From contig AJFK01000144.1 in the NCBI GenBank assembly GCA_000467715.1, forward strand, positions 1 to 64,000: a stretch of 64,000 nt of DNA, given 5' to 3'. The notes below the pieces were generated by a model, which saw only the letters and a list, made by a program, of their open reading frames with translations, was not told where the DNA came from and ran no database searches. The DNA comes from Hysterium pulicare CBS 123377. Its lineage: Eukaryota; Ascomycota; Dothideomycetes; Hysteriales; Hysteriaceae. Numbering within the stretch: the first letter of the stretch is position 1; each line of letters opens with the position of its first letter. The position numbers and the translations under genes are program-made. This document shows, piece by piece, positions 1 to 64,000 of this stretch.

Positions 1-245
1 ACTTACTAATAGCTAGATTATATTCTCTCTCTTTAGTATAATAAATAATTTTTTAAATAGTAGCTCTTATAAGCTTAATAGCCTTTTAAATATTTATATT
101 TTTAACTCTTTAAGTATAAAAAGTAAAAGCTTAAGCTTTAGTAGTAAGATTATACTTAGATTTAGGTATATTTAAAGAGTAAATATAATTTTAGATAGCT
201 AGTAGCATTTTAAAAATAATAGTTACTATAGTAAATGCTACTAAA
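1..245. repeat. AT-rich, RIP-like block
   Basis: Almost pure A+T sequence dense in TA, TTA and AAT words, with a sharp change to ordinary composition near base 245. Such blocks in Pezizomycotina are usually old transposon copies mutated by repeat-induced point mutation. No coding remnant can be read, so the family is unknown. It continues off the left edge of the window. Confidence 0.6.
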
Positions 246-1081
246 AGGGCACTTGGTCGGTGCTACGTAGCATGGCTGAGCTAGCAGGGACCCCTGGCTA
301 CTAGTAAGGGGGCCTGGATACTTTTGGTAGCTACCTCCGTAGCGAGAAGAAGATCCCAAAGACGTCTACGTTGAAGCCAACAATTTCAAAGTATGTCGCA
401 AGTGTCCTGCTCTAGGATTGTAGCACATTCACTATGCTTCGGACACCTCAGCTTGCTTATCAGGCTGAACCTCAATGTTCATCTATGATAAAGCATCTTA
501 GGAGGCAGTATTTAGCTTGCATGCTATATAAATTATGCAGGTGCTACGGACGTTTAGATATGGGAAAACACTATCCTTCTGTGAGACGCAGTTTGCTTTC
601 CTTCGTGTCAGTTGCCTTTGCTCACGATAGTTTTGGACGAGGGATGGAAGCAGAAGCGAAGACTTTCTTCATTGATCGGAACGCTCTTTAATCAACTTTC
701 TGTCAAATGGGTGAAACTTCTACCGGACTGCTCTGTCCCTGTGCGCTCTTTACGTCGAATGTCCTTGTTGTGCATCAGCGTCCCAATTTCCAATTTTCTT
801 TTCCCGGTGTAGCTTCTCCTGCTATCAAACCATCTGAATGGCAAAGACGAATCTGAATTGGAGCACAGTGAAAGTTTTCTTTAAGGGGAGGTTACAAGCT
901 TTGCCCGTTGCCTAGGCAGGCAGATTTCCACGTGGTGTTGCCCGAAGCTAGCCCGCATCCCAACTCAAGTCGTCCTGTTTTGAGACGTCAACGCAATTTG
1001 AGCAAACATCTCCGCCCACAATCAACAATCGAAAAGTAACGAAAACCTCGCCTGCCATCAACAAAGCATTTCTCAATCCTG
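246..1081. other. Intergenic, upstream of the WW-like gene
   Basis: Normal composition after the AT-rich block. The short open frames at 434-812 overlap one another and have no protein-like character. The last 80 bases before the ATG at 1082 are A/C-rich, as is common in fungal 5' leaders. Confidence 0.5.
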
Positions 1082-2037
1082 ATGGATACTGGACAGGGTC
1101 ATGGAAAGACTAGTCGCAAGAGAAATCTGTCTGCTGTGGGTGACCATCAAGTGACATCGAACCCCAAGCCCAGCAAGCGCTTGGCAAACAAGGACCCAGA
1201 AGAGGTGCTTCACAACGAACGGAGCGAATTGATGGAGGATGCAAGCGACATCAGCAAACCAACAAAACCTACTTCTGGTCCGGTGACCAGCAAGGACAAT
1301 CAGGTGAGATCTGAAATTTTTAGCAGGGTCCTTTTTCAGATTTCGACGGCACCTTTGAGAGTACTAGATCTTACCGACAACAGAAGATGAACCCACGCCC
1401 CCAACGACCTGTGCGAAGCACTCGTGCAAATATCCCAACCTACAATACTGGGGTCCTTTCAGGCACATCACTACATACTCCGACCAAATACCTCGACAAC
1501 CATAACCAGAAAGTATACAGAAATGCAAAGAATCGGCCTGCTATCAACCCTTCCACGACGACGACCAGCGAGAGACCACAAACATCCTCTTTTCCCAGCG
1601 CAATGAACGCCGCGCCCGTCGCTCCTTCTGCTGCCCGCGTCCTTCAGCCTGCTCCGGGTCCGTTCCAACATTCCGTAAGCGAAACTCCTCCTTTCTTACA
1701 TTATGGCATGTTGGTCGGAGATCAGAGGCCAAGACCACCACCTCAGCACTCTAGCGTTGGGGGCCAACGGGTTCATGATTCTCAAATGCTGCTCCCACCA
1801 CACTGGGAGGAACATAGTACCCACAAGGGAAAGAAGTTTTACGTCGACACGGTGAACGAGATCACATACCTTCCAGTTGACACTTCGCAACAGAGGCGTC
1901 TAACCGTTGATGGCACTGCACTCGAAGTCAATGAGGAGGGCGAGATTACAGATGCAGAGTCTCCACAGTTCACTAACCGGTTCCAAAATCACCTGACTCG
2001 AGAGGAGGAGGCTAGGAATGCTGATGAGAAGAGCTAG
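1082..2037 (+). CDS. WW-domain-like protein, 291 aa, two exons
   Basis: Exons 1082-1303 and 1384-2037 are joined by an 80-base intron that begins GTGAGA and ends CAACAG. The splice brings two open frames into register. The N-terminal 75 residues are basic and hydrophilic and the middle is rich in Pro, Ser and Thr. Residues 211-240 resemble a WW domain: LPPHWEEH, then a KKFYVD strand, where classical domains read LPPGWE...YYVDH. The first tryptophan is present, but the second signature tryptophan is replaced in the ITYLPV segment, so binding to proline-rich ligands may be lost or changed. The C-terminus is acidic. Role unknown; nuclear or cytosolic by composition. An earlier acceptor at 1339 would lead to a stop after 16 codons and is rejected. 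Confidence 0.65.
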
Positions 2038-3595
2038 AGTGGACCTAAAGCCATTACCAACGAGCGTCGGACCATGCGGCAAAGCAGAGATGGATATGGA
2101 ATGGCATGTTCGAGAGACTTCCAGCGGCTGAGCGACGTCTGTTACCACGTAGGTATTTGTGCCTTTCCCTATTCTGTCTACACCCCGTACAGGCTTGATG
2201 TCAACGCTTGAACCCGGCCTGTAATTGCTGCATCAATATTCCTTTCTACTCTCCTCTCTTTCCCGTCTCTTTCTTGGCCAAGATTCTTGGTCTCTGGTAC
2301 CACTGCATTTTCATTTTCATTCTCAATGTAAATGTCATCGAAAAGCACAAAGCTTGTATGTAAGCCAGAAATAGTCATCATAAACATGGAATGAACCCAG
2401 CCTAGCACAGAAACATGGTGGGTGGAGGCTGTGGCAGGACACTGACCGACGTAAGAGGGTCAGAGCCAGGAACTGTGCCGTCGGCCTAGATTCAATGAAT
2501 GATGTGGAAGTTGTTGGAGGCTGAAACCTGAATCGCAGTGTGAGTTCGGTCGTTGAAGTGCCCTTTGCCTGGTTGCGTTAGCTCGTTGTGGGAAGGGTGT
2601 GAACGAAAATGAGTGTGGGGCCGTAATTGACGAATGACGTCGCCAAACCGCTTCGGCAGCTGATAGCGATAAGCCCGCCACCTCGCAGGATGCAGCACAC
2701 CCTGCCCGGCGATGCAGCTAGACGCTCGATTCACACACGAACTCCTTCTACAGCGCAACAGGCAAAGTCTCTATCCGTGCCCAGGATCGTCCCGCCCGGC
2801 CCGTCGCAGCAGCATTGCCAGCGCACGAACACGTTGCATGCATGGAGGTCTGTCAGGTACGCACAGAAAAGGGATGAAAGGGGTTTAAACTTCTTATATC
2901 GCCCTCTGCCACTCCCGCAAACCTCGTCTGCAACTTTCCCGACCCTTTTCCACCCCGTACTGACCGCAGGGCCGAAGCTGCTGTAGGCCTAAGATGAGTC
3001 GATCAGCTGAATTGATATTGATCACATGGCCCTGTAAGCCACCGGTTCTCTGCTCTTACGAATCAGTTGCGTTCCCGCACACCACAACCCAGCTGCGCTT
3101 CCCATTGGCAGGCGTCGCCAGAAATACAAGGTTGCTCTGGATCGAGTATGAATCCTATTCTTGATTTAGCGTTCAGTCATGCGCAGTCACATTGCTTGTT
3201 TGGAGCTTTTCGGCCTCAACGCCGCCATGCCCCTCCGGACGTTGGGTCTGCGACATCGTGCCCATGAGATCATGTCTCCCAACCGGATCAAGCCCCAGTG
3301 CGTCGCGGGCCTTCTTGCCCTTTTCCCTTGTCAATCGAGCGCCGTTCTCTGCTTTGCCTTGCTTTGTGTCTCGGAATGCGATTCATTCACTAGCCTGATT
3401 CATTGGTCCATTTGCACCTCCGTACATAAGTAGCTTGCTGCAGCCCTCCGAGATTCCGGCGAGTGGGATGCGCAACCCGCTGCCGATTTTCGGTCCATCG
3501 CTCAACTACATGCGAACTGTCAATTGCAACCTGACTTTCTGTCGCGGACCTCACCTTTCAGCGCATAGCGATCCGAGACCTGTCGGAGGATCGCT
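2038..3595. other. Intergenic, 1.56 kb
   Basis: Holds the presumed 3' end of the WW-like gene and the promoter of the next. Open frames at 2627-2986 and 3067-3433 are low-complexity, lack splice support and are overlapped by equally long frames on both strands, so I call no gene. Confidence 0.45.
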
Positions 3596-4624
3596 ATGTG
3601 CTGGTGTTGGCCATTTGGCTCTACATCACCAAAGCGCAATAAGTCGCAGGTGCGGGAGAAGAAAAAGAAGGAAGGATACGATAGCCTCCATGGAGATGGC
3701 GTCGCAGTTGTCGCGGAGGTTCGAGAGACGCGCAGACCGAGGGAGAAGACTCCGAAGAAGAAACCTCGAGAGAACCAGCCGCCTCGGGAGTTGCGACGGA
3801 CGAAAGACACCCACAGGCTGCGCGAGGAGATTAGATCGCCGAAAGAGCATAGGGTTCGAGAACCGCAGAGGCCAGCACTGAATGTTCAAGTTCCCGATCT
3901 ATGGCATCGTTCGGTGGACCCAGCGAGCTCGAATTCATCAACAGAGATGCTGCTCAACCCGCGACCGCATAGAAGTCCGCATCACCGACAGCGACACCCA
4001 AAGCGCACATCGCAAACGACTTTGAGAGGGAGAGGCGCAAAGCGCGACCCACCATCCCACTCGAAATCTAAGAAGTCGCCGAAGCAAGCCAGTACCAAGC
4101 AATCAGGCTGGTCATTCTTCTCTCCATCACCTCCGAAGACGCCTCAAAGACGAAGTCATCGTCACTACGAGCAAGTATCCGAAACGTCGCCACGAAGCGA
4201 TCGGTCGAGACACCATCGCCATCACAACGACTACGGCACGATTCCCCAACAACCACAGTATCAGGCGCAACCTCAGCCTCCGCCTCAGCCCTACTCTTCT
4301 CAGCAACGCCACCACCGTTCACGTCAGCACACCACCACGCAGAGCCACGCGACCCGGAACCGCTCACGCACGCCGAATACGGCGGCACGCCGCACGCCTG
4401 ACCGTCGCTTTGCCGTCCTTGCCGCTACGAATCAAGCGCTTGAGGATCTCCGACGTGAGGCTTTTGCTCAGCCGTCTCCGCCCCCGCGAAGGGAAAGAGT
4501 GCAAAGGTACCAAGGTGTTGCGATTCCAACTTCTTCGATCCCGTTCAATTGGGATTGCGTGTCGAGTTCTCAAGCTTCTGCTGCGCAGCCGAGTTCAAGC
4601 CGGCCGCGGCGTTCCAGGCGGTAA
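3596..4624 (+). CDS. Basic, low-complexity hypothetical protein, 342 aa
   Basis: Single open frame with a true ATG. The N-terminus MCWCWPFG carries two cysteines within four residues and could be lipidated, which is inference only. The rest is dominated by Lys, Arg, His, Pro, Ser and Gln, including KKKKEG, RRSHRHYEQ and PQPPPQPY tracts, and ends PRRSRR. A short more ordered stretch near residues 280-295 (RFAVLAATNQALEDLRREA) could form one helix. No catalytic motif or named domain is seen. The composition suggests a disordered nucleic-acid-binding or scaffold protein. The frame is long and the start is clean, but low complexity makes the call less certain. Confidence 0.55.
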   Translation: MCWCWPFGSTSPKRNKSQVREKKKKEGYDSLHGDGVAVVAEVRETRRPREKTPKKKPRENQPPRELRRTKDTHRLREEIRSPKEHRVREPQRPALNVQVPDLWHRSVDPASSNSSTEMLLNPRPHRSPHHRQRHPKRTSQTTLRGRGAKRDPPSHSKSKKSPKQASTKQSGWSFFSPSPPKTPQRRSHRHYEQVSETSPRSDRSRHHRHHNDYGTIPQQPQYQAQPQPPPQPYSSQQRHHRSRQHTTTQSHATRNRSRTPNTAARRTPDRRFAVLAATNQALEDLRREAFAQPSPPPRRERVQRYQGVAIPTSSIPFNWDCVSSSQASAAQPSSSRPRRSRR

Positions 4625-5084
4625 GGGATGCGATCCAGACGGTCGTCTGTATATGCTTTTGTGCTTACGGTCATGTGACCGTCGATCTCTCTCCTTCGAA
4701 TCTTACATAACCCTCGACTTGGATGCATCCTTGTCTTTCTCATGTCATCCATTGTTTCGCAGCTATCGATTGGATTTTGCCTCGAATATTCACAGGATAC
4801 CCCCTCGTCATCATTATTTTACCCTGCATAGGAATTGGAATTGGTAATTGATCATCTTTGTCATCTCATCTTTCTTTCTTTCTCGTTGGCCCCTTTTGGT
4901 TTTACATATACATATCTCAGGCGTTGGATCAGGGCGTTGACCGGGCATTCTCAAGACTGGTTTGGCGCAATGTGGGACTCAATTTAGGATCTTGTTGCAT
5001 GCATCGTAGCATACTCACATTAATCTCACACCTCTTTATTTTAACTTAATTGGACTACCGCTGATGATGATTACTTAATTATAA

Positions 5085-5180
5085 CAAGGACGACATGGGC
5101 CATAAAATGGACGGCGTGGACATAACATGGGCATGGACCACAGGATGTGTCATAACATAGACGAAGCACGGATTCCGTGC
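5085..5180. repeat. ATGGGCC/ATGGACG-rich patch
   Basis: Degenerate runs of words such as CATGGGCCATAAAATGG, GTGGACATAACATGG and CATAACATAGACGA. The same vocabulary recurs at 14190-14235 and 40890-41040, so this looks like a peripheral part of the same dispersed family. Confidence 0.45.
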
Positions 5181-5455
5181 CTATTGTCTATATCCTATCC
5201 TCCTATAATATAGAAACCACGGCGTCCATGATATGCTCGACGTTCGTCCATAATACTTCCTGTCTATCTATAATCATCCAGATCTATACCCAGCAATGAA
5301 GGACCGTGGAAGATCGCGATTACGCTCAAGGTCATAGCGCAACTAGCAATGATACTTTGTGAAAGCGCTTATAGGATTCTTAGCTTTGATTTTTCTCGAG
5401 GACTGGGACCTAGGTTGCGGACCTTATGTTTGTGATTGTAGTCGTCTATAGTTAT

Positions 5456-5640
5456 GGCCCGTGTTGGCCCTTGGACATCTATGGAGGTTCATGGAGGTCT
5501 ATGGAGCATATACTTGGAGGTCTATGGAGGTTCATGGAGCTTACACTTGGAGGTTCATAGAGGTCCATGGAGCTTACATATGGACATCTATGGAGGATCA
5601 TGGACATCTATTGAGATTCGTGGACCAAGTCGCCCATGCC
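5456..5640. repeat. 33-base tandem repeat, ATGGAGG family
   Basis: About four imperfect copies of a unit near 33 bases built on CTATGGAGGTTCATGGAG followed by CTTACACTTGGAGG. Because 33 is a multiple of three, two frames stay open and give an 11-residue repeat; this is an effect of the period, not evidence of a gene. A second array of the same units lies at 14006-14180. Confidence 0.7.
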
Positions 5641-6040
5641 AGCCTATGTCAGTCCACGTCGTCCATCATATGGGCCACCGTCGGCCACATAATGCCTACA
5701 ACTTCAACGCCGTCCGCGTCTCCGCCATCCCAGCCACAGAACCTCGAACTCTTTATCTTTCCTCGCCAACTAGAACTCGGCGGGAAAACCTCCGATCAAG
5801 CACCCCTTTCCAGAAAAACTTGTCATCATTATCCGATTTCTCATCAAACTAAATAAACATGTCGACTCCAAATCAAGAAAGATGTTCATCCCCACATGCA
5901 TGTTTAGATACAATCATAAGGGCCACCGCGAGTATACATACAACTCAAGCAGTTTAGTTCTCCCATTCATAAATTCATCACCCATACCGAACTCGCATTT
6001 CCGACGGTAAATATTGCATCATGGCAATTTCAACCCCTCA

Positions 6041-8628
6041 TCACTTCCCCTGTCCCGCCTCCTCCCTCTTCACCCGAAAAAACGCCAGCTTCGCAAACCG
6101 ACCCAGCGAAGCCCAAAAATGCCGCCCGGCAGGATGTTCCACGATCCTCTCGAGCAACTTCACAACCGCGACTCTGACGTCCTGCCTGGGATGAAATAAG
6201 CCCAAGGAGATATAAAAGAGTCCGCTATTGCTCTCGGGCACCACCATGAGTAGCTGCAGAATAGTATCATATTGCAACTGCTCGCTCGGCTGCCGATTTG
6301 AAAGCGAAGACGGATCATGTGAAAGAGTTAGACTCCTCTCAACGGCGGACGTGAGGTCGTTCTCCGAATTCGTGCCGCTGGACTCGGATCCTGCTTCTTC
6401 GACCGCGCGAGCGAAAGCGAGGTAGATGGCTGCGCTTTGGTCGTGGTTCAGCCTCATACATCTCAATCGATCGTGCTGGTGATGGAGATCGATGCCTCGC
6501 ACAGGCCGCTTCGTCCAAGCCCTTGCGAGATCCTGGACGAAAGCGTAGTAGGAACGTGTGTTGCGCCATCCCTCGACACGTTGTACGTTTGCAGCTAGCT
6601 CTTTCATCCTGGATGTTTCATCTGGCCAGACGAATCCGTGGCCGCGGACGCCGTAGGTACCTGCGTCGGTCTCGTGAGTCCCAATGTACAGCGCAGAGGC
6701 TCCGTACACTGTTTCCTCGAAAGCGGCGGCGATGCGCGTGAATTTTAGAACCCAAAAGCGCCATTTGGATCGGATGGCCGCTTCGCCGTGTCGGTTGGCG
6801 ATGCTTTGGAGGAGACTGTCCATGAATTGGGAGTCGCCGGTCAGATCTGAAGACGCGTGCTTGCTGTCACCCGCACCTGACATGTTCCCAGAGTTGAGTC
6901 CATTGAGCAGTCCGCCTTGTTGCTGTTGAAAAAACAGAAGCCCTTCTGTGACCGGTGCGGCTTCTATTCGGTTACTGATCTTCATGCGCCCCGTTGGCAG
7001 ATCACATAAAAGGTCCCACCATTCCGCCTTGTGTGCGAATGCAGGGTTGGTGACACCCGCAATGAACCCCGGTACTTTTAGCAGATCATCGATCTTGGTA
7101 AGATCGGTATATGGGAAAGCGTGGCGGACAAAGCCCCGAAGAATGCCGCCAGACGCGAGCGCACATGCCGCGAGCACGGCTTCAGCGACCTCACTGGATG
7201 GTCGGTTGTGACCCAGAAAAATAATGCGTTTTTGAGTCAACAGAGCATTCACAAGGACGATGATCGGATGGGTATAAGCGCCGCTCGTAGTTAAATGGGG
7301 ATGAAGAGCAAAAGGCTGTGGTGAAGTGGCATGCGGCGAGGAGAACGTCTGAATTAACTTAACGAGGGAGAAATCGCCAACAGTCTCCGGACTCAATGCT
7401 GTTGGGACTTTGATTGGAACAGGTATGCCATTATAGTTGACTCGTGATTCGAATTCGTGGGTGTCGCGTGGAGGGGCGTATTTCTTGGGGTTTTGCGGCG
7501 CAGGAGATATGTCAGACGAGGACGACGAAGGAAGCGACAGTCTTTCCGTGTCTTCTGCGACACGTTGTTGGATCATCTGGTCGAACTTCTCTATGAACAT
7601 GTCTTTGGCATCGGCGGCTTGAAGTATAAATTTCTCAAGTGTAGAAAGTTTTGGCATCAGCGATAGGTCCATGGAATTCAAGGCATTGTAGAGAGATGCA
7701 AGTGTTTCGACCACAGGAGCTCGGAAATATTCTTCAAGCGCCAGAAGAAGAAGCGGCTGGAGAGGTCAATAACGGGTTTTGCGTTAGAAAGTCCAGATGA
7801 CCTACTTTATATATATGCAGAAATGAATGTCTTGTACAGATTGCCATAGCCTTCACAATAGCGCCTCTAGATTTATATCAGCCTTGAAGCACAAGTAGCG
7901 ATTATATGGAGGCTTTACCGTTTGACGGTATTATCTTGTTTTGTGTTGACCAGATTCAACACATAAACAAGCGGAGGACCATCATTTGCTTCATCTTCGC
8001 TTTCCTCCTCTTCATCATCATAATCATCAGTGCCATCTGTCTCGTCCGCTTCTTCAGTATCCTCATATTCCTCAGCACCAGCTGTGGTATCCTCGTCATT
8101 TTGCCCTTCCTCCTTTCGACGTCTTCGTCTCCGCCTCTCTCTACGCGCTTCTTTCTCCTCTTCCTCGGCGGTTGTATCTTTGTGCAAGAAGAAAATAGTC
8201 CAATCCTGGCTGCGTACGTGTGCTTGATCCGGCAGCATCAACTCCGCGAGCATGTGTTCGTCTCCACTGATAGGACCAGGATATTGATGTTCCATGACCG
8301 ACCCGCGATCAATGTCAAAGGACGCGACCAATATATATTCCACATGATTCTCCGACGAGTCGGCAGGGTATTGCGATCGCAGCCTGTGCGCTTTCGAGCG
8401 GTTAGAACGTCGAGGAGCGGATGGAGACGATTCTCGTGAATGCGGTGGTGAGCGAGATTCTTGGGACTCTCTAAGGGTTGAAGGCTGGGGTGACCGGCCG
8501 TGCTTGTTCCTTGTCGATATTGAAGACGGCGATCTTGAGGATGGAAAGGAGGAAAATGAAGATTGGCGCTCAAGGACATTTTGTGCGGCAGTAGCTCCAT
8601 TGGGTCGCTGCGCCATGGTAGCAGCCAT
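6041..8628 (-). CDS. afi1: Afi1-like polarity/Arf3-docking protein, 828 aa, three exons
   Basis: Exons 8628-7919, 7866-7806 and 7756-6041, with introns of 52 and 49 bases. All junctions are GT-AG and the frame is kept. Residues 1-90 are Ser/Pro/Arg-rich. From about residue 95 ([15 protein letters not shown]) begins the N-terminal Afi1 docking domain for the GTPase Arf3, interrupted by a highly charged insert at residues 154-216. It continues across both introns through [14 protein letters not shown] to [13 protein letters not shown], which is characteristic of the family. The rest of exon 3 matches the SPA (stabilisation of polarity axis) region, with a helical C-terminus. In yeast Afi1 binds GTP-Arf3 and marks the polarised plasma membrane; the family is DENN-related. 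The length is close to the yeast protein. The neighbouring EF-hand gene is divergent. Confidence 0.88.
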
Positions 8629-9047
8629 TGAAAGAGCTTATATTGAACAGAGAAGTGTTTAGATCTCCAGGACCTTGAACATGGGAGCACGCACTGAGGA
8701 GCAAGCGGAGAACCCCTGAGCGGTAGGGCAGGTGAGGACCCTGAGATGCCAGTCTAGGAAAGACTGCCGGTCATTGATGGAGTGAAGTGAAGCGGCGAAT
8801 AATGCGATGGTTAAGAATAGTGGTGGCGAAGAAGGGGATCACATTGGAGGGTCAGGGAGGCATGGCGGGCGTGTCTTTCCCCACGATGAAGGCGGAGTTG
8901 AAACCGCATCGCAGGCCTGGTTGGCGTGACCCTGTTGACGTTTGTCAGAACGCAGCTTAGCCTTCCCGCAACCTTATTTGACGCGGCATGTTTGTGGCGT
9001 TTGCATTGTCGTTGCCGCGCCAATTCCAAACATCAACACCATCGTAG
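8629..9047. promoter_or_regulatory. Bidirectional spacer between afi1 and the EF-hand gene
   Basis: About 0.4 kb separates two divergently transcribed genes, so both promoters must lie here. No clear TATA box is evident. The short ATG frames at 8861 and 8886 stop within about 30 codons. Confidence 0.4.
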
Positions 9048-10091
9048 CCATCGCCAAATACACCGTCAAGACTATTCAGCCTACACAGTACTCCAGCGAC
9101 CGATATTCACAAACATGGCGAGTTCTTCCCAGCCTTACAAAACTATCAAAAGCTAATCATTATCAAGTCGACGACACCAACGCATTACAAGCCCTCCCCA
9201 CTTTCATTCAACAGCCCGAGGACCTCACCCTTCCGGCGCCCGAAGTCTCCCCTTGCACACTCCCCTTCTACCGTCCGTCCATCAACACCTACCAGCTCGC
9301 CTCTCAAGCCTTCTACGCCGTCGCAAACACCGCTGCGGACTGCTACCATCGGCAATGCAACGAGCAATACACCACCAACGTGGCTGAACACTCGTGGAAC
9401 GACGACAGCACCGGAGCCTCCCACCTCGCCCACACGAAGCCCAGCACCGAGCACAGCGCCAACAGTCCGTCCTACGAGCTCAACGCCGTCATGGCTGGAC
9501 GGGACGCCTTCAAACCCGCCACCTTCTCGTCCTGCTCCGCCCAAGCGCACGAAGTCCAGCGATTCATTATCCCAAATACCCCCAGCGCTTCTCCATAGCA
9601 TGCGCGAATCATTCAGCGTGCTAGACCGCAACAACAGTGGCAGTGTCAACTCCGCGGATGTGGCAGACATGCTTTCTCAATTAGGCCTCGACGCTTCACC
9701 TGCCGCACTATCCCAGTATTTCCCGGACGGAGCTAAGGCGATCAACCTCGCGACATACCTCCATACACTAGCCGATCTTCTGGCAGGTCTATCTCAGTCC
9801 AGTGAACTTAACGCGGCGTTCGAAGCATTCGATGACGATGATTCGGGACAGATTGACCTTGGGGAATTGAAAGATGCGCTGCTGCACACCGCGCCAGAGC
9901 CCGGAGAGAGAAAGCTTAGCGAGCGTGAGATTGATATGGTAGTTGATGGATTCAGCGGTCGAAGAGCTTTTGGGAAAGGCGGTAAGAGCCTCGGTAGAGG
10001 CGAGGTGTTCAGGTACGGCGAATTCGTTGCCAGCATCACTGGTGGTGGGAATCCTGGTGAGAACGGTGGTGCAGCGATCGTTCAGGGCTAG
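9048..10091 (+). CDS. EF-hand protein with Pro/Ser-rich N-terminus; 5' end unresolved
   Basis: One frame is open from 9048 to 10091. Its first 180 codons give a Pro/Ser/Thr-rich stretch with FNSPRTSPFRRPKSP, seen in fungal calmodulin-like proteins, followed by IPPALLHSMRESFSVLD. The first EF-hand loop is LDRNNSGSV and the second is FDDDDSGQIDLGEL, which has good calcium ligands. A third, degenerate hand follows near EVFRYGEF. This frame has no ATG before the internal one at 9600. The best start context, AAACATGGCG at 9115, is in another frame, and no canonical intron connects the two. Either an upstream exon supplies the start, or splicing is unusual, or the locus or sequence carries a frameshift. 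Likely a calcium-responsive cytosolic protein. Confidence 0.65.
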   Translation, partial: PSPNTPSRLFSLHSTPATDIHKHGEFFPALQNYQKLIIIKSTTPTHYKPSPLSFNSPRTSPFRRPKSPLAHSPSTVRPSTPTSSPLKPSTPSQTPLRTATIGNATSNTPPTWLNTRGTTTAPEPPTSPTRSPAPSTAPTVRPTSSTPSWLDGTPSNPPPSRPAPPKRTKSSDSLSQIPPALLHSMRESFSVLDRNNSGSVNSADVADMLSQLGLDASPAALSQYFPDGAKAINLATYLHTLADLLAGLSQSSELNAAFEAFDDDDSGQIDLGELKDALLHTAPEPGERKLSEREIDMVVDGFSGRRAFGKGGKSLGRGEVFRYGEFVASITGGGNPGENGGAAIVQG

Positions 10092-10630
10092 GGAAACCTC
10101 ACAAATAAGAGAAGAGAAAAGGTCTGTTCTTGGATTGAGGAGAGAGATATGGTCATTTGGGCGTTTTCGCGGTTTACAGATTAAGCCAGGTGGAATTAAA
10201 GTGGGTCTAATTGCAAAGGAAGTATATCAAGCCCAGAAGAGAATCATAACTGCATCCAATTACTACTTCTCAAAAGAAGCAGTGCTCATAAGAATGCTTC
10301 GTTCTAGTCCCCTACATCCAGGCTTCCAGCAAAGAGGAAATCTCGACGAGGCTCGCCCCATTCGCTAGCAGAAAACGATCCCACTCCAATCCTTTCCCGC
10401 TAATATTGTTCTTAGATACTTAAAAAAAAAGGAAACCTTCTTAACAGTGAATAAAAAGCGCCCGAAATATCCCCAAGAAAATATAGCCCCTTCCCTTAAT
10501 ATCTTCCGTACTAGCCCAAACCCGTTTGGAAGACTTCGAATAAACCAATGCTAATAGTGAGTAGCTTGAATCCCATTTAAAACTTTTGTGATATGAATGC
10601 CAATATCCCGAGCGATGCTGAACCAGCTCT
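10092..10630. other. Convergent 3' spacer
   Basis: Lies between the plus-strand EF-hand gene and the minus-strand paralogue. It holds an A9 run near 10421 and otherwise unremarkable sequence; nothing coding is supported. Confidence 0.5.
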
Positions 10631-11715
10631 TCATTCCGTTAGTGCTTTCTGCGGTCCCTCGATCAAGATTTTTCTCAAAGCAAGGAGCTTTTCTTCCATT
10701 GGCTTGTCGCCGGCGGTAGAAAGGAAGTGTCGATCACTCAACGAAAGCAACGTCTCCGCGCTTCTTAGGTTCAGAAGTTGGCGACTCTGCCTTAACGGAC
10801 CTTTCATCTCATCGGGAGGAGCATGCTTCTTGGAGGAACCCGTCATAGCATCGTACAACTTGCGGAGAAAATTCAAATGTGTCGCTTTGTTGTGCTCCGC
10901 TCGGTCTGCAACGCAAACTTTGTTCTCTACTAATGGGATGACAAATCGATGGGTGACAGATAGAGGAACGTGGTATCGAGGGAACGTTTCTTTTGAGAAG
11001 ACTCGTTCCAAATCAATGGTGAGTATCTCGTCTTCCCATTTGCACCAGATGGTGACTATTCAGAGGTCAGTTTGAAGCCTGTAACGGAAATCGAGATCGT
11101 ACCTCTCGCATCCAGTGGGATACACGTCCCTGGACGCTGGCTTTTAGGCCCGCACCTCCATATGCTCCTACCTTCTTCGCCAATCTCTTTACCCGTGCGT
11201 ATCTTCATTCCCCCGATCCTGTCATTGTATTCATAATAGAGATCTGGTTTTGGATCTGCTGCATCAAGCTCTGGTAAGATAGGCCCGAGAGACTGAACAT
11301 CAAACCAGCCGGACTTTGTTCTTGTCGTCAAACCTGTAGCAATTAGCGTTATCCTAGGTAGCTTCGTAGGGAAAAGGAGCCTACTTGTGGCATTATCCTG
11401 AAAGCGAAAGTATATGCCGTATCTGTACCGACGAGCGAAGGCTACTTCCAAGAAGTTCCCGTCGACATCCGGTTTTGAATCTTTCTCGGCTTCGCTATCA
11501 TCGTGCTCCCCTACCTTTTCTGGGCAGCGACGATACCCTACTCGAACTAGCTTTTTGGGTAATCCAATCTTTAGTTTCTTCTTGGCCAATCCAATCTTTC
11601 GTTTCCTTTTGGCCAATCCAATCTTTCGTTTCTTTTTGGCCGGAGTGGGTTCCTTTCCAACCTCTTCGGTGTCTTCGCAGGGCCGCTTCGTGGGATCGGA
11701 CTGATCGTCCATCAT
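10631..11715 (-). CDS. Unknown protein, 328 aa, three exons; paralogue A of a tandem pair
   Basis: Exons 11715-11385, 11333-11103 and 11055-10631, with introns of 51 and 47 bases. The first intron is in frame and stop-free, so it could be retained without a break. The N-terminus is Lys/Arg-rich and carries three copies of a motif like KRKIGLAK, which could act as a nuclear signal. The middle part reads RRYRYGIYFRFQD and later KSGWFDVQSLGP. The C-terminal part has DEILTIDLERVF and ends in a helix with AEHNKATHLNFLRKLYDAM. That last motif and the exon layout recur in the next gene upstream (12486-13713), so the two are diverged duplicates. No catalytic residues or named domain recognised. Confidence 0.65.
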
Positions 11716-12485
11716 TGTTGAAGTCAATCAAGTTTGTTGACTGAGCTCATGTCAGATGGACCAAGCGTAGGCCTTTTTGAGCAATTGGAAATGTAATGGA
11801 ATCCAGGTATCGGACTCGACAGGCTATCTTTAAGATTCAGAAGTACTAGCAATGGGCGAAGTATGTGAAATAGAAGAAGATTGAGAGGTAAATAATAGAG
11901 CTTTGCAAGGTGGAAGAAGGTCAAGTGAGAGGTGTAGTAAGATCCTAGTTATATATTGATAAATGACGAGGTGAGGGCAAAGGTAAAGGTAGTAAAGTAA
12001 TGAAGAAGAGTAAAAATGATGATTTAGCACTCTTGCAAAAGCAGGAGAAGTATCTTGGTAAAGTCAAGGGACAGTGAGTGGGTAGTGAGAAAGCTGATGT
12101 TGAGATACGAAGGATACACTCTCACTACCACAAGCCTGATCATCAACGTTGGACGAAGTGGAGAGCTTTGAATAAGTAGATTTGATATTACCTACTTTCT
12201 GTGAGCCGGCAATGCCATTCCGGCCTCTTCCAGATACAAAACATAACCAGCTATAGAGCACTGCGTTCCACAACTTTACCTAATATTCCAGAAACTGATC
12301 CTTTTCCAGAAGCTTGGTTTGACTCAACACGCAAATCTGAGAGGGCACTTGCTGAACGATGCCAAAGCCAGCTTGTGTATCATGTACGGGATTGTGTTTT
12401 GCGCCGAGGGTAATACACAACGCGCTTCGTCGTATCTATTCGAGGTTTCGGCATTCGTTGTGGTTTCAACGTCCCTTTTGCTATG
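11716..12485. other. Spacer between the two paralogues
   Basis: Promoter side of paralogue A and 3' side of paralogue B. A-rich on the plus strand with many AAG/GTAA words around 11870-12030. The short frames present do not look like protein. Confidence 0.45.
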
Positions 12486-13713
12486 TCAGGCCAACGAGCT
12501 TTCCATCTTGATCGTTAGTGGTTTTCTTGATTGGCGGAGGGACTCGATGAGTTCCACCAGCCGCCTCAGAAATATGAGATACATATTCTTATTGTGCTCT
12601 AATCTGATATCTTGGTCCTCCCAAACCGAGTTGAAGGGGATGAGCAGGTCGAAGTGTTCATATTCTCTAGTGCAGTGGATGTCGATCACGATTCGATCAA
12701 AGCGCAAGAGACACAAGACTCCGGCTATAATGGATGTCAGCCTGGTTAACATGAGATGTCCTGATTAGGAGACTTACTTTCGGGAGTCAGATGTACCTTG
12801 CTCAGGATGTCGTTCTCGTCGGAGATATGTTGGCCTTCTTCCATTGGGAAGACAGGATCATGGAGAAGGCACCTGGCTACGCTGACAATACGGAGATTTT
12901 CTTCATCGGGTCTGCTAGTGGGACAGTAATGGTAGATGTATGGGTCCCCGTGAAACAAGTTGTACGCAGGTGCCTTCCGCGCGACCACTCGGGCATCGAT
13001 CCAGTGTCCATTGTTGTCCTCCCTAGAAACCCCTGCATTATGCATCAGTGGTACTCGAAAGGAAAGTCCGGTGGAGAGTGCCTACAATCTGAGGGCAGTG
13101 CTCTAGATTCATAATCCAAAGTGTTGGGAACTGTAATAAAAAGGACGGGTTCGCCCACCGGCTTCTTCGCTGAGGGCCTTTTTTTCTTGAGATTCAATGC
13201 CGAATTAGCGGCTGTCACCTCTTTGATCTTCACCAAAGCTGGCCCTGAATCTATAGTTGGTTGTTTAGCTTCAAGGAAATGCTGCGATTCCTCCGTGACT
13301 TGGTGTCCCATCCGCAAGAGAACATCTTTCCCTTCTGCGATTGCCTCTTCATCCTGGAAGAAAGTATCTAGCGTCTCCGTAATTGGCTGTTCGAATTGTG
13401 AAAAGGTCTTTCCGCGTTCTGACATTTGCTCTTCGGCGCTCGAAAAAGTCCCTAGGCCTGTCATCGTTGGCTTTTCGACCTTCCGGAAAGCTTTCCCTTC
13501 CTCTTTAGCTGGTTGGGAAACCTGCGGGACGGCCTCTGCGCTCTCTGTAGGCTCCTCTGAAGTAGGTTCCTGGATCATCGAAGTAACATATATCTCTTTC
13601 CGTTTGGAACATCGTGAACTCTTCCTATCGCGCCTTGTGCGTTTTGCCTGGCTCAGTATCTGCCTGCTTCGATTCGGAGGGTCCAATGACTCAAAGTGTT
13701 GCCAAATGTCCAT
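12486..13713 (-). CDS. Unknown protein, 373 aa, three exons; paralogue B
   Basis: Exons 13713-13086, 13032-12778 and 12724-12486. The introns are 53 bases, with a CTGAT branch-like site, and 53 bases, beginning GTAAGT with GCTGAC before the ATAG acceptor. The first 190 residues are charged and disordered with imperfect repeats built on EKPTMTG, EQPITET and AKQPTIDS. The ordered part begins near GHWIDARVV, continues with YIYHYCPTS, and ends with VLCLLRFDRIVIDIH and LEHNKNMYLIFLRRLVELI. The final helix aligns with AEHNKATHLNFLRKLYDAM of paralogue A, and GHWIDARVV with SGWFDVQSL. The start at 13713 is the first true ATG in the frame; an upstream exon cannot be excluded. Function unknown. Confidence 0.65.
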
Positions 13714-14368
13714 TTTAACGTAGCTATCTTGGTTTTTTGTCAGACTGCTTTGAAGTATGTGTTTACCAATTTTAGAATGCTTCCAAGCCAAAGGTGAATG
13801 TTAGTGAAGACACGTAGTGACTTGAAATGTGGTGAAAGTCTGAGACTACGGGGTTGGTTTTTGCCCGAGCCATTAGCTAAACTCCGTTGGTATGTCCTCT
13901 AATCTCATCATGTTTTTGCGGCCCAAGCGATTCCTCCGCCCCTCTGATTGATTCCTCTCTTCTAGGTCTTTTAGTCGTACTAAAATAACATAGGCGACTG
14001 CGGAGGACTGTGGATGGTCGTGGAGCTTATACATGAATATCTATGGAGGTTCGTGGAAGTTCATGGAGCTTACACTTGGACCTCTATGGAGGTTCATGGA
14101 GGTTTATAGAGCTTACACATGGAGGTCTATGGAGCTTCGTGGAGCTGACACGTGGACACCTATGGAGGATCGTTGTCCATGACATAGGATAATCGTGGGC
14201 CGCAGTATGGGTGACATGGGCCATGGGATGGATAACTTCTCCTACTCAATCCACCAATGGCTTCCTCATACGGTAGCTGCTCTTATCAATCAGTCTACCC
14301 TCGAATTGAAACTTGAAAGTTCTATAGAAGCTTACAATTGACTGCCTATTCTACCAAACTCTAGCCCT
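13714..14368. other. Intergenic with ATGGAGG array
   Basis: Upstream side of paralogue B, followed by the ATGGAGG repeat array, then the 3' side of the MFS gene. No gene seen. Confidence 0.5.
14006..14235. repeat. 33-base tandem repeat, ATGGAGG family, second array
   Basis: Four to five imperfect units of the type CTATGGAGGTTCATGGAG with spacers such as CTTACACTTGG, clearly the same family as 5456-5640. The array is followed by a tail with CATGACATAGG, GTGGGCC and GACATGGGCC words that resembles the patches at 5085 and 40890. Confidence 0.7.
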
Positions 14369-16187
14369 CTAATAAACATACCTGAAATTTGGGTTTTCCC
14401 TATCAGTCAAATCATCAAAAGCATGCACCAACATCTCATCCCTCGCCTCTCTAACGCCCTCCTCAATCAACCTATCCTTCCTCCCATTCCTCCTCTTCAG
14501 CTCCCACCTCAAAAACACAATCACAATGACCAGAAGCGTGTAACATCCCATATGCGTAGCAAAAGCGATGAAATATCTCGGCGCATCCCAGGTTAGGAAT
14601 ACCTGAGGCCCGATGGCGTTCCCCGTGGCCCATGCGACGAAGTTCATGGTGACGACGACCGTTTTCTTCGTCTGCCCGGCGATGTTTCGTGAGATCATGG
14701 ACATGGAGAGGGTTTGAGCGGCCCAGAAGGAGAGGACAATGTAATAGGAGATGAGGAGACCGGCTTGGGTGGCTTTGTTGTGGTTTTTGACGGTCATGAG
14801 GACGATTGTACCGATAAACGACCTATCGTAGATGAATCAGCATGGTATTAGATATTCAGGAAAGCGACTTACGGAATCACATAGACGCCCATCACGATCA
14901 GATTCTGTCCTGTCTTCTTTACCAACCACGTAGAACTGAGAAGAATTATGATGACGACTGCGCCCAGCACCATGGCGAGTAGCTGTGTTTGGAGTACGCT
15001 GAAATGGAAGCCGTTGATAATGATGTTCGAGAAGGCGCCGAGGCCGGAAGTGGGGAGCGTGGTGCAGATGGCAATGCCGCAGTAGCACCAAGACTGTGGA
15101 TCCAAAAGCGCTTCTTTGATCTGATAGGCGCGAAAGGTTTTGTTCTGGATACCTGTCTGGTTCGATCGAACGCGTTCAATCATGAGTGTCTTGTCTTCCT
15201 CCGAAAAGCATTTTGCTCGCATAGGGCTATCTAAGCAATTTGTCAGTCTGCAAACATAATAGTGGGGAAGCTTTGAAAGACATACCTGGTAGCCACAATA
15301 GTACAAATAGCCCCCAAAGCACCGAGAAACACCCATAAGTCAAGAAGATAGCTTGCCAACTTTTGAGCGGTCCATGATGGATGAGAGTAAAACAGTAAGC
15401 CAGAAGCCCACCCACAAACTGCTGCCCACCGTTCATCATGTACCAGTAAGTCACGATTTCGGCCTGCTCTTCTCGTTTATACCACATAGAACTCAGAACG
15501 AGGAAAGAAGGTTGACAGCAAGCCTCGAAGATACCGAGAAGCGTTCGAACGGTTACCAGAGACTTGAAATTGAAGCAGACGGAGTGAAGAGCTAAAGTTA
15601 CACTCCAGCAAATGATGTTGATACCGAGGTATTTGGCGATCGGAACGCGTTGGATGATCCAGTTCGTTGGATATTCTACGGTCAGGACGGCGATGTAGAT
15701 GCAGGTCGTGAGCCATTGGTACTATCAAAGCGTAAGCTGGGCTTATCCAAGTCTAAAATATGACTGTGGTCGAAAAGAAACGAAGTCATCCATAGAATAC
15801 CTTTTGACCGTTCTCTAAATGCGCGTCCTTCTTTATCCCCATGATACTGGAGAATGCTAGCGTGCCCTTGTCCAACGCTTGCAAGAAGTATGTAAAGACC
15901 ATAATCGGCAGCACTCTCTTGTTAATCATCCTTCTCAACCTCTTGTTTTCTTCCAGAGATATCTCAGTTCTTGTCGCTCGGGCATATTTCGCCAGTTCCT
16001 TATCTACGCGATCATAGTTCACATGATCTTTTTCGAGTTCATCAGCTGGCGACAAGACGCGCTCAATCTGCGAAATATCATCCGTATCTTTAGCCTTGTT
16101 GCCCTCAGACTCAGGCAAAGCTTCTAGAGCAGTCGCCGTCGGGTCAACAACATCGTGACTTTGATTCGGTCCCTTGGGGTCGGCCAT
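14369..16187 (-). CDS. MFS transporter, Dal5/ACS (anion:cation symporter) type, 544 aa, four exons
   Basis: Exons 16187-15801, 15721-15286, 15230-14873 and 14822-14369, with introns of 79, 55 and 50 bases, all GT-AG and frame-consistent. A hydrophilic N-terminus of about 110 residues precedes a first helix with MVFTYFLQALDKGTL, the usual opening of Dal5-family permeases. VEYPTNWIIQRVPIAKYLG follows in TM2, then GIFEACCQPSFL, and MMNGGQQFVGGLLAYC in the TM5 region. The second half begins after a long loop with EEDKTLMIERVR. The C-terminal tail is charged. The family takes up organic anions such as allantoate, nicotinate and sugar acids with protons. It is divergent from the adjacent GH105 gene, so import of a sugar-acid or rhamnogalacturonan product is a reasonable but unproven guess. 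The frame's earlier start is not an ATG; 16187 is the first true one. Confidence 0.9.
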
Positions 16188-17022
16188 TGCTACCGTCCAG
16201 TGACCAAAGATATGCAGATGAAGGTTCAATTGCGAAATGAGAGAAGAGCAAGAGCCTCAAGATCAACAACTCAAAAGTGGGGATAAGGTTGAATATAATA
16301 CAGGGAAAAGATATACTCCCTGGTTCCCACATGTCCATAGCTTCCCTCGGCGAGCAGGATACCGGGCATCTTCACGGCGCTAATGTGGAGGGCTGTTGAT
16401 TTTCCATCCTATCTTGCGGTCTCTCGTGTGCAAGGCCGCCGGACCCTTCCTGAAGATGAGTGATCCCCGCAAAAAGGGCGGGGAGTTGGAGCGGAGAGAG
16501 TTGTGCTTGGGGAAAAGCTTCGACTTGGCATCCTCGGCAACTCTTCGGAGGGTCGGATGAATATCAACCGAGATGAGGACTTTGAGTTTGCTTGTGATAC
16601 ACTTCCGATCGATAAAAAGATGGACGTAGTCTGATGGTCCGGGTAGAGGGGCTTGAACGTTTAATCTTCCGTTAGTCCATCTGTAAGCCTGGTCAACCTT
16701 GATACTCTGCTACACCCCCCTAGAGACCCCATCAAATTTTTAAAACAGGGACACGCACATTATAATAGGGTATTTTCTATAAGTCTCCTGGCTTCACCCT
16801 CGAATATTGCAACAGTGGTAATCTGTAGCTCTAGCGTATGTCTACCCTCAGCACCGGAGCTAAGAGAGGTCAACCTAGATCGTTAACGCTCGGCGAAGGC
16901 CATAAAAGCCGGTTGCCCTCATCAAGCAATTCCAAAAGGTGCTAAGGTATACAAAGCCTGTGCACGTATTGTTTCGAAAAGGTTTAGGCTTTACAATCAA
17001 CATACGCATACCCAACCTCATC
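16188..17022. promoter_or_regulatory. Shared upstream region of the MFS and GH105 genes
   Basis: An 835-base divergent intergenic region, the likely site of joint control. It includes GC-rich CGG-type words (for example GGCCGCCGGACCC near 16435), which can be sites for Zn2Cys6 regulators; no site is proven. A second part (16730-16770) is AT-rich and may hold the GH105 promoter. Confidence 0.4.
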
Positions 17023-18153
17023 ATGCTTCTCCAATCGCACGGTCTCAACTCCAACGACATCCACAACACAATAAAACTCCTCACCCACAACCTCGTCAAC
17101 ATAACCGACACAACCGGCGAATTTCTCCTCAAGCTCCCCGACGGCCGCATCATCGACGCCAAAGGCTGGAATGATTGGGAATGGACGCACGGAATCGGCC
17201 TCTACGGTCTCTTCCAATACTACACGCTCACGGCCTCAGAACCAACAAAAGACATAATAACGAAATGGTTCGATGTCCAGCTCGCGAAAGGCACGACCAA
17301 GAACATCAACACCATGGCCGTCTTCCTGACTCTAGCGTATATGTATGAAGACACGGGGAACAGGACCTATGTCCCCTGGCTGGATTCCTGGGCCGAATGG
17401 GCTATGCATGAGCTTCCGAGGACCAAGTATGGTGGCTTTCAGCATGAGACGTATATTTCGTTCAATAAGGATGAGTTGTGGGATGATACGCTTATGATGA
17501 CGGTCATGCCTCTTGCTAAGATTGGATTGGTATTGGATAGACCGCATTACGTTGAGGAAGCAAAGAGGCAGTTTTTGTTGCATGTGCAGTATTTGTTCGA
17601 CACGTCTACGGGGCTTTTCTTCCATGGGTGGAAATTCGAGGAAAAGGAGGGTGGGAGTATAGGGCATAATTTTGCGAGAGCGAGGTGGGCGAGAGGAAAT
17701 GCTTGGTTGACGATTGCGATCCCGGATTTCATTGAGCTATTGAATCTGGGTGAGAGAGATCCAATCAGGGTGTTTTTGATTGATGTGTTGGAGGCACAGT
17801 GCAAGGCTTTAAAGAGATGTCAAGCGGAAAATGGCATGTGGAGGACGTTGCTGGATGTTCCCCTGAGTGAAGGTAGTTACGAAGAGGCATCTGCGACGGC
17901 AGGGTTTGCGTATGGGATGTTGAAGGCTGTAAGAAAGCGGTACATTGGGCAGGAATATGGAGAGGTTGCCGTGAATGCTATAAAGGCAGTAGTAGGGAAG
18001 GTCAGTAAAGATGGAGAGTTGTTGGATGTCAGCTTCGGGACTGCAATGGGGCACACACTACAGCACTATAAGGATATCGCCTTGACGAGTATGCCCTATG
18101 GACAAGCGATGGCCATCATGGCTCTTGGAGAGTTTCTTAGGACATTTATATGA
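17023..18153 (+). CDS. GH105 unsaturated rhamnogalacturonyl hydrolase (YteR/YesR type), 376 aa
   Basis: Single exon. The open frame reaches back to 16939, but only with a GTG; the first ATG is 17023 and gives a typical family length. WEWTHGIGLYGLFQYY near residue 52 and the ELWDDTLMM block at residues 151-159 match the (alpha/alpha)6-barrel hydrolases, where this Asp is the catalytic acid that hydrates the unsaturated sugar. ARWARGNAWL (220-229) is another signature segment. The enzyme releases the unsaturated uronic acid left at the non-reducing end after rhamnogalacturonan lyase action. No signal peptide, so it is probably intracellular. This fits with a transporter divergently placed next to it. 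Confidence 0.9.
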   Translation: MLLQSHGLNSNDIHNTIKLLTHNLVNITDTTGEFLLKLPDGRIIDAKGWNDWEWTHGIGLYGLFQYYTLTASEPTKDIITKWFDVQLAKGTTKNINTMAVFLTLAYMYEDTGNRTYVPWLDSWAEWAMHELPRTKYGGFQHETYISFNKDELWDDTLMMTVMPLAKIGLVLDRPHYVEEAKRQFLLHVQYLFDTSTGLFFHGWKFEEKEGGSIGHNFARARWARGNAWLTIAIPDFIELLNLGERDPIRVFLIDVLEAQCKALKRCQAENGMWRTLLDVPLSEGSYEEASATAGFAYGMLKAVRKRYIGQEYGEVAVNAIKAVVGKVSKDGELLDVSFGTAMGHTLQHYKDIALTSMPYGQAMAIMALGEFLRTFI

Positions 18154-18274
18154 ACTCCGAGAGAATGAATGGGTATTTCATCCTCCAGGTGAAAACACCA
18201 TTTTTGGAAACCAATGCGATGCTCAGTTCAAATCGCCATTTTCGCCCGGTCTGTGTCGAAGATAAATGCCTCTC

Positions 18275-19444
18275 TCATCCTTGTGAGCTACGTGAGCCCC
18301 CTTGTACTCTGCGCCTTTCACGAGCACTCCACACCTGTCGATCTTGATCCCACATCTCATCTCTGAAGATCCGTATGTCCATCGTTCGATCTGCAAGCTT
18401 CTGAGAGTTCCGTAAAGCACGAATCTTCGATTCAACCATGTCATTTGCGTGTTTTACCTGGCGTCTGGATCTTGTCCGATCCCACATTCGATTCTTCAGT
18501 TTCTTGGCCAGTTCTTTCCAATTTGGTTGTCGAGGCGGCTTTTGGTGTGGATGCCTGCCACTTCGTGGCAACGGTTGATACCAAGCCATATTTAATGTCA
18601 CCCGACTCGGGCCAGCACGTTGAGGATGAGAAGCGGCAAAGGTGGGAATCTGACCCGGCGCAGCGAGCAAAGATGGTGTTACGTTGATGAGGTTGCTCGG
18701 ATGAAAGGTGCCGTACTGATTTACTGGATTTGGCAAGGCAAAACGTAGCTGGAGGTGAGCTGGTTGTCCGGGAGTTTGTCCGTTTGACGATACAGAGTAA
18801 ACCCTTACACCGTGTGTAGGTGAAGGGCCTAAGATGATGAAATCCGCGGGTAGGTTTGGAAAGGCATCCCTTAGTATAGGACCGGGATGGTATGCCCAAT
18901 ACTGCCATACGGAGAGTTTGATGATTTGATCGCAGGTTATTGACATTCGTCTCATGAGATTGAAGAGATATACGAGAACGGCTGCCACATGCGTTCTTGA
19001 TGTGCATCTTATCATCTCGTTCAACTCCGGAGTCGAGTGGTACTGCGTCAAATAAGCTGGCTCGGCCAAAGAGGTCCAGTGAATCTTGGAGCATCCATAG
19101 CAGTATAGAGCATTTGGGAAATCTCGCTCGAGCAGCCGTCCAAGCCGATGTTTCTCGTACATACTGTCTGGTTGTTTCAGGCTATCCCAGGCCTGCGTGC
19201 CAATTGTGGATGCAGCAGCGTGTGATGTAAGTGCGAAGGCAGCTTGTGAAGAGAGCGGTAGGTACGTTGCAATGTTTTGGACGAGTTCGGTAGGTAGTTC
19301 TAGAATGCTGGAACCTTGGGCATCCTTTGCAGGAATCTGAGGCGATTGGAGTTCGGAGTAGATGCACTTCAATTGAGCGACTTCGATCTCATTCAGTCTG
19401 GAAAGTTTTCTAGACTGATGACTCGCGAATCTGAAAGGTCTCAT
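18275..19444 (-). CDS. F-box protein, 389 aa
   Basis: Single exon with an ATG start. Residues 47-85 form an F-box: ILELPTELVQNIATYLPLSS, then the usual helical part. This would bind Skp1 and so link a substrate to an SCF ubiquitin ligase. The middle carries a Cys pair in YCYGCSKIHW, as in many fungal F-box proteins of this type, and a RRMSITCDQIIKLSVW helix. The C-terminal 90 residues are strongly basic and may be disordered. Substrate unknown. It converges with the GH105 gene, leaving about 120 bases between the stops. Confidence 0.8.
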   Translation of the reverse strand: MRPFRFASHQSRKLSRLNEIEVAQLKCIYSELQSPQIPAKDAQGSSILELPTELVQNIATYLPLSSQAAFALTSHAAASTIGTQAWDSLKQPDSMYEKHRLGRLLERDFPNALYCYGCSKIHWTSLAEPAYLTQYHSTPELNEMIRCTSRTHVAAVLVYLFNLMRRMSITCDQIIKLSVWQYWAYHPGPILRDAFPNLPADFIILGPSPTHGVRVYSVSSNGQTPGQPAHLQLRFALPNPVNQYGTFHPSNLINVTPSLLAAPGQIPTFAASHPQRAGPSRVTLNMAWYQPLPRSGRHPHQKPPRQPNWKELAKKLKNRMWDRTRSRRQVKHANDMVESKIRALRNSQKLADRTMDIRIFRDEMWDQDRQVWSARERRRVQGGSRSSQG

Positions 19445-19774
19445 AGTCTAGTAGATAAAGGGTCGGCAAAACGTTAGAATGGATAGGATTGAAGGTTGCT
19501 GAGGTTTCGGAAACTATTTGTCAATTGTTAGTTAGTGCTAAATGTCAGTTTATGAATATATAGCAAGTCTGATTTAGAGATTACACGATTGGTGGGCGAG
19601 TTTCAAGAGTTGGTCTCCGTACGACTACTTTCCTCCATGGAATAAGCAAGGAAGCTGCGACCGTCAAATCCATTCGTTGAAAGATTAACATTGGAACAAC
19701 TTGAAAAAAAATATTGACTCTCTAATGTGCGGTGAATGCTGGCACACTACGCTCAAACGTTTTGGTCTATCTAG
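19445..19774. other. Upstream of the F-box gene
   Basis: About 330 bases with a short A9 run near 19700. Presumed F-box promoter; nothing else seen. Confidence 0.4.
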
Positions 19775-20092
19775 CCTTCACCTTTATCTATCATTTAATT
19801 TTTCAATTTCTCGTCAACAGCGCACTGTTGTCCCGGTGGTCTCTTGAATCGAGCATTGAATCGGGCAGTGAATCGGGCATTGAATCGAGCATTGAATCGG
19901 GCATTGAATCGAGCATTGAATCGAGCATTGAATTGGACATTGAATTGGAGCAGAGAGATGACCACCGGTGATAAAATCCCCCAAAGGATTTTCATAGGAG
20001 ACTGCGGTCTCTGAACTTTTTGCTTGTCGAGGGTTCGAATAACTAGAGGAATCGGTTTTTATTTTTGTATTTTCGGTTAATAGAAGTGAAGG
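19775..20092 (+). repeat. Structured hairpin element, copy 1
   Basis: Begins CCTTCACCTTTAT and ends TTAATAGAAGTGAAGG, an approximate inverted pair. Inside, in order: hairpin CAACAG-CGCA-CTGTTG (19815-19830); stem CCGGTGG pairing with CCACCGG (about 19832 and 19961), closed over nine copies of a 12-base unit like TTGAATCGAGCA (19844-19952); hairpin AAAATCC/GGATTTT; the invariant TTTTCATAGGAG (19989-20000); hairpin GAGAC-TGCG-GTCTC (19998-20011); GGGTTCGAATAAC (20031-20043), similar to a Pol III B box; and T-runs near 20055-20070. The 12-base repeats keep a frame open, but this is not a gene. Three more copies lie at 41.2-42.4 kb. Confidence 0.75.
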
Positions 20093-20233
20093 GGAGTTAC
20101 CTCTGTAGTTGTCGATTAGTCAGATAGGGGCATGCAGTTGTCTTACGCGATAGTTTCACTAGAAGAATCATCTGGTGAGGTTTAGACATGAGATGTTCTG
20201 GAACATACTTTTGAACCTGTTCTCCACCATTCA

Positions 20234-22854
20234 TTATACCTCCAACACTACTTTTCCATCCCTATCCACAAACCTGACTCCCCTCGCCTCACTCTTTGCC
20301 CCCGTAACCAAACCACGCTCATCCCACCCGAAATCCACCGACCCACCTCCTCTAACTCTCAATCCCTTAACCCTCCCGCCACCCCACGCCTCCGGAATCG
20401 CTGGACCCAAAACCACCGTCCTCTTCCTATCGCCTTCCATCCCCGGCTCTTCAATATCTACAGCAAGCATAGCTAACACCGCGCCCCCAAAACCGAAATT
20501 GGCATCGATCTGAAACGGCATGTTCTTCCCACTATACATACTCGCGGCATTCCCGACAAAATTCTGCTCAATCGCATACCGGAGCTCGAAATACGCTCTC
20601 TCGGTATCATTTAATCGCGCCCAGCAAGCCGCACGCCAGACTTTCTCCCAGCCGGCGTTCGCGTCCGGGCCGTTGCCTATGCCACGTGAGTAGAGCGAGG
20701 TGCGGATGGCGGATTGGATTGTTGAGTTTGTGAAGCCGGAGAGGTAGGGTGGGGAGGGGGAGATGAGGGAGAGACCTGGGTACCAGCCCCAGAGGAGGGA
20801 GAGGTGGCGATGGGTGTCGTTTTGTATATCGTAGGAGGCCTCATCGATGGGGGAGGGAAATTTCCATTCTTTTATTCCGCCCCAGGATGTGAAGTGGAGG
20901 CCTTTGTCAAGGCTTGAGAGAATGCTGGAGATGTTTGAGAGGAAATGGGTGTCGGAGTCTGAGGCTAAGGGTCCTAGAATTTCTGTAGTAGCGAGGAGTT
21001 GATGAATCAGTTGTTGGAAATGCGTGCAGGCGAAGGTGGTAGGACCGTGTTCCGGGCTGTTGCAGGGATTGACGACGAGAGTGTTGTCTTTGTTGAAGTC
21101 GTCCCATTGGAGCTGGGAGAGCCAGAATTGGGCGACGCCTTTGAGGAGCGGGTAGCCTGTTTCACGCAGCCAGGTAGTATTTTGGGAGTAGGAGAAATGG
21201 TCTGTTACATGTTGCATCATCCAAGCGGCCGATACAGGATCTAGGGCATGTCAGTGTGACTGGGTATGATGCAGACGAATGGAAGAGAAACCACAAACAG
21301 TCAGCCCATTGTGCATCATTCTTCATTCCCGTATGTCCAAAAATGTTCATTTCGCTATGCGTCACCCACCCTTCTTGAGCACCGTACAAAAGTTTTGCTG
21401 TCTCCGTGCCGCGAGGAGCCCATGTGTCTTGCATATAACGCCACAGGCCCGTCTGGAGGCTTCCAAGCCCCGTTTGATCCGCCACCCAGTAGTTCATTTG
21501 CAGATTGATATTAGCATGATAATCGGCACTCCAAGCTGCGGTCAAGTCAGGACTCCAGCGACCTTGAAGATTAGCTGGCAACGAGTTTTCCCTTGATGAC
21601 GAGATCAAGAGATGGCGTGAGTAATCGAATAAGAGGGACTCGACGTAAGGATCTCCTGAACCGCTTGAACTATAATTCTCGATTAACATCGCCGTTTCGA
21701 TGCCGGAGGAATTGCGGGAATCCGGGAGCTCAAGTGCGAACGCGCCGGAAAGGTTCTGATAGTCTTCCATGTGCGTCTGAAGCAGTGCATTCGCAGTTTT
21801 AGATGCAGCCGAATTTGCGGCTTGCTCTACAGATGCAGACGGATCGACGCCTCGAAAAGAATAATTAGCCGCTGCATTGCCCTTGGTTTGATCGTAATTC
21901 GTCCCGGCTGCTACGACGAATCCGACCGAACGCATGTTGGAGGGTGATTTTACAATCAGAGTCTCGGGGTCTGTATCACTACAGTAGCTAGAGTTGGTCA
22001 TAGATCCAATGGTTCGAGCAATTGAGTCATATATCATGCCTTCCGGAGGTCCTACCTGTGTGATGCCTCGAAGACGGGTATAGCCATTTCCACAGCTCGA
22101 ATTCGCAAGCGTGAAATTGACCAGTCGGTTCTCCAGTCGTACTGAAATGTCTGGGAGCGCGGCAGTCGAGGTCATTTGATACACGCATACGCTGTCTGGG
22201 TAAGAGCAGAAGACTCTCGTCGAGTATTGATTACCATCTTGGCCGGTGTAACTCGTAGTATGGACACCGGTAGTGAGATCAAGCGCTCTTTTGTACGTTC
22301 CTGCTTGCGCTGTAACGTTGAAGAATACAGACAAATTTCCCAGCACTTGATAACTTCCGTAGTCATCGGGATTGCCGTACAACTCGGTTACATCTTGGCA
22401 CATCAGTTAGGTCGTTAGATCGTTGGCGACGAGGATTTTAACGTACTTCCAGTACCATTTTGAAAGATCCATTCGCGGATGCCTGGAAGGAAGTGGTACT
22501 TCTCTTCAATTGGATTTCCACCGGTGTAATTCTATCAAACTTGTCAGGATGCATAGAGTGAGATGATGGTTGAACTGATTACGCTGGCTCCAAAGGGACC
22601 TCCCCACCATAAAGAATCAACGTTTAAAATGACCTTTTCAGCACCTGCTCGGCCGAATGGTGTTGCTACCGATTGTCAATTAGCAAGATAGCGGCTGAGT
22701 ATCGAAATTTACCTCCTAGCCTCCCATTCCCTAGCAGATATGCCTCTCTGATCACGTTAGAGTAGTTCGTTGCAGGCGAAGAGGACCATAATGATTTGGC
22801 ATCAATAGGGAGCAGCGTTATTGCCACAGCTATAAAAGGAAATGCGCATATCAT
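20234..22854 (-). CDS. GH95 alpha-L-fucosidase, secreted, 803 aa, five exons
   Basis: Exons 22854-22713, 22665-22583, 22531-22447, 22393-21299 and 21240-20234, with introns of 47-58 bases; every junction keeps frame. The N-terminus [19 protein letters not shown] is a signal peptide. An in-frame ATG 17 codons upstream is possible but would spoil it. The conserved blocks are present: [34 protein letters not shown] near residue 400 with the two catalytic-site asparagines, SPEHG near 532 with the general-acid Glu, and FQIDANFGF near 714 with the second acidic residue. Family GH95 removes 1,2-linked L-fucose (or galactose) from xyloglucan and related plant polymers. Many N-glycosylation sites agree with secretion. 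Confidence 0.92.
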
Positions 22855-23605
22855 TATAATCTGATTTGCCACGACACATTGAGAAAAAGAATGAGTGGAC
22901 AGCATGGAGATTCAGTTTCATAATAAATGTACAAGACCGGAATAGCAGTCGGCCAACACTCCCCAGATCTAAACTGGGCCATGATGGGGTCGTGTAGAGA
23001 CTAAATTTGCGGAGAAATTGGATACGGAAACAATCAGCAGGTACCACGGGGTATATACCGCCGGGCCCTTTATGCTAGTTCAGGGTAAGTTTTGCGGAGA
23101 TTCAGAAGTTGGGGTTGTTTACACGGATAATCTTTGTAACCTCGTTTAAGATGTATCCTCAAGGAACATCTTTGCGAAGTGTATCTGTCATATACAAAAG
23201 AAGTAATAAAAATTCCCGAACTTAGGGTTTGAGGTTGAAAGCTCCAAGGGTGTCAAATGCTCTACTTTCCCCAGTCTGCGTGTATATTGGCTTTGCGTAC
23301 GGACGCGAAGTACCCGTTCGCCTTTCACCTATTCAAGAGATATCTCTGAAAAGGGACTGAGATCTCAGTGTCATTGAAAACCATCCATCTGTTACCGATA
23401 TTGGAAATCAATAGCCAAATATTCTTTGATATTCGTAACACAGCCACCATCGTGACGTAACACGGAACTACGGACGCCCACCTGTACCAACATATTCTTC
23501 ATAAGCACGGTGCATGCCTAACGCACTTATCAACACTCAACCGCAACAGCTCTCGACCATCATGATGCTCACTAAAACCCTGTCGCTACCGGTGTTGTTT
23601 GCAAC
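22855..23605. promoter_or_regulatory. Divergent spacer between the GH95 and esterase genes
   Basis: About 750 bases serving as upstream region for both genes. The part at 22960-23200 has an AT-leaning core. No clear element recognised. Confidence 0.4.
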
Positions 23606-25069
23606 ATGCCCTACTTTCAGGCCCTAAGTTCCTTCTTCCGCCTGCCTTTCCATGTCCAATGGCGCACATTTCTAGTCCAGCTACCTCGCTACGTCCCACT
23701 ATCAATTCTACACATTACCTCGCCGAAGGGACCGCATCCTTTCATTATCGCCCTGCCATCGAGAGCGAATCATAAAATCCCCATCTACGTTTTTATTCCG
23801 CCAGATCCGGTTCGCGTTGACGATAATGGCGAAGCTTCACGATCATCGGGACAACAAGAGGAGGACGGGGTGTGGGAAGTCCCAGTGCTTCTGGACTTTC
23901 ATGGTGGAGGATTTATTATGGGCTCACCCCTTGAACAAGCTCCCTACTGCGCGATGATGAGCCGTGAGCTCGGTGCCGTCTGTATCAGCGTCTCCTACCG
24001 CATTGGTCCTTTCCACCAATTCCCAGCCGCTATCCACGATGCCGAGGATGTGCTCGCGGCCGTCCAAGATACAGAGGGGGTGACGGAAGGCGGGAAAGTG
24101 CTACGACAAGAGATACAGAAGCAGTATACTATGATCAGGCGGACACTGCAAAATAAGCACAGCAGATCCACCACCGCGCCACCGACGCAACATCTCCCAC
24201 CGAACAAACATACCATAAGACTCGACCCAACACACCTCACCATCTCCGGCTTCTCGGCTGGCGGCAACATAGCCCTGAACCTAGCTACCTCAGTCCCCGC
24301 TGTCGCCGATACTCCACCTTCACCAGATGAGATTACATCTCCGCTCCTATACGCACCTCCAAACAGGAGACAAACCATTCTCGACGACCCAACCTGCGAA
24401 TGGCCCTCCCTGCTCCCAACCCCAAACGCCGTACCTCGCCAAATCCCTCTCCTGCTCTTCTACCCCTCTCTCGACGCACGTCTTCTCCCGCACGAGAGAC
24501 CTCCGAAGGTAATCCCCGGCACGACGATGCAGATATCGAACCCACGACGGCCCGGTTTGTTCAGTATAATGGGCCCGACATACCTACCGAAGAAATTGAG
24601 AGGCCATCCGAGAGCCAGTCCGGGGTTGAGTGATCCTAGGAGGGATATTAGAAGAAACGTATCGATCCTACTAGTACTCCCAGAACAGGACAGCCTAGCC
24701 GTCCAAAGCGAAGTCTGGCTCGACAAGATGCGCGAAGGAGGATGGGAAGGGCCTACACGATACGGCGACGGCCGAGAAGGCGATTGGGACGGCCGACGAG
24801 CATCGAGAGAGGCCAGAGGCGAGATGGAGATGGGACGCAGGAGTCAGAGTGAGAGACTAGGTGCGAATGGTGAGAATGGCGGGTTGGAGGTTTGGCATGC
24901 GCCTGGGATGAAGCATGGTTGGACTCAGTTCCCCAATACCTGGCTTAGGAAACCGGAGAGGAGGGAGCGCGATTTGGTATTTGAACGTGCATTGGATTTT
25001 GTCAAGGAGGCTTGGAGGAGGCCGCCGCCGCTTTTGGCTGGGTTGGTTGGCATGGAAGGTCGGTTTTGA
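23606..25069 (+). CDS. Alpha/beta-hydrolase-3 (HSL-type) esterase/lipase, 487 aa
   Basis: Single exon. FHGGGFIMGSP (residues 98-108) is the oxyanion-hole motif of the hormone-sensitive-lipase family. GFSAGG (215-220) carries the nucleophile Ser. KHGWTQFP near the C-terminus holds the catalytic His, and the DSL of LPEQDSL before it supplies the acid. A charged, poorly conserved insert between the nucleophile and the acid and another before the His make the protein longer than usual family members (310-350 aa). No signal peptide is obvious; a hydrophobic N-terminal segment (residues 20-36) may bind membranes. Likely hydrolyses short-chain esters; substrate unknown. Confidence 0.85.
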   Translation: MPYFQALSSFFRLPFHVQWRTFLVQLPRYVPLSILHITSPKGPHPFIIALPSRANHKIPIYVFIPPDPVRVDDNGEASRSSGQQEEDGVWEVPVLLDFHGGGFIMGSPLEQAPYCAMMSRELGAVCISVSYRIGPFHQFPAAIHDAEDVLAAVQDTEGVTEGGKVLRQEIQKQYTMIRRTLQNKHSRSTTAPPTQHLPPNKHTIRLDPTHLTISGFSAGGNIALNLATSVPAVADTPPSPDEITSPLLYAPPNRRQTILDDPTCEWPSLLPTPNAVPRQIPLLLFYPSLDARLLPHERPPKVIPGTTMQISNPRRPGLFSIMGPTYLPKKLRGHPRASPGLSDPRRDIRRNVSILLVLPEQDSLAVQSEVWLDKMREGGWEGPTRYGDGREGDWDGRRASREARGEMEMGRRSQSERLGANGENGGLEVWHAPGMKHGWTQFPNTWLRKPERRERDLVFERALDFVKEAWRRPPPLLAGLVGMEGRF

Positions 25070-28000
25070 GGGATGCTTACTTAGACATGTTTAGCGGGTC
25101 GATTTTTCCGGGGGCATCTTTGGGAAAAGTTGGAACGATTTATGAGAACAACGTGATTCAGAATCTGAAATAAGATCTATTCGCCATAGTAATCTAGGAA
25201 GGCCAATCCACCTTTGAATGGTGCGAAGGCAACTGTGGTGTGATGGACGCCTCTCCGTCGCTAAATTTTCTCTACTAGGGAAGTACTTTGCCCCCGTTTC
25301 TGAAACATTGGTGTTCCAATACAGATATGTGGTACCGATCGCTTGAAGCAATCCATGGATCTATCCAGGCTATAATGCGATCTAGAACTCCCTGAACCTC
25401 ACAAAGAATTTTTTTAGAGGAGGGGTGTGACAAAGCGATCCAGTATTTGGTGCCTGGGAAATATATGATGATACAGTATTGTATTTCACGACGCTTGAAC
25501 TTTAGCTGAGCTCCGGTATTTCACATTCGGTCTACAATATCCGTAATAACCATCCTTAGAAACGGGCATGGTGTTTAATTTATTGCCGAGCTCGTGCAGA
25601 CGTGGTTGGAACAACGCGGATTAATGGTGTTGTGCGCATTGGATGTTGTTATATTAGGAGAAAATACAGTGCAGAGTCCAAGATTTGCTATGTCGATTCT
25701 CTTGTGTACAATATATACCTAATCTAGTACAAATAACGCGGACATGTTAGAGACATGCGAATACTCTCATGATAGTTTGCGTGGGCCGATACGTCCGCAT
25801 ACAGACTCTACGTAACAGCGACTCCTGGCACTGCCACTGTTCTTCCAGCAACCTCCAAATACATTGGAACAAGAGAGACATAGTCAAGTGTGAACGCGTT
25901 TGAAAAAGGGGCGGTATTCTGCTTTGAGACAGTGAAAGCAGACGCAAGAGAACTCGTAACTCACAATCTTTTGCCGCATGGTCTTGGCTTCTTGCTTTTC
26001 CACGTGTAGAGTCTTGTACATGAAGAGGAATTCTAGGCATCTTGGCTGCGCAACATTGCCAATGCTGAACCCCTTCTCATCTCATCTTGGCTCGAAAGCA
26101 CAGCATCGATATCGATCGGCCACTCCGGAACTGCTGCCGAGAAATCTTGATCAGATCCACTTCGACCCGGAGTGATCCCCCCTAGGGGTGTTTGACGTTG
26201 GACAAGAAACGGCGATGCAGATGATTAGATCGCAGATAGTCTTGGCTGTGTGACTGGAGATCCAACGTCGTATGATGAATGCTACGGTGGGTGGTTCCGA
26301 TTGTCAGCGCTACGGAATCCGAAGCCTGACCAATTTAATGGTTTGAAGTCGTGTGAATAAGGTAAAATCGTCAGCTCAGCCCTATAAGACATGGGACTGT
26401 GACAGGTCTCGGAGTCCGAATTAGTGGTGTGAAACCTTGGAATCAAGACTTGGACGCAAGGAAAGACGGGAATGCACATGTTTGTGATGATGATTAACCT
26501 CATATGGCGATGATAGAGGTGTATGAGGTGAATGCCTGGATCCAAAATGCATGTGACAGATAACGGACCCTGATTTCCCGTTTTCGCGATGCGAAGGAAC
26601 CTGCTGATTCAACAGCGCTAGCTGGTGGAAAGTGTTCCAAAGTTAGAGCCACGTCGGACCCGGATGTGGACCGAGCCGTCGTTGCACGTTGCAACGCTGT
26701 CAAGATCCTGTTTCAAGGTGGCTGATTGTCCAGCGAAACTTCAGACGTCATGCCGCTAGGATTACCAAGAAACATCGTGACGAATAGCGGCAGTTCTTAA
26801 CCGGTATTGTAATGAACGACTAGTGAGGATACTAGGCCTCATTCTCACTGCACTATTTCCGGCGCTGCTTCGGTCTGCCAGTTCATCTCGGTTGATGGGA
26901 GCTACCTAGCTTGCTACGGTGCAGAATAGACACAGGAGCCTAGCGACGACAGCAAATTAGATAGAAGGAAACCTACTCACGAGTTATGTTCCACCAAGGA
27001 GCCAAAGCAAATGAAAACATAAGACTCGTAACAAGCCTCGAACCAGATGGAGGGGTCTGCGGGCATACCCGGATACTTCCCCGCACTATGGAACTTGTGA
27101 TGATGATTTGCCGGCAAGAGCGCCTCTGGAGAAGTAAAAAGGAAATGCTCGGACAGAAGCTGGACTAAAAGCTGGAGACAGCTGTCAAATCCTTGTTAGT
27201 CGCCGCATGGTGTCTGAGCGATTGTCTGAGTCGCGTAGAAGCGGGGAGATCGCACAGAACGAAACGGCCCTGGTTCTCGATTCTGGAAGCAATTCTGCAA
27301 CCCGACCTGCAGCGCTGGTGTGGAAATTGGCGCTTGAAGATGGCTGTCAGATGACTTCCTCCGACACAGGGGCTTTGGAGGGCGTCTAAACCTCAGAGGA
27401 CGTGAGAAGAGCGGTGAGAAGGGCTAATAAGTGAGGAGTGCAGTGTTTACGAAACGGCTTTGTTTAGACTGATATCACGCGCGAAAGAAAAGGGGGGAAC
27501 ATAGGTATTCATTGAAGGAAACAAATGTCGGGACCCTTCGAATTGGATGTTGGGAGAGCAAAATGGAGCACTAAAGCAACGCGAAAGCGTCTGCCGACTC
27601 ATGCATGCTGGCTGATGTGCATACAGCATGCGACATGAAGCTGAAGTCTTTGTGAGCGTCGGCCTACCATTCCGGGAGAGGGACGCTGCAGCTCTTCGGT
27701 TGAAGAATAACCTGTCGTTCTCATCGCTGACCCGACAATGCGGGTGGCATGCAGATGCTCTCGTATGCCTGCAGCGGCCGGAGGGAATCGGTTTGCCTTT
27801 TCACACCTGAAGGCCGCGCATGCCTCGGGTCTGGAGAGAGGTTGCGAGGATAATGGCGTGGTTTATCTTTCCATTTCGCAGCATGACGTGCAAGCACCGA
27901 AGCAGGACTGTGACCAAACCACAGATAACCGTGGCGTGTAAAGAAACACGCAGACGGGAGCTTGGCGTTGCTTACCACACGGCGGCAACAAAGAATACGG

Positions 28001-28986
28001 GAGCTCTTGAAGGAACTTGTGAAAGCGCGTTGAGGCAAAACAATGAGATAATCAGGGTCAGCGTCGCAGTCATGGTCAGGTGGCTGCTTTGAGGAGCAAA
28101 CTCTGCATCGCTCCCCTACAGAGCATTTTCTGTGCCCATCACCCAAAACGCCCACACCTCGCCAGCGCTTCTCATGGCCAGAAATCCCAGCTACCTATAT
28201 TTCGTCGAGTAACAGTATCCGTTACATTGGACCGGCCTTGCCCAGCTGGGCTCTTGCGGTGTGCACTTAATTACCCACTAGTCACGGAGTACCAGCCGAA
28301 GCTCGCACCCACCACCCACCAAACCCACCCAGCGCTCCCCCGAAATCTCTTCTTCACCACACTCCTCGCTCGACATTTTGTCGTGCCGCGTTCCTTCGCG
28401 CACGAAGAAAAGGACAGTTTGATCGTGGGCTCCATCCTCACTGTCGCATTACACATCATCCATTCCATTTCCTTCAGGAGTACTTCCGACTTCGCTTCGT
28501 ACGAGGTTACTAAGGCGTACCGCCAATCTTCCTCTCGCCACCATCGCAGATCCTAACATCAACTCCCGCAAGGTATCCTTCCAACTCGAACACCTGGTCA
28601 AGGACCTACCAATCTGACTACCTCTTCAAGTCCGACTTCCTAAAATCCGTTTCTGAAACGTCTTCACAAACCTTCAACATGTTTGCTTCGATATTATAAC
28701 ATTTCAGTCCTTAGGGACACCATTTGGAGACACCACATTCAGTCTACCGAACTCAATACCTCCCTCCGAACATCCTCAGCAAGCTCCTTCCACAGGGTGA
28801 CACAATTGGTATCGTTCGCGTACAGCCAAGACAAAATAACGCGAATCGCTGTCCGAAATCAACCCACTCCCGACATTTTCATCTCAGTACATACGATACG
28901 ATTCATTCCTCAGGCTAGCATACGTGCCACAGTGAATTAGCAGTTCATTGCTAAGAGCGATTCTACCGGCTATACCAATCATCGAA
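25070..28986. other. Gene-poor region, 3.9 kb
   Basis: Ordinary composition and no long coding frame. A small spliced frame on the minus strand (25808-26021) is the only lead. The stretch 28080-28980 is C/T/A-rich and is probably promoter and long 5' leader of the DUF2457 gene, which would explain the many short overlapping frames. Confidence 0.45.
25808..26021 (-). CDS. Tentative small spliced frame, 55 aa
   Basis: Exons 26021-25965 and 25918-25808 are separated by a 46-base candidate intron that starts GTGAGT and ends AAGCAG. The product starts MYKTLHVEKQEAKTM and ends with a mixed hydrophobic segment. The frame also runs upstream of the ATG without a stop for about 20 codons, so this could be the end of a larger, decayed or missed gene. 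No family recognised; shown only because the donor site is perfect and both exons look protein-like. Confidence 0.2.
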
Positions 28987-31341
28987 ATGGCTCTTCACCA
29001 ACAAGATAACAACAGACCGTTCGGTCTCCAGGAGAATCGCGCAATCCTGAACCTACCTACAAATATGCCATCTCCCACTTGCTCCGATGAGGAGCTCATG
29101 GCCGACGTCGACGAGCCTCCAGACGATCAGCATACTCCTCGTCCTTACACGTCAATCTCTACGACCCCATTCTTCAAAACAAAACCCACCCAATCCCAGC
29201 GAAAAGAATCGCTCTTGACCAATGCCCTTCACTCTCACTCCTCAGACATCAGCTCGCCGACCCAAGAACACCCTGGACCGTCCGGGCTCAGTCGTGGATT
29301 TTCTTGCGCCTCGACATGGAGCAACAACAGCTCTGGTTCGACTGCGGATCTTACGAGCGATGGGGGCTTCACGAGTCCCGGCACCCGTACGAGTTCACCA
29401 AGCCCGCCACTACCATCATCAGCGTTCAGCAACATCGTCCCCATTTTCAACAAGAAGCCTTTTGACCAACCAGTCTCAATCGTCCACCACGATGAAGAAA
29501 ACATTGGTCCACTCCAGAAAGCGCCGACGTCCGATTTAAGTAAAGATTCGGTCGAGGCAAATCTGGGTCGGAAGCGTTGTATTACTTTTGCTTGCGGGCG
29601 AAAAGACACGCCTAAGGCAGCGCCAGCAGCGAGCCCGCCCAAGCCGTCAATCGAACCGTCAACGCAGCCTGCTAAGCGTGCTTGTACAATCAAATTTGCT
29701 TGTCCCTCCAAGGTTTCGACACAGGGTCCGTCAAACGTGAACAAACCCCGCCTTGTGCGACCCGTCAGCCCGGCACCACATGCACGCCAGATCCGCAGTT
29801 CTCCTAAAGCGTCTCCTAAGTCCCATCGCGACTCCGACTCAACGGTTCGCAATGAGTCCCCAATCCGTATACGCAAGTCAGCTTATGTTGCTCGCCCACG
29901 AAAGCTAAGCGCGAACTCCGATATGGCCAACTCCGAAGCTTTACGCTTCCATGAGTTTGCAAGCTCGGAGGAGGAGGTTGATGAATGGCTCCAAGAGTCG
30001 ACCTGCCATAGAAGTCGTCTTACGATTACCGATACTCTCAAAGTCGAGAATACCCTACGCCAACTGGGCGAGGAAGTAGAGGAGGAGGCCCTGGAAGACG
30101 AACAAGAAGCTGACCTTGACGAAGACGACGCTGAGGAAGAGGATGATCTTGACGATGCAGACGATGACAATGAGGACGATGATGAAGAAGAGGCGGATGT
30201 TTCCGATGAAGGATTCCAAACTGATGACGAAGAGGGCTTTGCAGGGTCTGACGACGATAGTGATGCCGGATCTGACTACCAATGGTGGGCTCCAGGACGC
30301 TCGACCGCAGCGACTTCTATTGAGCATCTTGACATCATTCGACCTACTAGCCGTCGGAGCATCTCGGACTCATCCATTGGATCTGATGATAGCGCGTCGG
30401 GGACGGGCAAGAAGCATTCCAAACCTTCAAAGCGAAGAAAGTCTCGTCCAGTCAACATACGAGTTCCAAGTCCAGAACTGCCAGACAGCACCGACTTCGT
30501 GTGCGGCACCCTTGATGAAGACAGGCCTCTTGAAGATGCCTATTTGACCTGCCTGGAACGCAGACGTGCTGCCAAGCATAAAATCACGCCTCAGGATATC
30601 GATCCCACTTTCCCTACCTCTGACCCAGAGATGGACGAAGAGGATGAAGTGGATGAGCCCGAGAATATCGCCGAAGAAAGTGATCAGCATCTCATGGTGC
30701 ACGGCCAAATGGACCCTCATGAAGATCACGATTTCCGCGGTCGCCGCAAAGACGGAATCAAGAAACATTCGCCCGCTCAATCGCCAAAACGTCTGCGTTC
30801 GCCTCCACCATTCAAACGTACGATGCATAGGTCGCCTCCACCTCGACGTCTCTTCGGTCAATCTCCAAAACGTATGCGTTCTCCTGCACCCATCCACCTT
30901 CGATCACCACCGCCAACTCGTCGCCCCTCCGCTATCGTTTCACCTCGCCGTCCCAGTCTAGCTGTACATTTCGCCGCCCTCGCGGAACGTCCTCCAATCT
31001 CCGTGACTGCATCTCTTCCTCGCACGCCTATCACTGCGTGTTCATCTCAGCTTGACTCGGATGACGAGAACGACACCCCTGGTGACTTGCCTATGCGTGG
31101 TGCAATTGACATCAAAGCCGGTCTCGAGAACAAGCGACACAGACGCCGGGAGAAGCTGTACCTGAAGCATCATCGCAAGGGTTGCAAGGACAAAGAGAAG
31201 CGTCCTGTACCTGGAAAAGGTTGCGAGAAGATGAGAGAGATGGGCCTCGGACTTGCAGCGCATAAAGGGAGGAACACAGGCTTGGCCTTTGCAATGCAAC
31301 CGAGGAAAGATCAAAAAGACATGCATATGTTGTCGGTTTGA
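28987..31341 (+). CDS. DUF2457-type highly acidic protein, 784 aa
   Basis: Single exon; the frame opens upstream, but only the ATG at 28987 (GAAATGGCT) is a true start. Long Ser/Pro-rich N-terminal half; two similar blocks KRCITFACGRKD and KRACTIKFACPSK near residues 200-240; RFHEFASSEEEVDEWLQES before the acidic tract; then about 70 residues almost all Asp/Glu (residues 360-430), followed by YQWWAPGRST. Downstream are repeated SPKRLRSPPP/SPKRMRSPAP motifs and a basic C-terminus. This order is typical of fungal DUF2457 proteins, whose function is not known; the composition suggests a nuclear, chromatin- or nucleolus-associated protein. Confidence 0.88.
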   Translation: MALHQQDNNRPFGLQENRAILNLPTNMPSPTCSDEELMADVDEPPDDQHTPRPYTSISTTPFFKTKPTQSQRKESLLTNALHSHSSDISSPTQEHPGPSGLSRGFSCASTWSNNSSGSTADLTSDGGFTSPGTRTSSPSPPLPSSAFSNIVPIFNKKPFDQPVSIVHHDEENIGPLQKAPTSDLSKDSVEANLGRKRCITFACGRKDTPKAAPAASPPKPSIEPSTQPAKRACTIKFACPSKVSTQGPSNVNKPRLVRPVSPAPHARQIRSSPKASPKSHRDSDSTVRNESPIRIRKSAYVARPRKLSANSDMANSEALRFHEFASSEEEVDEWLQESTCHRSRLTITDTLKVENTLRQLGEEVEEEALEDEQEADLDEDDAEEEDDLDDADDDNEDDDEEEADVSDEGFQTDDEEGFAGSDDDSDAGSDYQWWAPGRSTAATSIEHLDIIRPTSRRSISDSSIGSDDSASGTGKKHSKPSKRRKSRPVNIRVPSPELPDSTDFVCGTLDEDRPLEDAYLTCLERRRAAKHKITPQDIDPTFPTSDPEMDEEDEVDEPENIAEESDQHLMVHGQMDPHEDHDFRGRRKDGIKKHSPAQSPKRLRSPPPFKRTMHRSPPPRRLFGQSPKRMRSPAPIHLRSPPPTRRPSAIVSPRRPSLAVHFAALAERPPISVTASLPRTPITACSSQLDSDDENDTPGDLPMRGAIDIKAGLENKRHRRREKLYLKHHRKGCKDKEKRPVPGKGCEKMREMGLGLAAHKGRNTGLAFAMQPRKDQKDMHMLSV

Positions 31342-33062
31342 GGGGTGAGAATAGCGCCGCTAGCTCTGTGCTGGCACTTCACAAGTCTCATTCCTTTTTG
31401 GAGGGATAGATCTTGTTGGTCGCTAGTCTACCCATTTACGGCATTGTCGTTTCCTCGTCGGCGCCCGACTTAGGTTGCACATATTCCTTTTACCCTTCTT
31501 GTATATACCCTTTCCGTCATGGTTCTTACTGAAGATAAGGCATTTTTTATAATTCAACTTTCACTGTTCATGCATTTCATTTCTTTTCTTTGCTAGGCGA
31601 GCCGACAATTTCTTTTGTTTCTTCATTATACCAATGCATAGCATCCCTCGTTCAAGAGGTTGAGACGGTGGGCGGCGGCGAATTTCTCAGATTACTGCTA
31701 GGCATATGGCACATAGTGGGCGGCTGTCTGATGAACTTCATGAATCTGTAGTTTCGACCAATACTTCATTCCTAATCTTGCGTGTTCCATTCACATTATT
31801 TGCATTACACTGGGTGGGTGCGTGGGAGGACGGTTGTCAAGGATTTCTAAGATACCACGTGGCTGGAAAGGAACAGCTGGATAGGGTCGGATTATTGATA
31901 TTAGTAACTTGAATACATACGTTTCTCGAAATCCTTTTGCTTGTGTTACATGCATGAATCCTTATACTCCGTCGACACTATTATCTGTGGCATCGCCACG
32001 TGGCAGCGTAGACTTCCATGTAGACTTCTTACAGGCAGGAAGAGGATGAGATGCCATCTTGTTCGGTACATAGCGATAAGCCTCTTCAGTTGAATGTTGT
32101 GGCATTCAGCCCAAAAAAAGCACCAGTCACGTGCATCTGGGCAATAAAACGAAACATGTAGGCGAGTCAGCGACTAAGAATCCCCCTCAACGACCACGTG
32201 TGTGCTACTATGGAGAATCTTTGCACATTCCCCTTATCAGTAAACCATTGCCAAGTTCAGCCATTTCTGTATCCCAGCCCCAACAAACAAGCCATCGTTC
32301 CCCCGTTGCTGGAGGAGCATACCGCAGTTCCTCTTTCCCCTAGCCTGTTTCGCCCGGTTGAAACACAAGCCGTGGAAGCTCCTCACCAAGACAGTTGCTT
32401 GATGCGCAAGGCGTAGCACTCAGGATTCGTATAGGTGTACTGCCTGATGGGACTTTTCAGACTCCAAGGCAGACTGCGATCCTCTTGCGACGCAGATGAT
32501 ATGGAATACGAAAAGTTCGAGGCAGCTTCCTTTGTCCTCGAAACGTCAGGGAAGATCGGTTGACGGACAGTGACGTTTGCTGGGTAGGTGGGGGAATGCG
32601 ATAGTGATTCTGAGATCTTTGGGCGTTCTGTTCCAGATGCGTGGTGGCTTTGATGTTCGGCAGCGGCGAAACCACCCTGCCACACACATGTCTCCAACGC
32701 CTGTGCTCGCTTCAGGAAACGTTCACCCATCTCACGACTCCATCTACCCCCGGGCATTGATCCTCAGTTAAGCTTTTTTAACCATGGCTCTGGGCTCTAG
32801 CGAGCAATTAAGGCGGGAGCGGGTGTGTTCTCAGAGCTTTGAACATGAACCGAGTCTGAGTACCGCTCGCAGGGCCTACGCATGATTCAAATGAACACCC
32901 TTTCGCGTGCCGTCCACGCACCTGCGCTTTTTTCTTCTCATCGTTCTTTCCTACTGTGGCTTTCTCATTCCACATGTTCAATTGAAGGCATTGTCTTGCG
33001 TGCAATGCCTCGATAGCTTCTCAATTCTCTTTTTCACTCGACTCCGCGACAACGTCATCGAC
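31342..33062. other. Intergenic, 1.7 kb
   Basis: Terminal region of the DUF2457 transcript, then unassigned sequence. The minus-strand frame at 32383-32757 is not supported by splice sites or composition. The last 150 bases (32900-33062) are T/C-rich and are the likely leader of the GT90 gene. Confidence 0.45.
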
Positions 33063-34651
33063 ATGTTAGTCAGGCGCCGTTGTATCAAAATTGAGCTCAC
33101 TTCTTTTCTCATTGCTATTTTCGCAACCGTCTTCTTTGCTGTTTGCACAATTCTCTATGGAACCAGAACCGAAAGTCCAGAGATTCCCTCGTTGGTGAAA
33201 CAGTTCCTCCCGGCCGGACGGTGTTTGTGTCAATACAGTACTACTTTTACATGTGACAGCTGTCTCGACTGCGCAGCGAATCAGTTCTCTTCGAATACTT
33301 CAGCAGCATCCGATGATGAGCAATGGACTTTCAACTACACCCGGGATGGCATGAACGAAGGTCTAGATCAGCAGCAGTGCGATGCCTCTTTCCCAGGTCT
33401 TTTTGAGGACATTGGGCGAGCGGTGAAAGTTCGGTGGAGTAATCATGTCACGGAGGAAGAAGTCTCTTCTTTTGAGCTCTCGAAAGGTATGGTGAGGGCC
33501 ATGGTCTTCGACGGACAGGTACAGTCACCCCTGCGTCAATGATACCGTTCGGAGTCAACGAGCAAGGCCCAGCTAACCAGCCTTCCTCGCAACAGCTTTA
33601 CGTCATTCAGACCTTCCTTGTAGATCAAAACAATCGCAAAAAAGCTACCGCCGCACTCTACTCTATCCACCGCGCCATTACGTCCATCTCTTCCCGCAGC
33701 TCCATCCCAAACATCGAATTCATCTTCAGCGTCGAAGACCTCCCTCAACGCCCCGAGAAGCCACTCTGGGTCCTCACCCGCCGCGCCCAAGACGAGAATC
33801 TATGGCTCATACCCGATTTCGGCTTTTGGAGCTGGGACGTGCGAGAAATCGGTCCGTTCTCCGAAGTTGCGGAGGAAGTCACGCAGCGAGAGGCTCAAGA
33901 GCCTTTTGCTATAAAGAAGAAACAGCTAGTTTGGAGAGGCAAGATATCGTTTGCGCCGAAGTTGAGAAGGGCCTTGATCGATGCGACGAAGGGCAAGCCG
34001 TGGAGCGCTGTTCAGTCTTTTCACTGGGGAGACCCGGAAGAGTTTAAAGAGCAGTTTTTAGGTCCCGTCGATCAGTGCATGTATATGTTTATTGCGCATG
34101 CTGAAGGTGCGTCACAACGCAAATTTACCTATTCATAGCTTGAATCCAACAGCAATCAGGACGCAGTTACTCCGGAGCCCTCAAATACCGCCAACTCTGC
34201 CGCTCGGTAGTCGTATCTCACAAACTCCAATGGATCCAGCATCACCACTACCTACTCAAAGCCAGTGGAGCGAATCAAAACTACGTCGAAGTAGAACGGG
34301 ACTTCTCGGACCTTGAGGCGACGATGGAACATCTCCTTGCGCATCCCGAAGAAGCGAAACGTATCGCCGATAACAATGTGAAGACGTTCCGAGAGCGCTA
34401 CCTCACACCAGCGGCCGAAGGCTGTTACTGGCGCGCACTGTTCAATGGATGGAAGCAAGTGAGTTTCGAGCCGAACTTATATGAAGAGGTTAAGGGGTCG
34501 AAGCGGCTTGAGAGGTCGAAGAAGAGGGGGATGAGGTTTGAGACTTTTGCGTAAGTGGTATATGACAGATTCATACTTGGAAGACATGACTAATTTGAAG
34601 AACAGGCTTCTAGAAACAAAGTACCAGATGGAATTTGTAGCGAACAAGTGA
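33063..34651 (+). CDS. GT90/CAP10-type glycosyltransferase, 467 aa, four exons
   Basis: Exons 33063-33518, 33596-34106, 34160-34550 and 34606-34651, with introns of 77, 53 and 55 bases. The N-terminus has a short cytosolic RRRC segment and a single anchor (IELTSFLIAIFATVFFAV), giving type II Golgi topology. A Cys-rich stretch (CLCQ...CDSCLDC) follows. The catalytic part has LVWRGKISFAPKLRR, DQCMYMFIAHAEGRSYSG, YRQLCRSVVVSHKLQW and a C-terminal helix, as in CAP10/KDELC proteins that move xylose or glucose onto glycans. The last intron begins GTAAGT exactly where an unspliced reading would stop, and has a GACTAAT branch site. Splicing adds a 15-residue tail, so a model ending at 34554 is probably incomplete. 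Confidence 0.87.
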
Positions 34652-36607
34652 ACAAATGGTGTTGAGGATGATAACGAAACTAGATACCCCCTTTTTGCAG
34701 ACATTCGAAGTTATGTGGTAGCGATTGTATATAATCCTAGAATTATACATACTACAGCTTTTCTTTGACCAAATGCTTAGTTTCGTCAAGGAGACCAACA
34801 TCATCAAATGTCAACAGTGAAGCCCATCTCTACCCCACACTCCCATCATAGGGCTCATCATACGCCGTCAATCATGCACATATCCCTCTACCCTGGTTTC
34901 TTTCCTCTCTCGAGACTCTGCTCCCCGCATCCCCTCCACACCATTCATGGGTCCCCAATTGCTGATGTGATTACTTGGCCACCACTCCCGCACGACGGCC
35001 ATGCGTGCCATCCCTTTTTCACATTGGCTTCCTGACTCTGAATGTCGGATTCATCGGTGCGGTGGAAGCAAGACTGAGCGTTCTGAAGGCTTTTTATATC
35101 TAGAGAAGCGCAGAGGGGGTGGGGGAATCATATCAGCAAATTCTCATCAGAGGTCACGAGAATGGGATTCTTGAAGGGGTGCGGCTTCAAGCGGTCAGCC
35201 GGCCCTGGCGGTATATGAATACTTTTTTATTTATCAGCAAGAAGTCGTTATTCTCTTTGATCCGCTTCCCATGTGATCTAGATCTTACTTCCGACTTATC
35301 CTTAGTCTATCTAGCACTTCTTTACCTTTTCTATACCGCCATTTCCCCTCTCTCTGGGCTGGAATTTCATCTAGCAGCACTATCCAAGAAGCCATGTGTC
35401 TGAGAGTTCTGTCTGATAGTGCTCGCGATGCGCATCTACCCGTCTTCCTAGCGTTTCAAAAATACGAGGAAGAACGCGTCTTGTGTCTGCCTTGCCATCG
35501 TCAAGGATGGGGCGAAGCTTGCGAAGCTTGCGAAGCTACCCTACGGCCCTACACTTCGATACGAGTTCGTTAGTTACTGTGGAGTAGTGCGGTGCGGTTT
35601 TGGAGTGATGAGACTCGGTATAGCCCTCTCTCGTGATTGGGGATCATATGCTCGTGCTCGGATGCTGGTTTAGAAAGGTTGGTGGTTGAGCCTCGTCACC
35701 CTGTGCTCTTATCGACGCGTAAGTTCATGTGCTCGTGGTTAGTGTTGCAGAGCTCCATCAGTGCGTAGGATGGAGTGAGGAGCCTCACGAGCATGCTGTA
35801 GGGAGCCAGTGGAGGAGGCGGAAGGGAGTCAATTGATCTCTAACACGTTTTCGTGCTTTCGGCGTAATGGCAGAGTAGAATGGCCCTGTATGTAAAATCT
35901 TACAACATGGAAGTTATTACCACTACTATTATCTAGAAATAGGTATGATCGTCTCTTTAAAATGGGTTCTAGTATTCTAATGCTCACCACCACCGACACG
36001 CGCGAGTATAGGATTTTTGGAGTCAGCGAGGCTTGGCTGGGGCCCATTGTTTCAGTGTCGTGTTTTAATGGAGAAGGAAGATTTGCCTTGCTACGATGTC
36101 TTTTACGCATGGATTGCGCTCAATTCGCATATCCCGTTCGCTGGTAGACTTGCGTGCGTTGTTACACTGATCATTCGGTCGATGCAGCCCTTTGTGCAAG
36201 ACGGAGGTTACTTGGTTATGCAGTATTCAAAGGAGCAGAGTCCGATAGTTCTTATAGGCATTTGGGCCACTGTTGCCTTTCTGAAAAGTGTTAAGAGAGC
36301 ATGATAACGGATAGTTGAATTCGGTCGTGGTTGAGTCGAGCCGTGGGTGAGGACGGAATCTGGATGTCAGTTCAGGCCAAACAAAGTTGTAGAGTTCCAC
36401 GGTTCGTTTTGTAGACTTTCATGGTTCACTTTATTGAGGTCCATAAATTGCAGCTGACGTGGATGAGCCGTGTTTAAATGAAAAAAAGAATAGCACGATG
36501 GACATTTCAAAGCATTTCACGATCCACGAAAAGTGCACGGAAGTCGAGCAGTGAGTCTTTGTTCGCGGTCGAGAGCAGGTATCGCTAAATTCAATAATAC
36601 TTTTAAG
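34652..36607. other. Intergenic, 2 kb
   Basis: Several short overlapping frames, none convincing. A small perfect triplication of GCGAAGCTT lies at about 35512-35536. No other feature seen. Confidence 0.45.
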
Positions 36608-37465
36608 TTAAGACTCAAGCTCGAGTCGCATGCAATGCTGAGAAGTATTCTCTGCGGCACAAGCAGTCATCGTGTTGATAGTAGGCCTGCCGCTTGATGT
36701 TTGAGTGCAGCAGTCGGACCTCAATACTTTTTCATCCCCGGAGAGTCTGATGTGACCGGTGTCGGATGCAGGAAAGTATCTCCGGCGTACACTGAGATAC
36801 GCAATTAGTCAAGTAGTCAAGGGAATGAGGGGACAGATATGTGAGACTTACCATAACCACGTCATGTCAATGGCCTCGTATAGAACGACGATGAAAATCA
36901 ACCAGAGCACGACCTGCAATACAAAGATGTCGCATCCCTTTCCATGCCCGTGCTCATGCCCGTCCCCATATAGACTCCAGCCTTCCTTTTCCCTCGCATT
37001 CGATAATTCGGAGAACGGAGAGGAAGGATGATCCCTTAAACTGCACACAATCCTACTCTTTTCCTCAAACCAATCCTCCCCCGAATGAGCAGCAGTAGTG
37101 GGCGGTTGGTCGTAGCTCTGACCGGAGGATATCGCTAATAGAACACTCGTGGGCAATGGGTAGGCTCCATCCAGGACTTTCGAAGCAGCGATCCTACTTT
37201 CGAAATGCAGGGGAATGCCGTGGTCGTCGGCAAACTGATGAGCCGTCCGCCAGTCTAGCCATTTGGTGCTGAGTGATGAACAGGGACTGACTAGATCGTC
37301 TAAAGCTGATATAGAGATTGCTGGAGTAGGCGTGCTTGTTGGTGGTTGGGCAGCTAGTGATTCGCACCGGCAATGCAGATTCGGCTCATGATACACAGGG
37401 ACGCTTCGCGCCGGGACGAAGAAGAAGAGAGAGGCAAGTGAGATGACCAGAGCGATTGACGACAT
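36608..37465 (-). CDS. One-pass membrane protein with signal peptide, 265 aa, two exons
   Basis: Exons 37465-36852 and 36791-36608 with a 60-base intron (GTAAGT ... TTGACTAAT ... TCTCAG). MSSIALVISLASLFFFVPARS is a signal peptide. The outer part has few cysteines (HCRCES) and a Thr/Pro-rich segment. A His/Gly stretch (DGHEHGHGKGC) precedes a transmembrane helix (FVLQVVLWLIFIVVLYEAI). The second exon supplies a cytosolic tail beginning RRRYF and containing IRLSGDEKVLR, a pattern often seen in tails of fungal plasma-membrane proteins. Without splicing, translation would end at once in the donor site, so a single-exon model would be cut short. Function unknown. Confidence 0.68.
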
Positions 37466-39306
37466 GATGACTTAATTGGAGATTTGGATATGTTGTTGGG
37501 TGTTGGAATTATTTTAGAAGGTTGAGGCTGGTATAGCGATCTAAAGCCTTTGTTTAGTGGAGGGCTGTTTGCAGTAACATGAGGAACAAAGAGTGTTTCA
37601 CGAAGACAATGGAAATGGTCGTGACAGTTAACGGCATAAAAGAGAGTGAGAAAAGTGGTATGACAATTGAACGTGGAGAAATTGCTTACTGTGGCAGCTA
37701 ATATGGCGAGTGCTGTGGTAGCAGGGCGCAGTCAGATTCCTTCTGAACGGCCGGCTTCCCAATCTAGACTTAAGGCACAGGCAGCAGCCTCTTCCTCTGA
37801 TGCCAATAATGGATTTTAGCACGATTTAATGGCCCAGTGAGGTTAGGAAATGTAGCATTTCCTCGGCCTCAACCTTTGGAGCGCCCTTTTCTTCTGCGGA
37901 GAACCGCGATACTCTTTCACGGGTGACAGCCGGGCTGGAAGAAGGCCCTTTCGGTCCTTTTTGATTTGGTCGTCTTAGGCGCCCGGATCGCGAAGGAACC
38001 GCATGGACCTCTCCGAGACCCTGGATGAGTAGTATGCGCGAGGTTGCACACGAGAGACTGTGTGGTGCTGCCTAGTGGCCGATGAAAAAGCTTGAATCAA
38101 TGAAAGATGAAGATGCCCGGGATGGACTGTCGATGCTCGATGGCGAAACTTGGAAAGCAGTCAAAGCGAACATGGAGACTCGGCAACGTTTTGTATCAGC
38201 TGGATGTGCCCCGGTGCGACTCTTAGTTTGATTGAAGAGGGGGCGGAGTGCACAAGGAGCTGCTGTGCTCACCAGCTTTAATTTGGGTGCGTTGGTTTTG
38301 ACGTTGGCGTGGTCAGGAAACGAATTCAGCCAATTTCAAAGAGCCAAGCCGAGCCAAGCATTCAAGAGATCCAGACCCACCTGGCTGGTAAAACCATCCC
38401 CTTCAGCGATTCCCCTTCAAATAATGAAAAGGAACGGCGCACAACCTTGTACGTAATAATGGACGAATCGTGGCCTGCGCATATGACAGCTCTACTTTAG
38501 CGTACAAATATTATGCCTCGCCGATCGTTTGGCAATACGGGGTCGTGCCCTAAAAATGACGATATTTCGTGGATGGCTGACGAGAGTCTAGATCTCTGGA
38601 GGCTTGAAGAGCTGTATCAAAATGCGGTTACACACAATCAAACAGTATCATGTCGCGCAACGCAGAATTGCACGCCAATGAGTTCGCGAGGGGTGTCAGC
38701 TTGAATCACCTCATCGCGAGGAGCTGTATGGTCAATGCAGAAGCATGACAAACCGTATATGGAGATGGCTACGAGCGTCGGCTGGGCTGAACCTCCCAGT
38801 AATGCCAGCGATGCACTGGAGCACATAGCCTTAGAGATGGAAAGACGACACGAAGGCCCCAAAGCCAAGCACGAAATGCCTCAGATCACCCTAGGTCTCG
38901 GGCTTCGCATTTCAGCTCCTACATCATCGGGTTTCAACAAAGTATTCCCCCCTCCACTGCAGGTCCACGCCGTCCTCGCTCCAGTGGATGGCAATTCCAT
39001 TCGGCCGTCTCATTCGCATTGTCTTACGCAACTCTCCCCAGAATGTCAATCATGCAGACTCTCCAACATGAATGAAACTCCCTGCATGTTTCAATGCTAA
39101 GCTTTTGTGCTAAGCTTTACTGATTTGCAACTAACGCCAGATCGGGTGTAATTTCCATCTAGTATAAAGCTTGGCCGAATCGCTATTGCTTCACTGCAGA
39201 GCTGGTCCTTCTTGTACAATTTTACATTCTTTCTTTGTGCCGGTCACATAATTCTGTTCCTATTCCACGTTCGTTATATACTTTTCAAGCGTAGACTCAG
39301 TTCACC
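37466..39306. other. Intergenic, 1.8 kb
   Basis: Between two divergently transcribed genes. Open frames at 38513-38704 and 38735-39100 are unsupported. A TATA-like TAGTATAAAGCTTGG at about 39160 and a T/C-rich leader precede the lysine-rich gene. Confidence 0.45.
39160..39174 (+). promoter_or_regulatory. TATA-like box of the lysine-rich gene
   Basis: TAGTATAAAGCTTGG sits about 140 bases ahead of the ATG at 39307, followed by a pyrimidine-rich leader. This resembles promoters of strongly expressed fungal secreted proteins. Position-based inference. Confidence 0.4.
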
Positions 39307-40188
39307 ATGAAGTTCATCCAGCCTCTTGCGCTCGCCTTTCTCGTCGGCCTAGTTGCCGCATCTCCTATCCCTGATCAGGATGGAGGTATGATAAAATACC
39401 TTTCGGACATTCTCTTATTTCATCACTGACTAGTTTCAGCTCTGGTATCCCGAGATGGTGCTCTCGCCGACGCCCGAAACGCTCCCCTCGACTCTATCAT
39501 CGAGGAACGATCCCCTGTCCCCGAACCCAAGAAGAAGAAGGGAAAAGGAAAGGGCAAGGGCAAAGGAAAAGCAAAGGCTAAGGCCAATGCTCGTGATATC
39601 GAGACCGTAGAGAGCAAGTTCCTCGAACGTGATGCGGAGCCAATGGCTCTTGAGGATGCCCTTGAGGAGAGAGGTAAGTGTTATATGTCTTGTATTCTTT
39701 TTTGAATTGGTGATTGACTAGTCAATAGACCCTTCTCCCAAGAAGAAAGGCAAAGGAAAGGCAAAAGGCAAGAAGGGAAAAGGCAAGGCCAAAGCCAAGG
39801 CCGCCGGTGCCGCTCGCGATGCTGAGCCACAGAGTGAGCTCGTTGAGCGTGAGGCCGAAGCCGAAGCCGAAGCCGAGCCTTTGAGCGACCTTGACATTGA
39901 AGAACGATGTAAGTCTTCATATTACTCGCTGTAATCACCCTCCTAACATTCATCTCAGCCCCCAAGAAGAAAGGAAAAGGAAAAGGCAAGGGTAAGGCCA
40001 AGGGTAAAGGCAAGGCCAAGGCCGCTGGTGCCGCCCGTGATGCTGAGCCTGAGAGTGAGCTCGTCGAGCGTGAAGCTGAAGCCGAACCCTTGAGCGACAT
40101 TGATATTGAAGAACGCTCTCCCAAAAAGAAGGGAAAGGGAAAAGGCAAGGGTAAAGGCAAAGGGAAGGCGAAAGGCAAGGCCAACTAA
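39307..40188 (+). CDS. Secreted lysine-rich repeat protein, 240 aa, four exons
   Basis: Exons 39307-39385, 39440-39673, 39729-39908 and 39959-40188. MKFIQPLALAFLVGLVAAS is a signal peptide. The mature part repeats a two-sided module three times plus a final half: a strongly basic run of Lys-Gly/Lys-Ala pairs after SPKKK, then an acidic run such as ARDAEPESELVEREAEAEP ending in EER. Introns 2 and 3 both fall right at the EER/SP module border, in the same phase, so one exon equals one module and the array probably grew by exon duplication. The ...REAEAEAEP spacing recalls dipeptidyl-aminopeptidase spacers of fungal peptide precursors, but the dibasic KR site is missing. Role unknown: a surface-binding, antimicrobial or processed-peptide protein are all possible. 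Confidence 0.8.
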
Positions 40189-41221
40189 GCAACAAGCAAA
40201 TGATCGGCGACCTAGATCACGAGTCCCAGGCCAGCCCCCCAACCCTCCTCTTGCGCTCCCTTTTGTATCTTTGAAATCAATGTAACCTTGCTTCCCATGT
40301 CCGCGTTCTTGTATATTCGTAGTCACGGTCGATAGAGACGAAGAACATAAAATAGACGGCGTTGAGGAGTTTGCATACAACCGTGCAGAATATACCTAGT
40401 AACATGTCAATCGGTAGTTACTAAGATCAAAGTGGTCCTAGTTGGCGCCAAGAGACCTTGTGAACATGCTGTTCACTGTCGACGTCCTGAAACCGTCCCT
40501 CAAGGACGAAACCGTTTCGCATAACCTCCACACCTGCATGACTAACTCCTTCGGCTCGACCTACCGCTTGGGGTTGGTCAGACCACGATCCTCAGTAAAC
40601 TACCTAAAAGGGAAACTTCTGAAGAAAAGCGTTGAATCCTCCGAACCATTCGATCAACGACGGGCCGATTCGGTCTCGAAATGATGAAATGGTCTCAGAG
40701 GTCATAATGCACTTTTATCGAGACTCCGATGTCTCGAATGCCTTGATATGCAGTCGTTGGGGTTCGTTTGAGGACCGCAATCACTCGCTGGAGCATAAGT
40801 TCGTCACGGTCTAAGGAGCAGTCTTTCCAGCTGTCAGGCAACAGGTTACACTAATTCTCAGACAGTAATTTCCGTAAGAATGTATCGGTATATGACGTGG
40901 GTCATAACGTGGACGACGTTGGCCATGCACGACATGGATGACTATGGAAGAATGTGAGCCATGGCATGGAGGGAGGATCATAGGCCATCATGAAGAATCA
41001 TGGGCCACGACATGGACGAGGAGGGATTGGTTACAGGTGCGAAGAGTGAGACAAAGGGAGTGGTGTTTGTGAATAGGAATGGTAAGATAGTGTTGGAGGT
41101 GTATGGTAGAGAAGAGAGTCTAAGGGATGCTTCTGAACATTTCTAATAAGTTAACCTTATAATACCCAATTCTTCTAGTGGAAACCAACTCGTGTAAATG
41201 CATGTGCACGGAGGTCAATCG
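40189..41221. other. Intergenic with an ATGG-rich patch
   Basis: 3' region of the lysine-rich gene, a short unsupported frame (40442-40684), then a patch of ATGG-rich repeat sequence and a stretch leading into the first of three structured elements. Confidence 0.45.
40890..41040. repeat. ATGGAC/ATGGGCC-rich patch
   Basis: Degenerate words such as TATGACGTGGGTCATAACG, CACGACATGGATGAC and ATCATGGGCCACGACATGG, like those at 5085-5180 and 14190-14235. Confidence 0.45.
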
Positions 41222-41542
41222 CTTTCACTTCTATTAGCCCAAAAAGCAAAATTAAAAGATTCAATACCTGGTCCTTAGCTATTCGAATCTTCGAAGAGTA
41301 AAAAATTCAGAGGCCGCAGCCTCCTATGAAAACTCAAGGGTTTATCACCAGCGTCTCTCGGACTGGCTTACTAGTTTGTTGATTGATGTGTTGGTGTCTG
41401 GTGACTGGTGACTGGTTACTGGTTACTGGTTACTGGTTGACTGTTGTTGACTGGGTTGAGAGAGACCACCGGGCCAACAGTGCGCTGTTGACGGGGAAAT
41501 GGAAATTTAAATGAAACATATAACTCAAAACAGAATTGAAAG
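41222..41542 (-). repeat. Structured hairpin element, copy 2
   Basis: Minus strand relative to copy 1. Genomic left end CTTTCACTTCTATTAGCCC, right end AATTGAAAGG. Hairpin CAACAG/CTGTTG at 41475-41490. The central stem (CCGGTGG side, with GAGAGA/TCTCTC flanks) is capped by a tandem 7-base repeat like CTGGTTA in place of the 12-base repeat of copy 1. The invariant core is present. The 3' hairpin is GAGGC-TGCG-GCCTC, where copies 1 and 3 have GAGAC...GTCTC, a paired change. The right flank contains a TATAAATA sequence near 41575. Confidence 0.72.
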
Positions 41543-41734
41543 GATGCAACGTACCCAGTTAATGCGCTCAACAGTATAAATAGATCTTCACTGTGAAAGG
41601 GGGTGTTCTTACCACTTTCAACCGACAAGCAGAATTGGCGTCACTAACTAGCTAGCTAGCTAGCTTCCTTAATCTTCCACTACTCACAGTTTAAAGACAA
41701 AAAGAAGAGATAGATGGGTTTAATTGACAGCTAT

Positions 41735-42044
41735 CTTGAATTCGCGTTAACAAGCTAGGCAAAACAAATAAAGACTACTGCAGTTATTCGAACCCAAGAG
41801 TTGCAAAAAGTTCGGAGACCGCAGTCTCCTATGAAAACCCCTCGGGGGATTTTATCACCGATGGCCTCTCTCGAATCTTTGGGTTCTTTGGTGTCTCTTG
41901 GTGTTCTTGGTGTTCTTGGTGTTCTTTGGGTTCTTTGGTGTTCTTTGGTGTTCTTTGGGTTTTGAGAGAAACCATCGAGCCAACAGTGCGCTGTTGACGA
42001 CAAGCCTAAAAAGTAAAGTGATTTTTAAAGGTGAGAGCTGAAAG
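41735..42044 (-). repeat. Structured hairpin element, copy 3
   Basis: Hairpin CAACAG/CTGTTG at 41981-41996. The central stem CGATGG/CCATCG replaces CGGTGG/CCACCG of copy 1, another paired change, with TCTCTC/GAGAGA next to it. The tip is a tandem repeat built on TTCTTTGGTG and TTCTTGGTG (41877-41962). The third hairpin has AAAA and CCCC facing GGGG and TTTT. B-box-like GGGTTCGAATAAC (minus strand) is identical to copy 1. The left limit is approximate because the inverted end is weak here. Confidence 0.72.
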
Positions 42045-42116
42045 AAAACAAAGCCATTCAGCGCGGTATGTGAATCGCATGATCTGATGGGAAGGAGCGC
42101 TCTTTCCTCTTTCGCA

Positions 42117-42393
42117 CCATCACTATACCCGAGGCTATTAGCAAATCATGCCTCACAAAAAGGCAAAAAGAATAGAATCATGAAAGAATCGAACACTTGA
42201 ACCTACATCTCGAATGGCAAAAGTTCAGAGACCCCAGCCTCCTATGAAAATACCCAGGTGTGGGAGTATCTTATCATCCGGGACTAGCGTCGTTGAACCG
42301 ACGTTTCGACTGTCCATTCCTCAGTCGCCCGGGCCAGTAGTGGGCTACTGACAACATGAGCAACGAATAAAATATTATATATAGGTGAAATAT
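42117..42393 (-). repeat. Structured hairpin element, copy 4 (most diverged)
   Basis: Hairpin CAGTAG/CTACTG at 42335-42350 replaces CAACAG/CTGTTG with two changes on each side that restore pairing. The core TTTTCATAGGAG is intact. The third hairpin uses a different sequence (ATACTCCCA/TGGGTAT) but still pairs. The central tip has no tandem repeat; instead it holds an inverted GTCGTTGAACCGACG. The B-box-like region reads AGGTTCAAGTGTTCGATT. T-runs follow on the minus strand. Confidence 0.68.
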
Positions 42394-42955
42394 TGACAAC
42401 TGCTAGAGTAGATTTTAGGTAGGCAGAGAAAGGGACTACAGGTAGGCAGTAGACGGGAATGAGGAAAGTGCAATGCCGTGTTCGAATATGGCGGTCTGAG
42501 TCACCGATACTGAGACATGGATTCTCAGTGCGGTAGATAATAAGAAGATACGAATATGATTTGCTACTTCACCTATGAAAGGACTTGTCACGTTGATGTA
42601 CATGCGTACGACCGTCAACCTGGTACGCTTCCTCTTGACAATTGAATGGTAAGCACCACGAGGCAACCACCAACGCCCCATTTGGAAGAACACTAAAGAT
42701 CCCTCGAGTCTGAGGCCTAACAGGACCAGTTTCCCTGGCCTCATCCGCTCCCAAGTCTTTTGAGCATGTTGGACTCCTTTCTCTTAGCTCCCGGTATCTC
42801 AATCTCATCTGTGCGTATAAGGGACGTCGCTGAAGGATGCAGACTTCAAGCCTTCGAAGAAGATTGCCTCTAATACTCCATGGGCGCCAATTGGTGTTTT
42901 CGGCAGGTTATCGCGAGAAACGGCAATATGAACCTGTTGGAAACGTATGAGTGTC
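42394..42955. other. Intergenic, 0.56 kb
   Basis: Between structured element copy 4 and the coiled-coil gene. Short minus frames here are not convincing. Confidence 0.4.
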
Positions 42956-43459
42956 TCAATCTCCATGCGAGTGAATCCAAATATCCTTCTCCTCAACCAT
43001 AGGCTCATTCCGCCATTTCTTGAAAGCATCTTTAACCCACTCCGGAGGACCTGGCTGACCATGCATCCTTCCACTTCCCATCTTCTGCTGCTGGAGCGGG
43101 CAAGCAGGCCACTGCTGTCCCTTTTCTTCCTCCAACTTAGCAACCTCTTCCACAATCCCCAGACTCTTCTTTCTGTTCTCCTCAACCTTTGCTGTTATAG
43201 ATTCGAGATGTCTTGCCTGTCTTTCTCGCGCTCTCGTTTCTAGATAAGCGGACAATTGATCGAGCCGGCTCGAAGCGAAGGTTTGAACGGTGTTAAAAAG
43301 GCGATGTAATATCTCCCATAGGATGCGGTAGAGGAGCTCCGTCGCGATTGCGGTGCCTGTTTGGGCGTTGAAGACTCTTGTGAGGGCGAGCAAGCGGGAG
43401 GAGGATGTTGTAGAGACTGGGATGGGGCGGTAGGGAACGAGGGATTGATCGTATGCCAT
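42956..43459 (-). CDS. Small helical protein, 167 aa
   Basis: Single exon. The longer frame starts at a TTG; the first ATG is 43459. The N-terminal third (ATELLYRILWEILHRLFNTVQTF) is an amphipathic helical region. The middle (RARERQARHLESITAKVEENRKKSLGIVEEVAKLEEEKGQ, described here as one charged block near residues 76-116) is a clear coiled coil. The tail has PPEWVKDAFKKWRNEP. No named family recognised. It may be a membrane-associated adaptor. Confidence 0.6.
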   Translation of the reverse strand: MAYDQSLVPYRPIPVSTTSSSRLLALTRVFNAQTGTAIATELLYRILWEILHRLFNTVQTFASSRLDQLSAYLETRARERQARHLESITAKVEENRKKSLGIVEEVAKLEEEKGQQWPACPLQQQKMGSGRMHGQPGPPEWVKDAFKKWRNEPMVEEKDIWIHSHGD

Positions 43460-44098
43460 TGTGGAGGTAATATGAGGATTGACGGACAGATGATCTGCTA
43501 ATCGGATCAAATCGATGCAAGCAAGGTCAATCGCAAGTAGCTTCGATCTATTATGAATCGGCTTCAGGTTGCTTTGGAGGATTGAGTTCCAGGAGGGAGC
43601 CCATGTGGTTAAATGTTGCGCCCAAAGCGGAACGTACAACGACCGACATCGTTTGAGGTTGGGGATCCTAATCCTTCGGGCTGAAAACTAAGTTGGAGAT
43701 TTGTGGAGGTGTGGCCAATCATGAAGCTTCTCACAAGTCGGATGTTGCACGTGAAGTTCCGATCGGTGGGCGAGATCTCCGTGAGCGAAGGCCAAGCACG
43801 TAAGAAGACCTCTATCACCAATGCATAGAGTGTTTATTGAGCAGATATAAAAGCTCAGGAAAGACTAGAATGAACACATTAAAGTCATCCAGCGATCCTA
43901 CAGGGCGCTCAAGTGTAAATTGCAACCTAATTCTTCGACAATTAGATAAGACACCATGAAATTGCTCGCGGAATATCATCGCGCGCTCATATACACAGAA
44001 CAGACCGCTGCGATATGTGGATATTAGGCAATATTATACATCGACTAAGATTAAACTCCTTCTAGGAACACTTTGTACATACAGCAACCTTTGCACAT
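43460..44098. other. Intergenic, 0.64 kb
   Basis: Upstream side of the small helical protein and 3' side of the DUF5321 gene. No other feature seen. Confidence 0.4.
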
Positions 44099-44872
44099 TT
44101 AATAGAATTTGGCATTTCCAAGTCTTACAGCTTCGATTTTTGCTTTTTCCGCCTCAGCCGCTGCATTTCCCTGTGCTTCTGCCTCCTTTGCAGCCTCTCT
44201 ATTAGCCCTCCGTCGTTTTCTAGATTGGAAAAGAATGTCATCTTCCTCAATCTCCTCAAGAACTGTGACCCAAATTGTATTAGCCAAATGGGACCAAATT
44301 CATGCATGCAATTGAGATAGTCTCCACAGATCCTGAAATGACCTGACGAAATCTGATGCGTAGGATGATCTCGACTCACCTTCTTCCCATTCCTTCTCCT
44401 TCTCCGGATCCCCCGTCCCTAGAATCCTTTCAACATCCACATCCTCCCCCTTCTGCACCCTCTCAATAACCTCCCTCAACAATCCCATCTTTGCTTCTGC
44501 CTTGCGGTTGAAATTCGCCATGTCTCTCTTTAGCGACAGTGTTTGTATAGCTTGGGATCCTATAAGGAGCGCAAGGACTATGAAGGGCGTCGCGGGATTC
44601 CATTCTTTCGATTTTGGTTTTGCGGGCGCATTGGGGTCGCGGGGAGTGCGGAGAAATTTGGGGATGATGGATTGCCAGATTGAGGGTTGTGCTACTCGCG
44701 GAAGGGATTCTGTTGATATGAGGCGGTGATGAGTGATGCGGGAGGAGCTGCTTAACGCGCCGGAAAAGAGGAGAGAGAGGTTTCGAAATCGGGGTTGGAA
44801 GGGGGCATTGAGGAGGTGCAGAGAAGCAGAAGGTGATCGAAGAAGCTGTCGGAGAAGAGCTGATGATTCCAT
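44099..44872 (-). CDS. DUF5321 mitochondrial membrane protein, 218 aa, two exons
   Basis: Exons 44872-44380 and 44262-44099 with a 117-base intron, long for this region. The N-terminal 65 residues are Ser/Arg/Leu-rich with almost no acidic residues, a mitochondrial targeting profile. WQSIIPKFLR and KPKSKEWNPATPF precede one transmembrane helix (FIVLALLIGSQAIQTLSL). After it come AEAKMGLLREVIERVQKGEDVD and EKEWEE, typical of the DUF5321 family, and a charged C-terminal helix from exon 2. The family is found in filamentous fungi and its function is not established. Confidence 0.85.
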
Positions 44873-45131
44873 GTTTGTTGATAGTTTGCGGAGGTTGAGG
44901 AGGAAGCTTGGTGTGGTGCAACTTTTTTTTGGTCTTGCGGCTGGCTGTCAAATGTTTTGGGACTAGCGTGAGGACAAATGCGCGCCATTCGACAAGGTCC
45001 TTGAGCCGAGGTTTATCTTGTCACTACGAGATGTATGCCGGCGAGATGATCGATCTTCATGTTAAGCCTCTCATCCTCTACGACTATGAGAAGCTGAACG
45101 CGCGCATTTGTTCTCGAATTGCACCCTTGCA
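44873..45131. promoter_or_regulatory. Bidirectional promoter, DUF5321 and thioesterase genes
   Basis: Only 259 bases separate two divergent start codons, so their promoters overlap. A T8 run lies near 44922. Confidence 0.55.
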
Positions 45132-45739
45132 ATGGCCAGAGTAGGCATAAGCAGACACAGAGACCCAGCCATGCTTGATTCCAATGAGACGCCATTCGAG
45201 CGCGTTAAAAAATTCTGGGAACTCGGAGGTGTTGAAGGCTATGAGGTATGCCTCTCACGGTATCTCTGGGAAAGAGGAATCCAGCTGCTAACACATTCAT
45301 TCTCTAGGGCCACGACTCCCTCCTTAGGCCACACATGTTCCTCCTAACCGCAGCCCAGGACCCCACGCCCTCAAATCCCCACCACGCCACAAGTACCTTC
45401 TCTCTCGTAGTCCCCAGCTCGATGTGCAATTGGTCTGGTTCCCTGCATGGCGGCGCTGTCGCCTTGATATTTGATATGTGCACTTCGCTCACAGTCTCAA
45501 TTTGTTCGAAGGAAGGGTTTTGGGATACGGGACATGTTACTCGCACTCTGAATTGCACCTATTTGAGGCCGGCGAAGGATGGTCAGAAGGTGATTATTGA
45601 GAGTGAGGTCGTCCATCTGGGCAAAAGGATGGGTGTCATAAAAGGAGTTATTCGAGGGGCCGAAGGGGAGGATAACGAGGGGAAGGTGCTTTATACGTGC
45701 GAACATGGGAAGGCCTCGTTGGATGGATCGCGTTTATGA
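45132..45739 (+). CDS. Hotdog-fold acyl-CoA thioesterase (PaaI/4HBT type), 181 aa, two exons
   Basis: Exons 45132-45245 and 45308-45739 with a 62-base intron. The start at 45132 (GCAATGGCC) is the better of two in-frame ATGs. NWSGSLHGGAVALIFDMC (residues 79-96) carries the HGG-x-A-x-x-x-D active-site signature, where the Asp activates water on the thioester. GHVTRTLNCTYLRPAKDGQKV and the final GKVLYTCEHGKAS strand complete the fold. Enzymes of this type free fatty or aromatic acids from CoA, as a dimer or tetramer. There is no targeting signal beyond a short basic N-terminus. Confidence 0.85.
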
Positions 45740-46036
45740 TGATACTCTGCGGAGCGGGAGGCTGGCTTGGAAATGATCGTAGTACATATTGTGTTTGGAA
45801 TTGGACTATTTGATTACGATGCGCTTGTATTAGACATAGAAGGGAAAATGAAACCTTATGCACCTTGTATTAGAATCCAAATAGATGATCAGTACTGACA
45901 CTTCCAAAGAAACCTTGAACCAATTTGAAACCTTCCCAAGCTGATTCTCATCATCGTGTATACTCAACCAATTGGTCAACCCCCAGGTAGATAACGAGAT
46001 TTCGAGATCAATTGCAAAGCCCCTTGAAGTGCAATT

Positions 46037-46648
46037 TTATACATTGGTAGTAGGCGTTTGCGTAGGAGCGGGCCAACTACCGGCATGAGCCCAACTTGTG
46101 GACGGCAATTCCATAGGACCTCTTGGGGCCTTGTTCTTGGTATAACAAGGGAACACGCTATATAGGTAGAAATCAGATAATGCCAAACGAAGACTGGGGT
46201 TCTAGGCTTACGAAGATGCTATGGAAACTACTTGTGGTTGGCCGTTGGCCATTGTCGTTGTCTGAGACAAGCCTTCGACTGTGGAGTAACAAGCCGGTCT
46301 CTTCCTCGGGAACCCAGTCGGTTTGTGCGGCCTGCCGGTCATGATATGGATGCCAGTGGGCCAATGTCCTCCAGCAGTCCCTCCATGATGACTATTATAC
46401 ATTAGCGCCTATGCGAAGCTGCTCCTATAGAGCACGACTTACTTAAAAGGCTTACAGCTCAATGATATTTCTGGATGTTGCTCTTTGAGCGAGGCACACG
46501 AGCCTATTCCAGCACTGTGGGAGATTAAGCCATTACTTGCGGTAGCATATGCGAGCCATAATACTTACCTAGGGTTAGCTGCATTATTGACTGCACCGGC
46601 GGCTCCCGCAAGAAGAAGAGGTAGCAGTGTCAAGAATTGGGTATGCAT
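46037..46648 (-). CDS. Small secreted cysteine-containing protein, 150 aa, four exons
   Basis: Assembled by hand: exons 46648-46569, 46514-46443, 46391-46212 and 46157-46037. The introns are 54, 51 and 54 bases, all GTAAG...AG, and the frame holds to a stop. MHTQFLTLLPLLLAGAAGA is a strong signal peptide. The mature protein has four cysteines (GSCAS, LSCKP, PACYS, FPCYT), a Gly/His patch (HHGGTAGGHWP), a basic PRKRP segment and a Pro/Thr-rich end. Size, introns and composition fit fungal small secreted proteins, some of which are effectors. No family recognised. Confidence 0.65.
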
Positions 46649-47519
46649 TGTGGAATAGTATCGCAATAGGGGAATAAGAGGCTAGAAGCTAATCTTGTGC
46701 TAGCAAAATTGAAGACTTGAATAGATGATGGTTTGTTGAATATGAGTTTATAGCTGAGAATATAATAAAAGAACGACTGAGTAGGCACATGCTTCATTTA
46801 TTGTTCTATGTTGAGTATAGGGGAGCGGAGCGTCGTCATCAAGACTTAAGGAATACGAATCCGTATTCCTCTTGTTGTCATTGACACATCCTATCAGCTC
46901 GTTATCACACCAGGAGTAGGTCATAGATCTGGCTTCCGTGGTCTTCGTGAACATAAACGCATGGAAGAACCCGTGGGCCATCACTCTAGGATTACCTCTC
47001 ACACTAGAACATGCGTAGTCCTCTTAGGAGTTATGCCATCGGGCAATAAAGGACCAAGCAATGATAGGAAATTCCCATCTGAAGGATGTCGAATGCATGG
47101 GCAGAACTGGACGGAAGGATTCAATGCTTTAGCAATATGAACACATCATGAAATCCGAGGACGCATAACAACGAACGAGCTCTCATCTTTTTGGATACTG
47201 TGGCTATTCCTTCGCGGGGGGTCTCAAGACGCTTGTTTTGAGACAGCGGGATTCCTCCCAATGATAAAATCCCACAACACGCAGCAGAATGATGAGGGAA
47301 GGAAGACGTAAATATTGGATTCGATGAAGAGCTCCGCACAGTCATGTGCCAAAGGGAGATCGGTTGTGAAGTTCTTGATACTGGACATGGGGCTGATGGT
47401 CGGCAGGATGTCGGAGCTGGAGGTGACGAAGTTGCTGATCGCTGCCAAGACATGGACATCTAGGACATGCGAGTACTTGGTTCAACCTCAACACCACTAA
47501 CATTCCGCACCCGACTACG
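46649..47519. other. Intergenic, 0.87 kb
   Basis: Divergent spacer between the small secreted protein and vps5. A minus-strand frame at 46748-46981 (about 77 codons from an ATG) has a plausible composition but no other support, so it is not called. Confidence 0.4.
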
Positions 47520-49582
47520 ATGGATTTCGGCGACGAAGGAAACTCTCCTTGGGGAGGTAATGGTCTTACTTGTGCTTTCAATGCTCAGTCACTGACGCTA
47601 ACTTATAGACGTACCGTCGCGAACAAACTCTAGCCAAAATATCCCCAAGATAGCCCAGGACGACAACTCCCAAGCTTCAGGTTCGTATCACAAACTGTAT
47701 GCCTTAGGATGATCTGATAACCTCCAGAATCCCTCGAATCATCTAAAACCACCGCAAGCTCCGTCCCTAATGTTTCCGCCGCTCCACGATCTCCAGCAGG
47801 GCGAGGTCCTCGAAGACGACAATATGGCGCGCAATCCACTCGATTAGAAGCTGTGGATGATCCACTGGGACCACTAGGTGCGCCAACTCCTCCATCAATG
47901 GTCGAAGAGCCTCCGGCGCCGCCGCAGAAAGAGGGGCCCTCCTCGCGGGCAACAAGACCTACAACAGCTGCCTCGACACCTTCCCTTCGCAGTATGATGG
48001 ACTCGGTCAATCTCGATGACGATGACGACGAAGCGCCTGTTTCGAGGCCTAGAATACCGCCTCCAGTACAACCTCCGAGTGGTAATGCACCTCAGCGGCA
48101 GACACAGCCTAGTGTGAGCGTGGAACAGGCAGCCAAGCCAACGTTCCAAATCAGCGTGGGTGACCCACACAAGGTTGGAGATCTTACAAGCTCGCATACG
48201 GAGTATTCAGTAACCACAACAGTATGATCACTTTTCGCTTGTGTATCTTAAGTAATAAAGCTGACTACTTTTAATTGTGCTAGACTACCTCCAAGGGATA
48301 CCGCAGACCCGAATTCACTGTTTCTCGTCGCTACCGAGACTTCCTATGGCTCTATAATCAGCTACATAATAACAACCCAGGAATAATCATACCACCACCG
48401 CCTGAGAAACAAGCAGTGGGTCGATTTGATGCCGATTTTGTCGAGTCGAGACGGGCAGCGCTTGAGCGAATGCTGAACAAAGCAGCGGCACACTCAGTGT
48501 TACAACACGATGGCGATCTGAAACTCTTTCTCGAGAGTGATGCTTTCAATGTCGATATTAAAAATAAGGAGCGCAAAGATCCAGGACTTGGCGAAAGTAA
48601 AGGCATGTTCGGCTCTATCGGCATAAATGTGGGCGGTGGAAGCAAATTCGTGGAACATGATGATGTGCGTATCTTGCCCCTTCTCCTATTCAATATGTGT
48701 TTAGAACTGACACCACGAAGTGGTTCCATGACAGAAAAGTCTACCTTGATGCCCTTGAGAACCAACTGAAGGCTCTGCTCAAAGCTACAGATACAGTTGT
48801 AGCTCAACGAAAAGGGCTCGCTGAGGCATGTAGCGACTTTTCTGCCTCATTGCACTCTCTCTCCGCCGTAGAACTCTCCCCGTCCCTCTCGGGTCCTTTG
48901 GACAGTCTCTCCGATATCCAAATCCGTATCCGCGAGCTTTACGAACGCCAGGCACAACAAGACGTCCTTACAATGGGAATTGTTATTGATGAGTACATTC
49001 GACTCATTGGATCTGTGAAAACTGCGTTCCAGCAGAGGCAAAAGGCGTACCATTCCTGGCATACTGCAGAATCGGAACTGCAAAAGCGAAAGACCACGCA
49101 AGAAAAGTTGCTTAGACAAGGTAGATCACAGCAGGATCGGATCAATCAACTTGGCGCAGATGTAGCGGATGCCGAAAGACGAGTCCATCAGGCACGATTG
49201 CTGTTTGAGGACATGGGCCGCTTGATGCGATCAGAACTGGAGAGGTTTGAGAGGGAGAAAGTTGAGGATTTCAAGTCCGGAGTTGAGACTTATCTCGAGA
49301 GTGCAGTGGAGGCGCAGAAAGAGGTATTTAGTGTTCCAGTCCACCTATTTCCGAATATTGTCCTCAAAGTTGCTAACACCTCTCTAGCTTATTGAAATTT
49401 GGGAGACCTACCTCATGCAACTTGACGCGGAAGAGGGAGAAAACTGGGTACCTCCTGCTGGTGTCGTTGCTTCACCAACTTCCGACGCTAAAGGTGCCTT
49501 TTCTGACCGACCTGAGAGTCAAGGTTCTGAATCAACGGAAGCGCATGCTGCGGCTGAGGCGACGAGAGAGATAGAGGAGTAA
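47520..49582 (+). CDS. vps5: Retromer sorting nexin Vps5, 593 aa, six exons
   Basis: Exons 47520-47556, 47609-47680, 47728-48221, 48284-48664, 48721-49323 and 49388-49582, with introns of 47-64 bases, all in frame. An acidic, Pro/Ser-rich N-terminus is followed by a PX domain (about residues 176-300: FQISVGDPHKVGD, VSRRYRDFLWLYNQL, PPPPEKQAVGRF). These residues bind phosphatidylinositol 3-phosphate. After KFVEHDDWFHDRKVYLDALE comes a BAR domain (about 310-545) with long helices that bend endosomal membranes. Vps5 pairs with Vps17 and works with the Vps26-29-35 core to return receptors from endosome to Golgi. The first exon is only 37 bases. Confidence 0.93.
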
Positions 49583-49964
49583 ACCTCGCTGTATATATCC
49601 TAATCCCCGAACTGTAATCCTTCTTCATTTGCATGGTACTCTCACAAAATTGTCACGGCCTCCTTTTCGTCGGTGGAGCAGACTTTCAGCAATAAAGTGT
49701 TTTCTAAAGTTTTAGAGCACCGAATAATATTCTATCAAAGGACCATACCAGGTCAGTTCCCGAACTGTTGCAAGGTGCGCAGAATTACATTATATTCGTT
49801 CATTATTGACTACTTAACGCCTAGACGTTTCAGTGCCTTGAAGGAGTACTACTTGCTTCGGTAATCCATCAATCGGTCTTTCAAGCCACCTTTGTTTCTT
49901 TCCTCTGTTCTTTTCTCCGAATGCGGCTCAGGCACACGTAAACGTCCTTTTCTATCACCAAAAC
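49583..49964. other. Spacer between vps5 and the CorA-like gene
   Basis: About 380 bases, A/T-leaning, holding the end of vps5 and the upstream side of the CorA-like gene. The open frame at 49673-49864 could be a remnant of the missing N-terminal part of that gene, but I see no family match. Confidence 0.35.
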
Positions 49965-50867
49965 ATGCGGTCGCGTACAGTAAATATGCTGATCGCATGG
50001 ATTGGTAACAGTCTCACGGAAGAAAGTTCTGATAGCCTCACGGAAGAGAGTTGCCTCTCGCTGATGAAGCAAGAAGGGAATTCGATCCGTGAAGAGCCTT
50101 TACGCTTCATCGTAGTTGCAGTTAAGGCATGCGTAAGGTCTAGTTGGAACTTTTATCGCCAGATGAGAGACAGGCTATTAGAAATAGAAAAGGAAGTCGG
50201 CATCACAAAAGACAAGGATTGGTTGAAAACGCGTGGTTACCTCCATCTATCACACGACTACGACGATATAAATGAAAAACTCTTCACCGCGAAAAACGAC
50301 CTTGTAAATGCTCATGCAAGGATTACAAATCTACGAGACTTTATCGCATATTTCATGTTGCTCCTGCAGGAAACCAGACCGCGCCAGAGACAGAGCTTTC
50401 CCGAGACCTTATATAAAGAACGGGAAGTTGAAAAGCAGGTCAAGGATATCACTCGCTGCCTAACCACAAACCTAAACCTACTCACTTCCCTCGAGGCAAA
50501 AGCCCAAGCACAATTCGCCGTCCTCTACACCCTAATGATGCAGCGAGACGCGAAGCTAAACTACGAAGTTGCCATGGCCGCGAAGAAAGACAGCTCGGCC
50601 ATGAAAACAATCTCAATCCTGACGCTAGTCTATCTACCCATAACGGCCGTTTCGGCTATCTTTTCTGGAACTGTGTTTAACTTTCAGAATTGGCCGCCGC
50701 AAAACCAAAATGTGGCGTCTGAGGGTTGGTGGGTGTTTGTGGTTTGTTGTATCTTGGCTACTGTAGTTACGTTCGGGTGTTGGGTGTTTTGGCCGGAGGA
50801 GGTGGGGAGTTTCAGGAGGAAGAAGGATTGGAAGGGAGTTAGGGAGAGGAACGACAAAGAGGCCTGA
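49965..50867 (+). CDS. CorA-like membrane protein, 300 aa, short N-terminus
   Basis: Single exon. The C-terminal half is typical of fungal CorA-like proteins: a helical cytosolic stalk (residues 70-205, with EVEKQVKDITRCL and SLEAKAQAQFAVLYTLMMQRD), then MKTISILTLVYLPITAVSAIFSG as the first transmembrane helix and WWVFVVCCILATVVTFGCWVF as the second. The GMN motif that ends the first helix in true Mg2+ channels is not present; the place reads SGTVFNF. The N-terminal domain of 200 or more residues found in relatives is absent, so this is either a shortened protein or a truncated copy. A duplicated LTEES motif marks the N-terminus. Confidence 0.7.
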   Translation: MRSRTVNMLIAWIGNSLTEESSDSLTEESCLSLMKQEGNSIREEPLRFIVVAVKACVRSSWNFYRQMRDRLLEIEKEVGITKDKDWLKTRGYLHLSHDYDDINEKLFTAKNDLVNAHARITNLRDFIAYFMLLLQETRPRQRQSFPETLYKEREVEKQVKDITRCLTTNLNLLTSLEAKAQAQFAVLYTLMMQRDAKLNYEVAMAAKKDSSAMKTISILTLVYLPITAVSAIFSGTVFNFQNWPPQNQNVASEGWWVFVVCCILATVVTFGCWVFWPEEVGSFRRKKDWKGVRERNDKEA

Positions 50868-51979
50868 AATGAAAAGAATTGATAAGCAGGAAAAACGTTT
50901 GAAAGAGATAACATGGTCGTGCGCAATCAAAGTGAGCAAAGAGGAATTCCGTTGGAGAGTCGAATGTTCAACGGATCGTGTCCCTTGGCAATACTTGGAG
51001 GATGTGCTGGGGCTAAGGGATTTCTCGGCTGGAAGACGGAGGAACGATTGAGCTGTTTTGATGCTGATAGTTGGGCAGGCTGAATGATTCGAGATGTGTA
51101 AGTGACGGAGGGCGGAAGAGCGGTGGCTGAGGATGACGATGAGGATGAGGAAATATTCGATGGGCAGGGTGGTGTTGAAGCTGAAATACGGTCAGAAGGT
51201 TTAGGAAATATAGTTGCGGGTTTCTGCAGGATCCGCGAGCGATCAAGCACGTTCACCGTTTATCCCCGTTTCTCACTGGATATTGACGAAGATTACACCA
51301 TTATTTTTCACTTGATGTTGGAGATAGCTATGCAAACCATCCAATTACATCATTTAAATCCGTTCATGTCATTATAGAATAGTGGTTCTTGAGTAGCTGT
51401 GGCTTAAACAGTAGGCGGAAGAAAAAGGCATCCACTTAAACTTCATTTCCTTCGCACTTCAAGTGCCCTCCAAGTAACGCTCGCAGAACCACGCGATTAC
51501 CTTGGCCAAATAGTTTCTCAACTCGAAGGTTTGTCTTTGAGTGGCTTTATGGTGAAAACCAACTTCGAAATCGGACAGGGAGTTAAAGCACTTTGAGCGA
51601 AGCCGATAGATGCCCAAAAGAAAGATATGATCTGAATTGTAGCACAAGCAAAGGACTTCGGCCGGCTGTGTAGCTTTAGACTATCGAAATAGGTCGGCTT
51701 GCCGAAAAGACGTCCTGTGGCTGATCCCAATCCCGCTTTTAGAACTATCAGGTCTTTAAATACGGAAAACGTCGACTTTGGAACCCCCTCGGCCATGACC
51801 CGAGCGGTGGCTGACGCATGTGGTTGGCGTTGAATGTCGAATGGCCCCTTTTTACGCTCGGAAAGGCAAAACCTCCAACTCGTCTAGTCTGCAAAGAATC
51901 CAGTGTATGGTATTCAGAAGGAGTAATTGCAGTTGATACAAAGAATAGTATTTGGTTAATCTGTATGGCACAGGCATCT
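50868..51979. other. Intergenic, 1.1 kb
   Basis: Convergent spacer. Minus-strand frames at 51459-51796 overlap each other and show no usable splice sites. No gene called. Confidence 0.4.
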
Positions 51980-53206
51980 TCACTGATCGCGCGGTGGGCC
52001 TGTTTCCCCGGCTTCTAATTCCGCTAGATCCTTCGGGTCGCTTTGATGTTGTGGTAGGATTGATGGCTGTTGTTGGGCTGCCGCACCTGGAGCTGGATGC
52101 TGCTCGCCGACCGAACCCTGTAGTTCTTGAGGTTCTTGGGTTTGTGCATAATTCACATTTTGTTGATGCATGTTGTTTGCTGTAGCCCATGCAGTTCCAT
52201 TCATCTCTGGGCTCCAGGGTTGCTGTGGCAGTTGCGATGGCGACGCAGCGGGTGATGGCCCGTATGCGCCCTTGTAATCATGCTGGTCGCTTTGAGCTGG
52301 TGGAAGGTTGCCATAGCCTTGCTGATATTGCTGCGGCGAGTACAGCTGTGACACAGTAGGAGCGGCTTGATAATGAGAGGCTTTGTTACGCCGCTTGAGC
52401 CGGAATATCCAGAACACAAGACCAGCAATGGCTATTAGGGCTATGGGTCCAATGACCACCCCAGCTATCCATGTCTTGCTTTTGGATGGCTGGGGAACCA
52501 TGGTTGGGGTTGCCGTTGCGGAGGCTAATTGCGAAGCGGAAGCAGCAGTTGGTGTAGAGACAGAACTAGAAGTTTGCATGCCAACCGTCGTGGCAGATGT
52601 TCTTATGACAATGTTTGATTCAGTCGTCGTTGCTGCAGCTGACACTGGAATTTCCAAGTAAATGTTATGTTGCGGCTCTGCTGCGCACCCGATCCACAGT
52701 GTCGGATTTGCATCCCCTGGTGTGCTATATATGAAATCGGTATTGCACGAATAGCTGGTTGCAAAGCTAGCACTGCAAATCGTAAATTAGTCATGGGGCA
52801 TAGAGTATTAGGATTTTAAAGTCATCGCCCCTACCAATTATAAGACGTACCGCCATAATACATAGTGGAAATGCCTCCGCAAGAAGTTGGAATATAGCAC
52901 TCGGGTTCGGTTGGATCACAACATCCGGCGAATGTTGAAGAAAAAGAGAACGTGTAGCCCTTCTCGCAGTCCGTTTCAACGTCTGAAATGACAACATGTT
53001 AGTGTTAATTTGGTAATGAATCGGATCTTGCAGGTGGGCATACAATCGGTGCCTGAGGTGTAGTAACCGATGAAGCCATCTACAGAAGAAGAAGAAGTTG
53101 CTCTGGCGACGATAGGTGCTGCGGTCATAACCGGATCCGACATTTGGTTGGAAAGTACTCCTTGAAAAGAAACAATTGATACTAAGGAAAGAATCGCAAA
53201 ATGCAT
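51980..53206 (-). CDS. Type I cell-surface protein, Cys-rich with Ser/Thr stalk, 367 aa, three exons
   Basis: Exons 53206-53044, 52982-52835 and 52772-51980, with introns of 61 and 62 bases. A signal peptide (MHFAILSLVSIVSFQGVLS) is followed by a short ectodomain with about eight cysteines: TDCEKGY, GCCDPTEPECYIPTSCGG, SYSCN and WIGCAAEP. A Ser/Thr/Ala-rich stalk, probably O-glycosylated, leads to one transmembrane helix (WIAGVVIGPIALIAIAGLVFWIF, about residues 211-233) and a RLKRRNK stop-transfer. The tail is Gln/Pro-rich and ends with an acidic DLAELEAGE motif. This plan matches Wsc/Mid2-like sensors and related surface proteins, though the Cys pattern is not a standard WSC domain. Confidence 0.75.
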
Positions 53207-54587
53207 TTTCGATTAGAAATGAGGAGTTAAAAAGACTGTAAGCAGAACGCGCCATGGTAGAAGCATGCGAGGATATAAAGCGATAAACTCCGCCCCTTTC
53301 GTAGGATGAGCAACCATGTTTGCGGCACAGACACTTGGGGGCTAAGTCGAGCCAAGCAATGAAGAAAGGGGCACGGTTACACGATGAAGGAGATCAGACT
53401 GGAATTATTCAAAGCCGCTCTTCTTCGCTGTCATATTCTTTCAACAATACGATTTAATATATAATCCATTCGAACTGGATGTCGGTCGCGAGTAGACGTT
53501 GTCTACGGAGTTTGGATCGATATAGCGACAGCGCGCAAAGGCCGCACGAATGACTGCTACGTCGTGGCACAGAAACAGTTAAAACGCATGCATATCCTGG
53601 GATTCCGATTCGGACAGGCATCCGATGTCGAATCCAATCATGTACGGAATCGCTACCGGGTCTGAAGGGAAATGTAACTTCGGCGAGGCTGAACAATGCT
53701 GTTTCATCCTTCAGAACTCGGCTCCTGTAGCTCATTGGCGAGCTCCTGCGGAGCTTAGCTTCACCGGCCATCTTGATGAGAGGTAGTATCGACGGGTGAG
53801 AGAGGTATAGAATGGTAGAATAGGGTCTCGTGGGGGCTTTTGGGAGGTAAAGAAGGACAGAAGAACTTGTTGCCAAGATATGTACGGAAATTTAGGTTAG
53901 CGGAATCCATTTGTCAGCAAATCCTTCAATCCCACTGCAGTGTGACACCGAAACCCACAAGACTTCTCTACTATGGCAGCTGGAAAGACACAAACGACAT
54001 CGCCATCTCTCGTATCGGATCGAAGTTATCGAGCGCAGAAGTGTAGGGTGTTGTTGCTCGTAGCAAATGGCCATTGCCGTTCCACGAAAATCTCGTTGAC
54101 GATACTACGCAAGAAGGATGACTGCCTTCGTGACGAGCTTTGGGCTTCACATACGGTCCCTTCATCAGCCTTACTCTACATAAGTTGTGTGGGACTGCTT
54201 AATGAATAATCTCGTTTACAGTCAACTCATCATCTTCCAACACTCGTTCTTTCCGTATGGCCTGATTCACAACTGACTTTCTAGGAAAAGCTCAGTTATG
54301 CAAGTCAATTGACCTCGCGATCGTGCTAGACAGTCGCTCGCTCTTACATCTTCAAACCCCGAAGTTTCGAACCATGGAAAGCAGTCAAGAAAGGAAGCAC
54401 TTGGGTTGAGGATGCACGCATGCTCCTAGCGGCCCTTTCGTTCCTTCCAAGCCTTCAAACCCACCTTCTTTTGACTCCAGCGCTTTTATCTTTCTTCAAC
54501 AACTTACTTCTCATACTATTGGTTGACTCTCAACGTCCGATATAGCCTGTACCCCTTTCCCTTCTGTATCAATTTATCTTCCTGATC
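53207..54587. other. Intergenic, 1.4 kb
   Basis: Divergent spacer. A minus-strand frame at 53454-53771 (105 codons from an ATG, beginning MAGEAKLRRSS) is possible but unsupported. The last 100 bases are T/C-rich leader of the next gene. Confidence 0.4.
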
Positions 54588-55857
54588 ATGGCTCAACCGT
54601 TTCAGTGGGGAGAAAGGCCATTCGAGAATTGTTTCGATCTCGAAATCGTCAAATACGTTTCACGGCCAATAGGCATCCCTGATCTCCTAAATCCCGAGGA
54701 TCCTACGGCTATTAAAGCCAAACTCGAGGAGGGTCTCCTGCACGAAACGCTCGGACAACTTCGTGGTCTTAGAGATAAGGAGATATCAATCGTCGGCCTT
54801 TTAGCTATGAGGCTCGGATGTCGGATTAGTCGGGAAGACATGGAGTTACTCAAGAAGTCAGTTGCAGGCAGCCAGGATACTTGGGAATACCAAGTGGCGA
54901 CGGCGTTTGAAAGATACGAGAATAATGGATCGCCATTGCGCCTCGAGTTCAACCCGCGACCAAAGGAGCAAGAATCCAATGGACTTGACGACGACAAATC
55001 GGCAAACATAGGAGGAGAGTCAGCATCAAAGGGAAAGGGAAAAAGAAGAAGAAGCCAAAGTTGGGGTTCAGATCATGGCTTCGAGCCCGTTCCCTCGTTC
55101 GAGAGGTAATTTATCCAGATCCCGGGGAAGTACTTTTTTCCGTCCCAGATGATCATCGAGATGATTCGTCCCTCACTACGTCCGAAGTATGATAGATGCC
55201 TTCATCAAACTGATCTGGAGCTGTAGGGAGCGTGCATTAACAATTAAGTCGGACAGGCTGCGGCCATTACCTACAAACGCTTCTCTCGGGAACAACTCAA
55301 ATACACCTCCAACCGCAGATGCGGATTGTGCTTCGAAAATTGTCGAAAATACATCAGAAGCGTACGGCAAGGGATTACGGTACCACGCAGTAAAGCGGTT
55401 CAATACACCTGACGTTTTCTCTGGCCTTACAGTCTTTTATGAGGCTGTGACATTCTGCCATAGCGTAATATTTTACGGGCCAGTTGTATTCAACGCGCCA
55501 GCACTGTTCCACAAAGGAGTGACGTTCGTTAGGCACGCGGTGTTCATCGTTCCGCCCGTCTTCAAGAAGCGTACAATTTTCAACCAGCCAGCCATTTTCG
55601 TCAATCCAGCGGACGGTCCCCGGACCTTGAAGACTTTCTACGACCTCCCTACTCCTGGAGATTGGCGGGAACCCCACATGTGGACGTCGACGATGGAACC
55701 ACGCAGTGGGAGAAACTTTGATTGTGTTAAATGGTCCTACAGTTGCAGTTGTGGATTCAGTCATTTCTCTGAAGAACACAAGAATCGTGATCGTGATCCT
55801 ATCGAGAACCCTCACGCTTCATATACTTCGCATATCGGGCCTGCTGCGAACACTTAA
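54588..55857 (+). CDS. Unknown protein with hexapeptide-Phe repeat, about 394 aa, two exons
   Basis: Proposed exons 54588-55105 and 55188-55857 with an 82-base intron (GTAATT ... CCGAAG) that keeps frame. The N-terminal part (FDLEIVKYVSRPIGIPDLL, RLGCRISREDMELLKKS) is ordered and followed by a Lys-rich linker (SKGKGKRRRSQSW). The second exon holds ten consecutive six-residue units of the form V/T/I-F-x-x-x-V/A, then a Cys-containing end (YSCSCGF). The intron lacks a strong branch site, so the two parts could be separate genes. The repeat could form a small beta-solenoid; no family recognised. Confidence 0.45.
55432..55611 (+). repeat. Ten 18-base units encoding a hexapeptide repeat
   Basis: 180 bases divide exactly into ten 18-base units. 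The second codon is TTC or TTT (Phe) in all ten and the first codon is Val, Thr, Ile or Leu, while other positions vary freely. Examples: VFYEAV, TFCHSV, IFYGPV, VFNAPA, LFHKGV. Confidence 0.75.
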
Positions 55858-56871
55858 GCTGCTTCGTTTTCGCCTATTTCTCTTGATCTTTTAAATGACC
55901 TCATCTTTGAGTTCGTGAAGAAGAAGAAGACCAAAGCTGAATGGGGGCCATGATGGCAAGAGGTCATGCTGTATTCGTTTATGGCGATGTCCTATATAGT
56001 GGTGGAATCAAGACACTATTTGTAGCATAGCAAGAGGGTTGTTAATGTGATATGACTGTATTGTATTCCTGCTCCATTCTTGTACGGCGAAGGTCTGGTT
56101 TAAGCCAGGTGACATGAAGTTGGGAGGGTTTGAGAAAGATCCCTACGTGGTATAGTTATGGGGTTGCTGCGGAAGTAAGCTTTAGAAGAGGACACAGAAG
56201 GAGACGTGTGGAAAGCAAGCATGAGGGTGGTGTTGACAGTGAGCCACAGGGAGGTGGGCGCCGTGTACGTAAGTAAGGGCTTCGATACTTCTCAACAGTG
56301 AGGCAGATCTTGATCACTCGGATACATCACGGAGGCAAAGTAGATAGCACGAGTTTATTCGGAAAGCCCATAAACTTTTATATATTAAGGTAGAAGAAAC
56401 GCAGGACAAACATTCGCATGAAATCCAAAAACAACAAATAACACCCATATAAACCCCAGAACCTGTAAAACCCAAAAACACCAAAAACACCAAAAACAAA
56501 ACAGAACTTTTATCATGAATCCACCACTAGAGCCCACCCAATGCCAATCCCAAGGCCGCCAGCAACCAATCCAACCACCATCTACCAAAGCAGTAGATGG
56601 AGGTCAGAGAGGTGCCAGCTTGGCCTTGGGATAGCTAAACAACAAACCGGAAAGCCTAACAAACAGGAACAATCAAAGAGAAAAGCGCTTGCCGGGCGCA
56701 GAGAGAGATAGTGGCAAGTACAGACGCCACGGATCCGACTCGAGCTGCGGGAAGGCAGCAGAGAGGAGGTGACGCCTGATAGACGAGTAGAATAGACCAG
56801 TAGATAAGAACCGACGATTGAGTGTAGGCAGGACAAGACCTTCACGATATCCATCCAGATCCATAGACAGC
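55858..56871. other. Convergent spacer, 1 kb
   Basis: 3' ends of two convergent genes. Contains a small run of AAACACCAAAA units at 56470-56495 and otherwise no feature. Confidence 0.45.
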
Positions 56872-58254
56872 TTACTTGTAGTAAGCGGCATCATCAATGG
56901 GAGCAGGAGGGTTGAATGCAGCAGTGCGGGCGCCCGCGTACAGAGGGTTCACACCACGCGGGAGACCAAAGTTGTTTCTGGGAGCGTCAGACCACCTCAG
57001 ATATTTGTTGACCTTCATTGAGCCGCCACCCTGGCCACGGTTGTAGATCGGGGTCAGAACGCGGTCGGCATACAACAGGAACGGGATGTCGGGTTCGCCA
57101 TTAGGATGCGGTACCAAGCCCAGACGTCGCCTCTCCTGATACAGCTCGCTGAATCTTCCGTTCGTGATATGGGCCATGCGGTAGGTCTCACAACGTCTGA
57201 TGAGATTGTTCTCATCTTGCAGCTTCCGGTTTCGTTTCAGGGCGTCGCGGAGCGTGTTCTGGTCATCCTCGTGTTGATGCCTGAAGAAGTCGTTCTCTGC
57301 TAGGGCTGTGTCAAGCTTGTGTTGAGTGTCGATTGTATCAATCTTCTTGCTTTGGCCATAGTCATAGGCGTTTCGAATTTCTTGCCTCAGCCACTTGACC
57401 TCGGATGCGACACGTTCGTATTCGCCGACTTGACGGTAACGCCAGACGTGGTAAACCTCCTTGAGAAAGTCCCATCCAAGACCCAGACGATACCAAAACT
57501 CAATTGCAGAGAGCAAGGGCCGGTATACGAGCCAGGGAACGAGAATGATCAGCAGTCGGCCACAGAACCTCAAAAGGATGTCGAGCAAGTGCAGGCAGGT
57601 GTCCATGATTTCATCTCCATGGTCGACGAGATATTGACAAGCTCTATCGAACATGCGTCGTAGATAGTGACAGGCTCCTTCGAACATGCGTAGTAGATAT
57701 TGACAGACCATATATCTTGCTTCTTTCAGGAGATGTCTACGCCATGCCATGAAATTTCGAAGTCGAAAGATGTTCAGCCTGATATGGAAGTTCACCCAGT
57801 CACCGACAACGTTGATGAGACCGTCTGGCCAACCCCAGATCATGTCGTACGTAACGTGGGTATAGATGTAACGACCGACACCGACGAGGAGGAGGATGAC
57901 CATGAGGACAGCGAGGATAGGCCAGACGATTTGACACAGGACCAATGCATCGAATGGATTGTGGGACAAATCTTTGAGGGGAGATGTGACGGTATTGACG
58001 AAGGTGACAGAAGAAGTTGGAACTAGGGTACCGATAGCACCAGTACTGGCAACAGTAGAAGTACTGGCAACAGTAGTAGGGCTGGATGAAGAGGTTGTAC
58101 GGCAGCATGACTCGCAGGTCTCTGTGAGGACTACGATGACATTCTTGAGAATGGTTGAGGGTGGGGTAGGCTCAAGAGGGAGCGGTGGGGGTGGTAGAGG
58201 CACTGGAGGAACGCCCGCCCACACGAGACGAAGGATTGCCCAAAAGGAAGTCAT
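56872..58254 (-). CDS. Membrane and coiled-coil protein of unknown function, 460 aa
   Basis: Single exon; the frame opens earlier with a GTG but 58254 is the first ATG. Begins with a hydrophobic, Pro-rich segment (MTSFWAILRLVWAG, then a PPPPLPLEP stretch), then a Ser/Thr/Val linker. A strong transmembrane helix follows near residues 103-129 (VWPILAVLMVILLLVGVG). Next is an amphipathic region with a repeated unit (YLLRMFEGACHYLRRMFDRA, then CQYL), a second hydrophobic stretch (LLRFCGRLLIILVPWLVY), and a long coiled coil (about residues 280-360: ERVASEVKWLRQEIRNAY, RNRKLQDENNLIRR). The C-terminus is GRG-rich and ends AAYYK. No family recognised; may tether a membrane to a partner through the coil. 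Confidence 0.7.
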   Translation of the reverse strand: MTSFWAILRLVWAGVPPVPLPPPPLPLEPTPPSTILKNVIVVLTETCESCCRTTSSSSPTTVASTSTVASTGAIGTLVPTSSVTFVNTVTSPLKDLSHNPFDALVLCQIVWPILAVLMVILLLVGVGRYIYTHVTYDMIWGWPDGLINVVGDWVNFHIRLNIFRLRNFMAWRRHLLKEARYMVCQYLLRMFEGACHYLRRMFDRACQYLVDHGDEIMDTCLHLLDILLRFCGRLLIILVPWLVYRPLLSAIEFWYRLGLGWDFLKEVYHVWRYRQVGEYERVASEVKWLRQEIRNAYDYGQSKKIDTIDTQHKLDTALAENDFFRHQHEDDQNTLRDALKRNRKLQDENNLIRRCETYRMAHITNGRFSELYQERRRLGLVPHPNGEPDIPFLLYADRVLTPIYNRGQGGGSMKVNKYLRWSDAPRNNFGLPRGVNPLYAGARTAAFNPPAPIDDAAYYK

Positions 58255-59801
58255 CTCAAGGGCTTGTGGAAGAGGTTGAAAGAGAAGGCTTATTTCAGAG
58301 AAGTTGGTTGTGATCACTCAGGAAAAAGTTGAGAAGAACAGAAGTTCAGCTGTTGACCTATCCTGACTGAGGGAAAATGCTGTGGTGGAAAGCAATTGAG
58401 AAGGAAAAGCGGTGGATTAAATAGAAAATCCTCGCTTACCGTTGCCTGGTCATCCGCGGTGAGGGGCGCTGTGTGTATGTTTTGAGCAAATTTGTGTGCG
58501 GTTGCTAGCCGACGATGTATGACGTAGTTGCGGTTGTGTTTATTATTGCCCAATGGTGTGGTCTGAGCTTTTGCCGTTTTGAAGGCGGTGTGGTGATGAT
58601 GATCATGAGTAGTCAGGGGTAGTGATATGCAACAGCAGAGGGGATCGTGCAGTGTGGGATTGTAGAGTGGAGAAGATAGGTATTACTAGAGGGTGATAAG
58701 AGAGAGGAGCTGGAAAGGAGGAAAGCGAATATGCTCTGAAGGACGCGAACTGGATTTGAGGAGCTTCCCGCAGCTCAATCGTACTGTGGAGAGCGAGGGA
58801 AAAGACGTAGGCCGACTGGAACCGAATGGAGGTGTCTTACATATATGTAGGCCTGCTTAAGTATATGTTTTAATTGAACTTATAGGTAAAGAGACTAAAC
58901 ATAGTTTCTAACTATATAGCTATAGGTAGTTATAATAGCCTTGAGCAATTAGCTTAACTAAACATTATTATTGGGCAAGAAGACTTACAGCTGTTAACGG
59001 CTATAGAAACCTCCCAGGATGTAACGATCAAGGAAGCTAGACATAACGATAGAGCCTATTGAGGAAAACCGTCGCCATACACAGTAGAATCGAGTTCTGG
59101 GAGCCAGATCAAGTCCAGTTCGCGCCTGCTCCCTCAAAGAGCTATAAGAAAGTCCTACATCTCTGCATTTGGTCTTCTGGAAAGAGGAAGATAGGGGAAA
59201 GCTACAGAATTCACGACAGGCGCTGACAAGGAGATGAGAGGAAAATAGTATCACACATAGGAGAAGTAATCGATGTGTGCTTGTCTCACAAGCATTCCTG
59301 CATTAGACATGTACGCATGCCAGACCCCCTAAGGGTGCTACCTATATACAGAGTTACAGTCCACACAGCCATGATCCGCTATGCCAATCGCTATAATTTG
59401 AAGGCGGGGTATACAAAATCGCTCAATCGCCCGTCCAGCTGCTGATTCAAAAAATTAGATCCAGTCTACTCGATCCCACCACGTCGCCCTCAAGACGAGA
59501 TAATAATTGGAAATGTAAGACAGAGGAAGAAGGTAAGGTAAATGTAAATGCACCACACGCCACTGCTGATGAGTATGAAAGGACTTTCAAGGCTGATGCT
59601 TGCGCTTAAACGCCAGGATATGATATACAGAAGTAGGAAAGGAGATTTTGTTCTCAAGGAATGGTTCCCGACATGTTGTGCTGCGGATTCGGGTATATGT
59701 TGGATAAAGGGAAATGAACAAGTAGAGCAGTGTAGAGGATGTTGGACTTAGGTAGGCGCAGTTGTGACTGATGATTACGGATATTGAAGTGGATATGCTC
59801 C
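58255..59801. other. Intergenic, 1.5 kb with an AT-rich island
   Basis: Upstream region of the membrane/coiled-coil gene, an AT-rich block at 58838-58985, then a stretch of ordinary sequence with no convincing gene up to the 3' end of the EGF gene. Confidence 0.45.
58838..58985. repeat. AT-rich, RIP-like block
   Basis: Dense in TATAG, TTATAA and CTATA words, in style like the block at 1-245, within sequence of normal composition. Probably a short relic of a mutated repeat. Confidence 0.45.
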
Positions 59802-62495
59802 TTATCGGAAGTTCGAGGTCGAATTTGAGGCTGCACCGTGCACGGTCGTGCCATTCGCTAGCCTAATTTGCAAACCCACTAGATCAATGGTAAAGCCATT
59901 CCCGAGATTCACATTGTTCGCATTGCGGTTGCTATTGCTGTTTCCCAAGAAGTTCTGTAAAGCTTCTTGCGCACTGACAGCAGTGTCCAGCTTGCTCGAT
60001 TGTTGCAGAACAAGGAGTACTCCAATACGCGCAAAATCGAGCGCGGTTGCATTGCTTGACACAGGCAACGTCGCGGATGCTGTCGCAGATGGAGCAGAGG
60101 AGACTGTCGTAGCTGTTCCGAGCGAGTCTGCTGTTGAGGAAGCTTCGAAAATGATACCGTTACTGGTAGCAGCAATAGCTTGACGTCGATGAATCTCGTA
60201 AGCATCTGGAAGTGCTGTCATTGTTGGAAGGATGTGAACCGAAGGTGTCGAGGAGAGGTCGAATAGTGGGATATTAACTCCTTCTAGAGAACGGGAAGCC
60301 AGTCCATTGAATGTTACAAGCGCATTTTCCGAGGTGCAGCTAAGGTTTGCATTTGAGAAGAGAGACATAATAAGAGGAGCATCGAGTGGAATACTAAAGT
60401 TACTCTGCGCACCATCCAGCAAGCGAGGAATTGCTGTCCCAATTGTGGCATTATTTGCCCCAGAGGTGTTCATGGTCGTGCAACCTGCATCAGCGCTTGT
60501 TGAGCAAGTCTTACCGGTGAAACCGTTGGTACAAAGACAACTGCATGATGAATCTGGATTGACAATGGCAACGCCACCGTTTTGGCAGGCTATCGATGCG
60601 GCGCATTGCCCGGCCTGAGTCGTCGCCGCAGGAGCATTCGGCGTTGAGTTGTTATTGTTGTGTCTCGTCTTTGGGAGAACGATCAAAACGACCGGAATAA
60701 CGACAGCCGCCGCGACTAGGAATAAGAGAACAATCATAAGCGTGATGAAGGTCCACAGAGGCATGCCGCAACATCGTCGGCCACGACGTGATGGTTTTGA
60801 TGGGCTTTCAGCCTGAGAATAACCCTCCCCAAGTGCAAGACCAGACGGCCACCTTGATATACGTCTGTTAGGAGTCCTGTCTCCAGTAGGAGTGGCCTCA
60901 CCGGGCGGTGGGAATGCTGCGAGCATATCGGATAAAGATCCAGACCGCCGAACCGGTTCCGCTTTCTTCTCGTATGCGCCTGCTTCCCAAAGGTCCAGGC
61001 CAAGTCTGCTGGCGGTTTTCCCACGATCGAGGTTCGCTGCCAGCCTCGTGGCTCTTCTGATCAAATCTGGTAAGCTTGTCAAGCTGCCACGTGCTTCTGC
61101 TTCGCGTACAACATCCACGTTTAAACGGGGCGGCCGACGATCTCCAACCCTTTCCGCCAATGACTTTTGGCGAGTTGGCATTTGTAGGGGATGCACGGGC
61201 GACTCCATCCCTTCTTTCTCAAAGTCTCGGGGAGATGAAACGTCCAAGGGAACCAGGGGCGAGCGAGATCTTGCTTTAGCTACTTTCGGCTTACCATCCC
61301 CGAGCCTTGGTCCGGTCTTTTTGATTGAATTTACTGATTCCGACGATGATGATGAAGGGTCAAGAAGGCCAGTGCCACTAGTAAGAGACGAGCTTGGTGG
61401 TCCTGGTGATCGAGACTGTTCTCTTGCCGAGCTAGTACCAATTGCAAGAGCGCCTGCAGCAGCACTCGCTTGAGCCGCCTTCTTCTTTCTGCTCGCTGCT
61501 GCCTTATCTTCCGCTCGTAAACTGTCGCCAGATTTGATAGTTGTCAAGGATGGTTTCGTTCGTCGTCCTAAACTAGCTTTTCTGACCAGTCCACTCTGAT
61601 CATCGTGATCATCACCTCGGGAATGCCTTCCATCCTCACTCGGCCCTGGACTGGCCATGGGATGCTCCACATCAGAAGGTGTTCCTTCATCGTCGTAATA
61701 GAAGTCGTTCCCATTTGAAGGTATAACGTTACTGGACGCAAATGAAGCATGGTGGGATCTTGCACCTTCTGATTCTTCAGCAATGGGAGAAACATAAGAT
61801 AATTGTGAGTAGTAAGTTGATGGGCCTCTCCGCGCAGACGGTGGAGGCCCAAGGTTGGGTGCCCGCCGCGGTAACTGCTGTACCGCGGGCATTGGTACCG
61901 GGAAATCTGGGATCGACCCTAAGGATGACGAGGTCGAAGCCGCAGAGGATGTAGTTAACGGCCTTGATGAGCTTGTTGTGGGCGAGAGATAATCATTATC
62001 TTGGTACGGGTCCGCCGAAGCATGTGGCGCTCCGATGGGTGACGGATGCTGCATTGGAAGTTCTATTGATCTTTGATCCGACATTGGGGGCACATAGTTC
62101 GGCCTCGGAGGTCGCTCAGGTGGTGGTCCACGATCTCGAGGCTGCTGTTGAGGTTCCGCCACATACACGTCATCCGCGTCGTTTGGGAGAGGCCATTGCG
62201 GAACCGGTGATATCGGATGTGCGCTGTCACTGCTAGAAGGAGGAGTTGGCATCTGCTGTGGCTGCGATCGGGCATTTTGCGCAGAGAATTGAGATACAAG
62301 TTGGTTCGGTCGTTGCGGTAGTCCGACAATTCTCGGCCTTTCTGGTGATATACCTGCTAGTCCTCTTTGCGCGGCCAATAATCGTTCTCGTGCTGCTCGG
62401 ACAGATCCCTCTCTTCTCCCATCCGATTCATCATTGCCTCTTCTACTCCCGGATCCACCATAGGCCGCACGGGCCTGGCGAGAATCGTAGCTCAT
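59802..62495 (-). CDS. EGF-domain type II membrane protein, 897 aa
   Basis: Single exon. About 570 residues of low-complexity, Ser/Pro/Arg-rich cytosolic N-terminus with short ordered motifs (RRATRLAANLDRGKTASRLG; RRSGSLSDMLAAFPPPGEATP) are followed by RRGRRCCGMP and one transmembrane helix (about residues 578-602: WTFITLMIVLLFLVAAAVV). Outside lies one EGF-like module (about 625-665) with six cysteines in CAASIACQNGG, SSCSCLCTNGF and GKTCS. After it is an N-glycosylated ectodomain (NNAT, NFS, NLS, NAT sites) with LTSENALVTFNGL-like strands. Similar single-EGF proteins are widespread in filamentous fungi; the N-terminal motifs suggest kinase or trafficking control, but the role is unknown. 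Confidence 0.85.
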   Translation of the reverse strand: MSYDSRQARAAYGGSGSRRGNDESDGRREGSVRAARERLLAAQRGLAGISPERPRIVGLPQRPNQLVSQFSAQNARSQPQQMPTPPSSSDSAHPISPVPQWPLPNDADDVYVAEPQQQPRDRGPPPERPPRPNYVPPMSDQRSIELPMQHPSPIGAPHASADPYQDNDYLSPTTSSSRPLTTSSAASTSSSLGSIPDFPVPMPAVQQLPRRAPNLGPPPSARRGPSTYYSQLSYVSPIAEESEGARSHHASFASSNVIPSNGNDFYYDDEGTPSDVEHPMASPGPSEDGRHSRGDDHDDQSGLVRKASLGRRTKPSLTTIKSGDSLRAEDKAAASRKKKAAQASAAAGALAIGTSSAREQSRSPGPPSSSLTSGTGLLDPSSSSSESVNSIKKTGPRLGDGKPKVAKARSRSPLVPLDVSSPRDFEKEGMESPVHPLQMPTRQKSLAERVGDRRPPRLNVDVVREAEARGSLTSLPDLIRRATRLAANLDRGKTASRLGLDLWEAGAYEKKAEPVRRSGSLSDMLAAFPPPGEATPTGDRTPNRRISRWPSGLALGEGYSQAESPSKPSRRGRRCCGMPLWTFITLMIVLLFLVAAAVVIPVVLIVLPKTRHNNNNSTPNAPAATTQAGQCAASIACQNGGVAIVNPDSSCSCLCTNGFTGKTCSTSADAGCTTMNTSGANNATIGTAIPRLLDGAQSNFSIPLDAPLIMSLFSNANLSCTSENALVTFNGLASRSLEGVNIPLFDLSSTPSVHILPTMTALPDAYEIHRRQAIAATSNGIIFEASSTADSLGTATTVSSAPSATASATLPVSSNATALDFARIGVLLVLQQSSKLDTAVSAQEALQNFLGNSNSNRNANNVNLGNGFTIDLVGLQIRLANGTTVHGAASNSTSNFR

Positions 62496-64000
62496 CTATG
62501 CGATCGAAGGAATCTTGAGGGTAGGTTGTGCCTTCAGACAGGCACAAAGTCGGAGGGAAAGGCTATGAGATGCTGGCGAGTATATGGGAAATGAATGTAC
62601 CTGCGCGCAGCTACAGGTGGAGGAAGGCGACCGTTTGCAATGGTCTCATAAGGCGCAGCCAGCCGCTGATTCCAGGATGCTGCATCCGCTAGCGGACAAT
62701 CGAATGAAGTGAAGGTCTCCGGAGCGAACGAAATGCACAAAACGATGGCCTCCTGTGGGGACCGTTATTCCCCACAGCTCAATGACTATATTCCAAAACG
62801 TCTAGTATCCACACCCTGGCACACGGCTTGCTCGTCTGGATCGGGTGGTGATAGTGGGGTAGCAGCTGTCACAGGACAACAAGAACGGGATAGGCTCTCG
62901 GATGCGGTAAGTCGCTGGGGTACTGCTTTCTTTACCTAAGTGGGACTGACTGAACCGAACCTCCGGTGGTGTTAAGGTCGAGATAGTATACGTGACAGTC
63001 CAGGTATTAGGAATTAACAGATTCTGTTCTTCTCACTCGCAGTCAGGAAAAAGATCCCTCGTATAATAGCAAGTGAATAAGAGGGAAGGGGGCGCGAAAA
63101 ACAAGGCCCAAGAAGGCGTCGACAATGCTATTGCGGGCAGGAAGGATGAAACCAAGCCACAACAATACTCGGCGAACAGTCATGACAGGCAATAGTAGTA
63201 AGTGAGAGACAATGGCTGCTGAATAGCGCGTGACGACTTGTGACAAATGTTGTTGCAAAAAGCTGAAGTAGACTTTCCAAATGTGGGTTTCAGGAAAGAA
63301 AATCCGACGTACGCTATCACGACAATGCCATAACTGCAGACCTCGGTCTTGTTCAAACAGAGGGTGTCGGAAGAAATCGCTCTAGGTGGGCGAGGCGTAT
63401 TTATGGGGATGGGGAGTCAATTGCAATTGAGTCGACAATTCGCGTCGTAAGATGTATTCAGCAGCTGTGGTATTTTTATCGCGAAGTACAGAAATGGCCT
63501 TGGCGGTGAGATACGGGGAACGTTAACGAGAGAAATGAAAGGCAAGACACCAAAACATGCGACCTGAGAAGAGAAAGCTTCGAGCTCGAGGGAAGGATAC
63601 CTCCAGGCACCTTGGTGAGAAGAAGAAGAAGACGACGACGACGAGAGGCGAAGAGAGCGACAGGTGGTCGGCACAGCACGAGGTGAGGAGATGGAGGCGC
63701 ACGGCTGGGATGCGTGAAGACTCAGCACACACTGACAGAACAGGGCAAAGAGCGCGGATGGCCGAGGGAGTGGTCACGCACAGACTCTGGAACAAGCACA
63801 GGCGGCGAGGGAAGCGAAGATGGGGCTTGGGGGCTTTGGGGGCGTCGGCCGGCCCTGTCGCTGGCAATTTGCACGCCGATACAGGGGCGCTGTGCCGTGC
63901 AATTGGGCTGCATGGCTGGTGAAACATAGCGGCCTCTGCATCCCAGACGGCCGAGATTCAGCATCATGGGGGATCCGGCCGTCGATCTCGGATACCGTTG
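62496..64000. other. Upstream of the EGF gene to the window end
   Basis: 1.5 kb with several overlapping frames on both strands (for example 63417-63967), all low-complexity. Contains a GAAGAAGAAGAAGACGACG run near 63628. Likely promoter and long 5' leader; no gene supported before the window ends. Confidence 0.4.

Follow-up and report, generated by a model that had tools for sequence, protein, structure and literature searches.

In the 64-kb window, that is, the first 64,000 nucleotides of contig AJFK01000144.1 of Hysterium pulicare CBS 123377, four copies of an element with a common order of hairpins are present at the positions originally predicted, one on the forward and three on the reverse strand. 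Judged from its sequence, each copy reads as a standalone RNA gene with a U6-type layout, the parts of which are as follows (copies on the reverse strand are named after the first position of their predicted RNA):

19783..19788, +: copy 1, TATA-like box TTTATC at -30
19813..20021, +: copy 1, predicted RNA of 209 nt, beginning with GTCAACAG and ending with the T5 run
19813..19832, +: copy 1, helix I (5' hairpin), loop CGCA at 19821-19824
19833..19968, +: copy 1, arm II, long loop with tandem array at 19844-19945 (12-bp unit, 8.5 copies)
19973..19992, +: copy 1, helix III, AAAATCC/GGATTTT
19993..20012, +: copy 1, CATAGGAG together with helix IV, whose loop TGCG (20003-20006) complements loop I
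20017..20021, +: copy 1, T5 run, predicted to terminate Pol III transcription
20031..20038, +: copy 1, B box GGGTTCGA
42378..42383, -: copy at 42352, TATA box TATATA at -31
42219..42352, -: copy at 42352, predicted RNA of 134 nt, T4 run
42341-42344 and 42233-42236, -: copy at 42352, loop I CCCA and loop IV TGGG
42196..42204, -: copy at 42352, B box AGGTTCAAG
42024..42029, -: copy at 41998, TATA-like box TTTAAA at -31
41805..41998, -: copy at 41998, predicted RNA of 194 nt, T5 run
41987-41990 and 41820-41823, -: copy at 41998, loop I CGCA and loop IV TGCG
41876-41958, -: copy at 41998, tandem array in the loop of arm II
41788..41795, -: copy at 41998, B box GGGTTCGA
41517..41522, -: copy at 41492, TATA-like box TATATG at -30
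41300..41492, -: copy at 41492, predicted RNA of 193 nt, T6 run
41481-41484 and 41315-41318, -: copy at 41492, loop I CGCA and loop IV TGCG
41392-41443, -: copy at 41492, tandem array in the loop of arm II
41283..41290, -: copy at 41492, B box AGATTCGA

Family size and genome search

Further copies in the genome had been named as support for the family and their absence as an outcome that would count against it; five of nine copies were located outside the window. In the 37.2 Mb genome the identical set of nine loci, spread over five contigs and with a core identity of 75-92%, was obtained with the 5'-hairpin and the 3'-core patterns, and a model built from seven copies recovers the remaining two with 66.0 and 54.4 bits (E 7.6e-18 and 2.7e-14). 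With at most one mismatch, TTTTCATAGGAG occurs at exactly four places of the window against 0.31 expected, at least four being reached in 0 of 100 shuffles. The proposal of an invariant stretch needs a correction, since among the nine copies only CATAGGAG is invariant; the copy on C404 reads GTTTCATAGGAG.

Three candidates were rejected: C497:42093 and C47:16779 have 3 mismatches, lack TATA and B box by eye and give no match to the model, while C255:108322, with 1 mismatch to hairpin I, lacks the core and reaches a top model score of 6.1 bits. The 42 matches of the 5'-hairpin scan with 3 mismatches were taken as chance, as a control with the backwards pattern also gave 42. The core pattern had 0 matches in viral contigs and 0 in prokaryote genomes.

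Predicted promoter layout and end of the RNA

A TATA-like box at -30 or -31 is present in all nine copies, against a background of 248 among 63,800 window positions, the box spellings having been taken from the copies themselves. The predicted RNAs measure 111-212 nt and end without exception in a run of 4-6 T, with a B box 9-15 nt past it (9/9), spelled exactly GGTTCGA in six copies and GATTCGA, GGTTCAA or GGCTCGA in the others. From about +17 a TGGCYCGGTGG-like stretch may represent an A box; it overlaps helices I and II and may therefore be kept for structure.

Two host U6 genes, L018 and L019 (82 and 79 bits to RF00026), carry TATATAA at -31, and their B boxes lie 6-8 nt past the T-run; yeast SNR6 is described as having an upstream TATA, an internal A box and a B box in the 3' trailer (PMC5356446). 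The family is like these genes in its TATA box, short RNA starting with a hairpin, T-run and B box, but unlike them in its fold and in the absence of U6 sequence, the RF00026 (U6) model giving no match in the window or at the loci of the nine copies. Because this layout is common to the host U6 genes and SNR6, RNA polymerase III is likely the transcriptase of the nine genes. When the succession of TATA, RNA, T-run and B box is used as a filter, more unexplained candidate Pol III genes appear in the same genome.

An unlikely variant of this reading would keep the family but take the first T-run as internal, the RNA running to the next T-run past the B box, so that the A and B boxes would both be internal, as in a gene of the tRNA type. 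The first run is only T4 in three of the nine copies, and these may read through to the next T-run, in which case the B box would lie inside the RNA; moreover, in all nine another run of at least 4 T follows no more than 60 nt past the B box, and the sequence surrounding the first T-run is conserved. However, L018 and L019 likewise present T-run, B box and second T-run, and U6 is known to end at the first T-run; downstream of that run in the nine genes, no helix common to all copies is seen by eye.

Predicted RNA fold and the proposed contact between loops I and IV

From its start, the RNA would fold into hairpin I at the 5' end, the large and highly variable arm II, the short hairpin III closed by A/U pairs, and hairpin IV at the 3' end, just ahead of a U tail. 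Arm II is the most variable part and its loop bears differing tandem repeats in four members. Covariation was assessed on an alignment of the nine copies, all paralogues from a single genome, with shuffled and slid alignments as controls. Over 30 named pairs, 262 of 268 cells pair (97.8%, vs 90.9% in shuffles; 0/500 reach this value), and sliding the partners by 1-3 columns lowers pairing to 32-52%. Nine pairs, in helices I, II and III and in the loop-loop contact, show two-sided changes, a count as high in 1 of 500 shuffles, while helix IV varies among A-U, G-U and G-C. The three compensating changes originally described are real, namely CAACAG/CTGTTG to CAGTAG/CTACTG in the copy at 42352 (-), GAGAC/GTCTC to GAGGC/GCCTC in that at 41492 (-) and CGGTGG/CCACCG to CGATGG/CCATCG in that at 41998 (-).

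The check with RNAalifold that had been suggested for the copies was run on the alignment without guidance and returns helices I, III and IV and three pairs of II. Folding energy z values (100 shuffles each) range from -1.6 to -3.7 in five copies and from -0.61 to +0.42 in four; the antisense strand folds better in two of the nine, and in two (those at 42352 and on C404) the lowest-energy fold partly departs from the shared structure. The original view, in which paired changes of this kind speak for a structure that acted as RNA or folded DNA, is supported. The RNA reading is strengthened by the U6-like promoter parts, since the fold is flanked by those of the two host U6 genes, and by the G-U pairs, since these pairs on the gene strand are A-C mismatches on the opposite one.

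Loops I and IV are complementary in all 36 cells, in the three combinations CGCA/UGCG, CCCA/UGGG and CCCU/AGGG. This pairing was inferred from seven copies, and the two copies seen later fit it, one of them with the new combination CCCU/AGGG; the hypothesis preceded sight of the loops of these last two copies, in which loop IV was seen before loop I. For loops I and IV, the numbers of two-sided pairs and of pair types, taken by themselves, were reached by 55 of 500 shuffles. The change between CGCA and CCCA tracks the split between long-arm and short-arm copies and may be one event, so that about two independent double changes underlie the case for the contact. Four-base loops that pair fully with each other may also be strained unless the closing pairs open. 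If formed, probably inside a single RNA and not across a pair of them, the contact would give the molecule the shape of a compact closed ring.

To the original prediction, these results add the TATA box, the terminator, the B box, the complementarity of the two loops and the five copies outside the window.

Relation to known RNAs and elements, and a possible role

It is rather improbable that the family is a strongly diverged snoRNA, 7SK, Y RNA, RNase P/MRP RNA or the intergenic structure 2 of Gao et al. (2021), although all these are structured RNAs and several are made by Pol III. Against Rfam 15, the window gave 0 matches at gathering score; with E up to 10, none fell on the nine copies and eight weak matches lay elsewhere in those loci, so that the family, unrecognised when first noticed, matches no Rfam family in any of its copies. 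The snoRNA boxes considered were the C box RTGATGA and the D box CTGA, and the H box ANANNA with ACA near the 3' end. CUGA occurs 10-11 nt ahead of the RNA end in seven of nine copies, as a D box might sit, but the C box is absent from all nine, which argues against a box C/D snoRNA; ANANNA words are found in all nine, as expected of so loose a word, and ACA is absent from the last 30 nt of every copy, which argues against box H/ACA. An Sm-site reading of AACUUUUUGC was dropped, as by eye no 3' hairpin is common to all copies.

7SK is a Pol III RNA in which 5' and 3' hairpins precede a U tail and the ends are brought together and closed by a helix. The family would be like it in the polymerase, the hairpins ahead of the U tail and the joined ends, but unlike it in a loop-loop contact in place of the helix and, in the comparison through Rfam, in the lack of a match; a fungal 7SK is not known. 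The family also invites comparison with structures 1-4 described by Gao, Jones and Rivas (2021), which were identified by covariation in fungal intergenic regions and are considered standalone, and from which it is set apart by their description: structures 1, 3 and 4 each consist of one hairpin with an H box, and structure 2, with a mean of 144 nt and found in Pezizomycotina, has 223 sequences from 207 genomes, close to one for each genome vs nine here, the main text containing neither "polymerase III" nor "kissing" (PMC8216456). Similarly, the 15 motifs reported for fungi by Li and Breaker (2017) are structured RNA candidates from comparative genomics, those described being ribozymes, UTR and intron elements, antisense RNAs, snoRNA-like RNAs and group I pieces; going by those descriptions, the anatomy of the family is not among them (PMC5640933). 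A further likeness, again by description, is to Saccharomyces cerevisiae RNA170, a Pol III transcript without assigned function (PMC5356446). The family was not found by text searches of open-access literature on Pol III noncoding RNAs in filamentous fungi, Dothideomycetes and Pezizomycotina, and a text search of the literature with the core letters yielded only unrelated papers, judged by title.

We regard as very improbable a low-copy SINE or MITE spread by transposition, the structure belonging to the element. The copies are dispersed over five contigs with cores 75-92% alike, and Pol III promoters are typical of SINEs. Nevertheless, both the TATA box, upstream, and the B box, downstream, fall outside the predicted transcript; a retroposed copy would lose both, yet both are kept in all nine. 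The copies are also few and diverged. Between the flanks (-100 to -32 on the 5' side, 25-125 nt past the T-run on the 3' side) the longest direct match measures 5-8 bases and does not exceed that in shuffles (maximum 9-11), and the longest inverted match measures 5-7 bases (compared without shuffles of its own). Target-site duplications are thus not apparent, and the external TATA and B boxes differ from the internal promoter of a SINE. Four flank similarities were noted. Two concern neighbouring copies within the three-gene cluster at 41.3-42.4 kb, and one is 30 nt upstream of the copies on C95 and at 41998; the fourth, between the copies at 19813 and 41492 (74% over 125 nt), adjoins the duplicated end of a GH95 gene and is a DNA duplication. 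That the copies are DNA-level elements, such as extra TFIIIC sites or insulators, in which the B boxes matter and the RNA is a by-product, is scarcely credible: B boxes accompany all nine copies and TFIIIC-only loci exist in yeast (PMC5356446), but the compensating changes in the helices and between the two loops are left unexplained.

We therefore consider it quite probable that these loci form a nine-member family of standalone noncoding RNA genes, each with its own U6-type Pol III promoter and a shared fold. RNA polymerase III would transcribe them from the TATA box at -30/-31, with an A-box-like stretch within the first 30 nt; the T-run would end the transcript, with the B box just downstream. 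La or Lsm proteins would hold the U tail, the closed core would be the common protein-binding part and arm II would show a member-specific loop to a partner. As a tentative proposal, the family could act in trans as interchangeable RNP scaffolds or decoys. More speculative, and in our view doubtful, is a lineage-specific Pol III RNA family forming a ring-like RNP closed by the kissing loops, its modular arm making the members interchangeable adapter RNAs with a different partner each; the fast-changing arm loops, repeat-bearing in four members, would then set the partner of each.

The list of Pol III RNAs beyond tRNA, 5S, U6, RNase P/MRP and SRP RNA is short, and few multi-copy structured Pol III RNAs without an assigned role are known. 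In the present family the promoter predicts the ends of the RNA, the helices outlast sequence change and the predicted loop contact held in two later copies, so that in a filamentous fungus it is clear what could be mapped, pulled down or deleted.

Copies of the family and their promoter geometry

The assembly of Hysterium pulicare CBS 123377 comprises 37.2 Mb in 596 contigs, the window being contig C117. The original prediction of four hairpin elements with compensating base changes was borne out, since the four copies (named here by the first base of the predicted RNA: 19813 on the forward strand; 41492, 41998 and 42352 on the reverse strand) and the three paired changes that it quoted are present in the sequence; within the window, the core word TTTTCATAGGAG occurs at these copies only. 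The same-strand cluster of three copies spans 1.1 kb. Three extra copies (C404, C252 and C126a, named after their contigs) were obtained with a DNA query and patterns, and the core pattern, when up to 3 mismatches were allowed, had 11 matches, namely the seven known copies, two full copies with 1 mismatch each (C95 and C126b) and two matches with 3 mismatches that were taken as chance. Using a second pattern, based on the 5' hairpin, the identical nine loci were identified with 0 or 1 mismatch; one extra 1-mismatch match was discarded as it lacked the core, and at 3 mismatches this pattern gave 42 matches vs 42 in the control. Scores of 66.0 and 54.4 bits were obtained for the two later copies with a covariance model of the 3' core trained on the first seven; the training copies themselves reached 71-96 bits, and among 16 searched sources the highest score elsewhere was 16 bits.

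Taking the G of GTCA[AG][CT]AG as +1, all nine copies display a TATA-like box (TATATA, TATATG, TTTAAA or TTTATC) at -30 or -31. Such a box is found at that distance at 248 of 63,800 window positions (0.39%, one strand), a rate that is a guide only because the box spellings came from the copies themselves. An A-box-like TGGCYCGGTGG begins at about +17; as it falls inside helices I and II, it may be conserved for structure instead. Behind the 3' hairpin come a T-run (T4 in three copies, T5 in five, T6 in one) and, 9 (five copies), 14 (one) or 15 bases (three) further on, a B box, which reads GGTTCGA in six copies and a one-letter variant in three. T-run and B box occur together at five places in the window, the four copies and one other, giving nine overlapping matches vs a mean of 1.2 and a maximum of 4 in 30 two-letter shuffles. 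The copies C404, C95 and 41998 have common words such as TACCGCAT/ATACCGC between about -140 and -40, which possibly represent a further promoter element; CACGTG lies upstream of the TATA box in some of these three, and 30 upstream nt of C95 and 41998 are alike at 83%.

The U6 genes of the same genome provide an internal control. A U6 family search evidenced at least five U6-like loci, two of which, L018 and L019, combine a TATATAA word at -31 with a GGTTCGAG box that lies 6-8 nt past the T-run. In L020, L021 and L022, a search of the 400 nt from the start gave no B box; the 3' third of L021 is unlike that of the other U6-like loci and has no T-run, and this locus may be a broken copy. Yeast SNR6 is described as having its TATA box upstream, its A box within the gene and its B box in the 3' trailer (PMC5356446). 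The family resembles L018/L019 and SNR6, as described there, in having an upstream TATA box and a B box behind the T-run, an analogy that suggests transcription by Pol III. The predicted gene type, a U6-like Pol III gene, is already known.

Conserved helices and loop complementarity

The predicted RNA, whose exact ends are inferred, contains helix I (8 bp), the variable arm II, an A/U-closed helix III and helix IV (5-6 bp). When the nine sequences were aligned without the middle of arm II (30 pairs, 268 cells), standard pairing was observed in 262 of 268 cells and two-sided changes in nine pairs (19 cells): two in helix I, two in the loop contact, two in II, three in III and none in IV. Among 500 shuffles, none matched the percentage paired, one matched the nine two-sided pairs and seven the number of pair types, while a slid-partner control was 32-52% paired. 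In helix IV, one pair runs A-U, G-U, G-C, which accounts for the A-U vs G-C difference between copies contained in the original prediction. Unprompted, RNAalifold recovered helices I, III and IV and three pairs of II from the nine-copy alignment. When only the 3' core of seven copies was tested, the two-sided pairs stood out less from shuffles, 52 of 500 matching their number. Plain folding energy is weaker support for structure, with z values of -1.6 to -3.7 in five copies and near zero in four; in seven of the nine, folding is more favorable for the sense than for the antisense strand.

In the first seven copies, the words of loops I and IV are perfect complements of exactly loop length, CGCA with UGCG in four and CCCA with UGGG in three. 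This complementarity was proposed before the loops of the last two copies were seen, and these carry CCCA/UGGG and CCCU/AGGG, the latter being a new matched combination. Over nine copies, 36 of 36 loop cells are paired, a value reached by none of 500 shuffles. Variation is confined to two of the four pairs and is two-sided in each; the numbers of such pairs and of pair types, taken by themselves, were equalled in 55 of 500 shuffles. Given the relatedness of the copies, the evidence corresponds to roughly two independent double changes. In C95, loop IV would be wider, its closing pair being an A-G mismatch. The predicted contact would lie within one RNA molecule, though it may instead join two.

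Arm II is long in 19813, 41998, 41492 and C404, with tandem repeats in its loop (units of 12, about 9-10, 7 and 9 bp, respectively); the predicted RNAs of the other five copies are short (111-139 nt). The repeats may have accumulated neutrally in an unconstrained loop, or may serve as a display surface. A CTAG tetranucleotide repeat (5.5 copies) is located at 41644-41665.

Genomic setting and other RNA genes

A mobile element was rejected, as all nine loci retain the promoter parts that lie beyond the predicted transcript; neither direct repeats beyond shuffle level nor an inverted match longer than 7 bases was found in the flanking stretches tested. DNA duplication accounts for one likeness: over 125 nt, the 3' flanks of copies 19813 and 41492 are 74% alike, next to a 30-residue match with the terminal part of a GH95 gene (20234-22403). 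The matching segment, 41012-41101 (+), adjoins copy 41492 and shares 73% identity with the 30 C-terminal residues of that gene; a partial segment was duplicated along with the RNA gene.

The gene neighborhood is unlike from locus to locus. The window copies neighbor the GH95 gene and an F-box protein; elsewhere, among 10 ORFs taken from 29 listed, six encode RCC1-like, DUF4211, MFS, adaptin, CAP59 and A4 peptidase proteins and four have no family. Domains in ten window ORFs include GH95, GH88, DUF2457 and SPA. The DUF2457 protein is closest to Cenococcum, Glonium and Zopfia (68%; among the best 120 of 942 matches), and a fast-changing protein has its sole match in Delitschia (39%); all of these are Dothideomycetes.

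Other RNA genes and candidates met in the genome searches (assembly G000) were:

C41:53497-53702, initiator tRNA-Met gene 1 (L023, L058)
C323 from 32812, initiator tRNA-Met gene 2 (L059)
C300, + strand, second T-run at 171233, candidate Pol III gene (L029)
C50, - strand, T-run at 72230, locus with TATA-like box, T-run and B box (L025)

Both initiator genes contain, besides an anticodon-loop intron, GT...AG introns at two matching places with branch-site-like words (e.g., GTAAGT...CAG, GTGAGT...TACTAAT...CAG), and compensating stem changes distinguish them. After in-silico splicing, ARAGORN classed both as tRNA-Met(cat); it called the first tRNA-Tyr when the anticodon-loop intron was retained, and detected no tRNA in the unspliced sequence. 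Among the matches checked, there was no uninterrupted initiator gene: the D-arm pattern had 12 matches when up to 3 mismatches were allowed, the two genes plus ten with 3 mismatches (control, 6), the T-arm pattern the first gene only, and the 72-nt spliced query none, also missing the two known genes. The sequences suggest an initiator tRNA that would require the spliceosome, for which literature text searches found no published report.

In L029, TATATAA stands 31 nt before AGGAAAG, with the first T-run 107 nt on and a GGTTCGA box behind; AGGAAAG/CTTTCCT close its ends, and it is a further candidate Pol III gene. L025, with more than 200 nt from TATA-like box to T-run, is perhaps, as a guess, RNase MRP or P RNA. 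Neither matched Rfam at E up to 1.

Relation to known RNA families

Rfam gave no family match for the nine copies, and C box and 3' ACA are absent from all of them; CTGA occurs near the 3' end in seven. Fungal structured RNAs have been catalogued by Li and Breaker 2017 (PMC5640933) and Gao et al. 2021 (PMC8216456). In the passages of both reports that describe them, compared by description only, none is given the anatomy of this family; intergenic structure 2 of the latter may still be related. The present analysis establishes the copies, their promoter geometry, the helices and the loop complementarity. The RNA gene family is real and apparently undescribed, and its predicted RNA would have a putative function as an RNP scaffold.
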